Below are positions 1-64,000 of a stretch of DNA of 64,000 nucleotides, piece by piece. This DNA comes from Xenococcaceae cyanobacterium MO_167.B27. GTDB taxonomy: Bacteria; Cyanobacteriota; Cyanobacteriia; Cyanobacteriales; Xenococcaceae. A program made the translations under genes and the position numbers. Each line of letters starts with the position of its first letter. Within the stretch, counting starts at the first letter, position 1. Location: contig JASJCP010000008.1 of the NCBI GenBank assembly GCA_030065935.1, positions 62,001 through 126,000 on the forward strand. The letters are read 5' to 3'. The notes under the pieces were generated by a model. The model saw only the letters and a program-made list of their open reading frames with translations. It made no database searches and was not told the DNA's origin.

Positions 1-225
1 GTCAAAAATCTTAAAAATGAAGCTCAAGATTTAGCAATTATTTCTACTATGATTGCTTTAGGAAAAGGCTTGAATTTGAGAGTAGTTGCAGAAGGAGTAG
101 AAACCCTAGAACAAATGAAATTATTACAAAGCAAAGAATGCGAAGAAATGCAAGGTTTTTGGTTTAGTCGCCCTTTAGCAGCAGAAGAAGCAATTAAGTT
201 ATTACCTTTTGATTATTCAGAATAA
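1..225 (+). CDS. C-terminal end of an EAL-domain protein (partial)
   Basis: An open frame enters from the left edge and stops at 223-225. The 74 visible residues include VVAEGVET and QGFWFSRPL, which match the conserved end of EAL domains, the cyclic-di-GMP phosphodiesterase fold. The catalytic EAL motif and any sensor or GGDEF part lie outside the window, so activity cannot be judged. The gene converges on the response regulator at 257-937, only 31 bp away. Confidence 0.8.
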   Translation, partial: VKNLKNEAQDLAIISTMIALGKGLNLRVVAEGVETLEQMKLLQSKECEEMQGFWFSRPLAAEEAIKLLPFDYSE

Positions 226-256
226 ACTCAATCAATTAGCAATTATCTGGTTGTGG

Positions 257-937
257 CTAAAAGTCTCCAAAACGATAACCTTTTCCATAGACGGTATGAA
301 TTAAAGTTGTTTGACCTTTGAACTCGATTTTTCTGCGTAATAAACGAACTAAAGCAGCCAAAACATTACTACTAGGTTTTGTATTATCTTGCCACAGATA
401 ATTGTAGATTTCCTCATGAGTTAGTAACTGACCTGGATGACTCATAAAATATTCTAGAAGCTCAAGTTCTTTTTCCGATAATTCAATTGTTTTTCCACAA
501 CGATATACTATCTGATTATCTTTATCTAGTTCGAGGTCAGCAAATTTAAGCTTTTCTGTATTATTCTGTTCTACTGTGGGTATTCTTCTTAACAAAGCTC
601 TAACTCTAGCTAGTAATTCTCTTAGCTCAAATGGTTTAATAATATAATCATCTGCACCAGCATCTAAACCTATTACGCGATCGTCAATAGTATCTTTTGC
701 TGTCAGAAATAATACAGGAGTGGTTAAATCATGATTCCTTACTTGTTGACAAATTTCTAAACCAGATTTATTGGGTAGCATCCAGTCTAAAATTAGTAAG
801 TCATAGTTATTTTCTAGAGCTAATTGTATTCCTAACTCACCATCATGAGTAATATCAACTTGGTATCCTTCATGGGAAAGAATTTTACTCAAAGGATCGG
901 TTAATTCTATTTCATCATCTACTAAAAGTATTTTCAT
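257..937 (-). CDS. rppA: OmpR-class response regulator, RppA-like
   Basis: The 226-residue protein has a receiver domain (about 1-120) and a winged-helix DNA-binding domain (about 128-226). The acidic pocket is D7/D8, the phosphoacceptor is D51 in LLILDWMLP, and T79 and K101 are the switch residues. The segments ELTDPLS, LILDWMLP and FELRELLARVRALLRR closely resemble cyanobacterial RppA/NrsR, which pairs with the kinase RppB and controls redox- or nickel-responsive genes. No kinase gene is adjacent: the next gene upstream on this strand is a small unrelated one. The family assignment is from memory of the sequence; the target genes are unknown. Confidence 0.75.
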   Translation of the reverse strand: MKILLVDDEIELTDPLSKILSHEGYQVDITHDGELGIQLALENNYDLLILDWMLPNKSGLEICQQVRNHDLTTPVLFLTAKDTIDDRVIGLDAGADDYIIKPFELRELLARVRALLRRIPTVEQNNTEKLKFADLELDKDNQIVYRCGKTIELSEKELELLEYFMSHPGQLLTHEEIYNYLWQDNTKPSSNVLAALVRLLRRKIEFKGQTTLIHTVYGKGYRFGDF

Positions 938-1544
938 ATAGCGATTTTCATGGTAATTAGGTATGGTTTCATATCCTAGTTTTTGTTGATTGTTGATTGT
1001 TGATAACTAGATTATTTGTGACTCCTTATTATTAAACAATTTTATTGTAGGGTGTGCAGAGTAAGAGATTACGATTAGGATTAAAATACCAGGCTAAGAT
1101 GCCCACCAAATTTAATTATTCTGCTAAATATCATCTTAGTTGATTGGGGTAGGCAAATTCATGATTAGTGAAGGGTTTTGATATTTATTATTTTGATTTT
1201 TGCACACCTCATATCATTTCTCAAAAGTAATAAGAGACTTAGTAGAGGATAAGGCAATAGGCACTCTTGCCATTAGGCAACAGATAAAACAAGGGTTGGG
1301 AAGCTTTTTTCTAATAAAAAGTATTTTCTCATGTATTGAGTTAGTGCGCGAGAATTGGTATCATATCTTGCACAGAGCGATAGCTCGCCAAGAAATCAAT
1401 TTCTTGGCTTATACAGAACAGTCCTCTCAAGAGAACTAAAACTTAGGTTTCATAAAATTTGTAGTCTATTTTAATAGACTTACTGTTTTAGATAAAAACT
1501 TGAGTTTGGTGGCGGTATGGGTTCGAGGTGCTTCTAAAATATCA
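938..1544. other. Intergenic region without a convincing gene
   Basis: About 600 bp between the RppA-like gene and a small hypothetical gene. It holds a short run of TTGATTGT heptamers near 982-1008 and a hairpin repeat at 1387-1408. The only sizeable frame starts at a TTG at 1200 and has no recognisable sequence; I do not call it a gene. Confidence 0.6.
1387..1408. repeat. Dispersed hairpin repeat, copy 1
   Basis: A perfect inverted repeat with arms GCCAAGAAAT and ATTTCTTGGC around two bases. A near-identical copy is at 54711-54732. It may be a dispersed palindromic element. Confidence 0.6.
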
Positions 1545-1796
1545 TTAACCAATATGAACTCCAGCATTTTTTACTTTTGCTGTTTCAATTGCTTGTAAAA
1601 TATTGTTTAAGCTATCGCCAATTATTTCGGAACGATAACCAACAGATTCAGTTATTATTTTCACGTTATTTAATAATAATTCAATTTCTTGTTTAAACTC
1701 TTCTGTAAGATATTTATCAGAATTGCGATCAATATACAAAGTATAAACAATTAAAGATATTAGAGATAAATTGTTCCAATAAAACGCTGCTTCCAT
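1545..1796 (-). CDS. Small hypothetical protein
   Basis: I do not recognise this 83-residue protein. It is helix-rich, with a hydrophobic stretch near the N-terminus (LSLISLIVYTLYI) and a polar C-terminal half. The frame remains open upstream to a stop and includes SPRYLSAMEAAF before the ATG at 1796, so a TTG at 1805 is an alternative start. The tidy C-terminus and abrupt N-terminus would also fit a truncated remnant of a longer gene. It is divergent from sufC, in the place where sufR often lies in cyanobacteria, but shows no helix-turn-helix or cysteine cluster. Confidence 0.4.
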   Translation of the reverse strand: MEAAFYWNNLSLISLIVYTLYIDRNSDKYLTEEFKQEIELLLNNVKIITESVGYRSEIIGDSLNNILQAIETAKVKNAGVHIG

Positions 1797-1927
1797 CGCG
1801 CTCAAATAACGCGGACTCGACTTATATCAAGTTTGCTTCAAAGTTAAATATACTGATTGACTTGGAGACAGGGAGACAAGTGCAATACGCAGACACCTTA
1901 CTCCTTATCCCTCAACAGAGACTTTGA

Positions 1928-1941
1928 CAACCAGAATGTTG
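1928..1941. promoter_or_regulatory. SufR-type operator 1
   Basis: The sequence is CAAC-N6-GTTG, the form described for binding of the iron-sulfur repressor SufR in Synechocystis. It lies 139 bp before the sufC start. Its centre is 40 bp from that of the second site. Confidence 0.75.
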
Positions 1942-1962
1942 TTAATGTATCCTACAATGGAC

Positions 1963-1986
1963 TTAAACAACTAAAATGTTGTTTAA
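1963..1986. promoter_or_regulatory. SufR-type operator 2
   Basis: A perfect inverted repeat with arms TTAAACAAC and GTTGTTTAA around six bases, containing the same CAAC-N6-GTTG core (1968-1981). It ends 93 bp before the sufC start. Two such sites about four helical turns apart repeat the arrangement known upstream of sufB in Synechocystis. Confidence 0.8.
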
Positions 1987-2079
1987 CTTCTGAGCAAGAA
2001 TACTCAAGCCTTGAAACACTCCCCCCAAGGGGTGGATTATAGAAAATTCTAAACACAGATTTTACTAGAGAGAGACACC

Positions 2080-2844
2080 ATGAGCGAGACTATCTTATCT
2101 ATACGTAACTTAACTGCTAAGGTTGACGGTACTCCTATTCTCAAAGGGGTAAACCTGGAAGTGAAAGCAGGAGAAGTACACGCTATTATGGGGCGTAATG
2201 GTTCTGGGAAAAGTACCCTATCTAAGATTATCGCGGGACATCCTGACTATGAAGTGACAGGGGGAGATATTATCTATAAGGGTGAAAGTATTTTAGAAAA
2301 AGAACCAAACGAACGCGCCTTAGATGGTATCTTTTTAGCATTTCAGTATCCTTTGGCGATTCCTGGGGTGAGTAATTTAGACTTCTTGCGAGTTGCTTAC
2401 AATGCGAAACAGAAACATCAAGGTTTAGACGAGATTGATACTTTTGACTTTGAAGACTTGATAGAAGAGAAGCTAGAGATAGTCAAGATGAAGTCTAGTT
2501 TTTTAGAGAGGAGTCTTAACGAGGGTTTCTCTGGTGGAGAGAAAAAGCGCAACGAAATCTTACAAATGGCTTTACTCGATCCTACCCTGACTATTTTGGA
2601 TGAGATTGATTCGGGATTAGATATTGATGCGTTGAAAATTGTAGCGGAAGGAGTTAATCAATTAAAGACTGCTGATAAAGGTTACTTGGTGATTACTCAC
2701 TACCAACGTTTGCTTAATTATATTGAACCCGACTTCGTTCATGTGATGCAAGATGGAAAGATTGTTACCAGTGGTGGTAAAGAGTTGGCTTTAGAGTTAG
2801 AGTCTCGCGGTTATGAGTTTTTGGAAGAAACAGCTATGGCGTAA
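2080..2844 (+). CDS. sufC: SufC, ATPase of the Fe-S cluster assembly complex
   Basis: SufC is the ABC-type ATPase of the SufBCD scaffold that builds Fe-S clusters in the cytoplasm. The 254-residue protein has Walker [10 protein letters not shown] (38-46), the signature [10 protein letters not shown] (from 150) and Walker B LTILDE (170-175), and the length is normal. A purine-rich AGAGAGAG lies before the ATG. It is followed by sufD after 94 bp and then sufS, so it is probably the first gene of an operon controlled by the two SufR-type operators upstream. sufB, usually the first gene of this operon, is not here. Confidence 0.96.
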
Positions 2845-2938
2845 AAAAAGACAGGGGAGACAAGGGAGAATTTTCTAATTTCCCATAGCTCAATTTTTAG
2901 CATCACCATCTAATTAGATAATCAATTCCACATAGATC

Positions 2939-4249
2939 ATGACTCAGACAACTACAATATCATCAGTAAATAGCGATCGCTTTCTGAATAACATTTTACA
3001 ACAACGCTCCTCACTACCAGTTGATAAATTAGATCGAGAAACTGGAGAATGGTTACAAAATATTAGAGAACAATCTGCATCTTGGGTATCTCGATTAACT
3101 CTACCCACAAAGAAAGATGAGGAATGGCGGTTTACAGATATTTCTTCTCTACTAGATTTAGAGATAGTCGCACCCACTTCATTTACAACAGAAAACCCGG
3201 ATACCATTCCCGAAGCGGAAGATACTCGCTTGGTATTTGTCAATGGTAGTTATGCTAGAGAGTTATCTAATACTGCTGGTTTACCTGAAGGTATCTATGT
3301 GGGGAGTTTAACTAATCTTCCTGAAACTTACTGTAAATATTTTCGCCCCTTTCTGGGAACACAGCCAGGGAAAGAAGAGGTATTTACTTCTCTTAATACT
3401 GCTAGTATCACTGATGTGGCTATTATTTGGACTGCGCCTAATACTGTAGTAGAAAAGCCCATTCATCTATTATTTGTTTCTGTTGCAGGAGATTCTGTTA
3501 CGATTTCCCAACCTAGAGCTTGGATTGTTGCGGAAAAGAATTGCCAGTTAACTATAATCGAAGAATATAGTGGGACATCTTCTTACCTAACTAACAGCGT
3601 TACGGAAGTGTGGTTAGGAGAAAACGCCCAGATAAATCATACTCGTCTGCAACAAGAATCGGACAATGCTTATCATATTGGGAAAACAGTAGTTACTCAA
3701 CAAAGAGATAGTCGTTATACTCTGACAGAAATTAATTTTGGTGGAAAATTATCCCGTCATACTCCTGAGATACATCAAGATGGAGAACAAACAGAAACTT
3801 ATCTCAATGGTTTAACTGTTGCTAAGGATGAACAAACCGCAGATACTCACAGCAGTATTAATTTACACCATCCCCACGGTACAACAGATCAATTGCATAA
3901 ATGTCTTGTAAACGATCGCGCTCACTCTATCTTTAATGGTAAAGTATTTGTTCCCAAAGCTGCCCAACTTACCAACGCATCCCAGTTAAACCGTAACCTT
4001 TTACTATCTCCTAAAGGGAGAGTTAACACTAAACCCGAATTACAAATCACTGCGGATAATGTTAAATGTTCTCATGGCGCAACCGTCAGTCAATTAGAAG
4101 CAGACGAAATCTTTTATCTTCGCAGTCGGGGTTTAACTGAAAACGATGCGCGTCAGTTACTAATAGATGCTTTTGTAGCTGAAATTATTGAAAGAATCCC
4201 TGTAAAATCCGTACAGGAAACCATACAGTCATTAATCAGTAATCAGTAA
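2939..4249 (+). CDS. sufD: SufD, Fe-S cluster assembly scaffold subunit
   Basis: The 436-residue protein is the right length for SufD, which forms the SufBC2D scaffold with SufB and SufC. Recognisable segments are KKDEEWRFTDIS in the N-terminal region and, in the C-terminal beta-helix region, CSHGATVSQLEADEIFYLRS with the conserved cysteine and the H-G-A-T-V-S-Q run typical of SufB/SufD. It sits between sufC and sufS. There is no strong ribosome-binding site before the ATG. Confidence 0.94.
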   Translation: MTQTTTISSVNSDRFLNNILQQRSSLPVDKLDRETGEWLQNIREQSASWVSRLTLPTKKDEEWRFTDISSLLDLEIVAPTSFTTENPDTIPEAEDTRLVFVNGSYARELSNTAGLPEGIYVGSLTNLPETYCKYFRPFLGTQPGKEEVFTSLNTASITDVAIIWTAPNTVVEKPIHLLFVSVAGDSVTISQPRAWIVAEKNCQLTIIEEYSGTSSYLTNSVTEVWLGENAQINHTRLQQESDNAYHIGKTVVTQQRDSRYTLTEINFGGKLSRHTPEIHQDGEQTETYLNGLTVAKDEQTADTHSSINLHHPHGTTDQLHKCLVNDRAHSIFNGKVFVPKAAQLTNASQLNRNLLLSPKGRVNTKPELQITADNVKCSHGATVSQLEADEIFYLRSRGLTENDARQLLIDAFVAEIIERIPVKSVQETIQSLISNQ

Positions 4250-4316
4250 TCAGTAATCAGTGATCAGTAATCACTAATCAGTAATCACTAATCAGTAATC
4301 ACTAATCAACAACTAA
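4230..4316. repeat. Degenerate heptamer repeat (TAATCAG/TAATCAC)
   Basis: A run of TAATCAGTAATCAC-type units fills almost all of the gap between sufD and sufS. It is a short tandem repeat of the kind common in cyanobacterial spacers, here inside a probable operon. Confidence 0.85.
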
Positions 4317-4322
4317 GCAAAT

Positions 4323-5585
4323 ATGACCTTAATTCAAGAAAAAACTCTAGGCGATAAAGTAAGAAAAGACTTCCCCATCTTACATCAAGAAGTTCATGGG
4401 AAACCCTTAATCTATTTTGATAGTGCTGCTAGCTCTCAAAAACCGCAACAGGTATTAGATGCTCTGTTAAATTACTATCAACAAGATAACGCTAATGTAC
4501 ATCGTGGCGCACACACTTTAAGTAATCGTGCTACCGATGCTTATGAAAGGGCGAGAGATAAAGTAGCTAAATTTATTAATGCTAATCATCGCGAAGAAAT
4601 TGTTTATACTCGCAACGCTAGTGAAGCAATTAACTTAGTAGCTTATACCTGGGGTTTGACTAACTTAAATCAGGGAGATGAAATCATTTTATCTGTCATG
4701 GAACACCATAGTAATATCGTTCCTTGGCAAATTATCGCTCAAAAAACAGGAGCAGTAATTAAATATATCCAGTTAAACGAGCAGGAAATTCTAGATTTAG
4801 ATAGCTACAAATCCCTGTTATCAGATAAAACTAAGCTGGTATCTGTAGTTCATATTTCTAATACTTTAGGTGTGATAAATCCCGTAGAAGAAATTGTCAA
4901 ACAGGCTCATCAATACGGAGCAAAAGTATTAATAGATGCTTGTCAAAGTGTGCCTCATATGCCTATAGATGTGCAGCAAATAGACTGTGATTGGTTAGTA
5001 GCATCAGGACATAAAATGTGCGCTCCTACTGGTATTGGATTTCTCTATGGGAAGAAAGAAATACTAGAATTAATGCCTCCTTTTCTTGGTGGAGGTGAGA
5101 TGATTAGTGAGGTGTATTTTGACCACTCTACTTATGGGGAATTACCCCATAAATTTGAAGCAGGAACACCAGCTATAGGAGAAGCGATCGCATTAGGAGC
5201 AGCCATAGATTATCTTACTAATATAGGCATGGATAATATTCATAATTATGAAGTAGAATTAACCTCCTATTTATTCAAAAAACTAGAGACTATTCCCAAT
5301 ATTAGAATCTATGGCGCAAAACCAGAGCCAAATGGGGAAGGTAGAGCAGCATTAGCAGCTTTTAATGTACCAGAAATTCATGCCAGCGATTTAGCTACCT
5401 TACTAGATCATGAGGGAATAGCAATTCGTTCTGGTCATCATTGTACTCAGCCATTACACCGTTTATTTAATGCTTCTGGTAGTGCGAGAGTAAGTCTATA
5501 TCTTTATAATACCCGGGATGAAATTGACCGCTTTATGGTTGCTTTGAAAGATACCATTGATTTCTTTAATACTATGATGGAATAG
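4323..5585 (+). CDS. sufS: SufS, group II cysteine desulfurase
   Basis: SufS is a PLP enzyme that takes sulfur from cysteine as a persulfide and passes it to the Suf scaffold. In this 420-residue protein the PLP lysine is K231 in [10 protein letters not shown] and the catalytic cysteine is C374 in [11 protein letters not shown], both standard for the SufS/CsdB class. It ends the sufCDS run; no sufE follows directly. Confidence 0.96.
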
Positions 5586-5770
5586 CTAAAACCACAATTG
5601 GGCTGTCTTTTTCTCTGCTGATAGTCTTTACAAGCTCTGTTCGAGATTGGCTAAAGCAATCTTATTTAATTAGGTAAAATCTTGTGGAGATTCTATGTAA
5701 AAATGGTAAGGTTGCTTAAAACATTGTTTAATTGACAAGAAGACTACAAAACCTGAGAGAGTACATAAGT

Positions 5771-5992
5771 ATGAAGATTGGCGATCGCGTTCGTGTCAAA
5801 GAATCTGTAATCGTCTATCACTATCCAAAAAAAAGACAGCAACCTTTCGATCTTAAAGGTATGGAGGGAGAAGTGATAGATGTTATGACAGAATATAAAG
5901 GAAGACCCATAAGTCCTAATCTTCCCGTATTGGTTAAATTTGATAAAAGATTTAAAGCTCATTTTCAAAAGCAAGAGCTAGAAATAATTTAA
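5771..5992 (+). CDS. ftrV: Ferredoxin-thioredoxin reductase variable chain
   Basis: The 73-residue protein starts MKIGDRVRV and contains ESVIVYHYPKKRQQPFDLKG and VLVKFDKRFKAHF, the beta-barrel fold of the FTR variable subunit. With the catalytic chain FtrC it passes electrons from ferredoxin to thioredoxin. I chose the ATG at 5771 rather than an upstream start at 5732, because the family begins at this M and a GAGAG lies upstream. The catalytic-chain gene is not adjacent. ruvC follows after 32 bp. Confidence 0.9.
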   Translation: MKIGDRVRVKESVIVYHYPKKRQQPFDLKGMEGEVIDVMTEYKGRPISPNLPVLVKFDKRFKAHFQKQELEII

Positions 5993-6024
5993 CTTTATCT
6001 ATAAGTACAACTATTATCAAAGTG

Positions 6025-6513
6025 ATGGCTCGATCTTGGTTGGGAATAGACCCTGGGTTAGCAATAATTGGTTGGGCAATATTAGAAGAAGCTGATTATG
6101 AGAAGCCCTCTTTAATAGATTATGGCACAATCGAAACTTCTAAAAAGTTAGCAACCCCCCAACGATTATTAGAAATTGAAAGGGATATTGCTGAATTATT
6201 AGGGGAATTCCAACCAGATAATGTAGCTATTGAAATGCCTTTTTTTGGAAGAACTATTAAAGCTGCTGGGGGAGTATTACAAGCTTTTGGGGTAATTAAT
6301 TTAGTTTGTTATCGCGACAGAAATATCGTACCAGTATATCTTCATCAATCTAGTTGGAAATGTCATTTGGGCAACGGTAGAGCTAACAAAAATGAAGTTG
6401 CAGAAATAATACAAAACTTGTTTGATTTAGAAACTTTACCTATTGATGATACTGTAGATGCGATCGGTATTGGTTATGCGGGTATGTGTGGCTTGAGAAA
6501 TGATATTGCTTAA
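6025..6513 (+). CDS. ruvC: RuvC, Holliday junction resolvase
   Basis: RuvC cuts Holliday junctions during recombination and repair. The 162-residue protein shows the RNase H-like catalytic acids: D9 in GIDPGLAIIG, E70 in VAIEMPFFGRT, and D142 and D145 in DDTVDAIGIG. The start is either the ATG at 6025 or the GTG at 6022 just before it. The length is normal for the family. Confidence 0.93.
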   Translation: MARSWLGIDPGLAIIGWAILEEADYEKPSLIDYGTIETSKKLATPQRLLEIERDIAELLGEFQPDNVAIEMPFFGRTIKAAGGVLQAFGVINLVCYRDRNIVPVYLHQSSWKCHLGNGRANKNEVAEIIQNLFDLETLPIDDTVDAIGIGYAGMCGLRNDIA

Positions 6514-6660
6514 TGGTTAATGGTTAGTGGTTAGTGGTTAGTGGTTAGTGGTTAGTAATTGCTAATTGTTAATTGTTAGTGGTTAGTGGTTAGTGATTGT
6601 TAATTGTTAATTGTTAATTACTGCTGACCTCTGACCTCTGACCTCTGACCCAGTCTCCCA
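6512..6660. repeat. Heptamer repeats (TTAGTGG, TTAATTG, CTGACCT)
   Basis: Three blocks of tandem heptamers follow one another: GGTTAGT units, TTGTTAA units and CTGACCT units. They fill the spacer between the convergent ruvC and alcohol dehydrogenase genes. Confidence 0.85.
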
Positions 6661-6682
6661 TTCCTCACTCCCCATAAGTTAT

Positions 6683-7684
6683 TCAAAGCGCGATCGCTAA
6701 TACTGCTGCACCATTAATTTTACCACTCCGTAAAGCATTCAAGGCTTCATTGGCTTGGGACAAAGGAAAGGAAGTAACTTGAGTTTGAATTGGAATTTGG
6801 GGTGCTAAAGCCAAAAACTCTTCACCATCTCGGCGAGTCAAATTGGCAACAGAACGTAATACCCGTTCCTCCCATAAAATCTGATAGGGAAAGCTCGGAA
6901 TATCGCTCATGTGAATACCAGCACAAACTACTATGCCACCTTTAGCAACAGCTTTTAAAGCTGCGGGAACTAATTTTCCTACAGGTGCAAAAATAATCGC
7001 TGCGTCTAACTTTTCTGGTGGTAATTCGTCCGAGCCTCCAGCCCAAACTGCACCAAGTTCCCGAGCAAACTGTTGTCCTTCAGTATCTCCCGAACGAGTA
7101 AAAGCATATACTTGTTTACCTTGGTAATTGGCTACCTGAATTAAAATGTGTGCTGCTGCACCAAAGCCATAAAAACCGATCCTTTCTGCATCTTCCGTCA
7201 TGCGATAGGAACGATAGCCAATTAATCCCGCACAGAGTAAAGGTGCTGCTTGTAAGTCTGGATAACCTTCAGGAATCGGAAAGCAAAAACTCTCGTCTGC
7301 AACAGCATATTCAGCATAACCGCCATTGAGATCATAACCTGTAAATAAGGCGCGATCGCATAAGTTTTCTTTTCCAGCCAAACAATAGGGACAACAATTG
7401 CAAGTATGACCCAGCCAAGGCACACCAACGCGAGTACCTACAGAGAATTTACTCTTTTGATTTCCCGTTTCTATTACTGTACCGACAATTTGATGACCCA
7501 ATACTAAAGGCAGTTTTGGCTTGGTTAGTTCGCCATCGACAATGTGCAAATCAGTACGACACACTCCACAGACATGAACTTTTAGCAATACTTGTTCTGA
7601 TTGGGGTTTGGGTATGGGGAGCTTTCCTTCTCTTAGTGGTTGACCTACCCCATCTAAAATCATGGCACGCATAGCAGTTACCAA
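6683..7684 (-). CDS. Zinc-dependent alcohol dehydrogenase family protein
   Basis: This 333-residue protein belongs to the medium-chain, zinc-binding dehydrogenases. Catalytic zinc ligands include C42 in CGVCRTDLH and H64. The structural-zinc lobe is C95, C98, C101 and C109. The usual GHE at the catalytic site is GHQ here, and the nucleotide-binding turn is GFYGFGAAAH; both occur in an NADPH-linked AdhA/AdhP-like subgroup. Substrate cannot be read from the sequence. A second possible start is M5. It converges on ruvC and is divergent from the GAF-protein gene. Confidence 0.85.
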   Translation of the reverse strand: MVTAMRAMILDGVGQPLREGKLPIPKPQSEQVLLKVHVCGVCRTDLHIVDGELTKPKLPLVLGHQIVGTVIETGNQKSKFSVGTRVGVPWLGHTCNCCPYCLAGKENLCDRALFTGYDLNGGYAEYAVADESFCFPIPEGYPDLQAAPLLCAGLIGYRSYRMTEDAERIGFYGFGAAAHILIQVANYQGKQVYAFTRSGDTEGQQFARELGAVWAGGSDELPPEKLDAAIIFAPVGKLVPAALKAVAKGGIVVCAGIHMSDIPSFPYQILWEERVLRSVANLTRRDGEEFLALAPQIPIQTQVTSFPLSQANEALNALRSGKINGAAVLAIAL

Positions 7685-7961
7685 AAAGTTATAACCTTAA
7701 ATTTACAACTGAATAAGCCACAAAATTTCTGGTTTTTGTGGTATAACCTCTCCAGTCTCGATAAATATACTTGAATTTTTAGGTATTTCTTTAATTTACA
7801 TGAAATTTATATTAACATAGATTAAAAAACCCTAAGTAATTCTACAGAGAGCAACAAATAATTTTGGGGCTTCTGATACTAAGATACAGAATTTTATTGA
7901 GCGAAAAAGCTGAATAAATTTTCCTCAAAAACATTATCAATTATGTGAAAAATGTCTGCTG

Positions 7962-10817
7962 ATGACTGAAGCTCTTGATCTAAGACTAACCCACGATCGA
8001 AATCTCAAGGAAATTTTTAAAGTTGCTGTGGAGACAACTCGAAGAATCCTGAATTGCGATCGCGTAGTAATTTACAGTGCCAGCCACTTACCCAAAGCGT
8101 TAGTATTAGCAGAATCTATTAATCCGAAATACTCTTCCATCATCAGAAAAACAATTAAAGACCCTTTTGTAGAAGGGGAGCATTTAGAAATGTACTGCTA
8201 TGGTTTGCCTGTAACCATAGATGATATTCACAAAGCAGATAAAAGTCAAAGTGACTTAGAAGACTTAGAAAAGCTGGAAATTAAAAGTCTGGCGATCGCA
8301 CCTATCTTGGTCAATGATGAATTATTAGCTTTGTTAGCTGCTCATCAATGTTCTAAACTCCAAACTTGGAACTATAAAGAAGTCAAATTGTTAACAGAAA
8401 GAGCCAACACAGCAAGTTGCGCTCTCTCAAACATAGTTGAGGCTCAGAAGCGGAAATATTTTAATTCCACCAAACAGATAGTAGAAAATTACCCAACCCC
8501 CAATTTTTTCCCAACAATGGAGCAAAAAGACAACAGCAAAGGCAAGGAAAATCTTGATTATACAGAGCCAAAAACCATAATACAAAAAAATCGAGATAAA
8601 TTATTTTCTGAGGTTCAAGATAAGATAACTCAACAATTGGGACAGAAAGATCTGCTTAACACAACAGTCAGAGAAGTACGTAATTTACTAGAATGCGATC
8701 GTGTTGTAGCCTATAGTCTAGAACTAGATAGTTATGGTTCAGTAGTAGCTGAATCTGTGGTTAATGGATGGACTAAAGCTTTAGGTAAAACTATAGAAGA
8801 CCCCTGTTTGGTAAATCAATATTTCGATAAATATCGTAATGGTCGAGTCCACTTCTGGAATAGTCTTCACAGTTACAAAGCAAATCCCTGTTATCTTGAA
8901 CAGTTAGAAGCCCTAGAAGTTAAAGCTGGCTTAGTTGCACCAATTCTTAATGAAGGTCAACTATATGGTTTATTAATCGCCCATCAGTGTTCTGCTCCTC
9001 GTAATTGGGAAGAACAAGAAATTTACTGGATAACTGAAATCGCTAATCAAGTAGCTATTATGATCGAATACACTAAAATTTTCACCTATAACGAGCAAGA
9101 GCCAAAACAAAAACAACTAGCTGATGGCGAAAGACTAAGCCAACAGATAGAAAAAGAAAGTATGTGGACAGAGTATTTTACCGAAGCGATCCAACAGATT
9201 CGCCAATCTCTCAAAACTGATGATATTCTCAAAACTAGTGTGAGGGAAGTACGTAGAGTTTTAAATTGCGATCGCGTCTTAGTCTATAGTATGACCCAGG
9301 ACAATTATGGCATGATTGTCGCGGAATCTGTAGCAGCTGGTTGGACAAAAGCAGAAGGGAGAATCCTGGAAGACCCTTGCTTTGAAGCCAAGTATCTTGA
9401 TAAGTACCGTAAGGGTAGAGTCCGCGCTTGGAATAACATTTACGAAGCAGGAATGAGTAAGTGTCATGTCGAACAACTAGAAACACTAGAAGTCAAAGCC
9501 AATCTAGTAACACCAATTATCAGCGAAGATAAACTATTTGGTTTACTAGTAGCTCACCAATGTTCTGATATCCGTCAATGGCAACAACCTGAAATCTTTT
9601 GGTTAACTCAAATCGCCACCCAAGTAGGATTTGCTCTCGACAACGCCCACCTGTTAGCTGATGCTCAACAGCTATGTCAGCAAGTAGAACAAGAAAGTAA
9701 GTGGACAGGGTATTATACCGATGCGGTTCAACAGATTCGTCAATCTCTCAGAATGGATGATATTCTCAAAACTAGTGTGAGGGAAGTACGGAGAATTATC
9801 AATTGCGATCGTGTGGTAGTATATTGCATCAACGAAGATAACTATGGGCTGATTGTCGCGGAATCTGTAACCTCTGGTTGGACAAGAGCAGAAGGGAGAA
9901 TCATCAAAGACCCTTGCTTTGAAGCCAAATATCTCGACCAGTACCGCAACGGTAGAGTTCGCGCCATAAGTAACATTTACGAAGCAGGAATGAGTGAGTG
10001 TTATGTCCAACAATTAGAAAGATTAGAAGTCAAGGCGAATCTAGTAGCACCTATTATTCACAAAGGACAACTATATGGTTTATTAGTAGCTCACCAATGC
10101 TCCAATCCTCGTCAATGGCAACAATCTGAAATCCGTTGGATAGCTCAAATTGCTGGTCAAGTTGGTTTTGCTCTCGACAATGCTCAAATGCTTGAGCAAT
10201 TAGAGAAATCTACTAAAGATACTCAAGAAATTTTAGACCGTGCTGTAAATAACATCTCTAATATCAAAGCCACAGTTCACAATGTGACAGTAGGATTTGA
10301 ACATCTCAGTAATTCTTGCCAAAATTTTTCTCAGACAGTCAACAGCCTCAAAGATTTGAGTAAGCAAATAGCTCAACAATCTATGGGTATAACTAGAGCC
10401 TTAAATATAAGTCAGATGGACGAGAGCCGTCAAAATTCTATTATGGACTTGTCTGATACAATTTTCTCTTTGATGCAAGAGCTATTGGAAGCTACCGCAA
10501 AAGTTGAACCCTTATTTGGCAACATCAAAACAGAACTAACAGAAAAAACAGTCGCTCTAGACTTAGAAACACAGCAGCTGATCGATGGAGTTGCAGAGTT
10601 TCAAACAGTCCGTCAAAAGCTAGACCAGGTTATTGCACTGAATCACGACATAAGTAACCTTATAGAGGTCATTTCTCAGTCCTTAGAAAATCAAATACAA
10701 AGTTCAACCTTCGCCCAAGATTCAGTTCAAGAATTAGCAGATATTACAGAGCGCGTTTCTCAACAGTCTATGGCTATAACTAAGTCTTTTAACCAGTTAG
10801 TTTTACTGGGTTTATAA
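7962..10817 (+). CDS. Four-GAF sensory protein, possible cyanobacteriochrome
   Basis: The 951-residue protein has four tandem GAF domains (about 14-155, 222-360, 415-545 and 594-735) and a long helical C-terminal region (about 750-951) with coiled-coil character. It has no kinase, GGDEF or recognisable MCP signalling tip. GAF3 carries DPCF (C473) followed 28 residues later by C501-H502; GAF4 carries DPCF (C652) and C680-Y681, also 28 apart; GAF2 has DPCL (C282) and C310-Y311. In DXCF cyanobacteriochromes such as TePixJ the two bilin-linked cysteines lie in the same motifs with the same spacing. GAF1 lacks both cysteines. No transmembrane segment or HAMP domain is visible, so it is probably cytoplasmic. 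Bilin binding is inferred. Confidence 0.8.
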   Translation: MTEALDLRLTHDRNLKEIFKVAVETTRRILNCDRVVIYSASHLPKALVLAESINPKYSSIIRKTIKDPFVEGEHLEMYCYGLPVTIDDIHKADKSQSDLEDLEKLEIKSLAIAPILVNDELLALLAAHQCSKLQTWNYKEVKLLTERANTASCALSNIVEAQKRKYFNSTKQIVENYPTPNFFPTMEQKDNSKGKENLDYTEPKTIIQKNRDKLFSEVQDKITQQLGQKDLLNTTVREVRNLLECDRVVAYSLELDSYGSVVAESVVNGWTKALGKTIEDPCLVNQYFDKYRNGRVHFWNSLHSYKANPCYLEQLEALEVKAGLVAPILNEGQLYGLLIAHQCSAPRNWEEQEIYWITEIANQVAIMIEYTKIFTYNEQEPKQKQLADGERLSQQIEKESMWTEYFTEAIQQIRQSLKTDDILKTSVREVRRVLNCDRVLVYSMTQDNYGMIVAESVAAGWTKAEGRILEDPCFEAKYLDKYRKGRVRAWNNIYEAGMSKCHVEQLETLEVKANLVTPIISEDKLFGLLVAHQCSDIRQWQQPEIFWLTQIATQVGFALDNAHLLADAQQLCQQVEQESKWTGYYTDAVQQIRQSLRMDDILKTSVREVRRIINCDRVVVYCINEDNYGLIVAESVTSGWTRAEGRIIKDPCFEAKYLDQYRNGRVRAISNIYEAGMSECYVQQLERLEVKANLVAPIIHKGQLYGLLVAHQCSNPRQWQQSEIRWIAQIAGQVGFALDNAQMLEQLEKSTKDTQEILDRAVNNISNIKATVHNVTVGFEHLSNSCQNFSQTVNSLKDLSKQIAQQSMGITRALNISQMDESRQNSIMDLSDTIFSLMQELLEATAKVEPLFGNIKTELTEKTVALDLETQQLIDGVAEFQTVRQKLDQVIALNHDISNLIEVISQSLENQIQSSTFAQDSVQELADITERVSQQSMAITKSFNQLVLLGL

Positions 10818-10853
10818 TCTCTCATTTCTAACCTAAGTTGGATGACTTCTTCT

Positions 10854-10879
10854 AGCCCTGGTCTTATAAGTCCAGGGCT
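10854..10879 (+). terminator. Hairpin after the GAF-protein gene
   Basis: Arms AGCCCTGG and CCAGGGCT enclose a 10-base loop and are followed by GTTTCATT. The position, 37 bp past the stop codon, suits a transcription terminator, though the T-run is short. Confidence 0.6.
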
Positions 10880-10947
10880 GTTTCATTCAGAGCGCAATTA
10901 GCTTTTCACCAATCAACCATTAACAATCAACAAGAGCGGGAAAACCA

Positions 10948-10965
10948 ATCTCACAACTTCCTCAA
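10948..10965 (-). promoter_or_regulatory. Direct-repeat motif upstream of the phosphoribosyltransferase gene
   Basis: Read on the minus strand it is TTGAGGA-N4-GTGAGAT, two heptamers with an 11-bp period. It ends 46 bp before the ATG at 11012. The same element occurs upstream of four other genes in the window. Confidence 0.5.
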
Positions 10966-11011
10966 ACTTACGATCTATGATTCAACCAAGTAGATTGAGG
11001 CGGGTAAAACC

Positions 11012-11701
11012 ATGAAAGCAGTCTTGCCCAATAGGAGAGAAGCAGGTCAAAGATTAGCAGCCAAACTTAGTGCTTACGTGAATCATCCCCAAGCAATAGT
11101 TTTGGGACTACCTCGTGGTGGCGTGCCAGTGGCTTATGAAATTGCTAGGAGTTTGAATCTTCCTTTAGATGTCTGTCTGGTCAAAAAAATCGGTCTGCCA
11201 CAAAATCCAGAAATAGCAGTAGGTGCAGTCGCGGAAGATGCTCTACTACACGACTATAGTGGCAACATCACTATTGTTGATGAAAATATGGCTCAAATTC
11301 ACAGAGTCGCCCTAGAACAAATTAAGGCGATCGCTGCTAGAGCCAAAGCGGAACTCAGGTGGCGCGATCGCTGTTATCGTCACTGTCGCCCGATGGTACG
11401 AATTCGCGATAGCATTGTGATTCTGGTGGATGATGGCATAGCTACAGGATTGACTATGCACGCTGCGCTAACAGTTTTACAGCAACACGAACCCGAAAAA
11501 ATTATTATCGCCACTCCAGTTGCATCTTTATCTGCGATCAAACATTTGAAAACTCAAGCAGACGATATCACTTGTTTGATTACACCAGAGCATTTTAATG
11601 CAGTGGGCTTCTGGTACGAAGATTTTACCCAAATAACCGACGGAGAAGTGTGCGATCTACTGTCTATTGAGACTCATATGGAGTCGGGAGTTAGGAGTTA
11701 A
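11012..11701 (+). CDS. Phosphoribosyltransferase family protein
   Basis: The 229-residue protein has the type I phosphoribosyltransferase fold. It shows GLPRGGVPVAYEIA near the N-terminus and the PRPP-binding loop VILVDDGIATG at 136-146. Such stand-alone proteins often sit in stress clusters with universal stress proteins, dehydrogenases and proteases; their substrate is usually unknown. A GAGG ribosome-binding site precedes the ATG. ftsH follows on the same strand after 150 bp, and the shared direct-repeat motif lies upstream. Confidence 0.8.
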   Translation: MKAVLPNRREAGQRLAAKLSAYVNHPQAIVLGLPRGGVPVAYEIARSLNLPLDVCLVKKIGLPQNPEIAVGAVAEDALLHDYSGNITIVDENMAQIHRVALEQIKAIAARAKAELRWRDRCYRHCRPMVRIRDSIVILVDDGIATGLTMHAALTVLQQHEPEKIIIATPVASLSAIKHLKTQADDITCLITPEHFNAVGFWYEDFTQITDGEVCDLLSIETHMESGVRS

Positions 11702-11851
11702 ACTGAGTCCAGTTCGAGTAGGGTCGTTTTGAGGTAGGTAAGAGGTAGCAGTGAAGCGGGGATTGGGGATCGTAACTTGCTACTTGTAGGGCGCAAGCCT
11801 TGCGCGCCGCCACCCGCTACTTTGATTATTAGTCATCTAGGAGTGTTATAT

Positions 11852-13801
11852 ATGCCCAAACGCCAAAATCCAACTCGCAAATCAGAATCGAATCAATTGG
11901 AATCGATTTTAATTGTGACTTTGGTATTCTTAATTTTATTGAGTTTATTTTTGCCTCCAGCAAAAGTACCACAGTCTCAGCCCTATAGTAAATTTATTGA
12001 CTTAGTAGAAAGCGATAAAGTTGAGAGGGTTATTATTGGCTCGAATCAGATTCAATACAGTCTCAAATCAAAAGTATTTGAAGACGAATCAGAGCAGATT
12101 TTTACTACAGTGCCAGTGACTCAGGATACGGAGTTACCAAAGATTTTGCGTAAGCATCAGGTAGAATTTTCTGCTAATCCTGCAACTAATGGTGATGGGT
12201 TTTGGGGTTTTATCAAAATATTATTTTTCTTGTTTTTAATTGTCAATTTAGCTAGTCTTTTTTTCAGTCGCAATCAAGGGGGGGATAACATCGTAAGTCC
12301 TTTTTCCATTGGTCGTAGCAACGCTCGTATTTACTCCGAAGGCAGCGTTGATGTTACCTTTGATGATGTGGCTGGTGTGGATGAAGCTAAGACAGAACTA
12401 TACGAAATTGTTGATTTTCTACAACATGGGGCTAAATACATTCGCTTGGGAGCAAAAATACCGAAAGGAGTTTTATTAGTAGGACCACCAGGTACAGGTA
12501 AGACTTTATTGGCAAAAGCGATCGCAGGTGAAGCTAAAGTTCCTTTCTTTAGTATCTCTGGTTCGGAATTTATTGAAATGTTCGTTGGGGTTGGTGCTTC
12601 GCGAGTGCGAGATTTATTCGACCGCGCTAAAAAACAAGCTCCTGCTATTGTCTTTATTGACGAATTAGATGCTCTTGGTAAGTCTCGTGCTGCTTCTGGG
12701 AAATTTATGGGAGGAAATGACGAACGAGAACAGACTCTTAATCAACTACTAGCAGAAATGGACGGCTTTGAACCGAATGCAGGAGTAATTCTTCTGGCTG
12801 CTACTAACCGTCCTGAAGTTCTCGATCCTGCTTTATTGCGTCCTGGTCGTTTTGATCGCCGTATTGTGGTAGATCGCCCCGATAAGTCGGGAAGACTGGC
12901 GATTTTGGAAGTACACGCCCGCAATGTAAGATTAGATGAGGATGTGGATTTAGGGAGACTAGCTGCTCGTACTCCAGGCTTTGCTGGTGCAGATTTAGCT
13001 AACTTAATTAATGAAGCAGCACTACTAGCTGCTCGTCAAAACCACACTTCTGTAACTATGGCAGACTTTAATGAAGCTACAGAGAGAATCCTCACAGGAT
13101 TAGAGAAAAAATCCCGAGTACTTAATGAAATAGAAAAGAAAACTGTAGCTCATCATGAAGTCGGTCATGCTATTGTGGGAACTTTAATGCCTGGTACAGA
13201 TATAGTAGAAAAAATATCTATTGTTCCCCGTGGTATTGGGGCATTAGGATATACTTTACAGCTACCAGAAGAAGACCGTTTTTTAATGATTGAAGATGAA
13301 ATTCGTGGTCGTATTGCTACCCTACTTGGGGGACGTGCTGCGGAAGAATTAATCTTTGGTAAGGTATCTACAGGAGCTAGTGACGATATTCAAAAAGCTA
13401 CTGACCTTGCAGAAAGGTTTGTCACTCTCTATGGTATGAGCGATCGCCTAGGACCTATTGCGTTTGAACAAATACAGCAACAGTTTCTCGAAGGCTTTAG
13501 TAATCCTCGCCGTCAGGTAAGTCCTCAGATTGCAGAAGAAATCGATCGCGAAGTTAAATTAGTTATTGATGGCGCACATCAGGTTGCTTTAGAAGTTCTC
13601 CAAGAAAATCAGGAACTATTAACAAAATTAGCTCAAATTCTTTTAGAACAAGAAATTTTAGAAGGTTCACAACTGCGATCTCAACTTAACTTGGCTCGAA
13701 AAACTGTAGCGATCGATGAATGGTTGCAAACAGGAAAATTAACCCAAAATATCTTACTTGCTTCTACTGTCAATAACGGAAAACTATCATCGGCTAATTA
13801 G
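11852..13801 (+). CDS. ftsH: FtsH, membrane-bound AAA+ zinc protease
   Basis: FtsH degrades damaged membrane proteins, in cyanobacteria including photosystem II D1. The 649-residue protein has an N-terminal membrane segment (about 19-35), a periplasmic or lumenal stretch, a second segment near 115-138, the AAA+ domain with Walker A GPPGTGKT (211-218) and Walker B FIDELDA, and the zinc site HEVGH (435-439) with a further ligand near D511. The start was set at the ATG at 11852 because TAGGAG lies just before it; a longer frame from 11777 runs through a repeat and lacks such a site. Cyanobacteria carry several FtsH paralogues; I cannot assign a number. Confidence 0.95.
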
Positions 13802-13957
13802 ATTAGCTTAGTGACAATCTTATCCAGCTAATATCAATTTGAAAAAAAGAATGCAACAGATATAGTAAGGGTCGATGCACCCCTAAAACCCTACATTAAA
13901 TTATAGGTGTCGCAAACATTTTTTGATTGGGTATAATTTGATTCATCTCGTTTTACG

Positions 13958-14370
13958 TGACACTCCCGTGGGGTAAACCCACACGGGCTTCCAAGCAACA
14001 TTAATAGTATGGGCATAGAATCAAAGATTCTCTCGGAAATGAGTGCTTGAACTATCAACTAACTTGAACTACTTTGAGCCGTGTCGAGCCATCTACTACT
14101 TCCTTGCCCGAAGTTCAGTTGTAGATACTTTTTATCAATTTTCTGTATTTTGCGAATACAGATTACTAGCCTCACCGCAGTAACTTTTACCTGTTGAACG
14201 GACTGCAACTGAGGGACTTTTCGTACCGAACCCATGTTACTATTCAGCTTTCAAGGTGCGTATTAGAAATATTGTACAACAGCTAAAACCCTTACTCTAT
14301 AAAGATTTGATGTCTAAATTGTTAAGTTATCGCGCGAGCGCGAACATCCCTATCCCCTAGAAGGGGATGG
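13958..14370 (-). mobile_element. Possible decayed IS200/IS605 element: right end and transposase remnant
   Basis: At 13965-13987 there is a strong hairpin, CCCGTG and CACGGG arms around an inner GGG/CCC stem with a short loop. On the minus strand it ends GGGAGTGTCAC, the form of right ends of cyanobacterial IS200/IS605 elements. To its right on this strand a short frame reads GSVRKVPQLQSVQQVKVTAV, which resembles the degraded tail of TnpB proteins, but no complete transposase is present. A second hairpin, ATCCCCT/AGGGGAT, lies at 14352-14368. The assignment is inference from end structure. Confidence 0.4.
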
Positions 14371-14373
14371 GAA

Positions 14374-14757
14374 TTACAGCGAACATTTTAAATCGAGAAG
14401 CTCGGAAATTTTAGCTGATAAAGTAAGACAATCAAAAGGCTTTGTTATTACACCTTTGACTATGCTACGGGGCAACTCAAGTCTTTCATTTTCTATTACC
14501 TTAGCTGTAAATAAGATAATTGGTATTTTTTGGGTTACTTGATTCTTTTGTAATTGTTTTACAATATCAAGTCCATTGATATCTGGCATTACGACATCTA
14601 ATAGAATGACATCTGGATGCAAAGTTCTGGCTTTAACTAATCCTTCTTTTCCACCCAAAGCAGTTGTTACTTCCCAATTCCCCTCCATTTCTAAACTAAA
14701 TTTAGTTACTGCTTGAATTCCTATGTCATCTTCTATAACTAAAATGCGTCTGCTCAT
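14374..14757 (-). CDS. Single-domain response regulator (CheY-like)
   Basis: The 127-residue protein is a lone receiver domain: acidic pair E9/D10/D11, phosphoacceptor D54 in ILLDVVMPDINGL, a conserved T in ILFTAKV and the lysine in ITKPFD. It resembles the product at 26098-26481, which has the same length and layout. With no output domain it probably passes phosphate on or controls a partner by contact, as RcaF does in RcaE-RcaF-RcaC. It precedes, on the same strand, no related gene; two DUF1816 genes lie upstream. Confidence 0.88.
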   Translation of the reverse strand: MSRRILVIEDDIGIQAVTKFSLEMEGNWEVTTALGGKEGLVKARTLHPDVILLDVVMPDINGLDIVKQLQKNQVTQKIPIILFTAKVIENERLELPRSIVKGVITKPFDCLTLSAKISELLDLKCSL

Positions 14758-14792
14758 GCTGTAAAACTATCTCTAAATTCCGATCTATTTGA

Positions 14793-15056
14793 TTAATCTT
14801 CTTCAGAAATAGTTAGTACTTTGGGTTGGTCTTGTTTGATGTCAATATTAATGCCAGTGGCTTTTTCCGTCATTAAATCTTCCATATAACCGTACTGAGC
14901 TACTGTTGCTTCTGCTTGGCTATCGAATGGACCAAAATAATAGATGCAGTAAGGTGTAGCGGTTGTGATTTTTACCCACCAAGATAATTCAGCTTTAATT
15001 GTGTCAACTGGCTTAAATGGTGAGCGAATTTCTGGTGATAGTGTGTGGTAATTCAT
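14793..15056 (-). CDS. DUF1816 family protein, copy A
   Basis: This 87-residue protein has the pattern WWVKITTATPYCIYYFGPFD followed by a glycine-containing EDLMTEKATGI segment, typical of the cyanobacterial DUF1816 family, whose function is unknown. It is a near copy of the gene at 15187-15456, and the upstream spacers are also alike. Translation starts at the ATG at 15056. Confidence 0.8.
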   Translation of the reverse strand: MNYHTLSPEIRSPFKPVDTIKAELSWWVKITTATPYCIYYFGPFDSQAEATVAQYGYMEDLMTEKATGINIDIKQDQPKVLTISEED

Positions 15057-15186
15057 GTTGCTGTCACTCCATAATTTTGTAGATATTCAACGGACAATGC
15101 TCCTCACAAAACCCAATTACAATATTGGATATTTATCAATTTTCAAAAGCCCATAACCAACTAGCTAAATCAATCAATGTTTCTAG

Positions 15187-15456
15187 TTACCTGCTATCAT
15201 TTTCAGAAATAGTCAGTACTCGGGGTTGGTCTTGTTTGATGTCAATATTAATGCCAGTGGCTTTTTCCGTCATTAAATCTTCTATATAACCATCCTGAGC
15301 TATTGTTGCTTCTGCTTGGCTATCAAATGGACCAAAATAATAGATGCAGTAAGGTGTCGTAGTTGTGATTTTTACCCACCAAGATAATTCAGCTTGAATT
15401 CTATCAACTGGCTTAAATGGTGAGCCTATTTCTGATGATATTCCGTGGTAGTCCAT
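15187..15456 (-). CDS. DUF1816 family protein, copy B
   Basis: The 89-residue protein is nearly the same as copy A, with only scattered differences (for example MDYHGISSEIG against MNYHTLSPEIR) and a slightly different C-terminus. The start was placed at the ATG at 15456, which aligns with the start of copy A; a longer frame to 15516 runs into the duplicated spacer. Function is unknown. Confidence 0.8.
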   Translation of the reverse strand: MDYHGISSEIGSPFKPVDRIQAELSWWVKITTTTPYCIYYFGPFDSQAEATIAQDGYIEDLMTEKATGINIDIKQDQPRVLTISENDSR

Positions 15457-15599
15457 GTTGTTATCACTCCATAATTTTGTAGATTTTGCTCGACAAATGA
15501 TCCCCACAAAACCCAATTACAATATTGGATATTTATCAATGTTCAAAAGCCTCTAAAAAAACTAGATAAATCAATCAATATTTCTAGTCACCTGCTATC

Positions 15600-15993
15600 A
15601 CTGTTTCCTGATTTTTTTCCAGGAATTGCTATCTAGTAATTAAAAATCTTTTATACTCAAATTTTAATCCATTGAGCAGTAATTAAGAATATATTTTAAA
15701 GTTTAAAACTCTAAAAAAAATAAGATAATATTATTTAATATTGTCTTATCGCGATAGCATAATTAGATTCAGGAATTTCACATTTTTCAGCAATGGTTGT
15801 TATACCAATTTCCTTTCATTACTGCTAAACATTACTCCCCCTGCCGAAAAGGGGGGATTGTAAGTTATATTTTGAATTGCGGAGTTTATTTGTCGGCATA
15901 TTACCCCCTTCGGTGCCCTTGGTTACCATAGTCACGCAAACTTAAATAAAAATGCTATTAGTATCCGCAATTCATCAATTGCCCGTAAAGTAT
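15600..15993. other. Intergenic region without a convincing gene
   Basis: AT-rich spacer between the DUF1816 pair and the IS605-type element. It contains GGGGGGATT-type and CCCCCTTCGG-type short runs near 15836-15915, but no frame I can support. Confidence 0.5.
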
Positions 15994-16204
15994 TTAAGGG
16001 CAAAGCATTGCCTTACCCCAGTCCGTGGATAGTTTTCTTGTGACTTTTGCTACTCTACTTAAGTGTGTTGTTGCTTGTTCGACAATTGCTTTGATAGTTG
16101 CACAAACTGAATCTAGATATCTGTCACATTTCCCACATAGCTTAACAATCGATCGTACAACTTTACTTATATGAAGTCCATAATTGGGGAGACTAGGGGA
16201 ATAA
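15994..16204 (-). pseudogene. Open-frame fragment next to the transposon end
   Basis: On the minus strand a frame runs from the transposon boundary to a stop at 15994-15996, without an internal ATG. It encodes segments such as KLCGKCDRYLDSVCATIKAI and THLSRVAKVTRKLS. I do not recognise the family. The last residues fall in a common dispersed repeat (GGCAATGC type). It may be a gene interrupted by the IS or a chance frame. Confidence 0.3.
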
Positions 16205-16420
16205 TTGACTTCCTCCTCGCCCTCCGCTCCTAAACGTCGCTAAAGAACGAGGATTCCTACTGGAGTTAAACCCCTTCGGTGGGTTGACTCTTCAACAGGT
16301 GTTCCAACGAACTCCCTCCAAGTCCAAGCAAGGCGAGTCCCGCCTCTCTAATGTTTAAACTGCCGACATAATCAGCGTTAGCTGTATAGTTGCAATCTTT
16401 TTGTTGACAGTAGAAAGTAG
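16205..16420 (-). ncRNA. Candidate omega-RNA (reRNA) at the TnpB 3' end
   Basis: In IS200/IS605 elements the guide RNA of TnpB covers the end of the tnpB gene and the right end of the element, with the guide in flanking DNA. The matching interval here would span the tnpB 3' end to about 16205 on the minus strand; guide bases would lie just left of 16205. This follows from known element architecture; I did not fold the RNA. Confidence 0.35.
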
Positions 16421-17471
16421 CTTGAGTTTTTCTATTTTCTGCTGAAATATAGTTACACTTTGGACATTTTCTTGATGTATTTCTAGGATTGACTTGAATT
16501 AGTTGCCCACCACTCCAAGTTAATTTATACTCAAGTTGACGGATAAATTCTCTCCAACCTTGGTCAAGAATTGCCCTATTTAATCCAGACTTTTGTTTAA
16601 CATTTTTCCCTGGATTTTCTACTGTCCCCTTGGCTGATTTACTCATATTGACTATTTTCAAGTCTTCAAGAATTACTATGGCGTGGTTTTGGCTCAGTTC
16701 ACTTGAAATCTTGTGAAGATAATCGTTACGAATATTGGCAATACGGATATGTAGTTTAGTTATTTTAAACTTTAGTCTTTTCCATTTATTAGAAAACTTT
16801 TCTTTTTTAGCTAATTTCTTTTGTAGTTTAGCTAATTTGTTTTTGAGTTTCTTAAATATATTTAATGGTTCATAATATTTTTGATTTGATAGAGTTAAAA
16901 ACCTGACTACTCCCAAATCTGCTCCAATAATGGAACTTGAAGGATGCTTGGGTATTTCTACATCTATTTCAACTTGAATAGATACAAACCAGTGTTGTCC
17001 TTTTTTAGAGACGGTTACATTTTTAGCTTCTCCAATAACATTTTGACTTTTGTAGTATCTAACCCAACCTATTTTTGGGAGAAATATTCTGCCATTATTA
17101 TTATCAATTTTGAATCCCTGTGGATAGCGAAACGAATCTCGTTGTCCTTTCTTTTTGAATTTTGGAAATTGTTTAGGATTAGTTTTGTCAAAAGCTTCTT
17201 TTAATGCTTGAGACAAATTTTTCAATGATTGCTGCAAGGCTTGAGAATGAACTTCTTTCAGAAAAAATAAATCTTCTTGCTTTTTCCACTGGGTCAATTC
17301 TTTAGTCAATCCAGAATAAGATAAACAAGACTGTTTGGCATTCAATCTTTCTTTTTGAAATGCCAAAGCTTTATTCCAAACCAGTCGTGAGCAACCCGCA
17401 AATTGAGACAGTTTTCGGGTTAGAGTCTTGTTGGTCTTGAGTCTAAATTTGTATGTCTTGCGTAAAATCAT
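16266..17471 (-). CDS. tnpB: TnpB, RNA-guided nuclease of the IS605-type element
   Basis: The 401-residue protein has the OrfB/TnpB layout: an N-terminal HTH region, then a RuvC-like core split around a zinc ribbon. The catalytic acids appear intact: D185 in IIGADLGVVRF, E269 in AIVILEDLKIV and D367 in ANADYVGSLNI. The zinc ribbon uses C336, C339, C355 and C360. Members of this family are guided by an RNA from the transposon end and cut at the donor site. The start is the ATG at 17471. Near the last aspartate NADYVG replaces the common ADxNAA pattern. Confidence 0.93.
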   Translation of the reverse strand: MILRKTYKFRLKTNKTLTRKLSQFAGCSRLVWNKALAFQKERLNAKQSCLSYSGLTKELTQWKKQEDLFFLKEVHSQALQQSLKNLSQALKEAFDKTNPKQFPKFKKKGQRDSFRYPQGFKIDNNNGRIFLPKIGWVRYYKSQNVIGEAKNVTVSKKGQHWFVSIQVEIDVEIPKHPSSSIIGADLGVVRFLTLSNQKYYEPLNIFKKLKNKLAKLQKKLAKKEKFSNKWKRLKFKITKLHIRIANIRNDYLHKISSELSQNHAIVILEDLKIVNMSKSAKGTVENPGKNVKQKSGLNRAILDQGWREFIRQLEYKLTWSGGQLIQVNPRNTSRKCPKCNYISAENRKTQATFYCQQKDCNYTANADYVGSLNIREAGLALLGLGGSSLEHLLKSQPTEGV

Positions 17472-17532
17472 AACTTAATATTACAATTGGTCTATGAAGA
17501 AGCGATTCAGCGCGGTCTTGGGGGTTTCCCCC

Positions 17533-17960
17533 ATGAGCGACTGAATCAAGAAGTCAAGTGATATAAGAAAAGGCAGGCATTGTGTATTTAAACTTCACGT
17601 TCATTTGGTTTTTGTTACCAAGTATCGGAAGAAAGTCTTTACCGATGCAATACTTAAAGATCTAAAAATTATTTTTAAGGATATCTGCAAAGATTTTGAA
17701 ACAGAATTAGTGGAAATGAATGGTGAAACTGACCATGTCCATTTATTACTTAACTACCCGCCAAAAGTATCTATTTCTAAGTTGGTTAATAGTCTAAAGG
17801 GAGTATCTTCTAGGCACGGAAGCGAAAACAACATCCGGAATTAACCGAATACTATTGGAAAGGTGGGTTATGGTCGCCTAGCTACTTTGCTGGCTCTTGG
17901 GTCGGTGCGCCATTATCAATAATTAAACAGTATATTGAACAACAAAACCGACCATTATAG
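17533..17960 (+). pseudogene. tnpA: tnpA transposase, frameshifted
   Basis: Y1 HUH transposase of the IS605-type element. The first frame reads DIRKGRHCVFKLHVHLVFV and later DHVHLLLNYPP, with the HUH pair. After GVSSR near 17817 the frame shifts: the next frame continues RKQHPELTEYYWKGGLWSPS and then KQYIEQQ with the likely catalytic tyrosine, to a stop at 17958-17960. The best upstream ATG (17533) is followed after MSD by an in-frame stop, so the N-terminus may be damaged too. Confidence 0.8.
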
Positions 17961-18062
17961 CCTCGCTTATATCACCGCCCTAAGAAGAGACGGTGCTTTA
18001 CGCGAGGCAGGGTAATAAGTAATCACCGCTTTACCAATCCCTAATCCTTCATTCCTCATCCT

Positions 18063-18812
18063 TCATCCTTTTTCAGAGTTAAACAGACGAGAATATTCCT
18101 CTGAGATGATGAGGTTGCACCCACAAGCAATTTTTCTCAAAGCTACAGAGTTTTGAATGATAATTCTGCCACGACTATAATCAATCAGACTTCTTTGGCG
18201 CAGTTTGTTGGCAATTACAGATAAACTGGAACGTCTTACCCCTAGTAAATCAGAAAGGTTTTCTTGGGTGAGCAACAGTTCTTTTGTGATCAAGCGCTCG
18301 CTAAAAGCTAATAACCAACGAGCTAATCGCTGTTCTAGAGTATGATGACAGCTACAGAAGACATTTTGGGAAATCTGGGTAAATAAAGCTTGGGTGTACA
18401 AGAGGAGTATTCGTTGTAAATTACCACCGCGAGCGAATTCTTGTTTGATTATGTTGCTGGGCAAACTTATAGCAACGCAGTCAGTTTGGACAATGGCAAA
18501 ACTAGGAAGAAAATCACCACCCAAAAAAGCTGCAATACTGACCATTCCTTCATTACTCACTGTCGCAGTTTGGGCGATCAAACCTTCTTCGCTGGTATTT
18601 ACCAGAGAAATTATGCCTCGAATCGGGAAATAGACTTTCTCGATTGGTTCGTCGGGTTGGTGAAGGGTTGTTTTTGCAGGGATCAAAACAGCATTAGAGT
18701 TGGAAAGGAGATTTTGGCGTTCCGATTTTGATAATAAGCATAAAAGCTGATTATTAGTACTAGGAAATTCTCCGCTCCCAAAGTCAGGAGGACGCTGAAT
18801 GGACAATACCAC
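18063..18812 (-). CDS. Crp/Fnr-family transcriptional regulator
   Basis: The 249-residue protein has a cyclic-nucleotide-binding-like beta barrel (about 25-140) and a C-terminal winged helix with LTQENLSDLLGVRRSSLSVI as the DNA-recognition part. It lacks the arginine-containing cAMP pocket of true CRP and the N-terminal cysteine cluster of FNR, like many cyanobacterial members with a CSCHHTLEQRLARWLL stretch. The start is the GTG at 18812, preceded by GGGAGG. It is divergent from the RcaC-like gene. The shared direct-repeat motif lies 77 bp upstream. Confidence 0.88.
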   Translation of the reverse strand: MVLSIQRPPDFGSGEFPSTNNQLLCLLSKSERQNLLSNSNAVLIPAKTTLHQPDEPIEKVYFPIRGIISLVNTSEEGLIAQTATVSNEGMVSIAAFLGGDFLPSFAIVQTDCVAISLPSNIIKQEFARGGNLQRILLLYTQALFTQISQNVFCSCHHTLEQRLARWLLAFSERLITKELLLTQENLSDLLGVRRSSLSVIANKLRQRSLIDYSRGRIIIQNSVALRKIACGCNLIISEEYSRLFNSEKG

Positions 18813-18888
18813 TATTTTTACCTCCCTGTTATTCGGGGTTATAAAAAATAACTTAATTTGCAGATGCTTTTAAAATTACCCAAAAAAG

Positions 18889-18906
18889 TTGAAGAATTTG
18901 TGAGTA
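18889..18906 (+). promoter_or_regulatory. Direct-repeat motif between the Crp-family and RcaC-like genes
   Basis: The plus strand reads TTGAAGA-N4-GTGAGTA, an 11-bp-period direct repeat and the weakest match of the set. Its orientation relative to the Crp-family gene is the same as that of the other copies relative to their genes. It could also serve the divergent regulator at 19041. Confidence 0.4.
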
Positions 18907-19040
18907 ATCTGTTCAATTTACCTCTAATATTAACTTTCGTAAAAGAAATAAATATATCCTTAGAGCCATTACCTAACCCAAACGGGCTGAAAGAATTAAA
19001 ATTGGCTGTACTATTGATTTAGATGGGGTTGAGTCGGCTG

Positions 19041-20849
19041 ATGAGAATATTACTGATAGATGACGATGAAGAGTTAATGGAAATTTTGGCTAGTAAATTA
19101 GTAGAGCAGCATTATGCCGTTGACATTGCCAATACTGGTGAAATGGGCTGGGAATTTATTTTGCTGTTTAATTACGATCTAGTGGTACTAGATTTGATGC
19201 TACCAGACATTGATGGAATTGCTTTATGTCAGCAAATTAGGGCGGAAAGCTACGAAATGCCCATTATGTTGTTGACAGCACGGAATTGCCATAGTGATAA
19301 AGTGAGAGGATTAGACGCGGGTGCTGATGATTATGTAGTTAAACCTTTCAATTTTGAAGAACTAACAGCTAGAATTAGGGCTTTGCTGCGACGAGAAATT
19401 CACGCAGCCTCACCTATACTACATTGGCAAAAACTAAGTCTTGACCCGAAAACTCATGAAGTCAAACATCAAAACCAGCTTTTACCCCTCACTCCCAAAG
19501 AGTATGCTTTGATGGAACTATTGATGCGTCATCCACAACAGGTTTTTAGTCCATCTGCAATTATAGATAGTATCTGGGCAGGAGAAGACCCCCCAGGAGA
19601 AGAGGCGGTGAGAACCCATATTAAAGGCTTGCGTCAGAAACTTCAAGCTGCTGGTATGACTAAAGATACGATTAAAACAGTTTATGGTGTGGGTTATCGT
19701 CTCAAGCCTCTGACCGATACAAATCTTAAACAAGATAGACAAAAGACTAATAACTCTCAAAAAATCGCTGATTCTTGGTCACAATTTAGAGATGTAGCAT
19801 TGCAAAGATTAGCCATTTTAGAAAAATTAGCGATCGCACTTGCGGAAAATAAAGTCACTCAAAAACTACAGACTGAAGCTAAAAGTTCCGCACACAAGCT
19901 AGCAGGTTCCTTAGGTGGTTTTGGGTTTCCTCAAGGTTCAAAAATTGCCAAGCAGATCGAAAACTCTTTAGAAAATGATCTATGTGATCCCTCTGATGTT
20001 AAACAAATTAGGAAACTAATAATCTCTCTCAGTGATGAATTGCAACATCAGCCTTTTGAAGAGAAAGTTAAAGAAGCATTAGGTAACAATATTTCACTTT
20101 TAATTATCGATCACGACCCCCCCCATACCCCACAGCTAGCAACAGAAGCTAGAATCAGGGGGATCACAACCTATACTGCATTAAATTTCAATGAAGCTAG
20201 AGAAATAATCGCTCAACAATTACCTACGGCGGTAGTGCAAACAATTGTGTTTCCTGATGGAAAAGATTTAATCTTTTTGGAACAACTGCATCAACAAATG
20301 CCACAGTTACCAATTGTCATTATTACAGAAGATGCCCAATTATCAGACCGTTTAGAGATAGTCCGCAAAGGAGGTAACTTGATTCTACAATCTCCAGTAG
20401 AACCTAGTACCGTAATTTCCTCTGTTACTGAACTGATACAGAATCAGGGGGCTGCTGCCAAAGTGTTAATCTTAGATGACGATCCACAGGTATTATTATC
20501 CCTGGAAATAGGTCTTAAGCCTTGGGGTTTCCAGCTAACTACTCTTGAGAGTCCACAACAGTTTTGGCAAGTCTTAGAAAAAGTCGAGCCAGATTTATTA
20601 GTATTAGATATAGAAATGCCTGAAATAAACGGTATTGAGTTGTGTCAACTCTTAAGGTGCGATCGCCGTTGGCAAAAGCTACCAGTCTTATTTCTTACCG
20701 TTCATCAAGACGAAAAAACTCAACATCAAGCCTTCGCTATCGGTGCAGACGATTATATCTGCAAACCAGTAGTCGCGGGAGAGTTGGCAAACCGTATAAT
20801 CAATCGCCTACAAAGAAGCCGTTTTTTGAAGTCAGAAGTTACAAGTTAG
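19041..20849 (+). CDS. RcaC-like multidomain response regulator
   Basis: The domains in order are a receiver (about 1-115, phosphoacceptor D51), an OmpR-type winged helix (about 134-226), an HPt-like domain with the histidine in SSAHKLAGSLGGFGF (H285), a degenerate receiver lacking the acceptor aspartate (about 350-465) and a second complete receiver with D523 in LLVLDIEMPEING. Numbers are from the ATG at 19041; an ATG at 19023 adds six residues. RcaC of Fremyella, the light-colour regulator, has receiver, DNA-binding, HPt and receiver domains in this order. RcaC binds a direct repeat with an 11-bp period, like the motif repeated in this window. Function in colour acclimation is not shown. 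Confidence 0.85.
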   Translation: MRILLIDDDEELMEILASKLVEQHYAVDIANTGEMGWEFILLFNYDLVVLDLMLPDIDGIALCQQIRAESYEMPIMLLTARNCHSDKVRGLDAGADDYVVKPFNFEELTARIRALLRREIHAASPILHWQKLSLDPKTHEVKHQNQLLPLTPKEYALMELLMRHPQQVFSPSAIIDSIWAGEDPPGEEAVRTHIKGLRQKLQAAGMTKDTIKTVYGVGYRLKPLTDTNLKQDRQKTNNSQKIADSWSQFRDVALQRLAILEKLAIALAENKVTQKLQTEAKSSAHKLAGSLGGFGFPQGSKIAKQIENSLENDLCDPSDVKQIRKLIISLSDELQHQPFEEKVKEALGNNISLLIIDHDPPHTPQLATEARIRGITTYTALNFNEAREIIAQQLPTAVVQTIVFPDGKDLIFLEQLHQQMPQLPIVIITEDAQLSDRLEIVRKGGNLILQSPVEPSTVISSVTELIQNQGAAAKVLILDDDPQVLLSLEIGLKPWGFQLTTLESPQQFWQVLEKVEPDLLVLDIEMPEINGIELCQLLRCDRRWQKLPVLFLTVHQDEKTQHQAFAIGADDYICKPVVAGELANRIINRLQRSRFLKSEVTS

Positions 20850-20861
20850 AATTCTGGTAGG

Positions 20862-21263
20862 TTATGCCATATTCTGGGGACAGTAACCCAATCTCTCTAC
20901 AATTTGCTGGCGGAAAATCTCAATTTCTTCTTTTTCTGGTTGACCATAAGCCACTATTACTATCTTGTAGCGATTCATTATGCTAGTTGGGGACTCTCCA
21001 GCTTTTAATCTTTCTAAAGCAGTTGCTATTTCCCCTGATGGCTTATAACCAAATCCCATTTCTTTCAAAAAAGCTTGAAGATTTTTAGCTGAGTCAATCG
21101 GGATCAACTTTTTCAGGTTAACTTGAACTAGCCAACCACTAATAAGATTTACTACTGCTACCGAGTTTAATTGTGATTGATAGTGATTACGCAGATGTTC
21201 AATGACTCTCAGTGTGTGGCTAGCATTAGCAAAATAATAAGTATAATTTGTGTCAGGTTTCAT
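20862..21263 (-). CDS. Hypothetical protein
   Basis: I do not recognise this 133-residue protein. It begins MKPDTNYTYYFANASHTLRV and is mixed alpha/beta with no membrane segment. The start at 21263 follows AAAGAAG; a longer start at 21293 would overlap the upstream gene. It lies 11 bp downstream of the DUF2949 gene on the same strand, so the two are probably co-transcribed. It converges on the RcaC-like gene with a 12-bp gap. Confidence 0.65.
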   Translation of the reverse strand: MKPDTNYTYYFANASHTLRVIEHLRNHYQSQLNSVAVVNLISGWLVQVNLKKLIPIDSAKNLQAFLKEMGFGYKPSGEIATALERLKAGESPTSIMNRYKIVIVAYGQPEKEEIEIFRQQIVERLGYCPQNMA

Positions 21264-21274
21264 CTTCTTTAAAG

Positions 21275-21454
21275 TTAAGATACTTCTAACCAATCAAATA
21301 TGTGTTCTAGTTGTTTTTTGTCCAGCAGTCCGTACTGCCAGAGTATTATTGGTAAGGTATAAGGTTCTAAAGTCTGAGTTTTTCGCGCTAGAGAAATCGC
21401 ATCAGCAGATATGCCTAATTCCGAGCGCAGATAATTAATTAGTTTCTCTAACAT
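21275..21454 (-). CDS. DUF2949 family small protein
   Basis: A 59-residue protein beginning MLEKLINYLRSELGIS and ending with LPIILWQYGLLDKKQLEHIF and then DWLE. The pattern of an LWQYGL turn followed by L-E-x-I-F-D-W-L is that of the cyanobacterial DUF2949 family, of unknown function. It is short and easy to miss. It is the first gene of a two-gene unit, with the direct-repeat motif 64 bp upstream. Confidence 0.8.
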   Translation of the reverse strand: MLEKLINYLRSELGISADAISLARKTQTLEPYTLPIILWQYGLLDKKQLEHIFDWLEVS

Positions 21455-21518
21455 TTTGGATATTTTTGATACTTCTTGGCACAGATAACATATTTGTTTA
21501 ATAATTTAGAAAACAAAT

Positions 21519-21536
21519 TTGAGAAACTTGTGAAGA
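21519..21536 (+). promoter_or_regulatory. Direct-repeat motif upstream of the DUF2949 gene
   Basis: TTGAGAA-N4-GTGAAGA on the plus strand, 11-bp period. It lies 65 bp before the DUF2949 start on the minus strand, in the same relative orientation as the copies at ppsA and the Crp-family gene. Confidence 0.5.
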
Positions 21537-22066
21537 AACTTAACTTTGTTGAGTTATATTGATCTGTTTGATGGTAAAAATTGTAAACTAATGATATATA
21601 AGCTGTATTTTTCTCTCACTTCATCCCTTAGCCTGAATCTCGATCCCCTCCGCATAATTTTGATAAATTAATTGTTATTGATAAGTATCTAGAGAGAATT
21701 AATTGTCTAAACAGTTTTACTGTTGCCTATTACTTAGATCTTGCACTGGCACGAAAATACCTCAGTTTTTAGGTTAATGGTTAATGGTTAAGAAAAACAA
21801 GTATCTGCCCAAGCCCTCTGCTCCTAAAAGAGGGAGTTATTATGCCAAAAATATCATCAATTCTGGTTCTACAGACGGGAATTAGAGCACCAGACCCTCC
21901 TTATGGCGGATATACCTTTAAAATAATTTAAAAATCTCTAACCTAACACTTATTACCTACTACCTAAACAATTACCAGTATTTTTATACTAATAAAATAG
22001 GATTATTAGCTGATGCTTTTTGCCTAGTCCTTAACCAGTAAATTTAATTTTGTCCAAGTAGTTAAA
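21537..22066. other. Intergenic region upstream of the large histidine kinase
   Basis: About 530 bp, AT-rich, with short TTAATGG repeats near 21773-21792. I see no small gene, RNA gene or clear promoter in it. Confidence 0.5.
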
Positions 22067-25000
22067 TTGATAAAACACAATCCTTTAATTGTTGCTCCAC
22101 ATACTCTACTGTCAGAGGCAATAGCTATGATGACTCCATCGCAGCCAAGTAGCTTATCTGATTGTGTTTTGGTAGTTGCAGCATCAGGATTAATCGGAAT
22201 TATCACCAAAAGCGATGTAGTGAGATTGGTAGCTACAGGAGTGGATCTAGCAACTACAACTGTTGAAGAGGTAATGAGTCAGCCAGTAATGACACTAGAG
22301 CGATCGCAATGCCAAAATATAGAGTTAGTTTGGTCGTTTATGCAACAGCATTCGGTGAGTTATGTCCCCGTTTTAGGAGACAATCAAGAGATAATAGGGG
22401 TTATGGTGAGCAAGAGTTTAATGCAGTGTTTGGGAACTAAGGAAGAAAATCAAAGGGAGTCAGAGCCAACAGCAACAGAATTAGAATTAGAAAGATTTTT
22501 TGATATTACTCCCAGTATCCTGTGTATTGCTGGTTTTGATGGCTACTTTAAATGGATCAATCCTGCTTTTTGTAAGATTCTGGGTTTTACTCAAAGTGAG
22601 CTAAAAGCGGAACCTTTTATCAACTTCGTTCATCCAAAAGATCGTGCTGCAACCCTAGCTGAAATGGAGAATTTGGCAGCAGGAAACACTACTATTTCCT
22701 GGGAAAATCGCTACCGTACTAAAGATGGTGATTATCGTTGGTTGTTGTGGACAGCAAAAGCTTATTTGGCAGAAGAAAGGATATACGCATCCGCGCAAGA
22801 TATTACGGAGCGCAAAACAGCAGAGCAAGCCTTAAAAGACAGTGAAGCAAGATGGCAACTTATGCTAAGGGAAGCTAATGATGGTATTTGGGATTGGAAC
22901 GTTCAAACTAATGAAGTGTTCTTTTCGCGACGCTGGAAAGAGATGCTAGGTTTTGCTGAGGATGAAATTGGTAATACTTTAGAAGAATGGTCAAAGCGAG
23001 TTCATCCAGATGATATCGGTTGGGTAACTAAGGTTATGGAAGATCATTTTGCCCAAAAAACCCCTTTCTATATCTCTGAGCATCGAGTGCTGTGTAAAGA
23101 CGGTAGCTATAAGTGGATTTTAGACCGAGGACAAGCATTGTGGGATGAAGCAGGTAAGGTAATACGGATCATTGGTTCTTATACTGATATTAGCCAGCAG
23201 CAAGCTGCGCTTCGCAAGGGCAAAAAAGCGGAAATTCAACTACAACAAGAACGAGATTTTTCTAAGGCTGTTATTAATACTGTGGGTGCTTTGGTAGCAG
23301 TATTAGACCGACAAGGAAGAATAGTTAGTTTTAATTATACCTGTGAACAAATTACTGGTTACAGCTTTGAAGAAATTAAAGGTCAGCAAATATGGGAAAA
23401 ATTCATCCCACCCGCCGAAAAAGCCGTAGTGAGAGCGGTATTTGAGCGATTGCTCACAGGACAAGTTCCCAACCAATACACCAACTCTTGGATAGCTAAA
23501 GATGGTAGCAGTCATTTAATTTCCTGGTCGAATACTGCCTTATTCAATGCCCAAGGAGTAGTAGAATTCATTATAGCTACGGGTATTGATGTTACAGAAC
23601 AGTGTCAAGTTTGGAACAAATTAGAAAATCAGTATCAACATACTAAGTTGCTGGCAGAAATAACCCGTAAAATTCGGATGTCCATAGACCTAGAGGAGAT
23701 TCTGCAAACAGCCGTTACAGAAGTACAGCACTTATTGGCTTGCGATCGCGTTTTAATTATGGAGGTGCGCTGTAATAACATTGCAGTACCCATTAGTGAG
23801 TCGATTTTACCTGAACTTCCCCCCATGTTGGGTTATGAACTTGCAGATCCTCTTTTGGTGGGGGAATATTTAGCAAAATATCGTCAGGGAAAAATTTTAA
23901 CAATTAACGATCTCTCCACCGCGCCAATTGCTCCTGAGATCAAACAGCTATTAGAACAATTTAAAATAAAAGCCCAACTGGTAGTTCCGATTCTTAGTCA
24001 GAAGGAACTCAAAGGTCTTTTAGTAGCCCACCAATGCCACAATCTCAGACAATGGCAAGAAAATGAAATTCAGGTATTAAATCAGTTAGCAGATCAAATT
24101 GGGGTAGCTTTGTCTCAAGCTCAATTACTAAATAATCTGGAAGAACTAGTATCAGAACGCACTACTGAGTTAACGACGACTAACCAACTATTACAAGCAG
24201 AAATAGCGGAGCGGGAGCAAACAGAAGCAGATTTAAGAGAAAATCAGCGAAAGCTAGCAGGTATTTTAGATAATGCGGATGAAGCAATTATTTCTATCAA
24301 CGAACAACAGCAAATTCAACTGTTTAACCGAGGAGCAGAAAAGATTTTCGGTTACAAAGCTCAAGAGATTGTAGGACAGCGGTTAGATATTTTAATACCA
24401 GAAACTTCCCGTCCAGTACACTGCCAGTACATTAATGAGTTTGGTAAATCAGTAGAGCAAGCTCGCACTATGGCAGAGCGTGGTGGTAATGTATATGGTC
24501 TTCGTAAGAATGGTGAAGAGTTCCCCGCAGAAGCTTCTATTGCTAAATTGCCAACCCGAGAGGGAATACTGTTTACTGTGATGCTCAAAGATATTACCAA
24601 GCGACAGCAAGCAGAAGAAAAACTGCAAGCTTCTCAAGCTCTCCTTGCCAAAGCTGAAAAAATCGCTAAAATCGGCAGTTGGGAATATAACCTGGCAACT
24701 CAACAGTTAACTTGGTCAGAGGAATTATTTGAGATTTTAGGGTTTACGAACAATACCTCAATACCATCTTGTCAAGCAATTTTTGAGCGCTTTCATCCAG
24801 AAGACTGGCTTTTAGTCAAAAACACTCTCCAACAGGGACATAGAGACGGCAAACCTTGGCAATTCAACTCTCGTTGGGTGCTACCCAATGGCACAGTTAA
24901 ATATTTAGAAAGCAGAGGAGAACCAACAGTAGATCGTCAAGGTAGAGTTTTTAAAGTGTGGGGGACGATTATGGATATCAGCGATCGCGTACAAGCAGAA

Positions 25001-26053
25001 AAGTCCCTTCAGCGCAGCGAACAACAACTACAATTGATTAGTGATGCTCTGCCAGTTTTAATTGCCTACATAGATAATCAGCAGCGTTACCGTTACAATA
25101 ACCGTACCTACGAAATTTGGTTTGGTAAACCCCGTTCTGCTTTACTAGGAGTTCACATCAAAGAATTATTTGGGGAAGACAACTATCAAAAAATGTTGCC
25201 CTATATCAGGACAGCTTTATCCGGGAAAACCGTTACTTTTGAAATTCAACCTACTAATGAAAGGGGTAATTCTTATTGGATGAATGCTACTTACATTCCT
25301 GATTTTGATTTAGATGGGGAGGTCAAAGGCTTTTTCTCCATGATTGAGGATATTACTGACCGCAAAGAAGTCGAACGGATGAAAAGTGAATTTGTTTCTG
25401 TCGCCAGTCATGAAATGCGAACCCCCCTAACTTCCATTTATGGAGTCATTAAACTACTTTGCGCCGGACGTTTGGGAGAGCTTTCCCCACCAGGAGTAGA
25501 AATGGCAAATATGGCACTGAGAAATAGCGATCGCCTGGTGCGTCTGGTTAACGATATTCTTGATCTTGAACGGATGGAATCAGGAACAGACACAATTGAA
25601 AGACAACAGTGTGACAGTGGGAAGCTGATAAAACAAGCAGCAGAAACTATGGAATCAATGGCTCAGGAGCATCAAATTGTCATCGAAACCAATCCTCAAT
25701 CAATTGAATTCTGGGGAGAGCGCGATCCCATCTTACAAACCCTCACCAATCTACTTAGCAACGCTATTAAGTTTTCTCCTGCTGGCAGTAAAGTCTGGAT
25801 AAGTTGTCAAAAACAAGAGGGAGAAATTCTCTTCGCTGTCCAAGATCGAGGTAGAGGTATTCCCACAGAGAAACTAGAAACTATTTTTGAGCGTTTCCAA
25901 CAAGTAGATGCTTCTGATTCTCGCAAAAAAGGCGGTACTGGTTTGGGTTTAGCCATTTGTCGCCATATTGTCCAGCAACACGGAGGCAAAATTTGGGTAG
26001 AAAGTGTTTATGGTGAGGGTAGCATCTTTTTCTTTACCATTCCCCAGAGTTAA
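22067..26053 (+). CDS. CBS-PAS-GAF hybrid sensor histidine kinase
   Basis: The 1328-residue protein has a CBS pair (about 1-120), three PAS domains (about 137-250, 260-380, 400-515), a GAF domain (about 530-690), three further PAS domains (about 735-850, 860-980, 985-1105), a HisKA domain with H1115 in SVASHEMRTPLTS, and an HATPase with N box, DRGRGIP and GGTGLGLAICRH. The CBS pair may sense adenine nucleotides. The GAF domain has no bilin cysteine. No membrane segment is visible. The start is a TTG at 22067, because the frame has no ATG or GTG between it and an upstream stop and the CBS fold begins there. A single-domain response regulator follows after 44 bp and is the probable partner. Confidence 0.9.
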   Translation: MIKHNPLIVAPHTLLSEAIAMMTPSQPSSLSDCVLVVAASGLIGIITKSDVVRLVATGVDLATTTVEEVMSQPVMTLERSQCQNIELVWSFMQQHSVSYVPVLGDNQEIIGVMVSKSLMQCLGTKEENQRESEPTATELELERFFDITPSILCIAGFDGYFKWINPAFCKILGFTQSELKAEPFINFVHPKDRAATLAEMENLAAGNTTISWENRYRTKDGDYRWLLWTAKAYLAEERIYASAQDITERKTAEQALKDSEARWQLMLREANDGIWDWNVQTNEVFFSRRWKEMLGFAEDEIGNTLEEWSKRVHPDDIGWVTKVMEDHFAQKTPFYISEHRVLCKDGSYKWILDRGQALWDEAGKVIRIIGSYTDISQQQAALRKGKKAEIQLQQERDFSKAVINTVGALVAVLDRQGRIVSFNYTCEQITGYSFEEIKGQQIWEKFIPPAEKAVVRAVFERLLTGQVPNQYTNSWIAKDGSSHLISWSNTALFNAQGVVEFIIATGIDVTEQCQVWNKLENQYQHTKLLAEITRKIRMSIDLEEILQTAVTEVQHLLACDRVLIMEVRCNNIAVPISESILPELPPMLGYELADPLLVGEYLAKYRQGKILTINDLSTAPIAPEIKQLLEQFKIKAQLVVPILSQKELKGLLVAHQCHNLRQWQENEIQVLNQLADQIGVALSQAQLLNNLEELVSERTTELTTTNQLLQAEIAEREQTEADLRENQRKLAGILDNADEAIISINEQQQIQLFNRGAEKIFGYKAQEIVGQRLDILIPETSRPVHCQYINEFGKSVEQARTMAERGGNVYGLRKNGEEFPAEASIAKLPTREGILFTVMLKDITKRQQAEEKLQASQALLAKAEKIAKIGSWEYNLATQQLTWSEELFEILGFTNNTSIPSCQAIFERFHPEDWLLVKNTLQQGHRDGKPWQFNSRWVLPNGTVKYLESRGEPTVDRQGRVFKVWGTIMDISDRVQAEKSLQRSEQQLQLISDALPVLIAYIDNQQRYRYNNRTYEIWFGKPRSALLGVHIKELFGEDNYQKMLPYIRTALSGKTVTFEIQPTNERGNSYWMNATYIPDFDLDGEVKGFFSMIEDITDRKEVERMKSEFVSVASHEMRTPLTSIYGVIKLLCAGRLGELSPPGVEMANMALRNSDRLVRLVNDILDLERMESGTDTIERQQCDSGKLIKQAAETMESMAQEHQIVIETNPQSIEFWGERDPILQTLTNLLSNAIKFSPAGSKVWISCQKQEGEILFAVQDRGRGIPTEKLETIFERFQQVDASDSRKKGGTGLGLAICRHIVQQHGGKIWVESVYGEGSIFFFTIPQS

Positions 26054-26060
26054 TGAGGGA

Positions 26061-26097
26061 TGTTGATTGTTAATTGTTAATTGTTAATTGTTAATTG
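26061..26097. repeat. TTGTTAA heptamer repeat directly before a start codon
   Basis: Five TTGTTAA-type units fill the space between the kinase stop and the response-regulator ATG, leaving no ordinary ribosome-binding site. Confidence 0.8.
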
Positions 26098-26481
26098 ATG
26101 AAAAAGAAACGTATTTTATTTATCGACGATGAAGAGGATATTAGAATTTTAGCTAGTTTTTGTCTGGAATTAGAGGCTGGCTGGGAAATGATCACTGCTT
26201 CTAGTGGCAAAGAAGGCATAGAGATCGCAGCATCCCAACAACCAGATGCAATTTTATTAGATGCGATGATGCCAGAAATGGATGGATTAGAAACTCTTGT
26301 CCAACTCCAAAATAATCCCAAAACTAAGCATATTCCCACGATTTTTATTACCGCCAAAGTTCAAGCCAGCGATCGTCGTCGCTTCTACGCTGCTGGTGCT
26401 AAAGGGGTGATCAATAAACCCTTCGATTCTCTAACCTTAGCCAGTCAAATTTCTGGATTTCTCGGCTGGAGTAATCAGTAA
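26098..26481 (+). CDS. Single-domain response regulator next to the kinase
   Basis: The 127-residue receiver has D10/D11, phosphoacceptor D55 in ILLDAMMPEMDGL, T in FITAKV and K in VINKPFD. Position and strand make it the likely phosphate acceptor of the large kinase. Its layout is that of RcaF, the shuttle of the RcaE-RcaF-RcaC pathway, and an RcaC-like protein with an HPt domain is encoded 5 kb upstream. A TTG at 26095 is an alternative start. Confidence 0.88.
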   Translation: MKKKRILFIDDEEDIRILASFCLELEAGWEMITASSGKEGIEIAASQQPDAILLDAMMPEMDGLETLVQLQNNPKTKHIPTIFITAKVQASDRRRFYAAGAKGVINKPFDSLTLASQISGFLGWSNQ

Positions 26482-26570
26482 TCAGTCATCAGTTATCAGT
26501 TATCAGTTATCAGTTATCAGTATTTCTCTCCCCCAATTCCCCAATTCCCCAATTCCCCAATTATTTTAGA
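26473..26570. repeat. Heptamer repeats (ATCAGTT, CCCCAATT)
   Basis: A block of TATCAGT units is followed by a block of CCCCAATT units, in the spacer after the response regulator. Confidence 0.85.
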
Positions 26571-26582
26571 TTTTCTTTATGC

Positions 26583-26600
26583 CCCTCACATTTTCCTCAA
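26583..26600 (-). promoter_or_regulatory. Direct-repeat motif upstream of the DUF1830 cluster
   Basis: On the minus strand TTGAGGA-N4-GTGAGGG, 11-bp period. It ends 51 bp before the ATG at 26652. An AGATTGAGGC sequence follows about 30 bp downstream here and also after the copy at 10948-10965. Confidence 0.5.
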
Positions 26601-26651
26601 ATTCCAGAACTATTATTGAGATCAGATTGAGGCAAGACTAACTGAGGAAAA

Positions 26652-26969
26652 ATGATGTCATCCAATTGGCAAGCTGCTACGACCGAACCTATCTCAGAAA
26701 TGCTGTGTTATTACACTAATTCAACTAGTAAAATGCAGCTTATTCGAGTAACCAAAAGTCAGAATTTAGATTTAGAAAAAATTGTCTTTCCCCAACAAAG
26801 ACTTTTATTTGAAGCGATCCCCGAAGGACAATTAGAAATTTACAGCGATCAAGCAGGAAAACAAAGCCTTGTCGAAGTTATTTCCTGTCAGAGTTTGCAA
26901 GTTAATCAAGTTCAGCATAAGCCAACTGTTGTTGAGACTCTTCCTCTATATAGAGAAAAATCCGCTTAA
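26652..26969 (+). CDS. DUF1830 family protein
   Basis: The 105-residue protein contains MLCYYTNSTSKMQLIRVT, then IVFPQQRLLFEAIPEGQLEI, the pattern of the cyanobacterial DUF1830 family, of unknown function. Two ATGs stand side by side at 26652 and 26655, after AACTGAGGA. It heads a run of four small genes on the same strand that ends with the KaiA-like gene. Confidence 0.82.
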   Translation: MMSSNWQAATTEPISEMLCYYTNSTSKMQLIRVTKSQNLDLEKIVFPQQRLLFEAIPEGQLEIYSDQAGKQSLVEVISCQSLQVNQVQHKPTVVETLPLYREKSA

Positions 26970-27005
26970 GAGTTTTTTATCAGATTAAATGGAGTTTAAA
27001 TAATC

Positions 27006-27209
27006 ATGAATATTTTGACTATTTGTCCTTGTTGTTCTAGCCCTATGCTTCACCACTTTCGTCATGGTAAAGAATACTGGTTTTGTCGAAGCTGTTGGCA
27101 AGAAATGCCAAACTTATCTGTTATCAAAGAAAAAAATAGCTGTTCTCAAAATCAGATTATCAATTTATCTTCTAGTCTGGTCAAACTTACTAAAGCTGTT
27201 GTAGTATAA
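27006..27209 (+). CDS. Small zinc-ribbon-like protein
   Basis: The 67-residue protein has C7-x2-C10 and C27-x2-C30 around a short HFRHGKEYWF stretch, a likely zinc ribbon. The C-terminus is unstructured and polar. I recognise the type from other cyanobacteria but not a function. It is 36 bp after the DUF1830 gene, and TGGAG is upstream of the start. Confidence 0.65.
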   Translation: MNILTICPCCSSPMLHHFRHGKEYWFCRSCWQEMPNLSVIKEKNSCSQNQIINLSSSLVKLTKAVVV

Positions 27210-27245
27210 GCCAATTTCCCAAAGGTACGAATATAGGAAACTAAA

Positions 27246-27476
27246 ATGAATAGTCAACAAAAAGCGAGAAAAGCTATGGCTCAATCTCGTCAGCACGAAG
27301 AACATAGCGAGAAAAATATCTTATTTCGTGTTGAAGAAAAAATTGAACAATCTCCTTGCCAAGAAATAGAAGCAGAAGCTAGAGAATTAATGATTGAAAA
27401 ACGCCAGCACGACAAACACACACAAGATACCATGCTGTCTCGTTCAGAATCAGAAATTGGTCATACAACTCCATAA
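27246..27476 (+). CDS. Small protein with an internal duplication
   Basis: I do not recognise this 76-residue, highly charged protein. It is built of two similar segments about 38 residues apart: ARKAMAQSRQHEEH (from 7) and ARELMIEKRQHDKH (from 45), each followed by a leucine-arginine-glutamate stretch. It looks like a helical repeat. It starts 36 bp after the zinc-ribbon gene. Confidence 0.6.
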   Translation: MNSQQKARKAMAQSRQHEEHSEKNILFRVEEKIEQSPCQEIEAEARELMIEKRQHDKHTQDTMLSRSESEIGHTTP

Positions 27477-27563
27477 AAAAAATGCTGTTTTGAATACTGG
27501 ATTAGGAAAATAGTTGTGAATTTTAGTATGAATGAATAATTACTAATTTATGGGATGTAATTA

Positions 27564-28025
27564 ATGCCTAACAAAATAGAAAAAGATTACACAAATAGGC
27601 AACAATCAAATCTAAATCTTCTCAATTCTAAATTCCAAGAGAGATTGGGATATTTAGGCATTTATTCCCAAAGAAATCATCAACAGTTTTTTAACAATCT
27701 TTCTCCTATAGAACAGCAAAAATTGCTTGAAGAATTTAAAGCAGAATACTATGAAATTCTGACTAATTATTTTAGTGAAGAAACTAAAATTAATTCTGAG
27801 ATTGATCGATTTGTAGAAAAAGCTTTTTTCGTGAATTTACCTCTGGATAAAGTTGTAGAAATTCATATAGAATTGATAGAAGATTTGGGTCGTGAGCTAA
27901 AATTCAAAGGTTTACATTCCGATTTTCTCAGTGATTATCGTTTGACTTTAATTGATGTTATTACTCACCTGGGAGAAATGTATCGGAGTGTAATTAGTAA
28001 AAACTGCGCCGTTTATCATCGTTGA
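27564..28025 (+). CDS. KaiA C-terminal-domain protein (short form)
   Basis: KaiA stimulates autophosphorylation of the circadian clock kinase KaiC. The 153-residue protein matches the KaiA C-terminal domain from about residue 55: AFFVNLPLDKVVEIHIELIE and DYRLTLIDVITHLGEMYRSV are close to clock KaiA. The pseudo-receiver domain of full-length KaiA is absent, as in some filamentous species. The N-terminal 55 residues are unlike the usual linker. No kaiB or kaiC lies in the window, and the neighbours are the DUF1830 and small-protein genes, so it may be a KaiA paralogue. Confidence 0.75.
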   Translation: MPNKIEKDYTNRQQSNLNLLNSKFQERLGYLGIYSQRNHQQFFNNLSPIEQQKLLEEFKAEYYEILTNYFSEETKINSEIDRFVEKAFFVNLPLDKVVEIHIELIEDLGRELKFKGLHSDFLSDYRLTLIDVITHLGEMYRSVISKNCAVYHR

Positions 28026-28290
28026 TTTTAACCTTGCCTTAGTAATCTTTTTCTTGATTGTTAGTAGTTAGTAGTTAGTAGTTAGTGGTTAGTTCTTATG
28101 TTGAAATTATTTGTTGCTGTTGTGACATTGTTATATCAAATCACTAAGTATTTGCTACACATAAAATATCTACTTTTTCTCACCTATTAATATTTGTTTC
28201 TAGCGATCGCCTGATCCATTAATAGCATATCTAAAGTAATTTGATATTACGATTAATATCATCTATATATTTTTTTCCAGAAAAAATTGA
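28026..28290. other. Intergenic region after the KaiA-like gene
   Basis: It has TTAGTAG repeats near 28063-28095 and AT-rich sequence. No gene is visible. Confidence 0.5.
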
Positions 28291-28592
28291 ATCAAATCAT
28301 CAAAAAAAAATTCTAATAATGTAATTTCTGAGCAAATAACTAAAGTTATTTCCCAGGATATCCTTTTTCAGATTGAACCGAATACATCTTTAGATTTGGT
28401 ACGTGAAATACTAGGAACACCTCAGAAAATATATAATAGCAGATTACCAGTATTTTCAGATTTGGTTGTTATAATCATCCTGAATTATTAGGATCAAAAA
28501 TCAAAAATGGAAAAATACTTGATGTTCAGGGAAGCGAAATAGATTGGCTCTTCCGATTTGGTCATGCCAAACTGTTAGAAACTAGTACTTAA
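28291..28592 (+). pseudogene. Frameshifted remnant of an unknown gene
   Basis: One frame reads QDILFQIEPNTSLDLVREIL, then GTPQKIYNSRLPVF. Close to 28450 the sense continues in another frame with CYNHPELLGSKIKNGKILDV and EIDWLFRFGHAKLLETST to a stop at 28590-28592. The two halves look like one protein broken by a single-base change, and no start codon remains. I do not recognise the family. Confidence 0.5.
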
Positions 28593-29022
28593 AAGTCTTG
28601 CTGTGCAAGACTTGTGGTTTTTAAAGTTTGATATTGTATATTTTTCTCCAAATCCCTTTAAAGGTAAGCCTTTTACCAAAATTCAGCATGGTGAGTTCGG
28701 TAGAGCCAATAGATTTAGGACAAATTTTCATCAAAATTTATTTCGTGTCAATTTCATTAGAAGAAAAACGAGGTCATCCTATTGTTAGTGGCAGTTACAT
28801 TTATCATTTATAGCAGTTCTTATTGGAGTTAGGTCTTGTTGATTGATGAAAAGTTGATTGTTCTTGATTTCCTTGAGCCTAATACTAGATGTAACTCATA
28901 AGTACGAGAAAAGCTATATCGTTCATTATTTTAATACCCTAGTCATCCGCGCACCCCCACCTTTACCATTTAATCTTTAATGAGGGTGAAACTACTTATG
29001 CAGCATTTAATGTTCAATGGTA
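28593..29022. other. Non-coding or decayed region before the stress genes
   Basis: Two overlapping frames of 61 codons (28603-28813) look like decay or chance. Near 28980 a frame with TTYAAFNVQWYQELG runs into the 3' end of the universal stress gene and may be another gene fragment. No intact gene is supported. Confidence 0.4.
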
Positions 29023-29586
29023 TCAAGAATTAGGGGTCAGTTCTAAGCTTTGTGATGAAGATTGTCGCTTCTTAGATTGGATGGGAGTCTGAACCAGTAA
29101 AACTGAGCAAGGAGCATGATGAACGACATAGTTGCTGACACTACCTAAAAATACCTCTTTCAAACCTGAATATCCCCTTCTGCCAATAAAAATCACATCC
29201 GCGTTGCAGGATTTAGCGAAGTCACAGATAGTAGAACTAGGATGACCACTGATTTGGCTAAATTCAGTTTCTACTCCTGCTGCACGTGCGTCCTTAGCAA
29301 AAGAACGTAATATCTTTAGTCCTTCTTCCTCAAAAGCTTTCCATTGCTTGTGATACGTTTCGTTAGCTAAATGACTGATTTGAGGATCGAGGTGCATATA
29401 GTGATCGCCGATAGTAGGATAAAAAGTAGGATAAACAGACATTATGGGACTGTCTTCTTCTTCTCCCGATAAAACGTGCAGTAATATTAAATTACCCCCC
29501 ATAGCTTTAGCTAAGAATAAAGCTTCCTCAAACACTTTTCTATTTGCCGTTGAGCGATCAATCGCTACCAGAATTTTGTTAAACAT
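29023..29586 (-). CDS. Universal stress protein, copy 2
   Basis: The 187-residue protein has the UspA fold: start MFNKILVAIDRS and the ATP-binding pattern GRRGYSGLKEVFLGS (G-2x-G-9x-G-S), followed by HHAPCSVLLVQ. It is 43 bp downstream of a second family member on the same strand. The central insert HYMHLDPQISHLANETYHKQ is seen in a group of longer cyanobacterial members. It probably helps survival under stress; direct function is unknown. Confidence 0.9.
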   Translation of the reverse strand: MFNKILVAIDRSTANRKVFEEALFLAKAMGGNLILLHVLSGEEEDSPIMSVYPTFYPTIGDHYMHLDPQISHLANETYHKQWKAFEEEGLKILRSFAKDARAAGVETEFSQISGHPSSTICDFAKSCNADVIFIGRRGYSGLKEVFLGSVSNYVVHHAPCSVLLVQTPIQSKKRQSSSQSLELTPNS

Positions 29587-29629
29587 TTTGTTCTCCCTTG
29601 TTAGTAGTTAGTACGAGCGTGGTTAGTGG

Positions 29630-30160
29630 TTAGTTGCTATTTGCTACTTTTTCTTCAGAGATAATAGAATCTAAATTTGTTTCATTGTCAATCTCAGTAC
29701 GCACAATTAAAACCGAACAGGGTGCATGATGAGTCACATAGTTACTGACACTACCAAGAAACATCTCTTTAAGACCTTTTAATCCGCGACTTCCCACTAT
29801 AATTAAATCAGCTTCCCAAGTGCTTGCTAGTTGGCAAATTGTCCGCCCTGGGTTTCCAGTTAATTGAGTATATTCTGTTTCTATTCCTGCTTCTGTAGCT
29901 TTGTCAGTTAGATGTTGTAAGAAATTTAGTCCCAATTGTTTATGCTCTGATAGTTTCTTCTGATATATCTCGTAATCGTTATCGTCTAACATCGGATAGT
30001 AAGAATAGGTAGGTAACACGGGATAACCTGCTTCATCTTCTGATACAACGTGCAGCAACATTAAGGTTGCATCGGTAGTTTTAGCTAAAGATACTGCTGA
30101 ATCAAAGACGGATTTATTTCTTTCGGAATGATCTACCGCTACTAGGATTTTACTAATCAT
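29630..30160 (-). CDS. Universal stress protein, copy 1
   Basis: The 176-residue UspA-type protein starts MISKILVAVDHS and has the nucleotide-binding pattern GSRGLKGLKEMFLGS. It is similar to copy 2 over the whole length, indicating an old tandem duplication. It lies between copy 2 and ppsA on the same strand, but repeat DNA separates it from ppsA. Confidence 0.9.
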   Translation of the reverse strand: MISKILVAVDHSERNKSVFDSAVSLAKTTDATLMLLHVVSEDEAGYPVLPTYSYYPMLDDNDYEIYQKKLSEHKQLGLNFLQHLTDKATEAGIETEYTQLTGNPGRTICQLASTWEADLIIVGSRGLKGLKEMFLGSVSNYVTHHAPCSVLIVRTEIDNETNLDSIISEEKVANSN

Positions 30161-30174
30161 GGGGATTACCTCTT

Positions 30175-30357
30175 TCTAAGGGATGAGGAAGGAGGGATGA
30201 GGGATGAGGAAGCATTAAGGAGTGAGGGATAAAGGATTCTGGATGAGGAAGGATCAAAGGGATGAAGAATGAACGATGAAGGATAAATACCTAAGACCTC
30301 TTACTTATTACTTATTACTTATTACCTCACTATTCATCCCTCATAATTCATCCCTTC
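30175..30357. repeat. GGATGAG-type repeats
   Basis: A run of degenerate GGATGAGG and TTACTTA units lies between ppsA and the universal stress genes. Confidence 0.8.
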
Positions 30358-32868
30358 TCACTGGGTGTTTCCTTGCTTTTCTACCTCCGCTACTTTGAGT
30401 TTGGTTTTCAAGACTGAGTCGGGATTGAGACTGATGGAGTTGATTCGGAGCTGTACTAAAAACTCGGCAAATTCTGGATAGTCGCTGGGTGCTTGACCAC
30501 AGATGCCAATTTTGCGATTGTTTTGTTGGGCTTTGGCGATCGCAATTTGTACCATAGTTTTAACTGCATTATTGCGTTCGTCGAATAGATGGGCAACTAA
30601 GGAAGAATCGCGATCAAGTCCTAAAGTTAATTGTGTTAGGTCATTTGAACCAATGGAGAAGCCATCAAAATATTCACTGAATTGGTCTGCTAGCAGGACA
30701 TTACTAGGAAGTTCGCACATAATATATACTTGCAAACCATTTTTGCCCCTGACTAAGCCGTATTTTGCCATTTCCCCTAATACTTTTCTTCCTTCATCGG
30801 GAGTGCGACAGAAAGGAATCATCGGGATGACATTAGTTAAGCCCATTGCGTCTCGAACTCGTTTAAATGCCTGACATTCCATACCAAAGGCTTCCCTATA
30901 CTGAGGATCGTAATAGCGACTTGCACCCCTCCAGCCCAACATGGGGTTTTCTTCGTTTGGTTCAAACTGTTTACCACCTAAAAGATTGGCATATTCATTA
31001 CTCTTGAAGTCAGACATCCGCACGATAACAGGTTTGGGGTAGAATGCTGCTGCAATGGTAGCAATGCCTCTAGCTAGCTTATCAACAAAGAAATCGGGTT
31101 TATGTTGATAATCACTTGTAAGTCTGGCAATAGCTATTTTTTCCGCAACATCTTTTAATTCGTCAAACTTGAGTAAAGCTAGAGGATGAACTTTGATGTT
31201 ATTGGCAATAATAAACTCTAACCTTGCCAAGCCTACACCATCGGAGGGTAAAGCTGATAAACTAAAAGCCTCTTCGGGATTACCCACATTCATTAAAATT
31301 TGGGTTTTAGTTTGGGGTAAATTATCTAACTGAGTTTCTTCGACGCTAAAAGGAATCATACCAGCATACACTTTGCCTTGTTCCCCTTCAGCGCAAGATA
31401 CAGTAACCTCTTGTCCATTTTTGATGTCTTTGGTAGCATCACCACAGCCGACGATGGCAGGTATTCCCATTTCACGGGCAATAATTGCTGCATGGCAAGT
31501 TCTACCACCCTGGTTAGTAACAATGGCGCTGGCTTTTTTCATAATGGGTTCCCAGTCAGGATCGGTTTTATTGGTAACTAACACTTCTCCTGGTTGGAAT
31601 TTTTCAATCTCGCTTACATTCAAGATGACTCTGGCTACACCAGCACCAATTTTTTCACCAACTGCTCTACCTGTGGTTAATATATCCCCTGTTGCATCTA
31701 ATTTATAGGTCTGTAATATATTGTTGGCTTTCTGAGATTGTACGGTTTCGGGGCGGGCTTGGACGATAAATAATTCCCCTGTAATGCCGTCTTTTGCCCA
31801 TTCAATATCCATTGGGGTATAGACATCTCGTATCTTAGAGTAGTGTTCTTCAATCTCACAAGCCCACTTGGCTAATTGCAGAATTTCCTCATCGTTAATG
31901 GCATATTGATTTCTTTCCGAGGGGGATGTGGGGACATTTTTAGTTAGTTTACTACCGCCTAGATCGTAAATCATCTTGACTTCTTTGCTACCAAGACGTT
32001 TATCTAAGATTGGGCGATAGCCTTGAGTGAGAGTCGGTTTAAATACAACATATTCATCGGGGTTAACCGCACCCTGAACCACGTTTTCACCCAAACCATA
32101 AGCAGCAGTAATTAAAGCTGCATCTTTAAAACCTGTTTCCGTATCAATAGAAAACATCACCCCAGAAGTAGCTAAATCAGAACGCACCATCTTTTGTACG
32201 CCAACAGAAAGAGCTACATTAAAGTGGTCGAAGCCTCTTTGAGTACGATAGGAAATAGCGCGATCTGTAAACAGGGATGCAAAGCATTTATGACAAGCTT
32301 CAAGAACACATTGAACACCGTGAACGTTGAGATAGGTTTCCTGTTGTCCCGCAAAACTCGCGTCTGGTAAATCTTCCGCAGTTGCCGAGGAACGAACTGC
32401 TACATCCACGTTATAACTATATTTCTCACATTGTTCTCTTGCTTCCCCTTCAAAGCGATCGCAATCTTCCGCCTCAACACTATATCGCTGGCAAAGTTGA
32501 CTGTAAGCAGATGCGATCGCTGTTTCTAGTTCTTCAGGAAAAGGAGTATTCAGAATCAACGCCCTAGCTTGCCTACCCCGTATCTTTAAGTTATTAACAT
32601 CTTCTACATCGAGATCGGCAAACAGTTGACGTAGTTTACTTTCTAGTCCTGCCTGTTGGATAAAATAACGATAAGCGTAAGCAGTAGTAGCAAAACCTCC
32701 TGGTACATTAATTCCTTTAGGTGTTAACTGTTGGATCATTTCTCCTAGAGAAGCATTTTTACCACCTACTAGGGAAACGTCTTCCATTCCCACTTGTTCA
32801 AACCAGAGGACAAAAGCTGGTTGTTTATCTTGCAGAAGTTCTTTTTGACGAGCTGCTATTACTACCAT
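30358..32868 (-). CDS. ppsA: Phosphoenolpyruvate synthase
   Basis: This enzyme makes phosphoenolpyruvate from pyruvate and ATP. The 836-residue protein has the N-terminal ATP-binding part with GGKNASLGEM, the phosphohistidine domain with H459 in GGRTCHAAIIAREMGIPAIV, and a C-terminal PEP-binding barrel with MCELPSNVLLADQF and GSNDLTQLTLGLDRD. The length is close to the E. coli enzyme. The start is the ATG at 32868 after GAGGAAATAGAATTT. The direct-repeat motif lies about 80 bp upstream. In cyanobacteria this enzyme is often stress-linked. Confidence 0.95.
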   Translation of the reverse strand: MVVIAARQKELLQDKQPAFVLWFEQVGMEDVSLVGGKNASLGEMIQQLTPKGINVPGGFATTAYAYRYFIQQAGLESKLRQLFADLDVEDVNNLKIRGRQARALILNTPFPEELETAIASAYSQLCQRYSVEAEDCDRFEGEAREQCEKYSYNVDVAVRSSATAEDLPDASFAGQQETYLNVHGVQCVLEACHKCFASLFTDRAISYRTQRGFDHFNVALSVGVQKMVRSDLATSGVMFSIDTETGFKDAALITAAYGLGENVVQGAVNPDEYVVFKPTLTQGYRPILDKRLGSKEVKMIYDLGGSKLTKNVPTSPSERNQYAINDEEILQLAKWACEIEEHYSKIRDVYTPMDIEWAKDGITGELFIVQARPETVQSQKANNILQTYKLDATGDILTTGRAVGEKIGAGVARVILNVSEIEKFQPGEVLVTNKTDPDWEPIMKKASAIVTNQGGRTCHAAIIAREMGIPAIVGCGDATKDIKNGQEVTVSCAEGEQGKVYAGMIPFSVEETQLDNLPQTKTQILMNVGNPEEAFSLSALPSDGVGLARLEFIIANNIKVHPLALLKFDELKDVAEKIAIARLTSDYQHKPDFFVDKLARGIATIAAAFYPKPVIVRMSDFKSNEYANLLGGKQFEPNEENPMLGWRGASRYYDPQYREAFGMECQAFKRVRDAMGLTNVIPMIPFCRTPDEGRKVLGEMAKYGLVRGKNGLQVYIMCELPSNVLLADQFSEYFDGFSIGSNDLTQLTLGLDRDSSLVAHLFDERNNAVKTMVQIAIAKAQQNNRKIGICGQAPSDYPEFAEFLVQLRINSISLNPDSVLKTKLKVAEVEKQGNTQ

Positions 32869-32946
32869 AAATTCTATTTCCTCGTTTAACTTCTACCTCA
32901 TCGCACCTATGATAAGCAAGTGCTGGTTTGAGGTTGATAATTCCTT

Positions 32947-32980
32947 TGTAAATAAACAATTTGAGGAACTTGTGAGGATA
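32947..32980. repeat. 34-bp direct repeat left of the restriction-modification genes; contains the direct-repeat motif
   Basis: This 34-bp sequence recurs at 35344-35377 with one difference. Inside it is TTGAGGA-N4-GTGAGGA (32961-32978), the best copy of the motif. It is upstream of ppsA (minus strand) and 23 bp before the methyltransferase ATG. Confidence 0.8.
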
Positions 32981-33002
32981 ATAAACAGAAAGTTTCTGTA
33001 TA

Positions 33003-34313
33003 ATGGGTGGTCATGCTATCTCCTCTCTTGATAAGGCTCAACCTACCAGCATTAGTCAAGGACTCTATCTAACCAAGTTCTCAAATGTAGCATCAAAAAC
33101 ACTCTTGAAGGAAGGATATTCGTTGAAGGAGTTTAATAAACCAATCCCACAAGCAAGCCTCAACATTGTTGAGAAGAGTAGAGCTAATCTGTTTTCTTGG
33201 CGTGGTCAGTTTTCACCACAGCTTATTGAAGTTATATTAAACTCATATTGTCTGCCCAACTCAGTCATTCTCGATCCTTTTTTAGGTAGCGGAACTGTTT
33301 TGTTAGAAGCAGGAAATTTCAGGTTTGAGGTATATGGTTTTGAAATCAACCCAGCAGCTTGCATCTTAAGTAGTACTTATGAATTAATAAATAATCCTCA
33401 GCGAAAAAAAATTGTCAGGAAAGTCAGAGAAAAGATAGATCTGATATTCCCTTTCCAAATTCTTGAAAATAATAGTCAAGTACAAAATTTAGCCGAAATT
33501 TTCTGGGAAATCAGGAGAGACTTAGATGAAGAGTCAATCAAAGTATTCGATACTTTAGTCATCCTTCTTGACGTTGCTAATAACGAAATTACTAATCAAT
33601 TTATACAGGCAAAATTTTCTAGCTTGGTGAATGTTATAGAGAAATTTCCCTATTCAGAAAAGCCAATTAGAGTTGGGTTGTCTGATGCTCGCGCTCTACC
33701 AATAAAAGATAAACAAGTGGATTTTGTGGTGACTTCACCGCCATATATCAACGTATTCAATTATCATCAAAACTACCGAAAATCGGCTGAAATTTTAGGA
33801 TGGAACTTATTAAAGATTGCCAAATCAGAAATTGGGTCTAATAGAGCCAACAGAAAAAATCGTTTCTATACAGTAGTGCAATACTGTATAGACATGGCTG
33901 CTACTCTTAAAGAACTTGCCAGAGTAACTAAAACCGATGCTCGAATTGTCTTTATTGTAGGGTATGAATCCAATGTTTTAGGAGTTCCCTTTTACAATGC
34001 TGATATTATTGAAAAAATCGGGGTGAAATCAGGTCTTTTTACCAAAGTCCTGAGACAAAAGAGAGAGTTCAAAAATAAATTTGGAAAAACTATACGAGAA
34101 GACATAATCAACTTTCTAAATCGAGATAGTCAATGTTGTAAAAGTTTACTAGAAAATGTCGCACGAGAGGTTGCATTCGATGCCTTGACCAATGGTCTTT
34201 CCATAGTTGACTCAAAAAATCTTGAATATTTAGAAAGTGCGATTGATAAAGTTCAGGATATTGATGGAACAGTGGTATTAAATAAAAACCACTATATCTA
34301 CCTATCTCGTTAA
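33003..34313 (+). CDS. DNA methyltransferase (N4-cytosine or N6-adenine type)
   Basis: The 436-residue protein has the AdoMet-binding motif ILDPFLGSGTVLLEAG near residue 90 and the amino-methyltransferase motif TSPPY at 244-248. TSPPY is usual in N4-cytosine enzymes and also found in some N6-adenine enzymes. With the nuclease gene 48 bp downstream it forms a probable type II restriction-modification pair. The start is the ATG at 33003; no strong ribosome-binding site is visible. Confidence 0.85.
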   Translation: MGGHAISSLDKAQPTSISQGLYLTKFSNVASKTLLKEGYSLKEFNKPIPQASLNIVEKSRANLFSWRGQFSPQLIEVILNSYCLPNSVILDPFLGSGTVLLEAGNFRFEVYGFEINPAACILSSTYELINNPQRKKIVRKVREKIDLIFPFQILENNSQVQNLAEIFWEIRRDLDEESIKVFDTLVILLDVANNEITNQFIQAKFSSLVNVIEKFPYSEKPIRVGLSDARALPIKDKQVDFVVTSPPYINVFNYHQNYRKSAEILGWNLLKIAKSEIGSNRANRKNRFYTVVQYCIDMAATLKELARVTKTDARIVFIVGYESNVLGVPFYNADIIEKIGVKSGLFTKVLRQKREFKNKFGKTIREDIINFLNRDSQCCKSLLENVAREVAFDALTNGLSIVDSKNLEYLESAIDKVQDIDGTVVLNKNHYIYLSR

Positions 34314-34361
34314 CTTACTCATTTAGCCAATCCTACTCCTCTAGTAAATTCCATTCAATCT

Positions 34362-35273
34362 ATGCCTGAACTTTCTCTTCCTCATTACAAAAAACTGAAA
34401 GCGTGTTTAAACAATCCTCGGCTACCTGAAGCTGATAAAGAAAGACTAGAAGAAGCTATCAGGAAATACCAGGAGTGGATTGCTGCACTTGAAGCAGTTG
34501 AGAGTGGACAAACAGATACAGTAGAGAAAATGGTTGAAGCAACCAATCAGTACAAGCGATTTATTGAACTTGATGTAATATTCGATAGTCCAGAAAATTT
34601 TTTATATCGTCAAAAGGGACAACTAAAGCTAGACAATACAATTTTGGAAGAATTCTTGCCTCAATTAGTTTTTCGTAGTTTGAGAGGAATAGATGATTCT
34701 TTTGAGTTAGGTCCAAGAAAAACGTTCTCAGGACTTAGTTTCCTATCCTCGATTGGAAACCCTGGTCAAGGTGGTGAACCAAGTATTAAATCTAAAGATC
34801 AAGATTTTATCCTTGGTAAAAAGCTATACTTGAAATCATCCTTTGATCCAGAGTTTCAAGATTATAAGCTGATTGAGTCCCATCTTGGATATGTATGTGC
34901 AGAATGCAAGACAAATTTAGACAAAACCATGTTCCAAGAAGCTATAGCAACCAGTAGAGATTTAAAGGTGGCTGTACCTGGATCTTTGTACTTTCTAATA
35001 TGTGAATTTCTTGATATGACACCAGTATCAATAGTTTCGACTCAGATTGATGATGTTTTGATTGTGCGTAAGACTAAACGGATGTCTTCCAATATTAGAC
35101 AAGAATATAGAACACCAGAAGAAAGACGGCTTCGCAGGCAGGAATATATAGACTTTTTAGATTCTTCTAAATACTATTCTGATGTATTTCAAAGGATGAT
35201 TGATAAAATCCAAGCTTTAATAGATGATACAAATCCCTCAATCCAGAAAGTTCTAAATCAGGGTTATTTTTAG
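34362..35273 (+). CDS. Probable type II restriction endonuclease (Bpu10I-like)
   Basis: The 303-residue protein contains a PD-(D/E)XK-like centre: an acidic FDPEFQDYKLIESHLGY stretch and then E181-C-K183 in CAECKTNLDKTMFQEA. The ECKTNLDKTM region recalls the Bpu10I endonuclease family, but this family match is from memory and tentative. It starts with a helical charged region. Its place directly after a DNA methyltransferase supports the role. Confidence 0.7.
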   Translation: MPELSLPHYKKLKACLNNPRLPEADKERLEEAIRKYQEWIAALEAVESGQTDTVEKMVEATNQYKRFIELDVIFDSPENFLYRQKGQLKLDNTILEEFLPQLVFRSLRGIDDSFELGPRKTFSGLSFLSSIGNPGQGGEPSIKSKDQDFILGKKLYLKSSFDPEFQDYKLIESHLGYVCAECKTNLDKTMFQEAIATSRDLKVAVPGSLYFLICEFLDMTPVSIVSTQIDDVLIVRKTKRMSSNIRQEYRTPEERRLRRQEYIDFLDSSKYYSDVFQRMIDKIQALIDDTNPSIQKVLNQGYF

Positions 35274-35343
35274 ATTTTCTCTGATCCATTTGCAATCTAA
35301 CAGATACCCCAATTAATACAGCAGAAGATTTCTGTTATTCATC

Positions 35344-35377
35344 TGTAAATAAATAATTTGAGGAACTTGTGAGGATA
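35344..35377. repeat. 34-bp direct repeat right of the restriction-modification genes
   Basis: It matches 32947-32980 at 33 of 34 positions and again holds TTGAGGA-N4-GTGAGGA (35358-35375). No gene start lies close to this copy: it is between the 3' ends of two convergent genes. Confidence 0.8.
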
Positions 35378-35462
35378 GCTAAGTAGCTGTGCAGAATAAA
35401 CTACATAGTGAGGACAGGTAACGCGGTAATGATGATTACAATTTCCTAAAAAGCTACTTTTA

Positions 35463-35996
35463 TTAGACCCACCAGGGTTTTTTTCCTGTACGCGGGTCGG
35501 TTTTTGTCCAAGGAGAAATCCAAATCACATCTTCTTCTATGTTGACCTGTACTAGCTTCAGGGGAAGAGGTGCAGGTCCTTTTACGACAGAGCCATCAGC
35601 AGCATAGCGAGAACCATGACAAGGACATTGAAACTGATTGTCGTTGGGATTCCAGGGAAAGGTACAACCGAGATGGGTACAATTATCGACAATTCCTATT
35701 GTGTCTAGCGTACCATCTTTTGCGATCGCTAAATAGGTTGGTTCTCCAGCTAATCCTGCTACTAATGCACGAGTTCCTATTGGTTCTGCTAAAATTTGGC
35801 TGGCTGGAATAGGATTTCCCAAACGATCTTTGGCAATAATTGAACCATCTTCGTCGCCTTCTGTTGGAGGGACAAAGAATTTAGCAGCAGGATAAAGTGC
35901 AGCACTAGCTGTTGTTGCAACAACTGCACCAGTTAGAAAGTTAAGCAATTGACGACGAGATATTGAAGGACATTCTAAGGGGATACTTTCTTCCAT
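35463..35996 (-). CDS. petC: Rieske iron-sulfur protein of the cytochrome b6f complex
   Basis: PetC carries electrons from plastoquinol toward cytochrome f. The 177-residue protein has an N-terminal membrane anchor (about 18-38, after SRRQLLNF) and a Rieske domain with CTHLGC (C106, H108, C111) and CPCHGS (C124, C126, H127). The start was set at the ATG at 35996 because AGAGGTG lies before it. petA is not adjacent, so this may be a secondary PetC paralogue. A Crp/Fnr-type regulator lies just upstream on the same strand. Confidence 0.92.
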   Translation of the reverse strand: MEESIPLECPSISRRQLLNFLTGAVVATTASAALYPAAKFFVPPTEGDEDGSIIAKDRLGNPIPASQILAEPIGTRALVAGLAGEPTYLAIAKDGTLDTIGIVDNCTHLGCTFPWNPNDNQFQCPCHGSRYAADGSVVKGPAPLPLKLVQVNIEEDVIWISPWTKTDPRTGKKPWWV

Positions 35997-36035
35997 TTGA
36001 TTTTCACCTCTTACTTGAATTAGATACACATTATT

Positions 36036-36065
36036 TAGTAGGGTGGGCAGTGCATCGCCCTACTA
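36036..36065. repeat. Dispersed inverted repeat (TAGTAGGG/CCCTACTA)
   Basis: A hairpin with 8-bp arms around GTGGGC-type sequence. Similar GTAGGGTGGGCAATGCCCACC sequence occurs near 38732-38754 and related sequence near 1048. Confidence 0.6.
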
Positions 36066-36140
36066 ATTTGTCATCTATGAAAAACAATAGAAAATTTAAC
36101 TTTTTTGTTCTGTGATAAAGTCACATAAGAAATTTTTTCA

Positions 36141-36824
36141 TCAAAAGTTTCCCAACTGGGCAATCTTCTCAAGTTCGTTCCAATTTTTTAGTTGAATCAT
36201 CCCTCGTGAAAGAGATAATAATCCTTGTTTTTCAAAAGTTTTGAGAATCCGACTAACTACCTCTCTAGAACTTCCTAATTCTTGGGCGATAGCTTCATGA
36301 GTGATCTGCATAGTTGGAATAGTGCGATCGCAATTTTTGATAAGATATGATGCAATTCGACAATCCATCCGTCGAAAAGCAACCTCTTCAATTATTTCAA
36401 TTACATCAGCTAATCTTTGAGAAAGTAGTCCGAAGATATATTCTTGCCAAGTAGGGTTGTGCATTACCCATTTTCGGAGGCTATTTGCAGGAATAATAAT
36501 AGCTTCAACTTCAGTTTCAGTAACGGCAAATGCAGGAAATTCTTTTTGACTGATGATGCAGGAAGCCGTCATGATACAACTATCACCCTTTTCTAAATGA
36601 TAAAGAGTAATTTCTCTACCACTTGCTCCTATTTTATAGACACGAACACTTCCAGAAATTACCAGTGGCAAATGATTACAAACATCTCCTTCTAGACAAA
36701 TAAATTTACCTGCTGATAAGCTAACTTGTTGACATTGGTTAAGAAAATTTATCTGGCTTGGATTATCTAGTTTTTCCCAAAAATCAAATGAAACAGAAAT
36801 GGTTTTGGCGATCGATTTATTCAT
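36141..36824 (-). CDS. Crp/Fnr-family transcriptional regulator
   Basis: The 227-residue protein has a cNMP-binding-like domain (about 25-140, with the GSVRVYKIGASGREITLY strand) and a winged helix containing HEAIAQELGSSREVVSRILK, where the ExxSR pattern resembles the DNA-contact helix of FNR-like proteins. C41 and C46 (CLEGDVC) lie in the beta barrel and C81 and C86 further on; this is not the standard FNR iron-sulfur cluster. Its start codon overlaps the stop of the upstream membrane-protein gene by 8 bp, so translation is probably coupled. petC follows. Confidence 0.9.
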   Translation of the reverse strand: MNKSIAKTISVSFDFWEKLDNPSQINFLNQCQQVSLSAGKFICLEGDVCNHLPLVISGSVRVYKIGASGREITLYHLEKGDSCIMTASCIISQKEFPAFAVTETEVEAIIIPANSLRKWVMHNPTWQEYIFGLLSQRLADVIEIIEEVAFRRMDCRIASYLIKNCDRTIPTMQITHEAIAQELGSSREVVSRILKTFEKQGLLSLSRGMIQLKNWNELEKIAQLGNF

Positions 36825-37137
36825 CTTTCATAGTTAGGCTTTGATAAGCTATCCAAACAAAGACTAAAAATGCTAATAGAAACCATTTTTTACGGCGCAA
36901 GAGTAATTTTTCTGTATCGTCGTCTAGTAGTTCGCTTTTTTTTCTGCTTTCTTCCAGTTGTTCCCTGAAAGATACAAAAATACTATCTGTAGTTGGTGGT
37001 TCTTGTCTAACAATGGTGATATCTGTAGCAGACTTTGGAGCTATATTTATCACTAACTTTTGGAGGTTAACTCCAACTAATAGAGATATAGCAACTCCAC
37101 AGATACTTATTAAACGCCAGCCAGAATTAAAATTCAT
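36817..37137 (-). CDS. Small two-span membrane protein
   Basis: The 106-residue protein has membrane segments at about 8-26 (LISICGVAISLLVGVNLQ) and 85-100 (WFLLAFLVFVWIAYQS), with a charged, probably coiled segment between them (REQLEESRKKSELLDDD). I do not recognise a family. The overlap ATGAATAA with the following Crp/Fnr gene suggests that they work together, for example as a membrane partner of the regulator, but that is inference. Confidence 0.65.
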   Translation of the reverse strand: MNFNSGWRLISICGVAISLLVGVNLQKLVINIAPKSATDITIVRQEPPTTDSIFVSFREQLEESRKKSELLDDDTEKLLLRRKKWFLLAFLVFVWIAYQSLTMKDE

Positions 37138-37229
37138 AATTAAAGTTAAATTGTTTTGCTAGCTCCTTACCTCGTTACAATGGGATACTGCACACAACTT
37201 CAACATGAATCTATAACAAGAGGTGTTTT

Positions 37230-38684
37230 GTGACAGTTAGAGTTAGGATCGCTCCATCCCCTACAGGAAACTTACATATCGGTACAGCTAGGACTGCTGT
37301 ATTTAATTGGTTATACGCTCGCCATTATAACGGTAAGTTTATTTTACGCATTGAAGATACCGATAAAGCGCGATCGCGTCCTGAATATACGGAAAATATT
37401 AAATCAGGTTTGACTTGGTTGGGTTTAACTTGGGATGAGGGACCATTTTTCCAAACTCAACGTTTAGATAAGTATCAGCAAGCAATTAAAACTCTTTTAG
37501 ATGGAGGTTTAGCCTACTTTTGCTATTGTACTCCCGAAGAACTAGACCAGATGCGGGAAGAACAAAAGGCGAAAGGGTTAGCACCTCGTTATGATAACCG
37601 TCATCGTAATTTGACTGCTGAAGCTAAAGCTAATTTTGAAGCTGAGGGACGCAAACCCGTAATTCGGTTTAAAATTGACGACGATCGCGAAATTGTTTGG
37701 CAAGATTCTGTTAGAGGTACAGTAGTATGGCAAGGTAGCGATCTAGGAGGGGATATGGTGATCGCTCGTGCTGGAGATTCTTCTGAAGTTGGTCAACCTC
37801 TCTATAATTTGGCGGTAGTTGTAGATGATATGGATATGGACATTACTCATGTGATTCGTGGGGAAGACCATATCGCTAATACTGCTAAACAAATCTTACT
37901 TTACGAAGCATTTGGCGCAAAAGTACCTACATTTGCTCACACACCCCTAATTTTGAACCAAGAAGGCAAAAAACTTTCTAAACGGGATGGAGTAACTTCT
38001 ATTGATGATTTTCGGAAGATGGGGTTTTTACCTCAAGCTCTAGCTAATTATATGACTCTTTTGGGTTGGACTCCTCCCGACTCTACAGAAGAAATTTTTA
38101 CTTTAGCAGAAGCAGCAGAAAAGTTTGATTTGGATCGAGTTAATAAAGCTGGTGCAAAATTTGACTGGGCAAAACTAGACTGGATTAATAGTCAGTATCT
38201 TCATAAGATGTCTGCTACAGAATTGATAGAATTACTTGTACCCTATTGGGAACAAGCAGGGTATGAAGTAGATTTAGAAAACAATAGAGATTGGTGGGAA
38301 AGTTTAACTACGATGATTATTCCCAACCTAACTCGTCTAGCTGATGTAGTAAAAGAAACTCGCTTACTGGTTGCTGAATCTGTAGAATACACCCCAGAAG
38401 CAGTAGAATTTATGCAGCAAGAAGGAGTCAAAGAGGTGATTGAACAGGTTATAGCTGCAATTTCTGAAGCTCCATTACTAGAAGAAGCTGATGGGAAAAC
38501 TATTATCAAAAATGTTACTAAAAGCTTGAAGGTGAAAAAAGGCTTAGTAATGCGTAGTCTCCGCGCTGGTTTAACAGGAGAAATGCACGGGCCCGATTTG
38601 ATTCAATCTTGGTTACTATTACATCAGAAAGGATGGGATAAACAGCGTTTAGAAAAGGCTTTAAGTCTTTTGAATCAAGGATGA
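37230..38684 (+). CDS. gltX: Glutamyl-tRNA synthetase
   Basis: This class I synthetase charges tRNA-Glu, which also feeds tetrapyrrole synthesis. The 484-residue protein begins [19 protein letters not shown], with the HIGH motif as HIGT, and has the KMSKS motif as KLSKRDG. The start is a GTG at 37230, supported by AAGAGGTG upstream and by the family start at [12 protein letters not shown]. The length is normal. Confidence 0.96.
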
Positions 38685-38814
38685 AGGATGAGGAAACAAG
38701 ATATCTGTAGCAGCAGTTTCTCACAATAGCAGGTAGGGTGGGCAATGCCCACCTTAAAATTTAAGTCTTATTTTTGACTGAATTAAATTTAACTGTCGAA
38801 CAGATTTTTATTGC

Positions 38815-40074
38815 ATGATTTATTCTCTAGGGATTGATTTTGGGACTTCTGGCGCAAGAGCAATTGTTATAGATAGCCAGAAAGAAATTGTCTATACAAT
38901 AAACTCGGCTTTTGATAATTCAGTAACGAGTAATTTAGCAACAGTTTGGCAAGAAACTCTATATTGGCTATTAGAAAATATCCCGACTCATATCAGACAA
39001 AAAATAAATGCGATCGCAATAAATGGCACATCCTCTACAGTATTATTATGCGACGCAACAGGAAAACCCTTAGACGATCCGATTTTATATAACGATGCTC
39101 GTGGAAAAATAGTTTTAGATCAAATCAGAAATATAGCACCACCCCATCATGTGGTTATTAGTGCTACTTCTAGTTTGGCAAAATTACTTTGGTGGCAACA
39201 ACAACCTCTATTTACAGAAGCAGTTTATTTACTTCATCAAGCAGACTGGTTAAGTTTTTTACTTCATGGCAAACTGGGAATCAGTGATTATCACAATGCT
39301 CTTAAACTGGGTTACGATGTAGAAAAATTAGAATATCCCACTTGGTTACAAAATCTAGATTGTAGTAAGCTTTTCCCCCAAGTCTTTCCCCCTGGTACAC
39401 CCATAGGAAAGATTACCCATCAGATAGGAGATCGCTTTGCACTACCAAAAAACTGTACAGTATATACAGGAACAACAGACAGTATTGCAGCTTTTCTTGC
39501 TAGTGGTGCGACTCAACCAGGAGAAGCTGTTACCTCTTTAGGTTCAACTTTAGTCTTAAAATTACTCAGTAGTCATCCTGTTACCGATAGTAGATACGGA
39601 ATATATAGTCACAGACTGGGAAATCTCTGGTTAACTGGTGGTGCTTCTAATACTGGTGGTGCAGTATTACGTCACTTCTTTACCGATGCAGAATTAGTAA
39701 GTCTTTCTTCTCAAATCGATCCTACTCTCACCAGTAACTTAGAATATTATCCATTGTTACATAAAGGCGATCGCTTTCCCATTAACGATCCTAATTTACC
39801 ACCCCAACTAGAACCCCTTCCCGACAATCCTGTAACCTTTTTACATGGCTTACTAGAAAGTATGGCTCGTATCGAAGCATTAGGCTATGAAAAACTCCAA
39901 GAACTAGGTGCTAACAAATTAATTCGAGTTTATACGGCTGGTGGTGGCTCAAAAAACCCAATATGGGAACAAATACGCCAGCGTTGTCTAGGTGTACCAG
40001 TAATTAAATCACAATACACCGAAGCTGCTTATGGTACAGCTTTACTTACCAGTCTGGAAGCCTTTAAGGGATGA
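38815..40074 (+). CDS. FGGY-family carbohydrate kinase, D-ribulose-kinase-like
   Basis: The 419-residue protein begins GIDFGTSGARAIVID, the phosphate-binding loop of FGGY kinases, and has AINGTSSTVLLCDATGKPL and AGGGSKNPIWEQIRQ, the usual C-terminal nucleotide-binding motif. It is shorter than typical xylulokinases and in length and motifs resembles the cyanobacterial and plant group for which D-ribulose phosphorylation was reported. The start is the ATG at 38815. Confidence 0.82.
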   Translation: MIYSLGIDFGTSGARAIVIDSQKEIVYTINSAFDNSVTSNLATVWQETLYWLLENIPTHIRQKINAIAINGTSSTVLLCDATGKPLDDPILYNDARGKIVLDQIRNIAPPHHVVISATSSLAKLLWWQQQPLFTEAVYLLHQADWLSFLLHGKLGISDYHNALKLGYDVEKLEYPTWLQNLDCSKLFPQVFPPGTPIGKITHQIGDRFALPKNCTVYTGTTDSIAAFLASGATQPGEAVTSLGSTLVLKLLSSHPVTDSRYGIYSHRLGNLWLTGGASNTGGAVLRHFFTDAELVSLSSQIDPTLTSNLEYYPLLHKGDRFPINDPNLPPQLEPLPDNPVTFLHGLLESMARIEALGYEKLQELGANKLIRVYTAGGGSKNPIWEQIRQRCLGVPVIKSQYTEAAYGTALLTSLEAFKG

Positions 40075-40473
40075 GGAGTGAGGAATGAGGAGACGAGGGA
40101 AAGGATAAATTATGAGGGAATAGGCAATAGTCAATAGTAAATAGGCAATAGACGATAGGGAAACTCATACTTATTACTTATGTACGGGCGCAAGGCTTGC
40201 GCCCCACTTACTACTTCCTCATCGAAGCAGGTATTTTAATCATTAAATGAAAATATTAGCTAGAGGTAGCTTTGGCTAAGTTTAACAGTAATGTTAAAAA
40301 ATAAGTATTTTATATAAAATTACGTAGAAAATACATTCTTATATAAAATACTTAAAATAACTAATGCAAACTTAACTGTATTATCTTAGATATTACCCTA
40401 AATATAATACACTTAATATGGTATATTGAATTTGACTTTAGGTTAATATTTATCTTATTAATCTTAACAAAGA
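40075..40473. other. Intergenic region with repeats
   Basis: It has AGGCAATAG-type repeats near 40120-40155, a GGGCGCAAG/CTTGCGCCC hairpin at about 40187-40205 (similar sequence occurs at 11790), and a very AT-rich part with TTATATAAAATA repeats near 40300-40350. No gene is visible. Confidence 0.6.
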
Positions 40474-40713
40474 TTACTGTATTAATTCTATTTGTCCTAA
40501 ATTTGTGATTAAAACATCCCAAATTTCAGAATTTTTGTACGATAATTTACTAAGAATTAGAATATAGTCTAATGATTCAAGTTTTTGTAAAGAATTTTTG
40601 ATTTTAGAGTTATCTTCATTTTTTAAATCAAAACTATAAGATTCTGGAAAATATGTATTAATAAGAGTTAAGACTTCTCTATCAAATGAACTAAGTAAAG
40701 TATTTATTTCCAT
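40474..40713 (-). CDS. Small hypothetical protein
   Basis: The 79-residue frame starts MEINTLLSSFDREVLTLINT and is rich in L, I, S and K. It has no motif I recognise. The surrounding DNA is very AT-rich, and TTGGAGG lies before the ATG, which supports real translation. Confidence 0.5.
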   Translation of the reverse strand: MEINTLLSSFDREVLTLINTYFPESYSFDLKNEDNSKIKNSLQKLESLDYILILSKLSYKNSEIWDVLITNLGQIELIQ

Positions 40714-40961
40714 AGTTTGGAGGGTAACTAATATAATTAACTCGAACTATTTTTGTATTTAACATTATCATGTAGTACTTACTATAGTTATAAATTTTAG
40801 TTAAACCATCTTAGATTTTTGTATCGATGCAGTAAGACAGTGAAATTTAAGTTGCTTACAATGTCAGAGATAAGAGAGGAGAAAAAAATTAAAGGGTTTT
40901 CAGCAATTAAATTGCTGTCCCTTTCCAATATGAAAATAAATTTTGAAGCCTCATATATAAT

Positions 40962-40977
40962 GTCGGTTTAAACCGAC
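40962..40977. repeat. Perfect 16-bp palindrome
   Basis: GTCGGTTTAAACCGAC is fully self-complementary. It lies in the spacer between two hypothetical genes, about 30 bp from a terminator. Confidence 0.8.
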
Positions 40978-40998
40978 TCTTTACAAAGCTTTTATGCC

Positions 40999-41028
40999 AA
41001 AAAAAATGGACTTGATTGTCTCAAGTCC
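40999..41028 (-). terminator. Rho-independent terminator of the gene at 41063
   Basis: Read on the minus strand, GGACTTGA and TCAAGTCC pair around a short loop and are followed by a run of T. It begins 35 bp after the stop codon of the minus-strand gene at 41063-41599. Confidence 0.85.
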
Positions 41029-41062
41029 CTAATTTTAACTACAAGTATAGCAGTTGATAGCT

Positions 41063-41599
41063 CTACTTATCTTCAGCGAAGCATTTAGCGATCGCCTGAT
41101 TAATAACTTGTTTTTGTTCGTCGTCGTAACCCCAACGTTTCAAAAACTCTTGATAGCTACCCTCTTCACTAGTAACACTCTCTTTCAAAGCTTCTAATTC
41201 TCGATCTACAGCATCCATATTTAATTGTTGAATCAAATTTATGGTGCGACGGTTAACCCGATCCGATCCTGTTGCTGCGGTTTCATCTTCGTTACGTCGG
41301 TGGGTAATCGCCATTGCTGCGGACATAGCAACATTTTTTACTAGTAATTCACTAACTAGATTGGGGGAATTCTGTAAAGCTTGTATTACTCCAGAAGAAG
41401 GATTATCTGCTAAAGCTGAATCAGCAGTAAGATATGCGACAAAAAAGCCTCTTGCGCCATTGCTAGTGCTAACTAAAGAAGTAACTTGCTCTTGAATTTC
41501 AGTTTCTTCTAGTTTTCCTACGCTTATTTTTTCCATTAAAGATTGAGTAAATGCGATCGCTTCAGGAAAGGATAAAGAAGTATTAGGAGTTGCTGTCAT
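41063..41599 (-). CDS. Conserved cyanobacterial hypothetical protein
   Basis: The 178-residue protein is soluble and mostly helical, with SLSFPEAIAFTQSLMEKIS at the start and ARGFFVAYLTADSALADNP in the middle. I recognise the style as a protein conserved in cyanobacteria but know no function. It is a single-gene unit with its own terminator. Confidence 0.75.
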   Translation of the reverse strand: MTATPNTSLSFPEAIAFTQSLMEKISVGKLEETEIQEQVTSLVSTSNGARGFFVAYLTADSALADNPSSGVIQALQNSPNLVSELLVKNVAMSAAMAITHRRNEDETAATGSDRVNRRTINLIQQLNMDAVDRELEALKESVTSEEGSYQEFLKRWGYDDEQKQVINQAIAKCFAEDK

Positions 41600-41653
41600 C
41601 TGTCTAAGTAAAGTAAATGATAAACTAAACTATAAGAAGGTATAAAAAATATT

Positions 41654-41990
41654 AGTCAACGACCCACCGCTTTTAGCGGGGGCTTGAAAAATAGCCTAAG
41701 TTGACCAGTCTAAGCTTGAAACTTCAGCTTTTAAGCTACGTTAACGGTAAGCGTTAAAGTTCCTACCTTGGGGTGCGTGAGGTGCTCCATGCTCTAGAAC
41801 CAAGTAGTTAAACAGGCTTAAAGAGTTAAACCAGTGCTACAAGAGATAGTACCGACCGTTAACTTTGACGAGGCAAACATTACCCCAGAAATGGGAGTTG
41901 GTTTTAAAGCAAGGTTTCCAACCAAAAAACCTGCACGCATTTTGTAAATCCTGACTCTCAATTTCTCCCATCACTCGCTTGTGAGGGTCT
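41654..41990 (-). mobile_element. Possible solo right end of an IS200/IS605 element
   Basis: A hairpin with CCGC and GCGG around TTTTA lies at 41667-41679. On the minus strand the sequence after it ends GGTGGGTCGTTGACT, like IS200/IS605 right ends. About 300 bp to its right are rich in short inverted segments but hold no intact tnpB. This could be a right end plus omega-RNA region left after loss of the transposase genes. The reading rests on end structure only. Confidence 0.4.
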
Positions 41991-42038
41991 CCTTGAGAGA
42001 ACAAGATGACTTAAAAGATATCGACACAGGAGGTCAAA

Positions 42039-42401
42039 TTGTTGCAAGTCGGTCTTTATCTCATTTTAGGTCTAATCACAGGAACAGTTAGTGGATTAAT
42101 TGGTATTGGTGGCGGAGTTTTATTAACCCCTGCTTTAGTATATCTATTTGGTTTTTCTCAGCATAGCGCACAAGGTACAACCCTAGCTCTTTTAGTACCC
42201 CCAGTTAGTTTATTAGCTGCTTGGACTTATTATCAACAAGGAGATGTCAACCTTAAAGTAGCACTCCTAATTTTCCTAGGCTTTTTTATTGGCGGATTGA
42301 TTGGAGCTAAATTTGCGATTAATTTACCTGAGATCTGGCTCAAAAGATCATTCGGAATGGCTATGTTAGGACTAGGTCTTAAAATGATTTTGTCGAGATA
42401 A
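42039..42401 (+). CDS. Half-length TSUP (TauE/SafE-like) membrane protein
   Basis: The 120-residue protein has three to four membrane segments and the GLIGIGGGVLLTPAL motif of the TSUP family, which includes sulfite and sulfonate exporters. Typical members have two such halves; this has one, and a full-length member occurs at 45499-46281. The start is a TTG at 42039: AGGAGG at 42028-42033 points to it, and the frame has no ATG nearby. Confidence 0.8.
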   Translation: MLQVGLYLILGLITGTVSGLIGIGGGVLLTPALVYLFGFSQHSAQGTTLALLVPPVSLLAAWTYYQQGDVNLKVALLIFLGFFIGGLIGAKFAINLPEIWLKRSFGMAMLGLGLKMILSR

Positions 42402-42419
42402 TTAATTTATTCATGATTG

Positions 42420-43190
42420 ATGAAATTAAATCACAGTTTAATCAGACAGATTACTAACCTAGTGGCAATTATTGCAGCTTTTGGGATTAATGTTTTAGCT
42501 AATCTCAATCCTCCCAAAGGTATGACTATTGGGGATATCTCTAACCAGCTATTTGGTGATGTTTTAATCACTCCTGCTAACTATGCTTTTGCTATTTGGG
42601 GTCTGATTTATCTAGGGTTAATCAGTTTTGCTATCTATCAAGCACTACCTAGTCAAAGATATAACCCTACTTTAGTAAAATTGGGATGGGGTCTGGCGAT
42701 CGCATCTGGAGCCCAAATTCTTTGGATTTTCTGTTTTCTCTACAGTCAGTTTGCCCTATCCTTTATTTTAATGTTGGGTATCCTCATTCCACTAATCTTT
42801 TCTTACTTGCGTTTACCTAACAAGGGTCTTTCCCAAACTGAAAGATGGTTAGTTACAAATCCCCTTAGTATCTATCTAGCCTGGATCAGCGTTGCTACTA
42901 TTGTTAATGGTGCAACAGTACTTGACTATTGGCAATGGAATGGTTGGGGTATTAATCCCCAAATTTGGACGGTAATTATGATAATCGTAGCTGGTGGTAT
43001 TGGGGTTATTTTAGCTACACAAAATAATATTGCTTTTGTCGGTGTTTATATCTGGGCTTTATTAGCGATCGCTGTGAGAAATTCCGCCACAACTATTATT
43101 ACTATTACTACTGTGGGAATCGCCCTTATTTTGGCTTCAATCTTATTAGTTAATAAGCTCAAACAGAACAGTATTTTACCCAGAATGTAG
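42420..43190 (+). CDS. TspO/MBR-like membrane protein
   Basis: The 256-residue protein has about seven or eight membrane spans. The segment TPANYAFAIWGLIYLGLISF and the paired aromatic residues resemble long cyanobacterial relatives of the TspO/MBR tryptophan-rich sensory family. It lies 18 bp after the TSUP gene on the same strand. The ATG at 42420 is preferred to a TTG at 42417. Confidence 0.7.
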   Translation: MKLNHSLIRQITNLVAIIAAFGINVLANLNPPKGMTIGDISNQLFGDVLITPANYAFAIWGLIYLGLISFAIYQALPSQRYNPTLVKLGWGLAIASGAQILWIFCFLYSQFALSFILMLGILIPLIFSYLRLPNKGLSQTERWLVTNPLSIYLAWISVATIVNGATVLDYWQWNGWGINPQIWTVIMIIVAGGIGVILATQNNIAFVGVYIWALLAIAVRNSATTIITITTVGIALILASILLVNKLKQNSILPRM

Positions 43191-43303
43191 CTTGCTGCTG
43201 AATTATCTATCTTGGTTTATAGCGAGGGATAATAAAGTTGTTCTAAATTTAGGCTACAGATAAAAAAACTAAAGATATTGAGGGATTAGCTAGATTGAAA
43301 GTC

Positions 43304-43780
43304 ATGGAAGAGTTACTACAACTAAAAAACTGTTTATTAGCCAGAAATTATGAAGAAGCTATCTTGATTGTTGAAGAATTAGAAACAATGTCGAGACAAG
43401 ATAAAATCAACACTTTAGAAAGCTATCTGACAGTTTTATTGATTCATTTAATTAAAATTCAAGTAGAAAAGAGAGTTACTAAAAGCTGGCTAGTTTCCCT
43501 GAGAAACAGTATATACGAAATTAAGAGGAGAAACAGACTAGGCAAAAAATCTCACTACATCAAACAAGGAGAATGGCTAGAGCATTTTAATGAGGTTATA
43601 TCAGAAGCTATTGTTGACGCATCTCAAGAAGTATTTGGCGGAATAAATCCCCCAAAACTCCGCATAAAGATAGATTTCCCGCTTTTGCAAGCACAAACGC
43701 TGGAACTTTTAGACTTGACTTATTCTGATAAAAATTCAGAAGAAATCAAAGAATATCTAGAACAAAAATTTGTTAATTAA
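43304..43780 (+). CDS. DUF29-like protein
   Basis: The 158-residue protein contains LETMSRQDKINTLESYLTVL and later IKIQVEKRVTKSWLVSLRN, the helix pattern of DUF29, a family common in cyanobacteria with unknown function. The ATG at 43304 was used; a TTG at 43295 has better spacing to GAGGG and is an alternative. It stands alone on this strand. Confidence 0.6.
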   Translation: MEELLQLKNCLLARNYEEAILIVEELETMSRQDKINTLESYLTVLLIHLIKIQVEKRVTKSWLVSLRNSIYEIKRRNRLGKKSHYIKQGEWLEHFNEVISEAIVDASQEVFGGINPPKLRIKIDFPLLQAQTLELLDLTYSDKNSEEIKEYLEQKFVN

Positions 43781-44064
43781 CTAATTCATTAGCATGATGG
43801 GATTTTAGTTTTAAACTTCTGATTCGTCTAGGTATTCGGCTAGTATCTAGACCTTGCTTTTTATAGCTTACTAATTTAAGCTATTCCATCGAGCTTAATT
43901 CATGAGAAACCCCAGAGCCAATTGAACACACAATTTTGGATTTTCGATTGCTGATTTTGGATTGAAAATGGAGCATCCTTGACAGCAATCCTTAAGTGGT
44001 TTGGCTCCCCCAATCAACGCAACAACTCCCCCATTCGTTGCGCTTTTTCTATATCGTTAAATTC

Positions 44065-44232
44065 CTAATTTCCACCACAATTACATTTCGAGTTTTGGCA
44101 ACTAGATTCATTAACGTGACCGTTGGCACAAGCTTCACAGCAATAATAATTGTCGCCTTTTTTTATTGCTTCTTCTAGAGATATTTCACAATTGCAGCGA
44201 TCGCAGGCACATTTAACCATTGTAACAGTCAT
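44065..44232 (-). CDS. SmtA/BmtA-type metallothionein
   Basis: A 55-residue protein starting MTVTMVKCACDRCNCEISL. It has ten cysteines (8, 10, 13, 15, 31, 32, 35, 45, 50 and 52) in CAC, CNC, CCEAC and CNC groups, and the CxEACANGH stretch of cyanobacterial metallothioneins. These bind zinc and cadmium in the cytoplasm and protect against metal excess. No smtB-like regulator gene is adjacent, but an SmtB-type operator lies 40 bp upstream. It is a short gene that is easily missed. Confidence 0.9.
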   Translation of the reverse strand: MTVTMVKCACDRCNCEISLEEAIKKGDNYYCCEACANGHVNESSCQNSKCNCGGN

Positions 44233-44271
44233 AATTTTTCCTCAAAATTACAATTACTCTTATATTATATA

Positions 44272-44285
44272 TGAACATATATTCA
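44272..44285. promoter_or_regulatory. SmtB/ArsR-type operator
   Basis: TGAACATATATTCA is an inverted repeat of TGAA-N6-TTCA. It matches the S3/S4 operator form known from the smt locus of Synechococcus (TGAACA-N2-TATTCA), where zinc releases the repressor SmtB. It is 40 bp from the metallothionein ATG. Confidence 0.75.
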
Positions 44286-44634
44286 GGTATTAGAAACGAA
44301 GTAATTATTTAGAAAATTTCACAGAGCAACGGCTCTTTCCTACTTGTGGTGATAAATAAAACTTATGATTTTGGGATTGGGAGACTGGGAGAGGAGGTCA
44401 GAGGGAAGAGTGAAATTACTAAGTACTAGTTACTAATTACTAATCCTATATAAAAATTAGAAATTAGTAATTACAAATTATTATCGGTCAGAGGTCAGAG
44501 GGTCAGAGGTCAGGGGGAAAGAGCGTAATTACTAGGTACGCTCTTAACTTACCTATATAAAAATTAGAAAGAGCGAAATTAGTAATTAGTAATTAGTAAT
44601 TATTTTTATCCTTCATCCTTCTTACTGAATTCAC
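44286..44634. repeat. Repeat-rich spacer
   Basis: It holds TAATTAC and GTCAGAGG heptamer blocks and a duplicated segment with CCTATATAAAAATTAG (near 44445 and 44552). No gene is visible. Confidence 0.7.
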
Positions 44635-45450
44635 CTAACTCAGAGTTAAAAACCTTTCTAAGGCAGATATCATCTCAGGGGGCCAACGACGGACTTTTTT
44701 GAGCCAATCAAGATTTTGATAGCGACCATCTAAACCCACGGCTGCAACCCAGTTACTTTCTGCTTCTCCTTGATTCCCATTAACCCAGAGTACAGCAGTA
44801 ATAGCAGCACGCATATCAGGAAACATGGGATATTTTCTAACTAAATTCCGCATCTGACGCAGTGCTTCTTGATGTTCTCCTATTTGATAAGTCACTAAAG
44901 CCAGGTTAGCACGGGCGAGAGAAAAGTCTGGAGCTAATTCTACTGCTTTTTCATAGTCTATTAAAGCTTCTTGCCATTTTTGCTGTCCTGCTTTAGCATT
45001 ACCTCGGTTATTGTATGCTACAGGGTCTTGGGGATTAATGGCCAATGCTTGATTATAATCAGTTAAAGCTGATTCCCATTCCTGTTTTCTCTCATAAGCA
45101 ATTCCACGGTTGAGATAGGGATCGGGATATTCAGGTGCAATGGCAATAGATCGATCAAAATCTGAGATAGCCTCTTCTAGTTTATCTTGAGCAACCCTGA
45201 CGTTACCCCGATTACTCCAGACAGCAGGATTGTCAGGAAAAGCCTCAATTAATTCGGTCCAATAAGCTTCTGCTTGATGAAAATCCCCTTTTTTTGTCGC
45301 TTTTATGGCTTTTTGTGCTAATTTTTCCCCTTTTTTGAGTTTTTGAGGCGTTATCGTCTGGGTATCGGTGGTTACAGCCATCGCTGTTGTATCCATACCC
45401 CATAACCAAAGAAAGCTGAGAAATAACAAACAAGTCAACCAACGAATCAT
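44635..45450 (-). CDS. Exported tetratricopeptide-repeat protein
   Basis: The 271-residue protein has a signal peptide (MIRWLTCLLFLSFLWLWGM, cleavage likely near TAMA) and then four or five TPR units between about 45 and 205, such as AVWSNRGNVRVAQDKLEEAI and DPYLNRGIAYERKQEWESAL. Such proteins act in protein-protein contacts in the periplasm or thylakoid lumen. The start is the ATG at 45450, and it is divergent from the TSUP gene at 45499. Confidence 0.88.
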   Translation of the reverse strand: MIRWLTCLLFLSFLWLWGMDTTAMAVTTDTQTITPQKLKKGEKLAQKAIKATKKGDFHQAEAYWTELIEAFPDNPAVWSNRGNVRVAQDKLEEAISDFDRSIAIAPEYPDPYLNRGIAYERKQEWESALTDYNQALAINPQDPVAYNNRGNAKAGQQKWQEALIDYEKAVELAPDFSLARANLALVTYQIGEHQEALRQMRNLVRKYPMFPDMRAAITAVLWVNGNQGEAESNWVAAVGLDGRYQNLDWLKKVRRWPPEMISALERFLTLS

Positions 45451-45498
45451 GATATTAATCTTCTAGGACATAATACTTATTTATAATCTACCTGCTTT

Positions 45499-46281
45499 AT
45501 GGATATATCTAATGGATTAATTTTTGCTGCGTGTGGTTTACTAGCAGGATTACTATCGGGAGTCTTAGGCATTGGTGGGGGACTTATTCTCGTCCCTATT
45601 ATCGAGGGTTTGGGTTATTTGCCAGTAAAAGCAGTAGCAACTAGTAGTCTGGCGATTGTGATGACTTCTATTTCTGGTAGTGTTCAGAATTACCGCATGG
45701 GTAATCTTGATTTGAAAAAAGTCATTTTACTAGGATTACCTTCAATTTTTACGGCTCAGATCGGAGTATGGTTAGCTGATTTATTTCCTCCCCATTTCTT
45801 ATTGGGAGCTTTTAGTATTTTTCTGATCGTTAATATCTTTTTATCTAATTTTCGGAAAAAGCTAGTAACTCAAGAAGAATTAAATTCTAAAATAAGTCTT
45901 AATCCCATAGTTGCCAGGATTTTAACAGGGGGTTTTACGGGAGTTTTAGCGGGACTTTTTGGCATCGGAGGCGGTGTAATCTTAGTCCCTTTACAAATGT
46001 TACTCCTAGGAGAAAAAATTAAGTCAGCAATTCAAAATAGTCTTGGAGTAATCGTTATTACTTCTATTTCTGCCACTTTAGGACACGCTAGTAAGGGAAA
46101 TGTTTTATTTCTTGAAGGGATTATTTTAGGATTTTTTGGGTTGATTGGAGCGCAGTTGAGTACTCGTTTTTTACCTAGATTACCCGAAAAATTTGTAAGT
46201 TTATCCTTTAATATTTTGTTAGTAGTAGTATCAATTTATATGATCTATCAAGCTTATGAAATTTATCAAACGCAACTTTAA
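45499..46281 (+). CDS. TSUP (TauE/SafE-like) membrane permease
   Basis: The 260-residue protein has eight probable membrane segments and the family motif twice: GVLGIGGGLILVP near residue 23 and GLFGIGGGVILVP near 155. TSUP proteins move sulfite, sulfonates or organic anions; the substrate here is unknown. Its stop codon overlaps the stop of the convergent gene at 46278-46862 by three bases. Confidence 0.9.
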   Translation: MDISNGLIFAACGLLAGLLSGVLGIGGGLILVPIIEGLGYLPVKAVATSSLAIVMTSISGSVQNYRMGNLDLKKVILLGLPSIFTAQIGVWLADLFPPHFLLGAFSIFLIVNIFLSNFRKKLVTQEELNSKISLNPIVARILTGGFTGVLAGLFGIGGGVILVPLQMLLLGEKIKSAIQNSLGVIVITSISATLGHASKGNVLFLEGIILGFFGLIGAQLSTRFLPRLPEKFVSLSFNILLVVVSIYMIYQAYEIYQTQL

Positions 46282-46862
46282 GGATTAACTTCTTGAATCA
46301 ACCAAGATTGATTTTTATCTCTTACATATAAATGTCTATTTTGGGGTTCACCTTTTAGTTCTAAGTGATCTACTGTTTGGGGATTTAATAGTAATAAACA
46401 AAAATTATCTAACGGCTCAGTCTCACTGGGGGGAGTGATTGCAAATGCTTCAGTTTCTTGGATTCTACATTCCCCAGGATTGGGCCAAGCAAACTGTAAT
46501 CTTGCTGAGTCTGAAAGTTTTTGCCATGCTTGTTGTCTGTGTCTTAATAAACTGGATTCGGCAAAATCTGCTGTTACCAAGGTCAAATTACCAGCAATAC
46601 GGAACTGTTCGCGAGTTTTGGTAAAGTACCAGCAAGCTTCACCCCAAGGTTGATAGCAGATATGGGATACTTTATCACTGCGAGAATCGGTGACAATTTG
46701 CAACTGATTACTATTGTGTAAAAATCCCCGAAATACTACAGTGCGATTAGTAGGGAGTCCTTGAGGATTAACTGTAGCTAATTGCAAATAACGACTATGG
46801 GGTTGAGAACGATTACGATGTAAAGCACGGGCTATTAGCGATCGCCAAGGAGCAAGAATCAT
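46278..46862 (-). CDS. FMN-binding pyridoxamine-phosphate-oxidase-like protein (Alr4036 type)
   Basis: The 194-residue protein has a split-barrel FMN-binding fold: APWRSLIARALHRNRSQPHS at the start and TVNPQGLPTNRTVVFRGF, with the ACWYFTKTREQFRIAGNL segment. It resembles the Alr4036 group, common in cyanobacteria and related to PdxH but of unknown substrate. True PdxH is encoded at 51276-51929. Confidence 0.82.
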   Translation of the reverse strand: MILAPWRSLIARALHRNRSQPHSRYLQLATVNPQGLPTNRTVVFRGFLHNSNQLQIVTDSRSDKVSHICYQPWGEACWYFTKTREQFRIAGNLTLVTADFAESSLLRHRQQAWQKLSDSARLQFAWPNPGECRIQETEAFAITPPSETEPLDNFCLLLLNPQTVDHLELKGEPQNRHLYVRDKNQSWLIQEVNP

Positions 46863-46893
46863 TAGTAAAGTAGCAAGATTAATCCCCTCTCAC

Positions 46894-47985
46894 TCACGAT
46901 ACAACCCGAGAATAGTTATCAAAGTAGGGTTTGGCAAAAATCATTCTTCCTGCTGAAGTTTGTAGAGAAGAGGTAACAATCACTTGAATTTCCCCTCCTA
47001 CATAGCTATCGCCTTCTTCCACCACAACCATAGTACCGTCTTCTAGATAACCAATACCTTGTTGTGGCTCTTTCCCTTGCTTGAGAATTTTTAACTCTAG
47101 ATTGTCTCCTGGTAAATACAAAGGTCTAATTGCTTGTGCCAAATCATTAACGTTGAGAATCGAGACTTTTTGTAAATTGGCTACTTTGCTTAAATTGTAA
47201 TCATTAGTAAGTAAAGTACCGTTAATTTCCTGGGTTAAGTTAACCAGTTTTGCATCCACAGTATCTATATCTTCGTAGTCAGTGTGGCAAATCACAATCT
47301 TATCAGGAAAATCCTCTTGAATACGATTGAGGATATCTAGTCCTCTTCTTCCCCGAATTCGCTTTTGATCATTACTAGCATCTGCTAACTGTTGCAATTC
47401 TTGTAAGACAAACTTAGGTACTAAAATTTGTCCTTCTAGAAACCCAGTTTTTAACAACTTTTCAATTCTGCCATCAATGATACAGCTAGTATCTAGTATT
47501 TTGCTGGATATGGCTTTCAGTGTCCCTTCTGCAACTAAGATACTCTCTAAACTATTGGGGTTAATCAGACGCAGAAAGGTTCTACCGTGGGTATCTGCTA
47601 GGCTAATTCCCAAATAAGAGAACATAATGCTACCCAGAATCGCGATCGCTGGCTTCACAAAAGTTAATTCTTTTGGTATTGGTAGTAAAAACATTGGTGC
47701 TAGCATTAAATTAGCTACTAACAACCCAACCACTAACCCAATTGCCCTAGTGATAATAACTTCGATGGGAGTTTTACTAACTTGGTTTGCTAGACGACTA
47801 TAAGTAGTTTGTACTGCTACTCCAACACCCAAACCGATAATAGCTGCGAAACCAGCAATAGTGAAACGTAAAGCATCAAAGTTAGATACTTGTTCTAAAA
47901 TATCCTCGGGTAGCAACTTTAGGCTATCAAAGCCTATATTGACTGCTGCAATAATGCAGATAATGATTATGATGGCATCAACCAT
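46894..47985 (-). CDS. PIN/TRAM-domain membrane protein
   Basis: The 363-residue protein has about four N-terminal membrane segments (about 2-130), a PIN domain (about 160-285) with conserved acids in ILDTSCIIDGRI, DTVDAKLV and LTNDYNL, and a C-terminal TRAM domain (about 295-350) with the GIGYLEDGTMVVVEEG core. This is the layout of the YacL family. PIN domains are usually RNases, so it may be a membrane-linked nuclease; the target is unknown. Length and motifs are normal. Confidence 0.88.
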   Translation of the reverse strand: MVDAIIIIICIIAAVNIGFDSLKLLPEDILEQVSNFDALRFTIAGFAAIIGLGVGVAVQTTYSRLANQVSKTPIEVIITRAIGLVVGLLVANLMLAPMFLLPIPKELTFVKPAIAILGSIMFSYLGISLADTHGRTFLRLINPNSLESILVAEGTLKAISSKILDTSCIIDGRIEKLLKTGFLEGQILVPKFVLQELQQLADASNDQKRIRGRRGLDILNRIQEDFPDKIVICHTDYEDIDTVDAKLVNLTQEINGTLLTNDYNLSKVANLQKVSILNVNDLAQAIRPLYLPGDNLELKILKQGKEPQQGIGYLEDGTMVVVEEGDSYVGGEIQVIVTSSLQTSAGRMIFAKPYFDNYSRVVS

Positions 47986-48087
47986 TGTTTTAGTTGAAAA
48001 AAATAAATGGATCTATACTCTTTACTGTAATCAATTTATTTGATTGATGAAAATTTGCACCCTAGTTCTTAATATTCTTCTAATTAA

Positions 48088-48837
48088 CTAATCTGTGGAA
48101 GAACCTTCTAAAAATTCCCTAATTTCTTTATCTCGCAATTGACAACTTGCTCCTTTCTCTGACTCCGATAAAACTGTTTCTACTAGAGCCTTACTATCAT
48201 GGTGAGATTTTTTCAATTGCTGGACTTCTTCTTCTAGAGATTCGATGCGATCTACTAAAGCTCTAATTACATTAGCTTCCGAATCTGGTAAGTTACCGTG
48301 TTCTAAAGGATTCACCTTAACCCCAGAACGATATACGACTCTTCCTGGTATTCCCACTACTGTGCAATCAGAAGGAACATCCCGTAACACCACAGAGCCA
48401 GCACCAATACGTACACTATTGCCGATTAAAATATTACCTAGTACTTTTGATCCAGCCCCTACTACGACATTTTCCCCCAGGGTGGGGTGGCGTTTTCCTG
48501 TTTCCTTTCCCGTTCCTCCAAGAGTTACTCCTTGATAAATTAGGGAATAGTCTCCTACAATAGCAGTCTCACCGATCACAACTCCCATGCCGTGATCGAT
48601 AAACACCCCTCGACCTATTTGTGCGCCTGGATGAATTTCAATTCCTGTAATAAATCTAGCCAGATGGGATATCATGCGAGGAATAACAGGGATACCAACG
48701 CGATATAACCAATGGGCAAAGCGATGCAATAATAAAGCTTGCAGACCTGGATAGCAAGTAATAACCTCTAACCAATTGCGGGCTGCTGGATCCCGTTCAA
48801 AAATGATCCGAAAGTCAGTAATAAGTGAAGACAGCAC
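48088..48837 (-). CDS. cysE: Serine O-acetyltransferase
   Basis: CysE makes O-acetylserine, the carbon backbone for cysteine. The 249-residue protein has the N-terminal helical domain with [16 protein letters not shown] and a left-handed beta-helix with hexapeptide repeats ([33 protein letters not shown]). The histidine in DHGMG is part of the active site. The C-terminus is a longer charged tail with a coiled-coil segment. The start is the ATG at 48837. Confidence 0.94.
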
Positions 48838-49089
48838 TAATTTTGTCCTCTATGTTGTCAATCAACATTTATTCTATCGTTCTATTGCTAATAGATAAAC
48901 AATCACTCTGGGTAGGGAAATCCTCCCCACTTTTTAAAAAGGATGAAGGATTAAGGATGAGGAAGGAAGAAGGGGTGAAGGATAAATATCTCTTATCGGG
49001 ATACCTCTTAGGGCGATACCTCTTAGCACGATACCTCTTACTTATTACTTACTACTTATATCCTCATCCCTCAATCCTCATAATTCATC
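48838..49089. repeat. Repeat-rich spacer
   Basis: GGATGAGGAAGG-type and CGATACCTCTTA units fill the gap between cysE and the sugar-nucleotide gene. Confidence 0.75.
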
Positions 49090-50253
49090 CTAGTGACCAT
49101 TTTGGAGTAATTTTTTGATGGCGGTTTCGTGTTCTGCTTCTGTTGAGGGACGCTCTTGGCGAGTATCGGTAATTAGCCAATCTAGGGCTGCTGCTTGTAA
49201 ATCGATCGCTGCACCAGTTTTATCAACACAGTAGCGACCAAATACTAATTTATCAAATAGACAGACACCAGCACCCAAGCGAGAATATTCAAAAATGACA
49301 CTATTATCTACCGTTGCACCACTACAAACCCAACAATTAGGACCGATCATGGTAGGACCAATAATAGTTGCTCCATCTTCAATTTTAGTCATTCCCCCAA
49401 TATACACAGGACCTTGAATATTGACTTTATCCCAATTAACTGCCACATTGAGTCCTGTATAAATACCAGGAGCTACTTCTGTCCCAGGAATCTTAACATT
49501 TTTAATATCTCCTTGTAGCACTGCTCGAATAGCGTGCCAATAATCGGGGACTTTCCCAATATCCACCCACTCAAAATCCATAGACACTGCATAGAAAGGA
49601 GCTTCCATTTCTACTAATTTGGGAAACAACTCTCCCCCAATATCATATTTTTGATTAGGGGGAATATAGTCAATAATTTCAGGTTCAAAAATATAAATAC
49701 CAGTATTAATTTCAGTACTGAGAGCTTCTTCTACAGAAGGTTTTTCTTGGAATGACTTGATGCGACCATCTTCATCGGTAACTACTACCCCATAACTGGG
49801 GACATCTTCTTTGGGGATGGATTTGGTAATTACTGTGGCGATCGCACCTTTCTTTTTATGATATTCTAGGGCTGCTGTCAGGTCTAGATCGATCAGAGCA
49901 TCTCCACACAGCACCACAAAGGTATCATCAAAAAAGGTATTAAAATCTTGAATTTTTTTGATTCCACCAGCAGAGCCTAGGGCTTCTCCCACTAGTTTTC
50001 CTTCGATAATTCTTCCCTCAAAAGAATAACCGATGTTAACGCCAAACCTTTGACCATCACGGAAATAGCCTTCTATTTCGTGGGCGAGATGGCTGACATT
50101 CACCATAATCTGATCGAAGCCATGCTGTCTTAATAATTCTAAGAGAAACTCCATCACTGGCTTTTGCAAGATAGGAATAAGTGGTTTGGGAATTGTATAT
50201 GTAATGGGACGAACACGAGTTCCCTTTCCAGCAGCCAGAATCATGGCTTTCAT
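49090..50253 (-). CDS. NDP-sugar pyrophosphorylase (mannose-1-phosphate guanylyltransferase-like)
   Basis: The 387-residue protein has an N-terminal nucleotidyltransferase domain with GKGTRVRPITYTIPKPLIP and VVLCGDALIDLDL, then left-handed beta-helix repeats (GPVYIGGMTKIEDGATIIGP) in the C-terminal part. It activates a sugar phosphate for polysaccharide or glycoconjugate synthesis. The exact sugar (GDP-mannose or dTDP/UDP-glucose) cannot be decided from the sequence. The start is the ATG at 50253 after GGAGAAACG. Confidence 0.88.
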   Translation of the reverse strand: MKAMILAAGKGTRVRPITYTIPKPLIPILQKPVMEFLLELLRQHGFDQIMVNVSHLAHEIEGYFRDGQRFGVNIGYSFEGRIIEGKLVGEALGSAGGIKKIQDFNTFFDDTFVVLCGDALIDLDLTAALEYHKKKGAIATVITKSIPKEDVPSYGVVVTDEDGRIKSFQEKPSVEEALSTEINTGIYIFEPEIIDYIPPNQKYDIGGELFPKLVEMEAPFYAVSMDFEWVDIGKVPDYWHAIRAVLQGDIKNVKIPGTEVAPGIYTGLNVAVNWDKVNIQGPVYIGGMTKIEDGATIIGPTMIGPNCWVCSGATVDNSVIFEYSRLGAGVCLFDKLVFGRYCVDKTGAAIDLQAAALDWLITDTRQERPSTEAEHETAIKKLLQNGH

Positions 50254-50429
50254 GAACGTTTCTCCTCTACAAAATAATATATATGTTTAATTTGTTTAAA
50301 CTACTACAGTTTACCAATAATAGACTATATCAACTAAATCAGTAATCCCTTAATTAGTATTTACTATTGAGTATTTACTATTCAGTATTAATCACCGTTT
50401 CCCTTGCTCCTATTGATTACTAAAGACTA

Positions 50430-51239
50430 CTAAAATCCTGGCATAAATTTGAGGGGTCGCAAACTCAGGTCTTGATAAAACTCTTCTTGAGATAGTTCTA
50501 CTTTAGACTGAGCAGATAAGAGTAGTAAAGCCCAAAAAATTGCTGCTCTATCGTTTCTAGAGTCTTTATTTTCCGCATTATTTTCTTCATTTTGACTATT
50601 TTGCCACCATTTTAATAAATGTTCCCAGTCGAGAAATTCATCATTGTTAGCAGCTAGTTGTGGGAAATCAAGATAAAGGAAATGCTCTAACTGCAAGGCT
50701 AATTCTGTTAAATTTTCGTTGTGTGCCAATTTTGCGATCGCCTTCATTGCAGCACGACGAGAAGAAGCTGATTTTTTCTTGGGACGATTGTTAGTAGCAA
50801 CAGATTCAATTTCTGCTGCAATATGTTCTAGTTGCTCAATTAATTCTTGTAAAGTTACTTTGCGTTTTCCCAAGGGTTGTACTGTAGTGCGACGACGAAT
50901 TTGCTTTTCTAAAGCCGAGGGTAAGGAATTGGGGGATTCAATTTCGTCCCAAGGGGTTTCTTCTAGGGAGTTATTATCTGTTTCTGCTTCTTCGACAGCT
51001 TGGAGTAGGGCTAAGGTATCAGCTTTGAGTAATACCAACATAGAAGCCCACAAAAAGGCTTGACCTGACTGGGGTAAGTCTGCTTCTTGAGTTGGGGATG
51101 ATGTTGTTTCAGTTAAACCTAATTCTGTCAAAAACCTATCTATTACTTCAATGACGGGTACATCCCAAGGGTCGATTTCTCCTCTTTCTGCGGAGTCAAT
51201 TAGATTGGCGATCGCTTTTTGTGCTGGAGGAATAGTCAT
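50430..51239 (-). CDS. scpA: ScpA, segregation and condensation protein
   Basis: ScpA is the kleisin subunit that bridges SMC and ScpB in chromosome condensation. The 269-residue protein has the N-terminal IDSAERGEIDPWDVPVIEVI pattern and WASMLVLLKADTLA, and a winged-helix C-terminus (AIFWALLLLSAQSKVELSQEEF). A longer low-complexity linker lies between. It ends EFYQDLSLRPLKF, as in other cyanobacterial ScpA proteins. It is divergent from pdxH. Confidence 0.9.
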   Translation of the reverse strand: MTIPPAQKAIANLIDSAERGEIDPWDVPVIEVIDRFLTELGLTETTSSPTQEADLPQSGQAFLWASMLVLLKADTLALLQAVEEAETDNNSLEETPWDEIESPNSLPSALEKQIRRRTTVQPLGKRKVTLQELIEQLEHIAAEIESVATNNRPKKKSASSRRAAMKAIAKLAHNENLTELALQLEHFLYLDFPQLAANNDEFLDWEHLLKWWQNSQNEENNAENKDSRNDRAAIFWALLLLSAQSKVELSQEEFYQDLSLRPLKFMPGF

Positions 51240-51275
51240 TATTGATGATAATGAAATTAGTTTTCTAAAAGTATA

Positions 51276-51929
51276 TTGAATATGAATCAGTCTGTAGCAG
51301 ATTTAAGACAAGATTATACTTTCGCTGGCTTAGAACCAACCGATCTCAATCCCAATCCTGTTAAACAGTTTGAGACTTGGTTTAAACAAGCACTCTTATC
51401 AGAAATACTCGAACCAAACGCTATGACCTTAGCAACCGCAACCCCAGATGGCAAGCCCAGTGCTAGAATTGTTTTACTCAAAGGCTTTGATGAGAGGGGC
51501 TTTGTTTTTTATACCAACTACGAAAGCCAAAAAGGAAAGCAATTAATAGCTAATCCTCAAGCAGAATTAGTTTTTTTCTGGGATCGTTTAGAAAGACAAA
51601 TCAGAATTGAGGGAAAAGTCAGCAAAGTTAGTCCGACTGAGTCCGATGCTTATTTCCAAAGTCGTCCCAAAAGTTCACAAATAGGTGCATGGACATCTAA
51701 CCAAAGCCAAGTGATTTCCAGTCGGGAAGTGTTGGAGCAAAAACAACAAGAATTAGAAAGTTATTATGCAGAAGCAGACATTTTACCTCGTCCTGAACAT
51801 TGGGGGGGATTTCGTCTGGAACCTGAAACTATAGAATTTTGGCAAGGTCGCCCTAGTCGTCTTCATGACCGCTTAGTCTACTATTTACAAGCAGATGGTA
51901 CTTGGTTAATTAAAAGATTAGCTCCCTAG
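51276..51929 (+). CDS. pdxH: Pyridoxamine 5'-phosphate oxidase
   Basis: PdxH makes pyridoxal 5'-phosphate. The 217-residue protein has the FMN-binding split barrel, with MTLATATPDGKPSARIVLLK and GFVFYTNYESQKGKQL. The PLP-binding end EFWQGRPSRLHDRLVY is conserved. The length is normal. The ATG at 51276 was chosen; the next ATG follows two codons later. Confidence 0.95.
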   Translation: MNMNQSVADLRQDYTFAGLEPTDLNPNPVKQFETWFKQALLSEILEPNAMTLATATPDGKPSARIVLLKGFDERGFVFYTNYESQKGKQLIANPQAELVFFWDRLERQIRIEGKVSKVSPTESDAYFQSRPKSSQIGAWTSNQSQVISSREVLEQKQQELESYYAEADILPRPEHWGGFRLEPETIEFWQGRPSRLHDRLVYYLQADGTWLIKRLAP

Positions 51930-52023
51930 TAGTTTTTCAATAAGAAAGATAACGATAACTGGCAAATTGACCATATTGAACTAGATAAATGATAAATACT
52001 CAATGCTTAATGGTAAATGACAA

Positions 52024-53181
52024 ATGATTATGACTAGTACTCTTCCCATTAGCGATCGCTATCGAGTCAAAACACCACAACTCAATATGCCTCCCAGGGT
52101 ACTTTTAGGACCAGGACCTGCTAACGTCAATCCTAGGGTCTTAGCAGCTATGAGTCATCCTCCTGTAGGACACCTCGACCCCAATTTTTTAGCCTTGATG
52201 GACGAAATACAGGATTTACTACGTTACACTTGGCAAACAGAAAATGAACTTACTATTGCTGTAAGTGGTACTGGTAGTGCAGCGATGGAAGCTACTTTAG
52301 CTAATGTGGTTGAACCAGAAGATGTAGTTTTAGTGGGAGTTAAAGGTTATTTTGGTGATCGCTTAGTCAAGATGGCAACTCGCTATGGTGGAGATGTACG
52401 GAAAATCACCAAAACTTGGGGAGAAGCTTTTACCCTTGAAGAAATCAAACAAGCCCTCGAAACCCATCGCCCAAAAGTACTCGCCCTAGTTCATGCAGAA
52501 ACTTCTACAGGAGTACGTCAACCCTTAGAAGGAGTAGGAGAGTTATGTCAAAAATATGATTGTCTCTTATTAGCAGATACAGTTACTAGTATGGGGGGTG
52601 TACCTCTATTCATCGATCAGTGGGGTATTGACTTAGCTTATAGTTGCAGTCAAAAAGGTATTGGTTGTCCTCCTGGTGCTTCTCCTTTTACCATGAGTCC
52701 TAGAGCCGTAGCAAAACTTAACAGTCGCAGTAAACCTGTTACTAATTGGTATCTGGATATGTCTCTTCTAACCAAATATTGGGGACAGGATCGAGTTTAT
52801 CACCATACTGCACCCATTAACATGAACTATGGCTTGCGAGAAGCTTTACGCTTAATAGCAGAAGAAGGTTTAGAACAGCGTTGGCAAAGACATCAAAAAA
52901 ATGCGGAACTACTGTGGGAAGGTTTAGCAGACTTAAAATTAGAATGTCATGTCTCCCAAGAAATTCGTCTTCCTACCCTAACAACTGTCAGAATTCCTGA
53001 AGGAGTAAATGGCAAAGCAGTATCAAGTCAGTTGCTTAAAGAGTACAACATTGAAATTGCTGGTGGTTTAGGAGAATTAGGCGGTAAAGTTTGGCGTATT
53101 GGTTTAATGGGGTACAATAGTCGTCCTGAAAATGTTTTGCTATTACTTACCGCTTTAGAAAAAGTTTTGGCGCAACATTAA
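52024..53181 (+). CDS. Alanine/serine-glyoxylate aminotransferase family protein
   Basis: The 385-residue class V PLP aminotransferase has K211 in the SCSQKGIGCPPGASPF motif. PPRVLLGPGPANVNPRVLAA near the start and WGQDRVYHHTAPINMNYGLR are typical of this family, which serves in photorespiration in cyanobacteria. The same family was once called the small subunit of soluble hydrogenase. ATGs at 52024 and 52030 are both possible starts. Confidence 0.9.
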   Translation: MIMTSTLPISDRYRVKTPQLNMPPRVLLGPGPANVNPRVLAAMSHPPVGHLDPNFLALMDEIQDLLRYTWQTENELTIAVSGTGSAAMEATLANVVEPEDVVLVGVKGYFGDRLVKMATRYGGDVRKITKTWGEAFTLEEIKQALETHRPKVLALVHAETSTGVRQPLEGVGELCQKYDCLLLADTVTSMGGVPLFIDQWGIDLAYSCSQKGIGCPPGASPFTMSPRAVAKLNSRSKPVTNWYLDMSLLTKYWGQDRVYHHTAPINMNYGLREALRLIAEEGLEQRWQRHQKNAELLWEGLADLKLECHVSQEIRLPTLTTVRIPEGVNGKAVSSQLLKEYNIEIAGGLGELGGKVWRIGLMGYNSRPENVLLLLTALEKVLAQH

Positions 53182-53247
53182 CTACCATTCTGCCTCTAGT
53201 TCGCGATATACTAGGAAGCTGTGCATTAAATAATACGAATAAGATTT

Positions 53248-53550
53248 ATGGCAAAAAAAAGTATGGTCGAGCGAGAAAAGAAACGCGCTCGTCTAGTAGA
53301 AAAATATGCAGCTAAAAGAGCAGAATTAAAAGAAGAATTCCGTAAAGCGACAAATCCTGTAGAAAAACTGGAAATTCATCGCCAAATTCAAAGATTACCC
53401 CGTAACAGTGCGCCTAGTCGTAAGCGTAACCGTTGTATGGTGACAGGAAGACCCAGAGCTTATTACCGTGATTTTGGTTTATCTCGTAATGTTCTCAGAG
53501 AGTGGGCGCACGAAGGCTTACTCCCTGGTGTGGTTAAGTCTAGTTGGTAA
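53248..53550 (+). CDS. rpsN: 30S ribosomal protein S14
   Basis: The 100-residue protein is the long, zinc-free form of S14, with [20 protein letters not shown] and [20 protein letters not shown] and [21 protein letters not shown] terminator follows the stop codon. In cyanobacteria rpsN usually stands alone, as here. Confidence 0.97.
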
Positions 53551-53580
53551 CAACCAGTATTATTTCATAAATAGTTTTTT

Positions 53581-53612
53581 CCCAGTTGTCATCATGTCGC
53601 AACTGGGTTTTT
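53581..53612 (+). terminator. Rho-independent terminator after rpsN
   Basis: Arms CCCAGTTG and CAACTGGG enclose 11 bases and are followed by TTTTT. It starts 31 bp after the rpsN stop codon. Confidence 0.88.
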
Positions 53613-53779
53613 AGTGTTTGCTACTGAATACTGGAAAGCAATATTATTAACTGCCAGATTTATCTGGCGATAAGAGAGGAAAATAACCTGATATCCGCCG
53701 TTTAAAAAACAGGCGGTTTTACGGTTTAGGATGATCAACATTAGACTCCACCAGCCAAACATTGGAAAAGACAAGAAAA

Positions 53780-54631
53780 ATGCGTCGAACAGTATTATTC
53801 TTATCGGGATTTTTGCTCAGTTTATGGATTGTATTATTCAGTGCTTTTCTATCCCTGCTGTTTTCCAATGCGCCATATCAACCAGATCATACGCCATTTG
53901 AGAGCGTATATATTAATGCTGGAAGTAACTCTACCGTTTACTTACCCAATCCTATCTTTGACTGTATAGAAAGAGGACAGCAATTTGAGTGCCAGACAGA
54001 AATTCAAGATCGTTTGCTAGACCTCAGTTTCACCAAACACAGTGAATACCAATCTCAACTCAGCAATAATTGTCGCGCTTGGTACGATGGGCGATCTATT
54101 GGTTGTCAGGAGAAAGGGGCAAATATCATAGGGTCACAATTTTATGAAATTACGGATCTGGAATTGAGTCCTCAACAGTTGTGGGCAGTTCAGAAAGAAT
54201 ACTGGGGCATCACTTTTCTTATGGAATTGGGTGAACGTGGCTTGTTTAAGATTAATGATTGGCTATCTCTTATGGTAGGCATTTGTGTAGCTTTGTTAGC
54301 ATGGTTTCATCCAAATCAACTCAGCAAAGCCTTTGCTATCTTTGTCTGTGGATTGGGAGTGTTTCGCTTAGTTGACCGCTTACTCATTGTTGTTAATTAC
54401 CAAGTTTTAAAGCCGTATTACTGTTTGATTTATTTTGGATGTACGCCTGGACTTTGGGAGTGGTTCTTAACTGGAACTGTTCTCACCGCACTTACTACAG
54501 CCTTCTTACTTTGGTCTGACACCAATCAATTCGTCAAAACCCTCCTCTGCCTCGTCAGTGGCTTAACCGCGATCACTTTGATCAGATTGGTTTTTCTGTA
54601 TATTCTTTTAGATTTGGGATATGCAGATTAA
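53780..54631 (+). CDS. Hypothetical multi-span membrane protein
   Basis: The 283-residue protein has an N-terminal membrane helix (about 3-24), an outside domain of about 130 residues with five cysteines (for example FDCIERGQQFECQTE and NNCRAWYDGRSIGCQE), and about four C-terminal membrane helices. I know no family. The start is the ATG at 53780. A CCGCC/GGCGG hairpin lies upstream at 53695-53716. Confidence 0.7.
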   Translation: MRRTVLFLSGFLLSLWIVLFSAFLSLLFSNAPYQPDHTPFESVYINAGSNSTVYLPNPIFDCIERGQQFECQTEIQDRLLDLSFTKHSEYQSQLSNNCRAWYDGRSIGCQEKGANIIGSQFYEITDLELSPQQLWAVQKEYWGITFLMELGERGLFKINDWLSLMVGICVALLAWFHPNQLSKAFAIFVCGLGVFRLVDRLLIVVNYQVLKPYYCLIYFGCTPGLWEWFLTGTVLTALTTAFLLWSDTNQFVKTLLCLVSGLTAITLIRLVFLYILLDLGYAD

Positions 54632-54670
54632 TAGCTCTTGGTTATGAAAACTAGATAAGAGTCCTCTTGA

Positions 54671-54699
54671 GTAGGGGCAAGGCACTGCCTTGCCCCTAC
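54671..54699. repeat. Perfect dispersed palindrome
   Basis: Arms GTAGGGGCAAGGCA and TGCCTTGCCCCTAC surround a single base. Shorter relatives occur near 16000 and 38735. It lies between convergent genes and could end transcription from both sides. Confidence 0.8.
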
Positions 54700-54710
54700 T
54701 TGAGATATTA

Positions 54711-54732
54711 GCCAAGAAATTCATTTCTTGGT
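54711..54732. repeat. Dispersed hairpin repeat, copy 2
   Basis: GCCAAGAAAT, two bases, then ATTTCTTGGT: one mismatch from the copy at 1387-1408. Confidence 0.6.
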
Positions 54733-54754
54733 GATTTATCGCGCTCTATATTTT

Positions 54755-55876
54755 TTAATTTGTACTAGCAAGACTAATAGTTTTTAAAATAGTTTCAAAT
54801 TCCTGACGAATTGTTAATAATTCTTGCATCCAAGTATTAGATGACGCAATCGCTTCTTCATTTTGTTTTCTAGCATCAGCAATTTTCTGGTTAATTGCTC
54901 CATAAAATTGGTTGTTAAACTCACCCACTTGTATTCCTAGCTGACTTTCTAAATCTTTTCCTATAGCTTGAAATTGGCTGGTAATATCGCGACGAACATC
55001 AGCCATTTGTTGTTCTCTTTCTCTTTGTTTAATGGTATTTGCAACCTCTACTGCAAACCCAGCAACAGCAAGAGCGGGACCTACACATTTTGCTACATTA
55101 GCAATATTTTTAGCTAGATTAACTGCACCCCAAGGTTGAAACTTAAAACCCAAAAATTTACCAACACCATATACTGCATGATGTAAATTTCCTCCTGCTA
55201 CATTAGTAGCACTATAAAAAAATCCTTGTTGAGTGACATTTCCTGCTCCTTTAGTAGCTAATTGTTGAATACTTCCTCCAACTATTTTGTCAATTTTCTT
55301 TAGATTGCTAATTTGAACTTTCAGATTTTCCAGATCGAGATGATTATTAATATTTTCTACTGATATATTCTGCTTACGCTCCAAACTCGCAACAAAATGT
55401 TTTACTAAGTCTCCTTCAAGAACTTCTGCAAAATCTTGCTGTATATTTTTTCCTACTGTATCTACAACAGTTTGTATTTCTTCTCCTGCTTGTTCATAAG
55501 ATTTTTGTATATTAAATTCTGCTTGTTTATTAAGTTGTTCAAAGTCTTCATTACTACCAACTTTTCTAGCAATAATACTTCCTTTCCAATCATAGCTAGT
55601 AGTTTTATCAGTAGCGATGTCGGCATCAATTTTTATATCTCTATTACCTGTCAGTGCTGATATGATAGTAGATTTACCCGCGCTATATTGTCCAATGAAA
55701 GCAATAGTCAGAACACCATCTTTTTTATATGTTTCTAAATTTTGATGGAATTGTTGCTTAATAGCTAATAATTTTTCATCCTGATTTTGAGATATAAGAT
55801 TATCTAGCTTGTTACAGGTAACTTTAAATTGTTCACCAATAGCAGCAGCATTGAATTGAGATTGATTTTGATTCAT
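54755..55876 (-). CDS. Dynamin-like GTPase, apparently lacking the G3-G4 part
   Basis: The 373-residue protein has the P-loop GQYSAGKST (62-70) and a G2-like TDKTTSYDW. Directly after it, instead of the DTPG (G3) and (N/T)KxD (G4) motifs, comes a helical segment (NEDFEQLNKQAEFNIQKSYE), and then a glycine- and alanine-rich hydrophobic stretch (near 245-295) and coiled-coil. The order is as if most of the GTPase domain had been deleted in frame. The full-length family comprises bacterial dynamin-like proteins that remodel membranes. The frame itself is intact. Confidence 0.7.
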   Translation of the reverse strand: MNQNQSQFNAAAIGEQFKVTCNKLDNLISQNQDEKLLAIKQQFHQNLETYKKDGVLTIAFIGQYSAGKSTIISALTGNRDIKIDADIATDKTTSYDWKGSIIARKVGSNEDFEQLNKQAEFNIQKSYEQAGEEIQTVVDTVGKNIQQDFAEVLEGDLVKHFVASLERKQNISVENINNHLDLENLKVQISNLKKIDKIVGGSIQQLATKGAGNVTQQGFFYSATNVAGGNLHHAVYGVGKFLGFKFQPWGAVNLAKNIANVAKCVGPALAVAGFAVEVANTIKQREREQQMADVRRDITSQFQAIGKDLESQLGIQVGEFNNQFYGAINQKIADARKQNEEAIASSNTWMQELLTIRQEFETILKTISLASTN

Positions 55877-55986
55877 AGTTGGGTTACTCCTTTATTAGAT
55901 ATCAAAACTTGATTGAGAGATTTTTTTATCTCGCGCAGAGACGCAAAGACGCAGAGAGTCAAAAATCTAATTTAATTCATCAGTAT

Positions 55987-56700
55987 TTAGTTAATGATTG
56001 TGATTGAGATATCTTCTTGCAAAATTTGTTTTATTTCGTCGCAAGATTTTTTCAGTTCAATATTAGTTTGAGTTTTTATATCAATGCTGCGACCAAAATT
56101 CCTTTTAACTTTAGCAATTGTTCTTTTGGCATTTTTAATAGTTAAAGTATCGTTTTGTTCTGTAGCCCAATCAACAATTCGCTTGGCATATCCATAATTG
56201 AGATAATTAACTGTTGCATCCAAACTTCTTTGAGCTTGTTCCAATTTACTTGATATTGCTTCTAATCCTTGAATTAGCTCATCAAAATATTGGTTGAAAT
56301 TATCAAATACATTAGAACAGTACTTACTAAGGTTGGTTTGAGTTTGCTTAAGAATAGATTGTTTTTGTTCTTTCATTTGGCTCTCTAGAGAACTAGATAT
56401 TTTAGCTACAGCTTCAAGGCGTTTTTCTTCTCTAGATTTCCAGAAATTACCGATAAAATTAATTAATACACCAACAATTGTTACCACGATTCCAACAGGA
56501 GGAACAACAAAAGTCAAAAATACTCCTGCTACACCTAAAACACTTCCACCAATTCTAATAAGTCCTTGAGTATCAAATGAATCTTGAGTTTTCAAGCTAA
56601 AATTACTTGAATTGAGTTCAGCAATTAATTGTAATTCTTTACCTATCTCTTCAAGAGATTCATCGATCTTGATTATCTCATCCTTGCTAAGTAATGCCAC
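55987..56700 (-). CDS. Membrane-associated coiled-coil protein next to the GTPase
   Basis: The 237-residue protein has a hydrophobic hairpin (about 48-92, with LGVAGVFLTFVVPPVGIVVT) between charged helical segments. From about 100 it is coiled-coil, with SSSLESQMKEQKQSILKQTQ and FDELIQGLEAISSKLEQAQR. This resembles the tail of bacterial dynamin-like proteins. Both genes are on the minus strand, separated by 110 bp, so they probably act together. It has no nucleotide-binding motif. Confidence 0.65.
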   Translation of the reverse strand: MALLSKDEIIKIDESLEEIGKELQLIAELNSSNFSLKTQDSFDTQGLIRIGGSVLGVAGVFLTFVVPPVGIVVTIVGVLINFIGNFWKSREEKRLEAVAKISSSLESQMKEQKQSILKQTQTNLSKYCSNVFDNFNQYFDELIQGLEAISSKLEQAQRSLDATVNYLNYGYAKRIVDWATEQNDTLTIKNAKRTIAKVKRNFGRSIDIKTQTNIELKKSCDEIKQILQEDISITIIN

Positions 56701-56748
56701 TGCAATGCTTAATTCACCCTGCTTGCACTTTGAATTTTTTGCTCTGGC

Positions 56749-57109
56749 GATCGCTTTATCGATTATTTAATCACTAATAAACTAGATGATAAAGTAACAG
56801 GAGAATGGATAGTCAAAACATTTTCAAATAGAAATTATAGCTCAAAATTTTATAGAGAAGCGTTCATGTTGGTTAGGCTTAAAAGAATATCAAATGAGGA
56901 AAAAAGACAGTCTAATTCCTCACTTTATTTTAGTATTTACTGCTTATACTTTTATTATTTATCAACAATTAATGGGCGGACTGAGAAAACCTTATGCCAA
57001 TAAACCTTTAACAACTTTTTCTGAGACGAAGACAGGTTTTTTTAACTGGTATTTTTTACCGTTTCTTTGGCTGGTTATAAAAAAATATGGAAGTCTTTGC
57101 TGTCCATAA
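56749..57109 (+). pseudogene. Remnant of a DDE-type transposase
   Basis: One frame reads DRFIDYLITNKLDDKVTGEW and KTFSNRNYSSKFYREA. Near 56865 the sense moves to another frame and continues CWLGLKEYQMRKKDSLIPHF and ILVFTAYTFIIYQQLMGGLR to a stop at 57107-57109. The second half resembles the C-terminus of DDE transposases (IS701-like by memory). Both frames lack a start, so only an old C-terminal part remains. Confidence 0.6.
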
Positions 57110-57348
57110 AGCCTCACGTGGATTTGTTTTCCGCTAAAAACAGGTTAAAAGGCTTTTGTACTTAGAGTTTAGTCTTTCTTGATCGCTCCCAGTAATTACT
57201 GTTTATAATAAAAAAAATGTTAGAAAAAATTTTAGTCTTACAATCTTATCTATAATAATTGTTTTTTAGATGTTATTGACTATTTTGCTACAACTTTATA
57301 CTTTTTTTCTAAAATTATCCAGTGGTGTTCGGAAAATAATACACTTTT

Positions 57349-58665
57349 ATGACTTTTGATTCTCTTCTCAATTTGCTTGAGCAACAATTCATTGAACTCG
57401 ATGAATCCACTTTAAATGTGGTGGAAGGCTTGCTGTTAAAAGGAATTTTGGAAGATTTAAGTTATAGTGAAATTGGTCAAAAAGAAGGTTATAGCCCAGC
57501 TTACCTAACCAATGTAGCTGCACCCAAACTATACAAAAAGCTTTCTAAATTATTTGGTAAAAACGTTACTAAAAAAAACTGTCGCCTACTAATAGAGTCT
57601 AATAATAAATACAAATCCAGTATCTTACCTACTTATCCTAGTGGTGCAGTACCTCTAAACTCTCCTTTTTATATTGAACGTCCACCAATAGAAGAGCAAG
57701 TTTATGAAGAGATTAAAAAACCAGGAGCTTTAATTCTTATTAAAGCTCCTAAAGAAATGGGTAAAACTTCATTGCTGCTGAGAATTTTGAATCATGCTGT
57801 TCATCAAAACTATCGGATAGTTACTATTAATTTTGAGCAAATTGACTGCGCTATTCTCAGCGATCTAGACCGCTTTTTACGTTTTCTCTGCGCTAGTGTT
57901 ACCCAGCAACTTAATCTTGAAGCAAAGCTTGAGCAATATTGGGATGATGATATTGGCAGTAAAGTCAGTTGCAGTCTATATTTCCGATGTTATCTTCTCG
58001 AACAGATAAACTCTCCTCTAGTATTAGCATTTGATGAATTAAATCTAATTTTTGAATATCCTCAAGTAGCGAAAGATGTTTTACCGCTATTTCGTTCTTG
58101 GTACGAAGATGCCAAAATAACACCTATTTGGCAAAAGCTACGTTTGATTGTTGTACATTCCACAGAAGTTTATATTCCCCTGCAAATTTATCAATCTCCT
58201 TTTAATGTTGGGTTCCCCATTCAATTAAAAAGCTTCGAGCTTAACCAAGTAACAAAGTTAGCCGAAAAATATCAATTAGATTGGCAATCGGGGGAAGAAG
58301 CGGAACAGTTAATAAATTTAGTTGGTGGTCATCCTGGGCTAATTCAAATTGCTTTATATCATCTTAGTCGTAAAGAAATTACCCTAGAAAAACTATTACA
58401 AACAGCTTCAACTCCCCAAGGTATTTATCATCGTCATTTACGTCGTCAGTGGTTGACTTTACAACAAGAACCTGAATTGGCTGAGTTTTTTAATCTTCTC
58501 CTTCAGAGTAATCAACCTTTACAGTTAAAACCAATTGTTGCTTATAAGTTAAGTAGTATGGGATTAATTAAACAGATAGGTAATGAGGCGGTAGTTAGTT
58601 GTAAGCTTTATCAGGATTACTTTACTAAGAATTTTATGGAGATGGATTCAAAACATCAACTGTGA
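57349..58665 (+). CDS. vMAP-like / AAA-domain protein
   Basis: The 438-residue protein has an N-terminal helix-turn-helix-like region (about 1-80: LLLKGILEDLSYSEIGQKEG), typical of the vMAP domain of vWA-MoxR-associated proteins. It is followed by an AAA-like ATPase domain (about 100-400) with P-loop KAPKEMGKT (132-140) and Walker B LVLAFDELNLIF. Such ATPases occur in cyanobacterial signalling or conflict systems. It stands on the plus strand, opposite the larger AAA-WD40 gene at 59522. An ATG follows AT-rich DNA at 57349. Confidence 0.75.
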   Translation: MTFDSLLNLLEQQFIELDESTLNVVEGLLLKGILEDLSYSEIGQKEGYSPAYLTNVAAPKLYKKLSKLFGKNVTKKNCRLLIESNNKYKSSILPTYPSGAVPLNSPFYIERPPIEEQVYEEIKKPGALILIKAPKEMGKTSLLLRILNHAVHQNYRIVTINFEQIDCAILSDLDRFLRFLCASVTQQLNLEAKLEQYWDDDIGSKVSCSLYFRCYLLEQINSPLVLAFDELNLIFEYPQVAKDVLPLFRSWYEDAKITPIWQKLRLIVVHSTEVYIPLQIYQSPFNVGFPIQLKSFELNQVTKLAEKYQLDWQSGEEAEQLINLVGGHPGLIQIALYHLSRKEITLEKLLQTASTPQGIYHRHLRRQWLTLQQEPELAEFFNLLLQSNQPLQLKPIVAYKLSSMGLIKQIGNEAVVSCKLYQDYFTKNFMEMDSKHQL

Positions 58666-58782
58666 CAATGCTTTAATGAGATTTGTGAATAGGCAATGCT
58701 TGCTTGAAGATGGAAGTATGAAACAAGTGTTATCTTGAGAAATATTAGCTTAATGGGGAATATCACAAATTACTCCAACAGA

Positions 58783-59517
58783 ATGCTTACAATGAGAATT
58801 TTAATCGCAACTTTACTTAGTTTAGGTTTAATTAGTGGTTGTAACCCTGTAACTAATACCAATACCTCTACCGAAACCCCTGAAACAACTGTTAATTGTC
58901 CCCTACCACCAAACGACTTACCTCTAATTAAAATTGATAGTCAAGAATACGGCTTTTATCATGCTTTTGACTTTCAAATCCAAGAGATTATTCCGGATAC
59001 AGATACGATCTCTTTTAAAAGTTTTAAACATAAATTTACTTTATGTCATGCTAATAACAATTGGATTATTGAAGAAATAGCTAAATCAGATTCTAAAGAT
59101 AATTCTGAATTGGGACAATACCAAAGTATTGAACTTGAAGGCAAACAATATCAATATAAAGTAAAACTCGATCGCAATTCTCCCAGAGAAGCAGAACAAG
59201 CTATTTTTGAATTGATTACCCCTGAATCTCCTCAACCACAACAGCAGATACTATACAATCTAGAACAAGCCAAACAAGCAGGAGTAATAGAATTAGGAGA
59301 TCCTGAAATTTCTCAAGTAGTAGTTTATGGCGATCGCTTATTTTGGTCAATTTTTGCCTATCGTGGAGAAGGATTCGGCGGAATTGCTACTATTAAATAT
59401 TATTCTGCTTGGGTAGAAGATAATTTATTGCAACCATATCTTACTATTGTTCCGAAACCAGGATCTTCTCAATCTCAGCCTAATCCTTTATTAGAAATTA
59501 AATCTACTTTAGAGTAA
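58783..59517 (+). CDS. Lipoprotein of unknown function
   Basis: The 244-residue protein has a lipoprotein signal: MLTMRILIATLLSLGLISGC, with the lipid-modified cysteine at residue 20. The remainder is soluble beta-rich sequence with LPPNDLPLIKIDSQEYGF. I do not recognise a family. The ATG at 58783 fits the signal peptide; upstream in-frame starts exist at 58735. It is convergent with the AAA-WD40 gene, with only 4 bp between them. Confidence 0.7.
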   Translation: MLTMRILIATLLSLGLISGCNPVTNTNTSTETPETTVNCPLPPNDLPLIKIDSQEYGFYHAFDFQIQEIIPDTDTISFKSFKHKFTLCHANNNWIIEEIAKSDSKDNSELGQYQSIELEGKQYQYKVKLDRNSPREAEQAIFELITPESPQPQQQILYNLEQAKQAGVIELGDPEISQVVVYGDRLFWSIFAYRGEGFGGIATIKYYSAWVEDNLLQPYLTIVPKPGSSQSQPNPLLEIKSTLE

Positions 59518-59521
59518 CTTG

Positions 59522-62500
59522 TTATTTATAATCGCAAATTTTGCGATCGCTTTTACTAACTTCTATATTAGTTTGTAGATAATCCCGTATTTGACTACAG
59601 CCAGCAGCTAATAAATCTAGTTCAAACATCTGTAACAGATCCCAAATAATGGCAGTTTTATCTTCACTAACAGAAGCAAGGGTTTTACCATCTGGACTAA
59701 AAGCAATGCTCCATACTGCTTCATCATGTCCGTAGAAAGTTTTGAGCAATTTACCACTGGGATGCCAAATTTTAATAGTACTGTCCCCACTAGCAGAAGC
59801 AATTAATTGACCATCTGGACTAAAAACAATTTTTCTGATTTCTTCCGTATGACTTTTGAGGGATTGATTGAATGTGATGGTAACTGGATTTGAAGAGTAA
59901 TCTATCTGCCACAGTTTAATTATCCCCTCAAGATCTGCTGTTGCCATAAGTTTGCCATCAGGACTAATAGCCAATACTCCTTCTGACCTAACATTATAGT
60001 TATCTCGATCCAGGGTTTTAATCATATCTCCGCGAGTATTCCAAAGCTTGACAGTTTGGTCGTAACTGGCTGTCGCTATGATCTGACCATCGGGAGTAAA
60101 TGCAATATCTCGCACCACATCTTGATGACCATCCAAACTAGCAATTAAATTACCTTGCCAATCCCAGAGTTTTGCCGTCTTATCTTCACTAGCAGTAGCA
60201 ATTATTTTACCGTTAGGACTAATAGCAATTCGCCATACACCAACTTTATGACCTTGAATAGTTTTGGATAAAAGTATTTGAGGTCGATCTAAATCTTCCA
60301 TCTTTAGCAAGTCAATCGCACCATTCCAATGTCCAGATACCAGTTTGTGTCCATCGTGATTAATAATAATTCCTAAAACTGAGTCTTGTTGGTTTTGGAA
60401 AGTATCTAGCAAAGAACCATCTTTAGACCATAATTTAACTTTGCGGTCATCGCTTGCGGTGAGAATCATTTCTCCTTGAGGATGAAAAGCTACATCTATA
60501 ATCGGTGCGCTGTGACTTCTCAATACTTTTAATAAAGGATTATCTAATTTAGCTAATTTAACGATATCTTGTTCAGAAGCAGTGGCAATACTATTACCAT
60601 CAGGGCTAATATCAATATCCCAAATTCTCTTTCTTTCAATATTAATTGTCTTTAATAAAGCACCCTCAAGACTCCAGACTTTCACCGTACCATCCCAACT
60701 AGCGGTGATGACTTTTTGGTTATCAGGATGAAAAACAACTGCAACTATAGAAGAACTATGTCCTTCTAAACTATGTAATAATTGACCGCTATCGGCTTGC
60801 CAGAGCTTGACAGTTTGATCGTGACTAACAGAGGCTATGGTCTGACCGTTAGCACTAAAAGCTACATTTCTAATTTCATTGGTGTGACTGTTGAGAGTTT
60901 TGTCGAGTTGAAAACGACCGAAATTGTTAATTTTCCAGAGTTTAACGGTTTTATCCTCACTAGCAGTGGCAATCATCTGACCATCGGGACTAAAAACAGC
61001 TTTCCAAACTGAATTATTGTGACCTTTAAGAGTATCAATTAGGGTACCGTCTCGCTGCCACAGTTTGACTGTTTTATCTCTGCTAGCAGTGGCAATTAGT
61101 TGACCATCAGGACTAAAAGCAACTCCTAAAACTTCATCTTGGTGACCTTCGAGAGTATTCAACAGTTGACCATCTAGATGCCAAAGTTTAACTGTATAAT
61201 CCCGACTAGCAGTGGCAATTAGCTGACTATCAGGGCTAAAAGCAACATCCCAAACCGCAGCTTGATGTCCTGACAAAGTATGAAGTAAAGAACCATCCAT
61301 TTTCCAAAGTTTTACAGTTCGATCAGAACTAGCAGAAGCAATTAGTTGACCATCAGGGCTGATATCTACCCCAAAAACTACTTCGCTATGTCCTGACAAG
61401 CGATTATATTCATCAACTCCATATACTGCTTGCCGTAAAATTGATTCAATCTGTTTATCGGTATCTTCATCTTGATAGTTAAGCTGTTGCCATTTTTGCT
61501 TGACCTTGATCGCTGTCATCAGAGCTTTTAATTTCCGATCGGAAGCAAAGAGAGCTTCAGAATAATTACTTAGAGCTTTAATTTCGTTCAGCATCGCCTG
61601 ACGATATTGTCTATAGGCGATCGCACCAAAACCTAAAATACTCGACAAAGTAATTACCAATGCGATTAAAACATAGCGTTGCAGTCGAGCGGTTTTTTGC
61701 TGTTCTATAAGTCGGGCTTTGATTTCTTGAGCCCGTTCTGCTTCCAAAGCCTGTTGTGCTTCTTTTCTATCTAATTCTTCGCTGCTGGTCAAAAAACGGT
61801 AATCCAGGTTGCTTAAACTTTTATCCCAAGACCATTTTTGGGCATCCTGTAAAGCTTTTCCTCGTAATAGTCTGGAGGTATCTTGGTATTGAGATTGCTG
61901 CCAAGCCTTCAAAGCCTCTGAATAGGGGCGTAATTGAGATAGTTGTGTTTCTACCCAAGACAGATTAAAAACTTCTTGATAGATACGGTTGCGGACTTGA
62001 AGCTTCTCTTTTTGCTTAATAATCAATCCCGAAAGCATTAGTTCTTGTTGCTCAATGCTATTATCCGCAGGAATAAATCCTCGTTGCAGAATTTGCTGGT
62101 ACATTGCCAATAAAGAACCTCTTTTTTGTTCGTTACTCAAAATGCGATCGCATTTTGTTTTGAGATGTTCTGGTTCATCTTGAGTTTGCCAATTGTTAAT
62201 AATCTGAGTTTGGATTAGCTGTTCCAGCCAATCTTCTTGATTATTCAACTGGTTCTGTGAAGAGTAATCCCGAACTAGTTGACATAACTTCTGGGTGAGA
62301 AAAGGCTGACCGTTAGTCCAAGTTAGAATTTGTTTGAGAATTAATTGCGGATTGCCAATGCTTTCTGGGAACCCTGCCAATAAAGGCTTGGCTTCTTGCC
62401 AATTAAATCCATTGAGTTGAATAGCGCAACCAATATTAAAAGGTGTGCATCGATAATCGTTAATCAAATCTGAGGGTGTAGCCACACCAAACAAGGCAAA

Positions 62501-63046
62501 ACTCAAACGTCGATACTGAGGATTGAGGCTACGCTGATTATAACAGAAGCGAATCAGAGCAAAAAAATCATTGAGCGAAAAATCTAAACTTAAAACACTA
62601 TCTACTTCATCAAAACAAATAACTATTGGCGGTTCTAGAGAATTGTCTTGGTCTCTAGTCTCAACTAATAATACTTCTTCAATAAACTGACTCAATCTTT
62701 GAATTAAAGATAAATCTTGGCGTTCCTTCCACCATTGCTTGAGATTGATTTTGTCAAATAGATTAAAACCTTGCCATAATTCCACTACCAACCCTTTGTA
62801 CCATTGCTCGATAGTAACTTTTGCTCCACTAATGCGGGTCAAATCGATCGCTGTACAACAATATCCATCTTGTCGCAAATGGTTTATCATCCTTACCATT
62901 AGGCTGGATTTGCCCATTTGACGGGCATTGAGGACATAACAAAACTCCCCTCGTTTCAATGCTTCGTAGAGTTGGCGATCTGCAGCACGCACTACATAAG
63001 AAACTGCATCCATCGGCAAACTGCCACCAACTTTATAGTCATTCAC
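59522..63046 (-). CDS. AAA-domain protein with a membrane segment and 14 WD40 repeats
   Basis: The 1174-residue protein starts with an AAA_35-like ATPase domain (about 1-380) with P-loop NARQMGKSS (40-48) and Walker [12 protein letters not shown]. Then comes a helical region with a membrane segment (about 455-480: [20 protein letters not shown]), and 14 WD40 repeats from about 555 to 1140, each of about 41 residues, for example [20 protein letters not shown]. Fourteen repeats would make two seven-bladed propellers. Such proteins are common in filamentous and unicellular cyanobacteria as putative signalling scaffolds. Repeats 7, 9 and 12 are more divergent. Confidence 0.9.
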
Positions 63047-63214
63047 AATATCTGCTTCTGCGAATCAAAAATCTAGAATATACCTAATTCAGCTAAATTT
63101 TAGCTTAACTTAAAATCTCGTTATCAAAAGAAAGCTATTCTTGAAGATCGAGCCTTTCAGGATACTATTAATTAATGCGATCTTCCCTAGGGCGAGGCGC
63201 GAAGCGATCGCTCA

Positions 63215-63310
63215 TAGTTTTTGGTTTGCCAATTGTTAATAATCTGAGTTTGGAGGAGCTGTTCGATCCTATCTCCTCTCCTGAAACAAAACTCAAACGT
63301 CAATAGAAAT
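63215..63310 (-). pseudogene. Remnant of a second AAA-WD40-type gene
   Basis: About 40 bp around 63227-63262 copy the coding sequence near 62190-62230, and AAAACTCAAACGTC near 63288 repeats 62495-62508. The order is the same but the DNA between the pieces is lost. This looks like the decayed remnant of a duplicate AAA gene upstream of the intact one. Confidence 0.55.
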
Positions 63311-63354
63311 GAAATTTAAGCAGGCTCTCAGAAAATTAATTATTAGTTATGTAA

Positions 63355-64000
63355 ACTACCGTATGTAATATTATCCGTGTATTAGGTTTTTCCTTTAATC
63401 CTAATCACACACAGCCAGAGTATACTGGTACTATAATAGGCTCAAATCCCGATCCAGTTGACCCAGTTGACCCAGTTGACCCAGTTGACCCAGTTGATCC
63501 AGTTGACCCAGTTGACCCAGTTGATCCAGTTGACCCAGTTGATCCAGTTGACCCAGTTGACCCAGTTGACCCAGTTGACCCAATGCTCGGCAGCAATTCT
63601 GAAGTAGATTTTGCGATTATCAATGATTGGGGCAGTGGTTCCCAAGGTCAAGTAGAAATTACCAATCAAGGCAATAGTAATCTCAACAGTTGGACTCTGG
63701 AATTTGATTTTGCTGGTGATATTACCCAAATCTGGAATGCAGAAATAGTCAGCCGTAATGGGAACACTTATGTCATTGGCAACGCACCCTACAATGGGAC
63801 AATCGATCCTAATCAAACTATCACCTTCGGCTTTCAGGGACAAGGTTCTGCACCTAACGAACCTAGAGTGTTTGAGTTGAACGGAGAGATAGTAGGTCGA
63901 ACCACACCAGAACCCACTCCTACACCAGAACCCATACCAGAGCCTACACCAGAACCCACACCAGAACCCACACCAGAGCCTACACCAGAACCCATACCAG
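63355..64000 (+). CDS. CBM2-domain protein with VDP repeats (partial)
   Basis: The frame opens after a stop at 63352 and leaves the window at 64000. It reads HTQPEYTGTIIGSNPDP, then 14 VDP repeats, then a carbohydrate-binding module of family 2 (about 63583-63850, with SEVDFAIINDWGSGSQGQVE and NAPYNGTIDPNQTITFGFQG), and then a linker of PEPT/PEPI repeats. The layout suggests an exported carbohydrate-binding or cell-surface protein. No start codon or signal peptide lies in this frame, so the 5' end may be truncated or frameshifted; an ATG at 63309 in another frame codes for MKFKQALRKLIIS. Confidence 0.75.
63451..63582 (+). repeat. 9-bp tandem repeat coding for (VDP)14
   Basis: Fourteen GTTGACCCA-type units (three have GAT) follow one GATCCA. 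The 9-bp period keeps the reading frame, so unit number can change without destroying the gene. The opposite-strand frames with GST and WVN repeats are shadows of it. Confidence 0.95.

Follow-up and report, generated by a model that had tools for sequence, protein, structure and literature searches.

The Xenococcaceae cyanobacterium MO_167.B27 encodes a 951-amino acid protein in which four GAF domains, two of them well-supported candidates for bilin binding, are followed by a tail that homology identifies as a chemoreceptor hairpin, and in which a conserved sequence stands in place of the CheA/CheW-binding end of that hairpin. The gene lies in a 64,000-nucleotide stretch of contig JASJCP010000008.1 (assembly GCA_030065935.1, positions 62,001 to 126,000), referred to here as the window. 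Because it holds CheA and CheW, the tip of a chemoreceptor belongs to the best-conserved parts of bacterial signalling proteins. Since the part replaced is the end of the rod that switches the kinase, a light signal probably leaves this protein by a non-canonical route, and the output would be of a new kind. We consider it likely that the protein is soluble and receives light through several bilins, and that its hairpin works through contacts with other proteins without activating CheA. If true, this would offer a natural example of an array component diverted to another output, and it raises the question of what role a chemoreceptor hairpin can have without its kinase. A literature search, with most subscription journals outside its scope, found no account of a cyanobacteriochrome with such a tail, of Pleurocapsa cyanobacteriochromes or of baeocyte phototaxis receptors, and almost nothing on such receptors in Pleurocapsales.

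Cysteine pairs and candidate bilin sites

The open reading frame occupies positions 7962-10817 of the window on the forward strand, as do all of its features given below, and is intact from ATG to stop codon. Pfam finds four GAF stretches, as the initial annotation of this DNA had claimed: GAF1 (residues 12-160; window 7995-8441), GAF2 (residues 226-374; 8637-9083), GAF3 (residues 416-566; 9207-9659) and GAF4 (residues 596-740; 9747-10181). Three cysteine pairs with a spacing of 28 residues had also been reported, and a scan of the complete sequence confirms exactly three, Cys282/Cys310 in GAF2, Cys473/Cys501 in GAF3 and Cys652/Cys680 in GAF4, the upstream cysteine of each lying in a DPC motif (at residues 280, 471 and 650) and the downstream cysteine in C-Y, C-H and C-Y motifs, respectively. 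All three pairs align in register with C494 and C522 of the TePixJ GAF domain and are therefore homologous positions rather than a chance spacing. Cys310, Cys501 and Cys680 are the equivalents of the canonical cysteine, C522, and the second cysteine of the DXCF type is found in a DPCF motif in GAF3 and GAF4 and in DPCL in GAF2. GAF1 reads DPF and has neither the canonical nor the second cysteine; the pair is absent from GAF1 of every aligned relative with a complete N-terminus, and this domain probably carries no covalent bilin.

TePixJ is the top PDB match of both GAF3 (1e-42) and GAF4 (2e-42). The bilin contacts of TePixJ include D492, Q526, N535, H523, H498 and W499 (PMC6955287). A comparison of these contacts, which the initial annotation had suggested, gives a divided result: the equivalents of D492, Q526 and N535, along with those of C494 and C522, are all found in GAF3 and GAF4, and H523 corresponds to histidine in GAF3 and tyrosine in GAF4, but H498 and W499, which contact the B-ring propionate, are replaced by lysine and tyrosine. 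The earlier choice of GAF3 as the best bilin candidate, based on its DPCF and CH motifs, is upheld by the motifs themselves and by its match to TePixJ. GAF3 and GAF4 are thus well-supported candidate DXCF cyanobacteriochrome domains with predicted bilin binding, and GAF2, with its DPCL motif, is a weaker candidate. Homology, in the form of these PDB matches and the register of both cysteines, likewise lends good support to the proposal that the protein is a multi-chromophore DXCF cyanobacteriochrome. The genome contains three bilin reductase genes.

Among 80 GAF domains of the family, a count that leaves out the first GAF domains, both cysteines are present in 71, neither in six and only one in three (Fisher p 6e-7, a guide only, as the sequences are related). 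The losses are confined to GAF2, whose pair is missing in several relatives, or to GAF3 of a class of 842 amino acids; in the short class, which includes the window protein, GAF3 and GAF4 retain both cysteines together. Coupled loss is the pattern expected of residues that share a ligand, and it speaks against the earlier alternative that the cysteines are non-functional leftovers. Together with the TePixJ alignment, joint retention and loss also rule out chance spacing. A related possibility is that the cysteines no longer bind bilin and that the protein serves as a scaffold of GAF domains and coiled coil, a reading with which the replacement of H498/W499, the GAF2 pairs gone from several relatives and the lack of a pair in GAF1 would agree. 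We regard it as improbable, since the cysteines of GAF3 and GAF4 stay together in the short class, losses are mostly joint and other pocket positions are retained.

A chemoreceptor hairpin with a replaced tip

The initial annotation described the region following GAF4 as having no standard output domain. This stands insofar as Pfam finds no kinase or cyclase domain in the 951-amino acid protein and the MCP tip motif is missing; no known output domain could be assigned to the tail, where every Pfam and NCBIfam family falls below its cut-off. The tail nevertheless has relatives, and on the combined evidence of homology, an AlphaFold2 model and Foldseek it is an MCP antiparallel hairpin. Its likeness to the canonical MCP signalling domain (PF00015) extends to the two-helix hairpin, the register and the C-terminal end, but it scores 18.5 bits against a Pfam cut-off of 34.6. 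By comparison, the genome has 17 MCP matches above the cut-off, 16 at 108-159 bits and one at 36.7, and a paralogue on contig C203 gives two weak pieces of 25.8 and 24.5 bits (36.8 together). The tail is collinear along its whole length with MCP tails of its own genome. The AlphaFold2 tail model, built from 29 sequences (pLDDT 79), consists of two helices, at tail residues 2-82 and 87-216, with the turn at the position of the former tip, and a Foldseek search of the PDB with the tail places chemoreceptor structures at ranks 1 to 13. A full-length model of modest confidence (pLDDT 71.6, pTM 0.36; tail mostly below 60) resembles 4fof over one GAF domain (TM 0.84, 1.7 Å) and has a single helix from GAF4 (residue 721) to the turn (residue 813). 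This predicted unbroken helix (window 10122-10400) would lead from GAF4 into the N-terminal arm of the hairpin; the C-terminal arm (residues 821-950; 10422-10811) has an end that resembles MCP C-termini.

The replaced-tip region spans residues 800-845 (window 10359-10496), with the turn at approximately 814-820, and is kept in relatives. The canonical tip of one MCP of the same genome aligns with QQSMGITRALNISQMDESRQNSIMDLSDTIFSLM in the window protein. None of the 30 scanned proteins (tail family and intermediates) has the CheA/CheW tip motif, which is seen in five of six canonical proteins of the window's genome. Invariant columns are somewhat commoner in the tip region (15 of 57) than in the rest of the tail (16 of 141; p 0.01). 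Graded tip intermediates occur in relatives from other families and show, on alignment evidence, a stepwise loss of the tip. The unrooted tail tree, which draws its canonical rows from a single genome, contains one well-supported branch (100/99) that parts canonical from tipless sequences, a split that fits a single loss.

The preserved hairpin fold and register, and a genome that holds 28 CheW-domain matches as well as its 17 MCP matches, could also be explained if the window protein still feeds ordinary chemosensory arrays, with the hairpin entering mixed bundles or trimers and light tuning CheA indirectly. This is unlikely in our estimation: the rewritten part is the tip, where receptors meet one another as well as CheA and CheW, about 80 amino acids of one arm are gone from the short form, and no che genes adjoin the window gene. 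We infer instead a contact-based output for the window protein, and the simplest account is that a PixJ-type lineage has moved away from CheA control.

Distribution, selection and gene neighbourhoods

A search with the tail covered 60 related genomes, 27 of them from the family of the window's genome; 17 of these 27 hold copies at 51-100% identity, 26 in total, and the next matches are at 39% or less. When 389 genomes of the order were searched with a profile, no further copies of comparable strength were found outside the family, where the best match (G303) scored 168 bits. The named genomes with the tail are Pleurocapsales (Pleurocapsa, Xenococcus, Hyella and Myxosarcina), and related MAGs have it as well. 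A long class of approximately 1,200-1,470 amino acids includes the C203 paralogue (locus L031), and the short class, to which the window gene belongs, has an N-terminal arm about 80 amino acids shorter than that of the long paralogues. One genome (G016) carries long and short paralogues in tandem (L077 6530-13200).

Nei-Gojobori dN/dS values for the tail, point values without confidence limits, range from 0.19 to 0.33 across six pairs and indicate that the copies evolve under purifying selection. Conservation of the tail is similar to that of GAF1 and GAF2 and lower than that of GAF3 and GAF4. These data bear on the possibility that the window gene duplicates the long paralogue, has no function of its own and is decaying, for which one could cite the shortened arm and the two of nine short-type orthologues that are broken in their assemblies. 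Both broken genes (L148 6415-8819 and L088 6865-8621, from G009 and G012) are split into two frames and are either pseudogenes or assembly errors. Decay is the least likely of the readings considered here, because the 951-amino acid reading frame is intact, the short class (five rows) forms a supported clade (100/99) that spans genera, and dN/dS in short-class pairs is 0.19-0.34 in the GAF domains and the tail.

Long-class genes have a recurrent neighbourhood. A gene for a PstS-like protein (PBP_like_2) lies on the opposite strand to the receptor at all eight long-class loci first examined. Such a gene is seen at L031 1285-2325 (reverse strand), with equivalents in L077, L078, L079, L081-L084, L091 and L092; L144 and L145 likewise have the PstS-like neighbour, and the 842-amino acid class (L089, L090) does not. 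Beyond the PstS-like gene, seven of the eight loci contain a multi-GAF gene, missing at L081, whose product opens with a predicted membrane region wherever its start is in view. Neither gene is found beside the window gene. Genes for an alcohol dehydrogenase, a phosphoribosyltransferase and an FtsH-like protein reappear next to orthologues in G007, G009 or both, but were rejected as partners; they look like housekeeping genes, and their recurrence is therefore taken as synteny only.

CheA-like neighbours of distant relatives and the proposed output

Outside the tight family, multi-GAF receptors with partly degraded tips are found in G303, G353, G342 and G049, the tip in G353 reading AGQMNQQSMNVAIAAGRSRSAGQESVVVLAETVRSL. 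At G007 C235, G012 C120 and G011 the tip has changed less than in the window protein, but the motif is missing there as well. A CheA-like gene adjoins the receptor gene at eight loci, in G303, G353, G342, G049 (C175), G012 (C152 and C120), G007 (C235) and G011; at G012 C120 a 134-amino acid reading frame separates the two. The CheA-like genes lie at L134 8589-10520, L161 10307-11707, L162 10629-12539, L163 7119-9032, L170 5032-6378 and L171 9624-10874 (all forward strand) and at L091 4386-5363 and L172 6052-7395 (both reverse strand). Three of the eight pairs were found from the CheA-like side, so the association is not merely a product of looking around receptors. A CheW-like domain is present in all eight proteins and neither a kinase nor a dimerisation domain is detectable in any of them, and some also have an Hpt and/or receiver domain; Pfam finds Hpt in G049 and G353, below threshold in G342 and not in the other five. 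The phospho-histidine motif, aligned in four of the eight, is intact only in G049 C175 (L134) and lost in G303, G353 and G342.

In a survey of CheA architectures, all CheA proteins of the set have a kinase domain, and that of Rhodobacter sphaeroides CheA3 is described as defective (PMC10782961). CheA3 is a precedent for these neighbours, though not for the window protein, in that Hpt and/or CheW domains are recognisable without a working kinase domain; unlike CheA3, the neighbours are proteins of 325-643 amino acids in which the kinase and dimerisation domains are undetectable and, in three of the four aligned, the phospho-histidine is lost. No such gene lies beside the window gene, and the search of the window's genome for a kinase-less CheA-like partner gave matches only inside full-length CheA-sized frames. 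These neighbourhoods raise the tentative idea, which we hold with less confidence than the contact-based output of the window protein, of a kinase-independent "pseudo-chemosensory" light system. In this system, receptors with several bilins and a rebuilt tip would be paired with a kinase-less CheA-like protein in the distant relatives, or with the PstS-like protein and the membrane multi-GAF protein in the long class, and a light signal, perhaps with a solute signal, would pass by contact without phosphorylation at the receptor level.

PixJ1 has an MCP module and partners with CheW and CheA (PMC5812497). The window protein shares with TePixJ and Synechocystis PixJ1 the DXCF GAF domains, the two cysteines 28 residues apart, the GAF fold and a C-terminal hairpin of chemoreceptor type. 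It differs from them in having no visible transmembrane part, three cysteine-paired GAF domains, a replaced tip, a shortened N-terminal arm and no adjoining CheA or CheW genes. Its lineage probably descends from PixJ-like receptors that formerly worked with CheA, were later freed from CheA control and had their tip rebuilt. In the mechanism that we propose, up to three bilins would be attached to the cysteines, those of GAF3 and GAF4 being the likeliest to be of the TePixJ DXCF type and that of GAF2 less sure. Isomerisation of the bilins by light would move the helix leaving GAF4, and a dimeric hairpin would relay this motion to the new tip. The tip, in turn, may touch a partner other than canonical CheA/CheW, or a companion receptor from its own lineage, for which the long paralogue and the membrane multi-GAF protein are candidates, and the output would be an altered protein contact rather than kinase activation through the usual interface.

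Elsewhere in the window, a gene at 22067-26053 (forward strand) encodes a large PAS/GAF sensor histidine kinase with HisKA and HATPase_c domains, the GAF region of which matches the 951-amino acid protein at 35%. A gene at 16266-17471 (reverse strand) encodes a transposon-type TnpB relative with an OrfB_IS605 / Cas12f1-like TNB domain, and one at 59522-63046 (reverse strand) encodes a 1174-amino acid protein in which an AAA-like domain is followed by many WD40 repeats.

Follow-up and report, generated by a model that had tools for sequence, protein, structure and literature searches.

A direct-repeat promoter box in a Xenococcaceae genome and its relatives may mark an apparently undescribed fermentation/low-oxygen regulon

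Several described systems bear on the one considered here. The Pho box is an 11-bp spaced direct repeat that overlaps -35 and is bound by a wHTH protein, members of the RcaC family have the architecture REC-wHTH-HPt-REC, and RpaA, a clock output regulator, has just two domains and lacks both HPt and the additional REC domains. DosR, whose regulon includes Hsp20, CBS and PFK members, is of the NarL/LuxR type with a GerE-type HTH. In cyanobacteria, the available text of two papers indicates that, in two model strains, SigE, cyAbrB, LexA and RpaA explain only in part how hydrogenase and PFOR are activated (PMC11368403, PMC13421787). Under microoxic conditions in the dark, nifJ, hoxFUYH and the dihydroorotate-dehydrogenase gene sll0744 of Synechocystis show a transient rise, according to the first of these partial texts, which also mentions that Rre34 may assist at nifJ (PMC11368403); for the Lyngbya hox promoter, the accessible portion of the report gives LexA and IHF sites and mentions no repeat (PMC2674450).

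Here we analyze a window of 64,000 nt from Xenococcaceae cyanobacterium MO_167.B27 (JASJCP010000008.1, positions 62,001 to 126,000) in which a short direct repeat recurs. The box, its spacing, targets, conservation and neighbourhood, together with regulator–kinase fusions, are legible in the DNA itself and suggest that the repeats are activator sites of a conserved, apparently undescribed fermentation/low-oxygen regulon, bound by the RcaC-like response regulator encoded at 19023-20849, which would be phosphorylated by the kinase encoded at 22067-26053. We assign this reading a probability of roughly 0.78. Text searches with six 16-mers of the box returned no match, and topic searches returned no description of such a regulon, in literature outside most subscription papers and bioRxiv preprints.

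The preliminary description listed six copies of TTGAGGAN4GTGAGGA in 25 kb, and a search of the window at ≤2 mismatches recovers exactly those six; at ≤3 mismatches there are 14 against 5.5 expected, a count reached in 0 of 100 shuffles. The five gene-proximal copies do share one orientation, with the TTGAGGA strand opposite to the gene, and the gene-strand form of the box reads TCYTCAC-AANN-TYYTCAA, an 11-bp direct repeat. The highest matrix score in the window (40.4) belongs to the copy at 21519-21536 (minus strand), 64 bp upstream of a DUF2949 gene (21275-21454, minus; PF11165) that is followed on the same strand by a further ORF (20862-21293); DUF2949 homologues in three other loci (L053, L055, L057) are also preceded by the box. 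Another minus-strand copy (32961-32978) lies 92 bp upstream of a minus-strand unit (29023-32868) made up of ppsA (30358-32868) and two universal stress protein genes (29630-30160 and 29023-29586). Two plus-strand copies are the weakest, as they miss the combined box and -10 pattern even at ≤3 mismatches. One, at 10948-10965 with the gene-strand letters ATCTCACAACTTCCTCAA (score 20.9), stands 46 bp before genes for a phosphoribosyltransferase (11012-11701, plus) and the FtsH protease (11777-13801; Pfam PF00156, PF01434), and has a counterpart with similar flanks in genome G227 (locus L053; score 25.0). The other, at 26583-26600 (score 23.1), stands 51 bp before a DUF1830 gene (26652-26969, plus; Pfam) followed by one for a KaiA C-terminal-domain protein (27564-28025). 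The element AGATTGAGGC does follow two copies, at 10992 and 26624 as first reported, but we exclude it from the box because it directly precedes the start codon and is poorly conserved in relatives; a wider motif that included it was dropped.

The copy at 18889-18906 (minus strand) lies between the divergent genes for the RcaC-like regulator and a Crp-like regulator (18063-18812, minus; Pfam), a possible target whose start is 76 bp away. Its core is weak, as had been said, but it does possess a -10, matching the combined pattern at ≤3 mismatches. Its position ahead of the Crp-like gene could suggest that the binder is one of the window's own Crp-family proteins. Sites for Crp and NtcA are palindromic, resembling GTAN8TAC or TGTGA-N6-TCACA, while the box is a direct repeat with no such palindrome, and homologues of either Crp protein at 1e-6 are absent from loci L053-L058 and L114-L133; for these reasons we consider a Crp-family binder very improbable.

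A promoter role for the box is indicated by what lies downstream. Among 12 core sites selected on the 18-mer alone (11 independent, since those at 32961 and 35358 are duplicates), TA occurs at a single fixed offset in 12 of 12 and the full TANNNT in 10 of 12. The -10 claim rests on these sites because the 19 used to train the position matrix were hand-picked with their flanks already seen. Training left out the window copies at 10948, 18889, 26583, 32961 and 35358, loci L040, L041, L044, L047, L048, L049 and L051, and the remaining matches in L016-L029 that were weak or coding; L025 and L028 duplicate sites that entered the training set from L034 and L043. Loci were picked with an earlier -10 pattern whose spacer was one base shorter, and the counts reported here use the correct spacing. 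Column counts of both the 19 and the 12 sites place the two half-sites about 11 bp apart, and the fixed distance to the -10, with the downstream half-site near -35, is that of an OmpR/PhoB-class direct-repeat activator site. Judged by its sequence, the box is a promoter element carrying its own -10, and this -10 has the SigE-type form TANNNT given in the available part of PMC11368403. The same partial source has SigE driving hox and nifJ in Synechocystis, such that an alternative sigma promoter with an unusual -35 and no dedicated activator might be envisaged. We regard this as decidedly unlikely, given two conserved half-sites that extend, at 11-bp spacing, upstream of -35, and one box variant that accompanies one response-regulator helix variant.

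Genome-wide, the excess over the reversed control depends on how the motif is written. As first formulated it is only weakly enriched (71 matches against 46 for the reversed control, ≤2 mismatches), while the improved form TTGARRANNTTGTGARRA gives 38 against 9 (≤1 mismatch), and box plus -10 gives 24 against 1 (≤2 mismatches) or 33 against 5 (≤3 mismatches). The 24 sites lie mostly where promoters are expected: 21 are intergenic, compared with 18.6% of random positions, and 18 are promoter-like, compared with 7.3%. By manual count, 10 of the 24 precede fermentation or energy genes, encoding PFOR, Hox hydrogenase, phosphofructokinase, pyruvate kinase, carbamate kinase, an alternate F1Fo ATPase, and PEP synthase with its two universal stress proteins. 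The other 14 precede genes of no known function or poor fermentation fit (gamma-glutamyltranspeptidase, L,D-transpeptidase, UPF0182, LigT-type, DUF4383 and small ORFs). Fermentation, hydrogenase and energy metabolism thus form the clearest theme, in place of the general stress and signalling theme originally proposed.

The sixth window copy (35358-35375, minus strand) adjoins restriction-modification (R-M) genes, has no nearby same-strand gene start downstream, and lies in a stretch (35337-35377) identical at 38 of 41 bp to 32940-32980; it is probably a by-product of R-M insertion. This cassette, flanked by two copies, and two matches elsewhere in the genome with near-identical flanks (C39:108202 and C163:24) could be taken as signs of a dispersed repeat, or of a relic left by a mobile element, that is intergenic by chance. 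Such an origin is scarcely credible for a box of fixed orientation and fixed -10 whose flanks, beyond box and -10, differ among the remaining sites, and which recurs ahead of orthologous PFOR and ppsA genes.

Recurrence before orthologues in relatives, an expectation of the preliminary description, holds for PFOR, ppsA and DUF2949 homologues. Class-wide, the box occurs in 51 of 194 genomes and control matches in none. Order-wide, 113 of 243 genomes have a match at ≤2 mismatches, against a background, counted by eye, of 37 reversed matches in 33 of the 243; many genomes of the order are without the box, yet group 2 sigma factors are widely distributed among cyanobacteria, which further disfavours a promoter defined by sigma factor alone. 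PFOR upstream regions carry a site in 16 of 60 cases (next best score 9.5; reversed control ≤7.8). These sites fall in 14 of 19 genomes having at least four other sites, compared with 2 of the remaining 41, and PFOR is without one in five site-rich genomes (G091, G120, G227, G238 and G111). In three families (f33, f18 and f16), a manual count over 20 loci selected for box presence found PFOR, Hox, hydrogenase-maturation or usp genes ≤3.5 kb downstream of 18 of 31 boxes, and no obvious fermentation-type gene downstream of the other 13. Lower-identity PEP-synthase paralogues (58-79%) have an upstream site in only 1 of 12 cases (L275).

The most likely binder of the box, from its sequence and surroundings, is the RcaC-like protein (19023-20849, plus strand), in which Pfam recognizes three Response_reg stretches, Trans_reg_C and Hpt in the order REC, OmpR-type wHTH, HPt and further REC. 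RcaC-like homologues (E ≤ 1e-60) occur in 210 of 243 genomes, and because paralogues at 41-46% identity are present in most, co-occurrence is uninformative and we relied on adjacency and helix type instead. Across 60 RcaC-like neighbourhoods chosen by protein rank, 27 contain sites, 44 in total, with none for the reversed control; the box also lies directly upstream of the regulator start in G227, G019 and G175. The proposed partner is a CBS/PAS/GAF histidine kinase (22067-26053, plus strand; Pfam; H-box SHEMRTP), and six proteins fuse an RcaC-like part to a kinase part resembling this neighbour. With RcaC-like paralogues numerous and PAS histidine kinases widely similar to one another, we infer rather than read off the acting pair in this strain. 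Together, the genome-wide, cross-genome and neighbourhood data support the earlier suggestion of an OmpR/PhoB-class regulon with an RcaC-like candidate. Rre1/Hik34, the first guess for the regulator, was dropped, no motif having been found for it; Rre1 is of the NarL type.

It is conceivable, if unlikely, that the box is bound by another OmpR-class regulator, RpaA, RpaB or RppA for instance, with the RcaC-like gene just a target. The genome encodes 19 wHTH regulators, boxes near RcaC-like gene starts in several genomes would suit a target, and RpaA is listed for hoxUYHW-hypAB in PCC 7942 in the accessible text of PMC13421787. The REC-wHTH part of the RcaC-like protein also exceeds the NCBIfam RppA equivalog cut-off (275.7 vs 250 bits), though over residues 7-228 only, the model having 229 positions and the multi-domain regulator 608 aa; the PhoB equivalog cut-off is missed (280.1 vs 296.2 bits). 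What speaks for the RcaC-like family instead is the clustering of TCATAA boxes around PTEGAVRTHIKT paralogues, in three cases of three.

The ppsA box of G086 likewise reads TCATAA and sits on the same contig as a PTEGAVRTHIKT paralogue, about 12 kb from it. Regulators with the helix AVRTH have a TCACAA site within 9.5 kb in 16 of 25 cases, compared with 7 of 37 for others (p 4.7e-4, which overstates the significance because the proteins are related), leaving 9 of 25 without one. The picture is mixed for four PQEEAVSTQIKG proteins, with TCAAAA boxes near three and TCACAA boxes near three. We therefore hold only tentatively, at slightly less than even odds, that this is an ancient two-component fermentation regulon spanning many families, with a logic like that of mycobacterial DosR, in which RcaC-like duplicates with different helices each recognize a particular box variant (TCACAA, TCATAA and perhaps TCAAAA) near their own genes. 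If true, duplicated regulators with their own variants would provide a readable helix-to-base code.

In our preferred reading, darkness or anoxia would lead the PAS/GAF kinase to pass phosphate to the RcaC-like regulator, a dimer of which would occupy, on the gene strand, a pair of TYYTCA half-sites spaced 11 bp apart, with the downstream one extending to the -35 region. The TANNNT that begins 10 bp past the box would then serve RNA polymerase, whose sigma factor is probably a group 2 member of the SigE type. Genes for PFOR, the Hox hydrogenase, glycolytic enzymes and PEP synthase would be switched on in this way, together with those for the alternate F1Fo ATPase and carbamate kinase, for universal stress and CBS proteins and for one small heat-shock protein. 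Such a short, highly specific box with a named candidate regulator–kinase pair may render a fermentation regulon readable from genomes class-wide, and hints at a switch governing anaerobic life that has apparently gone undescribed. It also offers a directly testable candidate activator for hydrogen production, and regulator duplicates with matching box variants provide material for studying how specificity diverges.

How does this system compare with those already described? The PhoB/SphR Pho box shares the 11-bp direct repeat over -35 and a wHTH regulator, but differs in half-site letters and targets, and the regulator here falls short of the PhoB model. RpaA of Synechococcus elongatus PCC 7942 is likewise OmpR-class and is listed for hydrogenase genes, and the RpaA structure 9dvt is, by sequence, the nearest solved match to the REC-wHTH part here, but RpaA is a two-domain protein. 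RcaC resembles the regulator here in its OmpR-type wHTH plus extra HPt and REC domains. In Fremyella and Synechococcus PCC 7335, RcaC with its L box is also, in the available text, a response regulator that activates via a promoter box in chromatic acclimation, but its targets are pcyA, cpc2 and pebAB (PMC8256508). As far as they are annotated (some have no family match), the targets here serve fermentation or encode hydrogenase, with no phycobiliprotein or bilin gene among them, and the kinase is a CBS/PAS/GAF-bearing neighbour or is fused to the response regulator. The cyAbrB2/SigE/LexA system of Synechocystis 6803 shares the core targets nifJ, the dihydroorotate-dehydrogenase-like gene and hoxFUYH, as well as the TANNNT -10, but the accessible text mentions neither a direct-repeat box nor a dedicated two-component activator (PMC11368403).

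The mycobacterial DosR dormancy regulon is, in the portion of its description available, likewise a two-component response to hypoxia with several universal stress proteins. The regulator here carries an OmpR-type wHTH (PF00486) rather than a GerE-type HTH, and the likeness would be at most convergent.

The preliminary description held that an 11-bp direct repeat occurs six times in 25 kb of the window, and all six copies (10948, 18889, 21519, 26583, 32961 and 35358) are present as the sole window matches at up to two mismatches. Read on the gene strand they run roughly TCYTCAC-AANN-TYYTCAA, and the five copies said to precede genes do so, 46 bp upstream of PRTase-FtsH, 76 bp before the Crp-like gene, 64 bp before the DUF2949 gene, 51 bp before the DUF1830 gene and 92 bp before the PEP synthase gene ppsA. 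Short tandem repeats of ggggaatt and ctgataa occupy ~26460-26560, immediately 5' of the DUF1830 box. Across the whole genome (7.02 Mb in 282 contigs), the original form of the motif shows no more than weak enrichment, with 71 matches vs 46 for the reversed control at two mismatches.

A refined form, TTGARRANNTTGTGARRA, gave 38 matches vs 9 control at up to one mismatch. Its 12 zero-mismatch sites, which include the two duplicated window copies, all have TA starting 10 bp past the box, and TANNNT is complete in 10. When box and -10 element are joined, allowing two mismatches yields 24 sites vs 1 control and allowing three yields 33 vs 5; neither the 10948 nor the 26583 copy is recovered even at the looser level. 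Using genes from a simple ORF picker and random positions drawn from stretches around the sites, 21 of the 24 are intergenic (18.6% of random positions) and 18 have a correctly stranded gene starting within the next 300 bp (7.3%).

By our count, fermentation or energy genes lie downstream of 10 of these 24 sites: an unknown gene with HoxE and HoxF of the Hox hydrogenase; the nifJ-type gene PFOR; two CBS proteins with HoxH; HoxU with HoxY; a dihydroorotate-dehydrogenase-like gene with phosphofructokinase; a small heat-shock protein, then alternate F1 beta; pyruvate kinase; ppsA, then two universal stress proteins; a cDPG-synthetase-like protein (our reading, with no Pfam match) with carbamate kinase; and alternate F1 alpha. 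The names HoxE, HoxU, PFOR, carbamate kinase, phosphofructokinase and PEP synthase, and those of both F1 subunits, rest on scores above NCBIfam cut-offs; HoxF, HoxH, HoxY, pyruvate kinase and the small heat-shock protein owe theirs to gene order together with family matches that are general or below threshold. The remaining 14 sites precede a sigma-70 factor gene (its ORF truncated at a contig end), phosphoribosyltransferase, DJ-1/PfpI, DUF4383, gamma-glutamyltranspeptidase as second gene, L,D-transpeptidase, UPF0182, a LigT-type gene, the Crp-like and DUF2949 genes or genes without family match, except that the 35358 copy has no gene behind it. From pathway knowledge, we infer that the ten fermentation and energy targets serve dark fermentation. 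In Synechocystis, according to PMC11368403, dark microoxic conditions transiently induce hoxFUYH as well as nifJ and its dihydroorotate dehydrogenase gene. In this draft assembly the gene for HoxH, the hydrogenase large subunit, follows the two CBS-domain genes (L036:907-3757) on a different contig from HoxEF and HoxUY, with a separate box at all three places. A second PFOR copy (contig C39:14450-18094) has three in-frame stops and is probably a pseudogene.

The box extends well beyond this genome. All 18 genomes of the family carry 4 to 43 matches at two mismatches, and at that level 113 of 243 genomes of the order have a match (33 have a reversed one, by an eye count); at one mismatch, 51 of 194 genomes of the class match, our own included, and no reversed match is listed in any of the 194. 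The motif was expected before orthologues in relatives, and among ten other family genomes with a close ppsA orthologue (at least 81% identity) and upstream DNA, nine have a box within ~200 bp upstream; genome G227 has none, and that of G086 is a TCATAA form scoring just 20.4. Among lower-identity ppsA paralogues, 1 of 12 has a box. For PFOR, 60 matched genes were taken mostly by descending rank, leaving out near-relatives of earlier picks; G161 and G197 were included with an eye to box-rich genomes, the G161 box having been seen beforehand. Sites occur in 16 of the 60 upstream regions (motif-matrix scores 22.9-43.4), the remainder scoring at most 9.5 and the reversed control at most 7.8; in G191 and G077 the top-scoring site is divergent, with a same-strand site before PFOR also there. 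The PFOR site tracks other boxes, occurring in 14 of 19 genomes with at least four other sites vs 2 of the remaining 41. In families f33, f18 and f16, PFOR, Hox, maturation-protease/HypA or universal stress protein genes lie within 3.5 kb downstream of 18 of 31 boxes, by our count over 20 loci selected for containing a box. In other families a small gene, alike by eye among loci L115, L118, L122 and L132, lies under a box, divergent from PFOR or near Hox; the L115 copy weakly resembles BLH/DSP phosphatases, scoring below threshold.

The candidate binder is the RcaC-like response regulator at 19023-20849, 72-77% identical to Hyella patelloides and Xenococcaceae MAG proteins, which marks the host as a cyanobacterium of Pleurocapsa type. 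Homologues were ranked on protein score alone, and ranks 1-61 below our own gene, minus genome G038, were retained (n=60); their neighbourhoods, up to 8 kb either side, hold 44 boxes in 27 of the 60 and zero reversed matches. On a REC-wHTH tree of 66 rows, four being the window and motif-chosen loci, TCACA-box presence clusters (12 changes vs a shuffled mean of 20.3; 0/500 as low) across more than one clade, with deep forks unsettled. Omitting those four rows, a TCACAA box lies within 9.5 kb for 16 of 25 proteins with recognition helix AVRTH vs 7 of 37 with other helices. All three paralogues with a PTEGAVRTHIKT helix (loci L179, L180 and L183) lie among TCATAA boxes, one with a TCACAA box as well, a possible specificity split; one of these paralogues belongs to G086, whose TCATAA ppsA box is on the same contig, ~12 kb away. 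The TCAAAA variant is not clean, since the four PQEEAVSTQIKG proteins have TCAAAA boxes nearby in three cases and TCACAA boxes in three. The CBS/PAS/GAF histidine kinase (22067-26053) lies two genes away from the regulator, and six proteins of other families, three from motif-chosen loci, fuse an RcaC-like part to a PAS-HisKA-HATPase part resembling it; these fusions suggest, rather than prove, a kinase-regulator pairing, because such kinases widely resemble one another. A lone IS605 OrfB/TnpB-like gene with a Cas12f1-like TNB domain (16266-17471) sits within the regulated region.

Beside the 35358 copy, genes for a DNA methylase and a Bpu10I-type endonuclease (33003-35273) are flanked by near-repeats (38/41 bp; 32940-35377), each containing an identical box, an arrangement which suggests that these R-M genes inserted into the ppsA promoter with a long target duplication. 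Insertions of this sort have been described, and the 35358 copy is therefore best read as a by-product of one.

Building on the observed box, -10 element, spacing, targets, conservation, adjacency and fusion, we propose that a phosphorylated regulator dimer would bind the direct repeat and act as a class II activator of RNA polymerase. The promoters probably use a SigE-type sigma, whose consensus as quoted in PMC11368403 is matched by TANNNT. Low oxygen or dark would be the signal, and the regulator may be autoregulated via the 18889 copy. In the literature searched we found no paper carrying the box letters, and searches by topic found no description of such a regulon. Control by two-component activators that bind direct repeats is of a known kind, of which a fermentation regulon spread across the class, under RcaC-like regulators and with a box variant tied to paralogues, looks like a new form.
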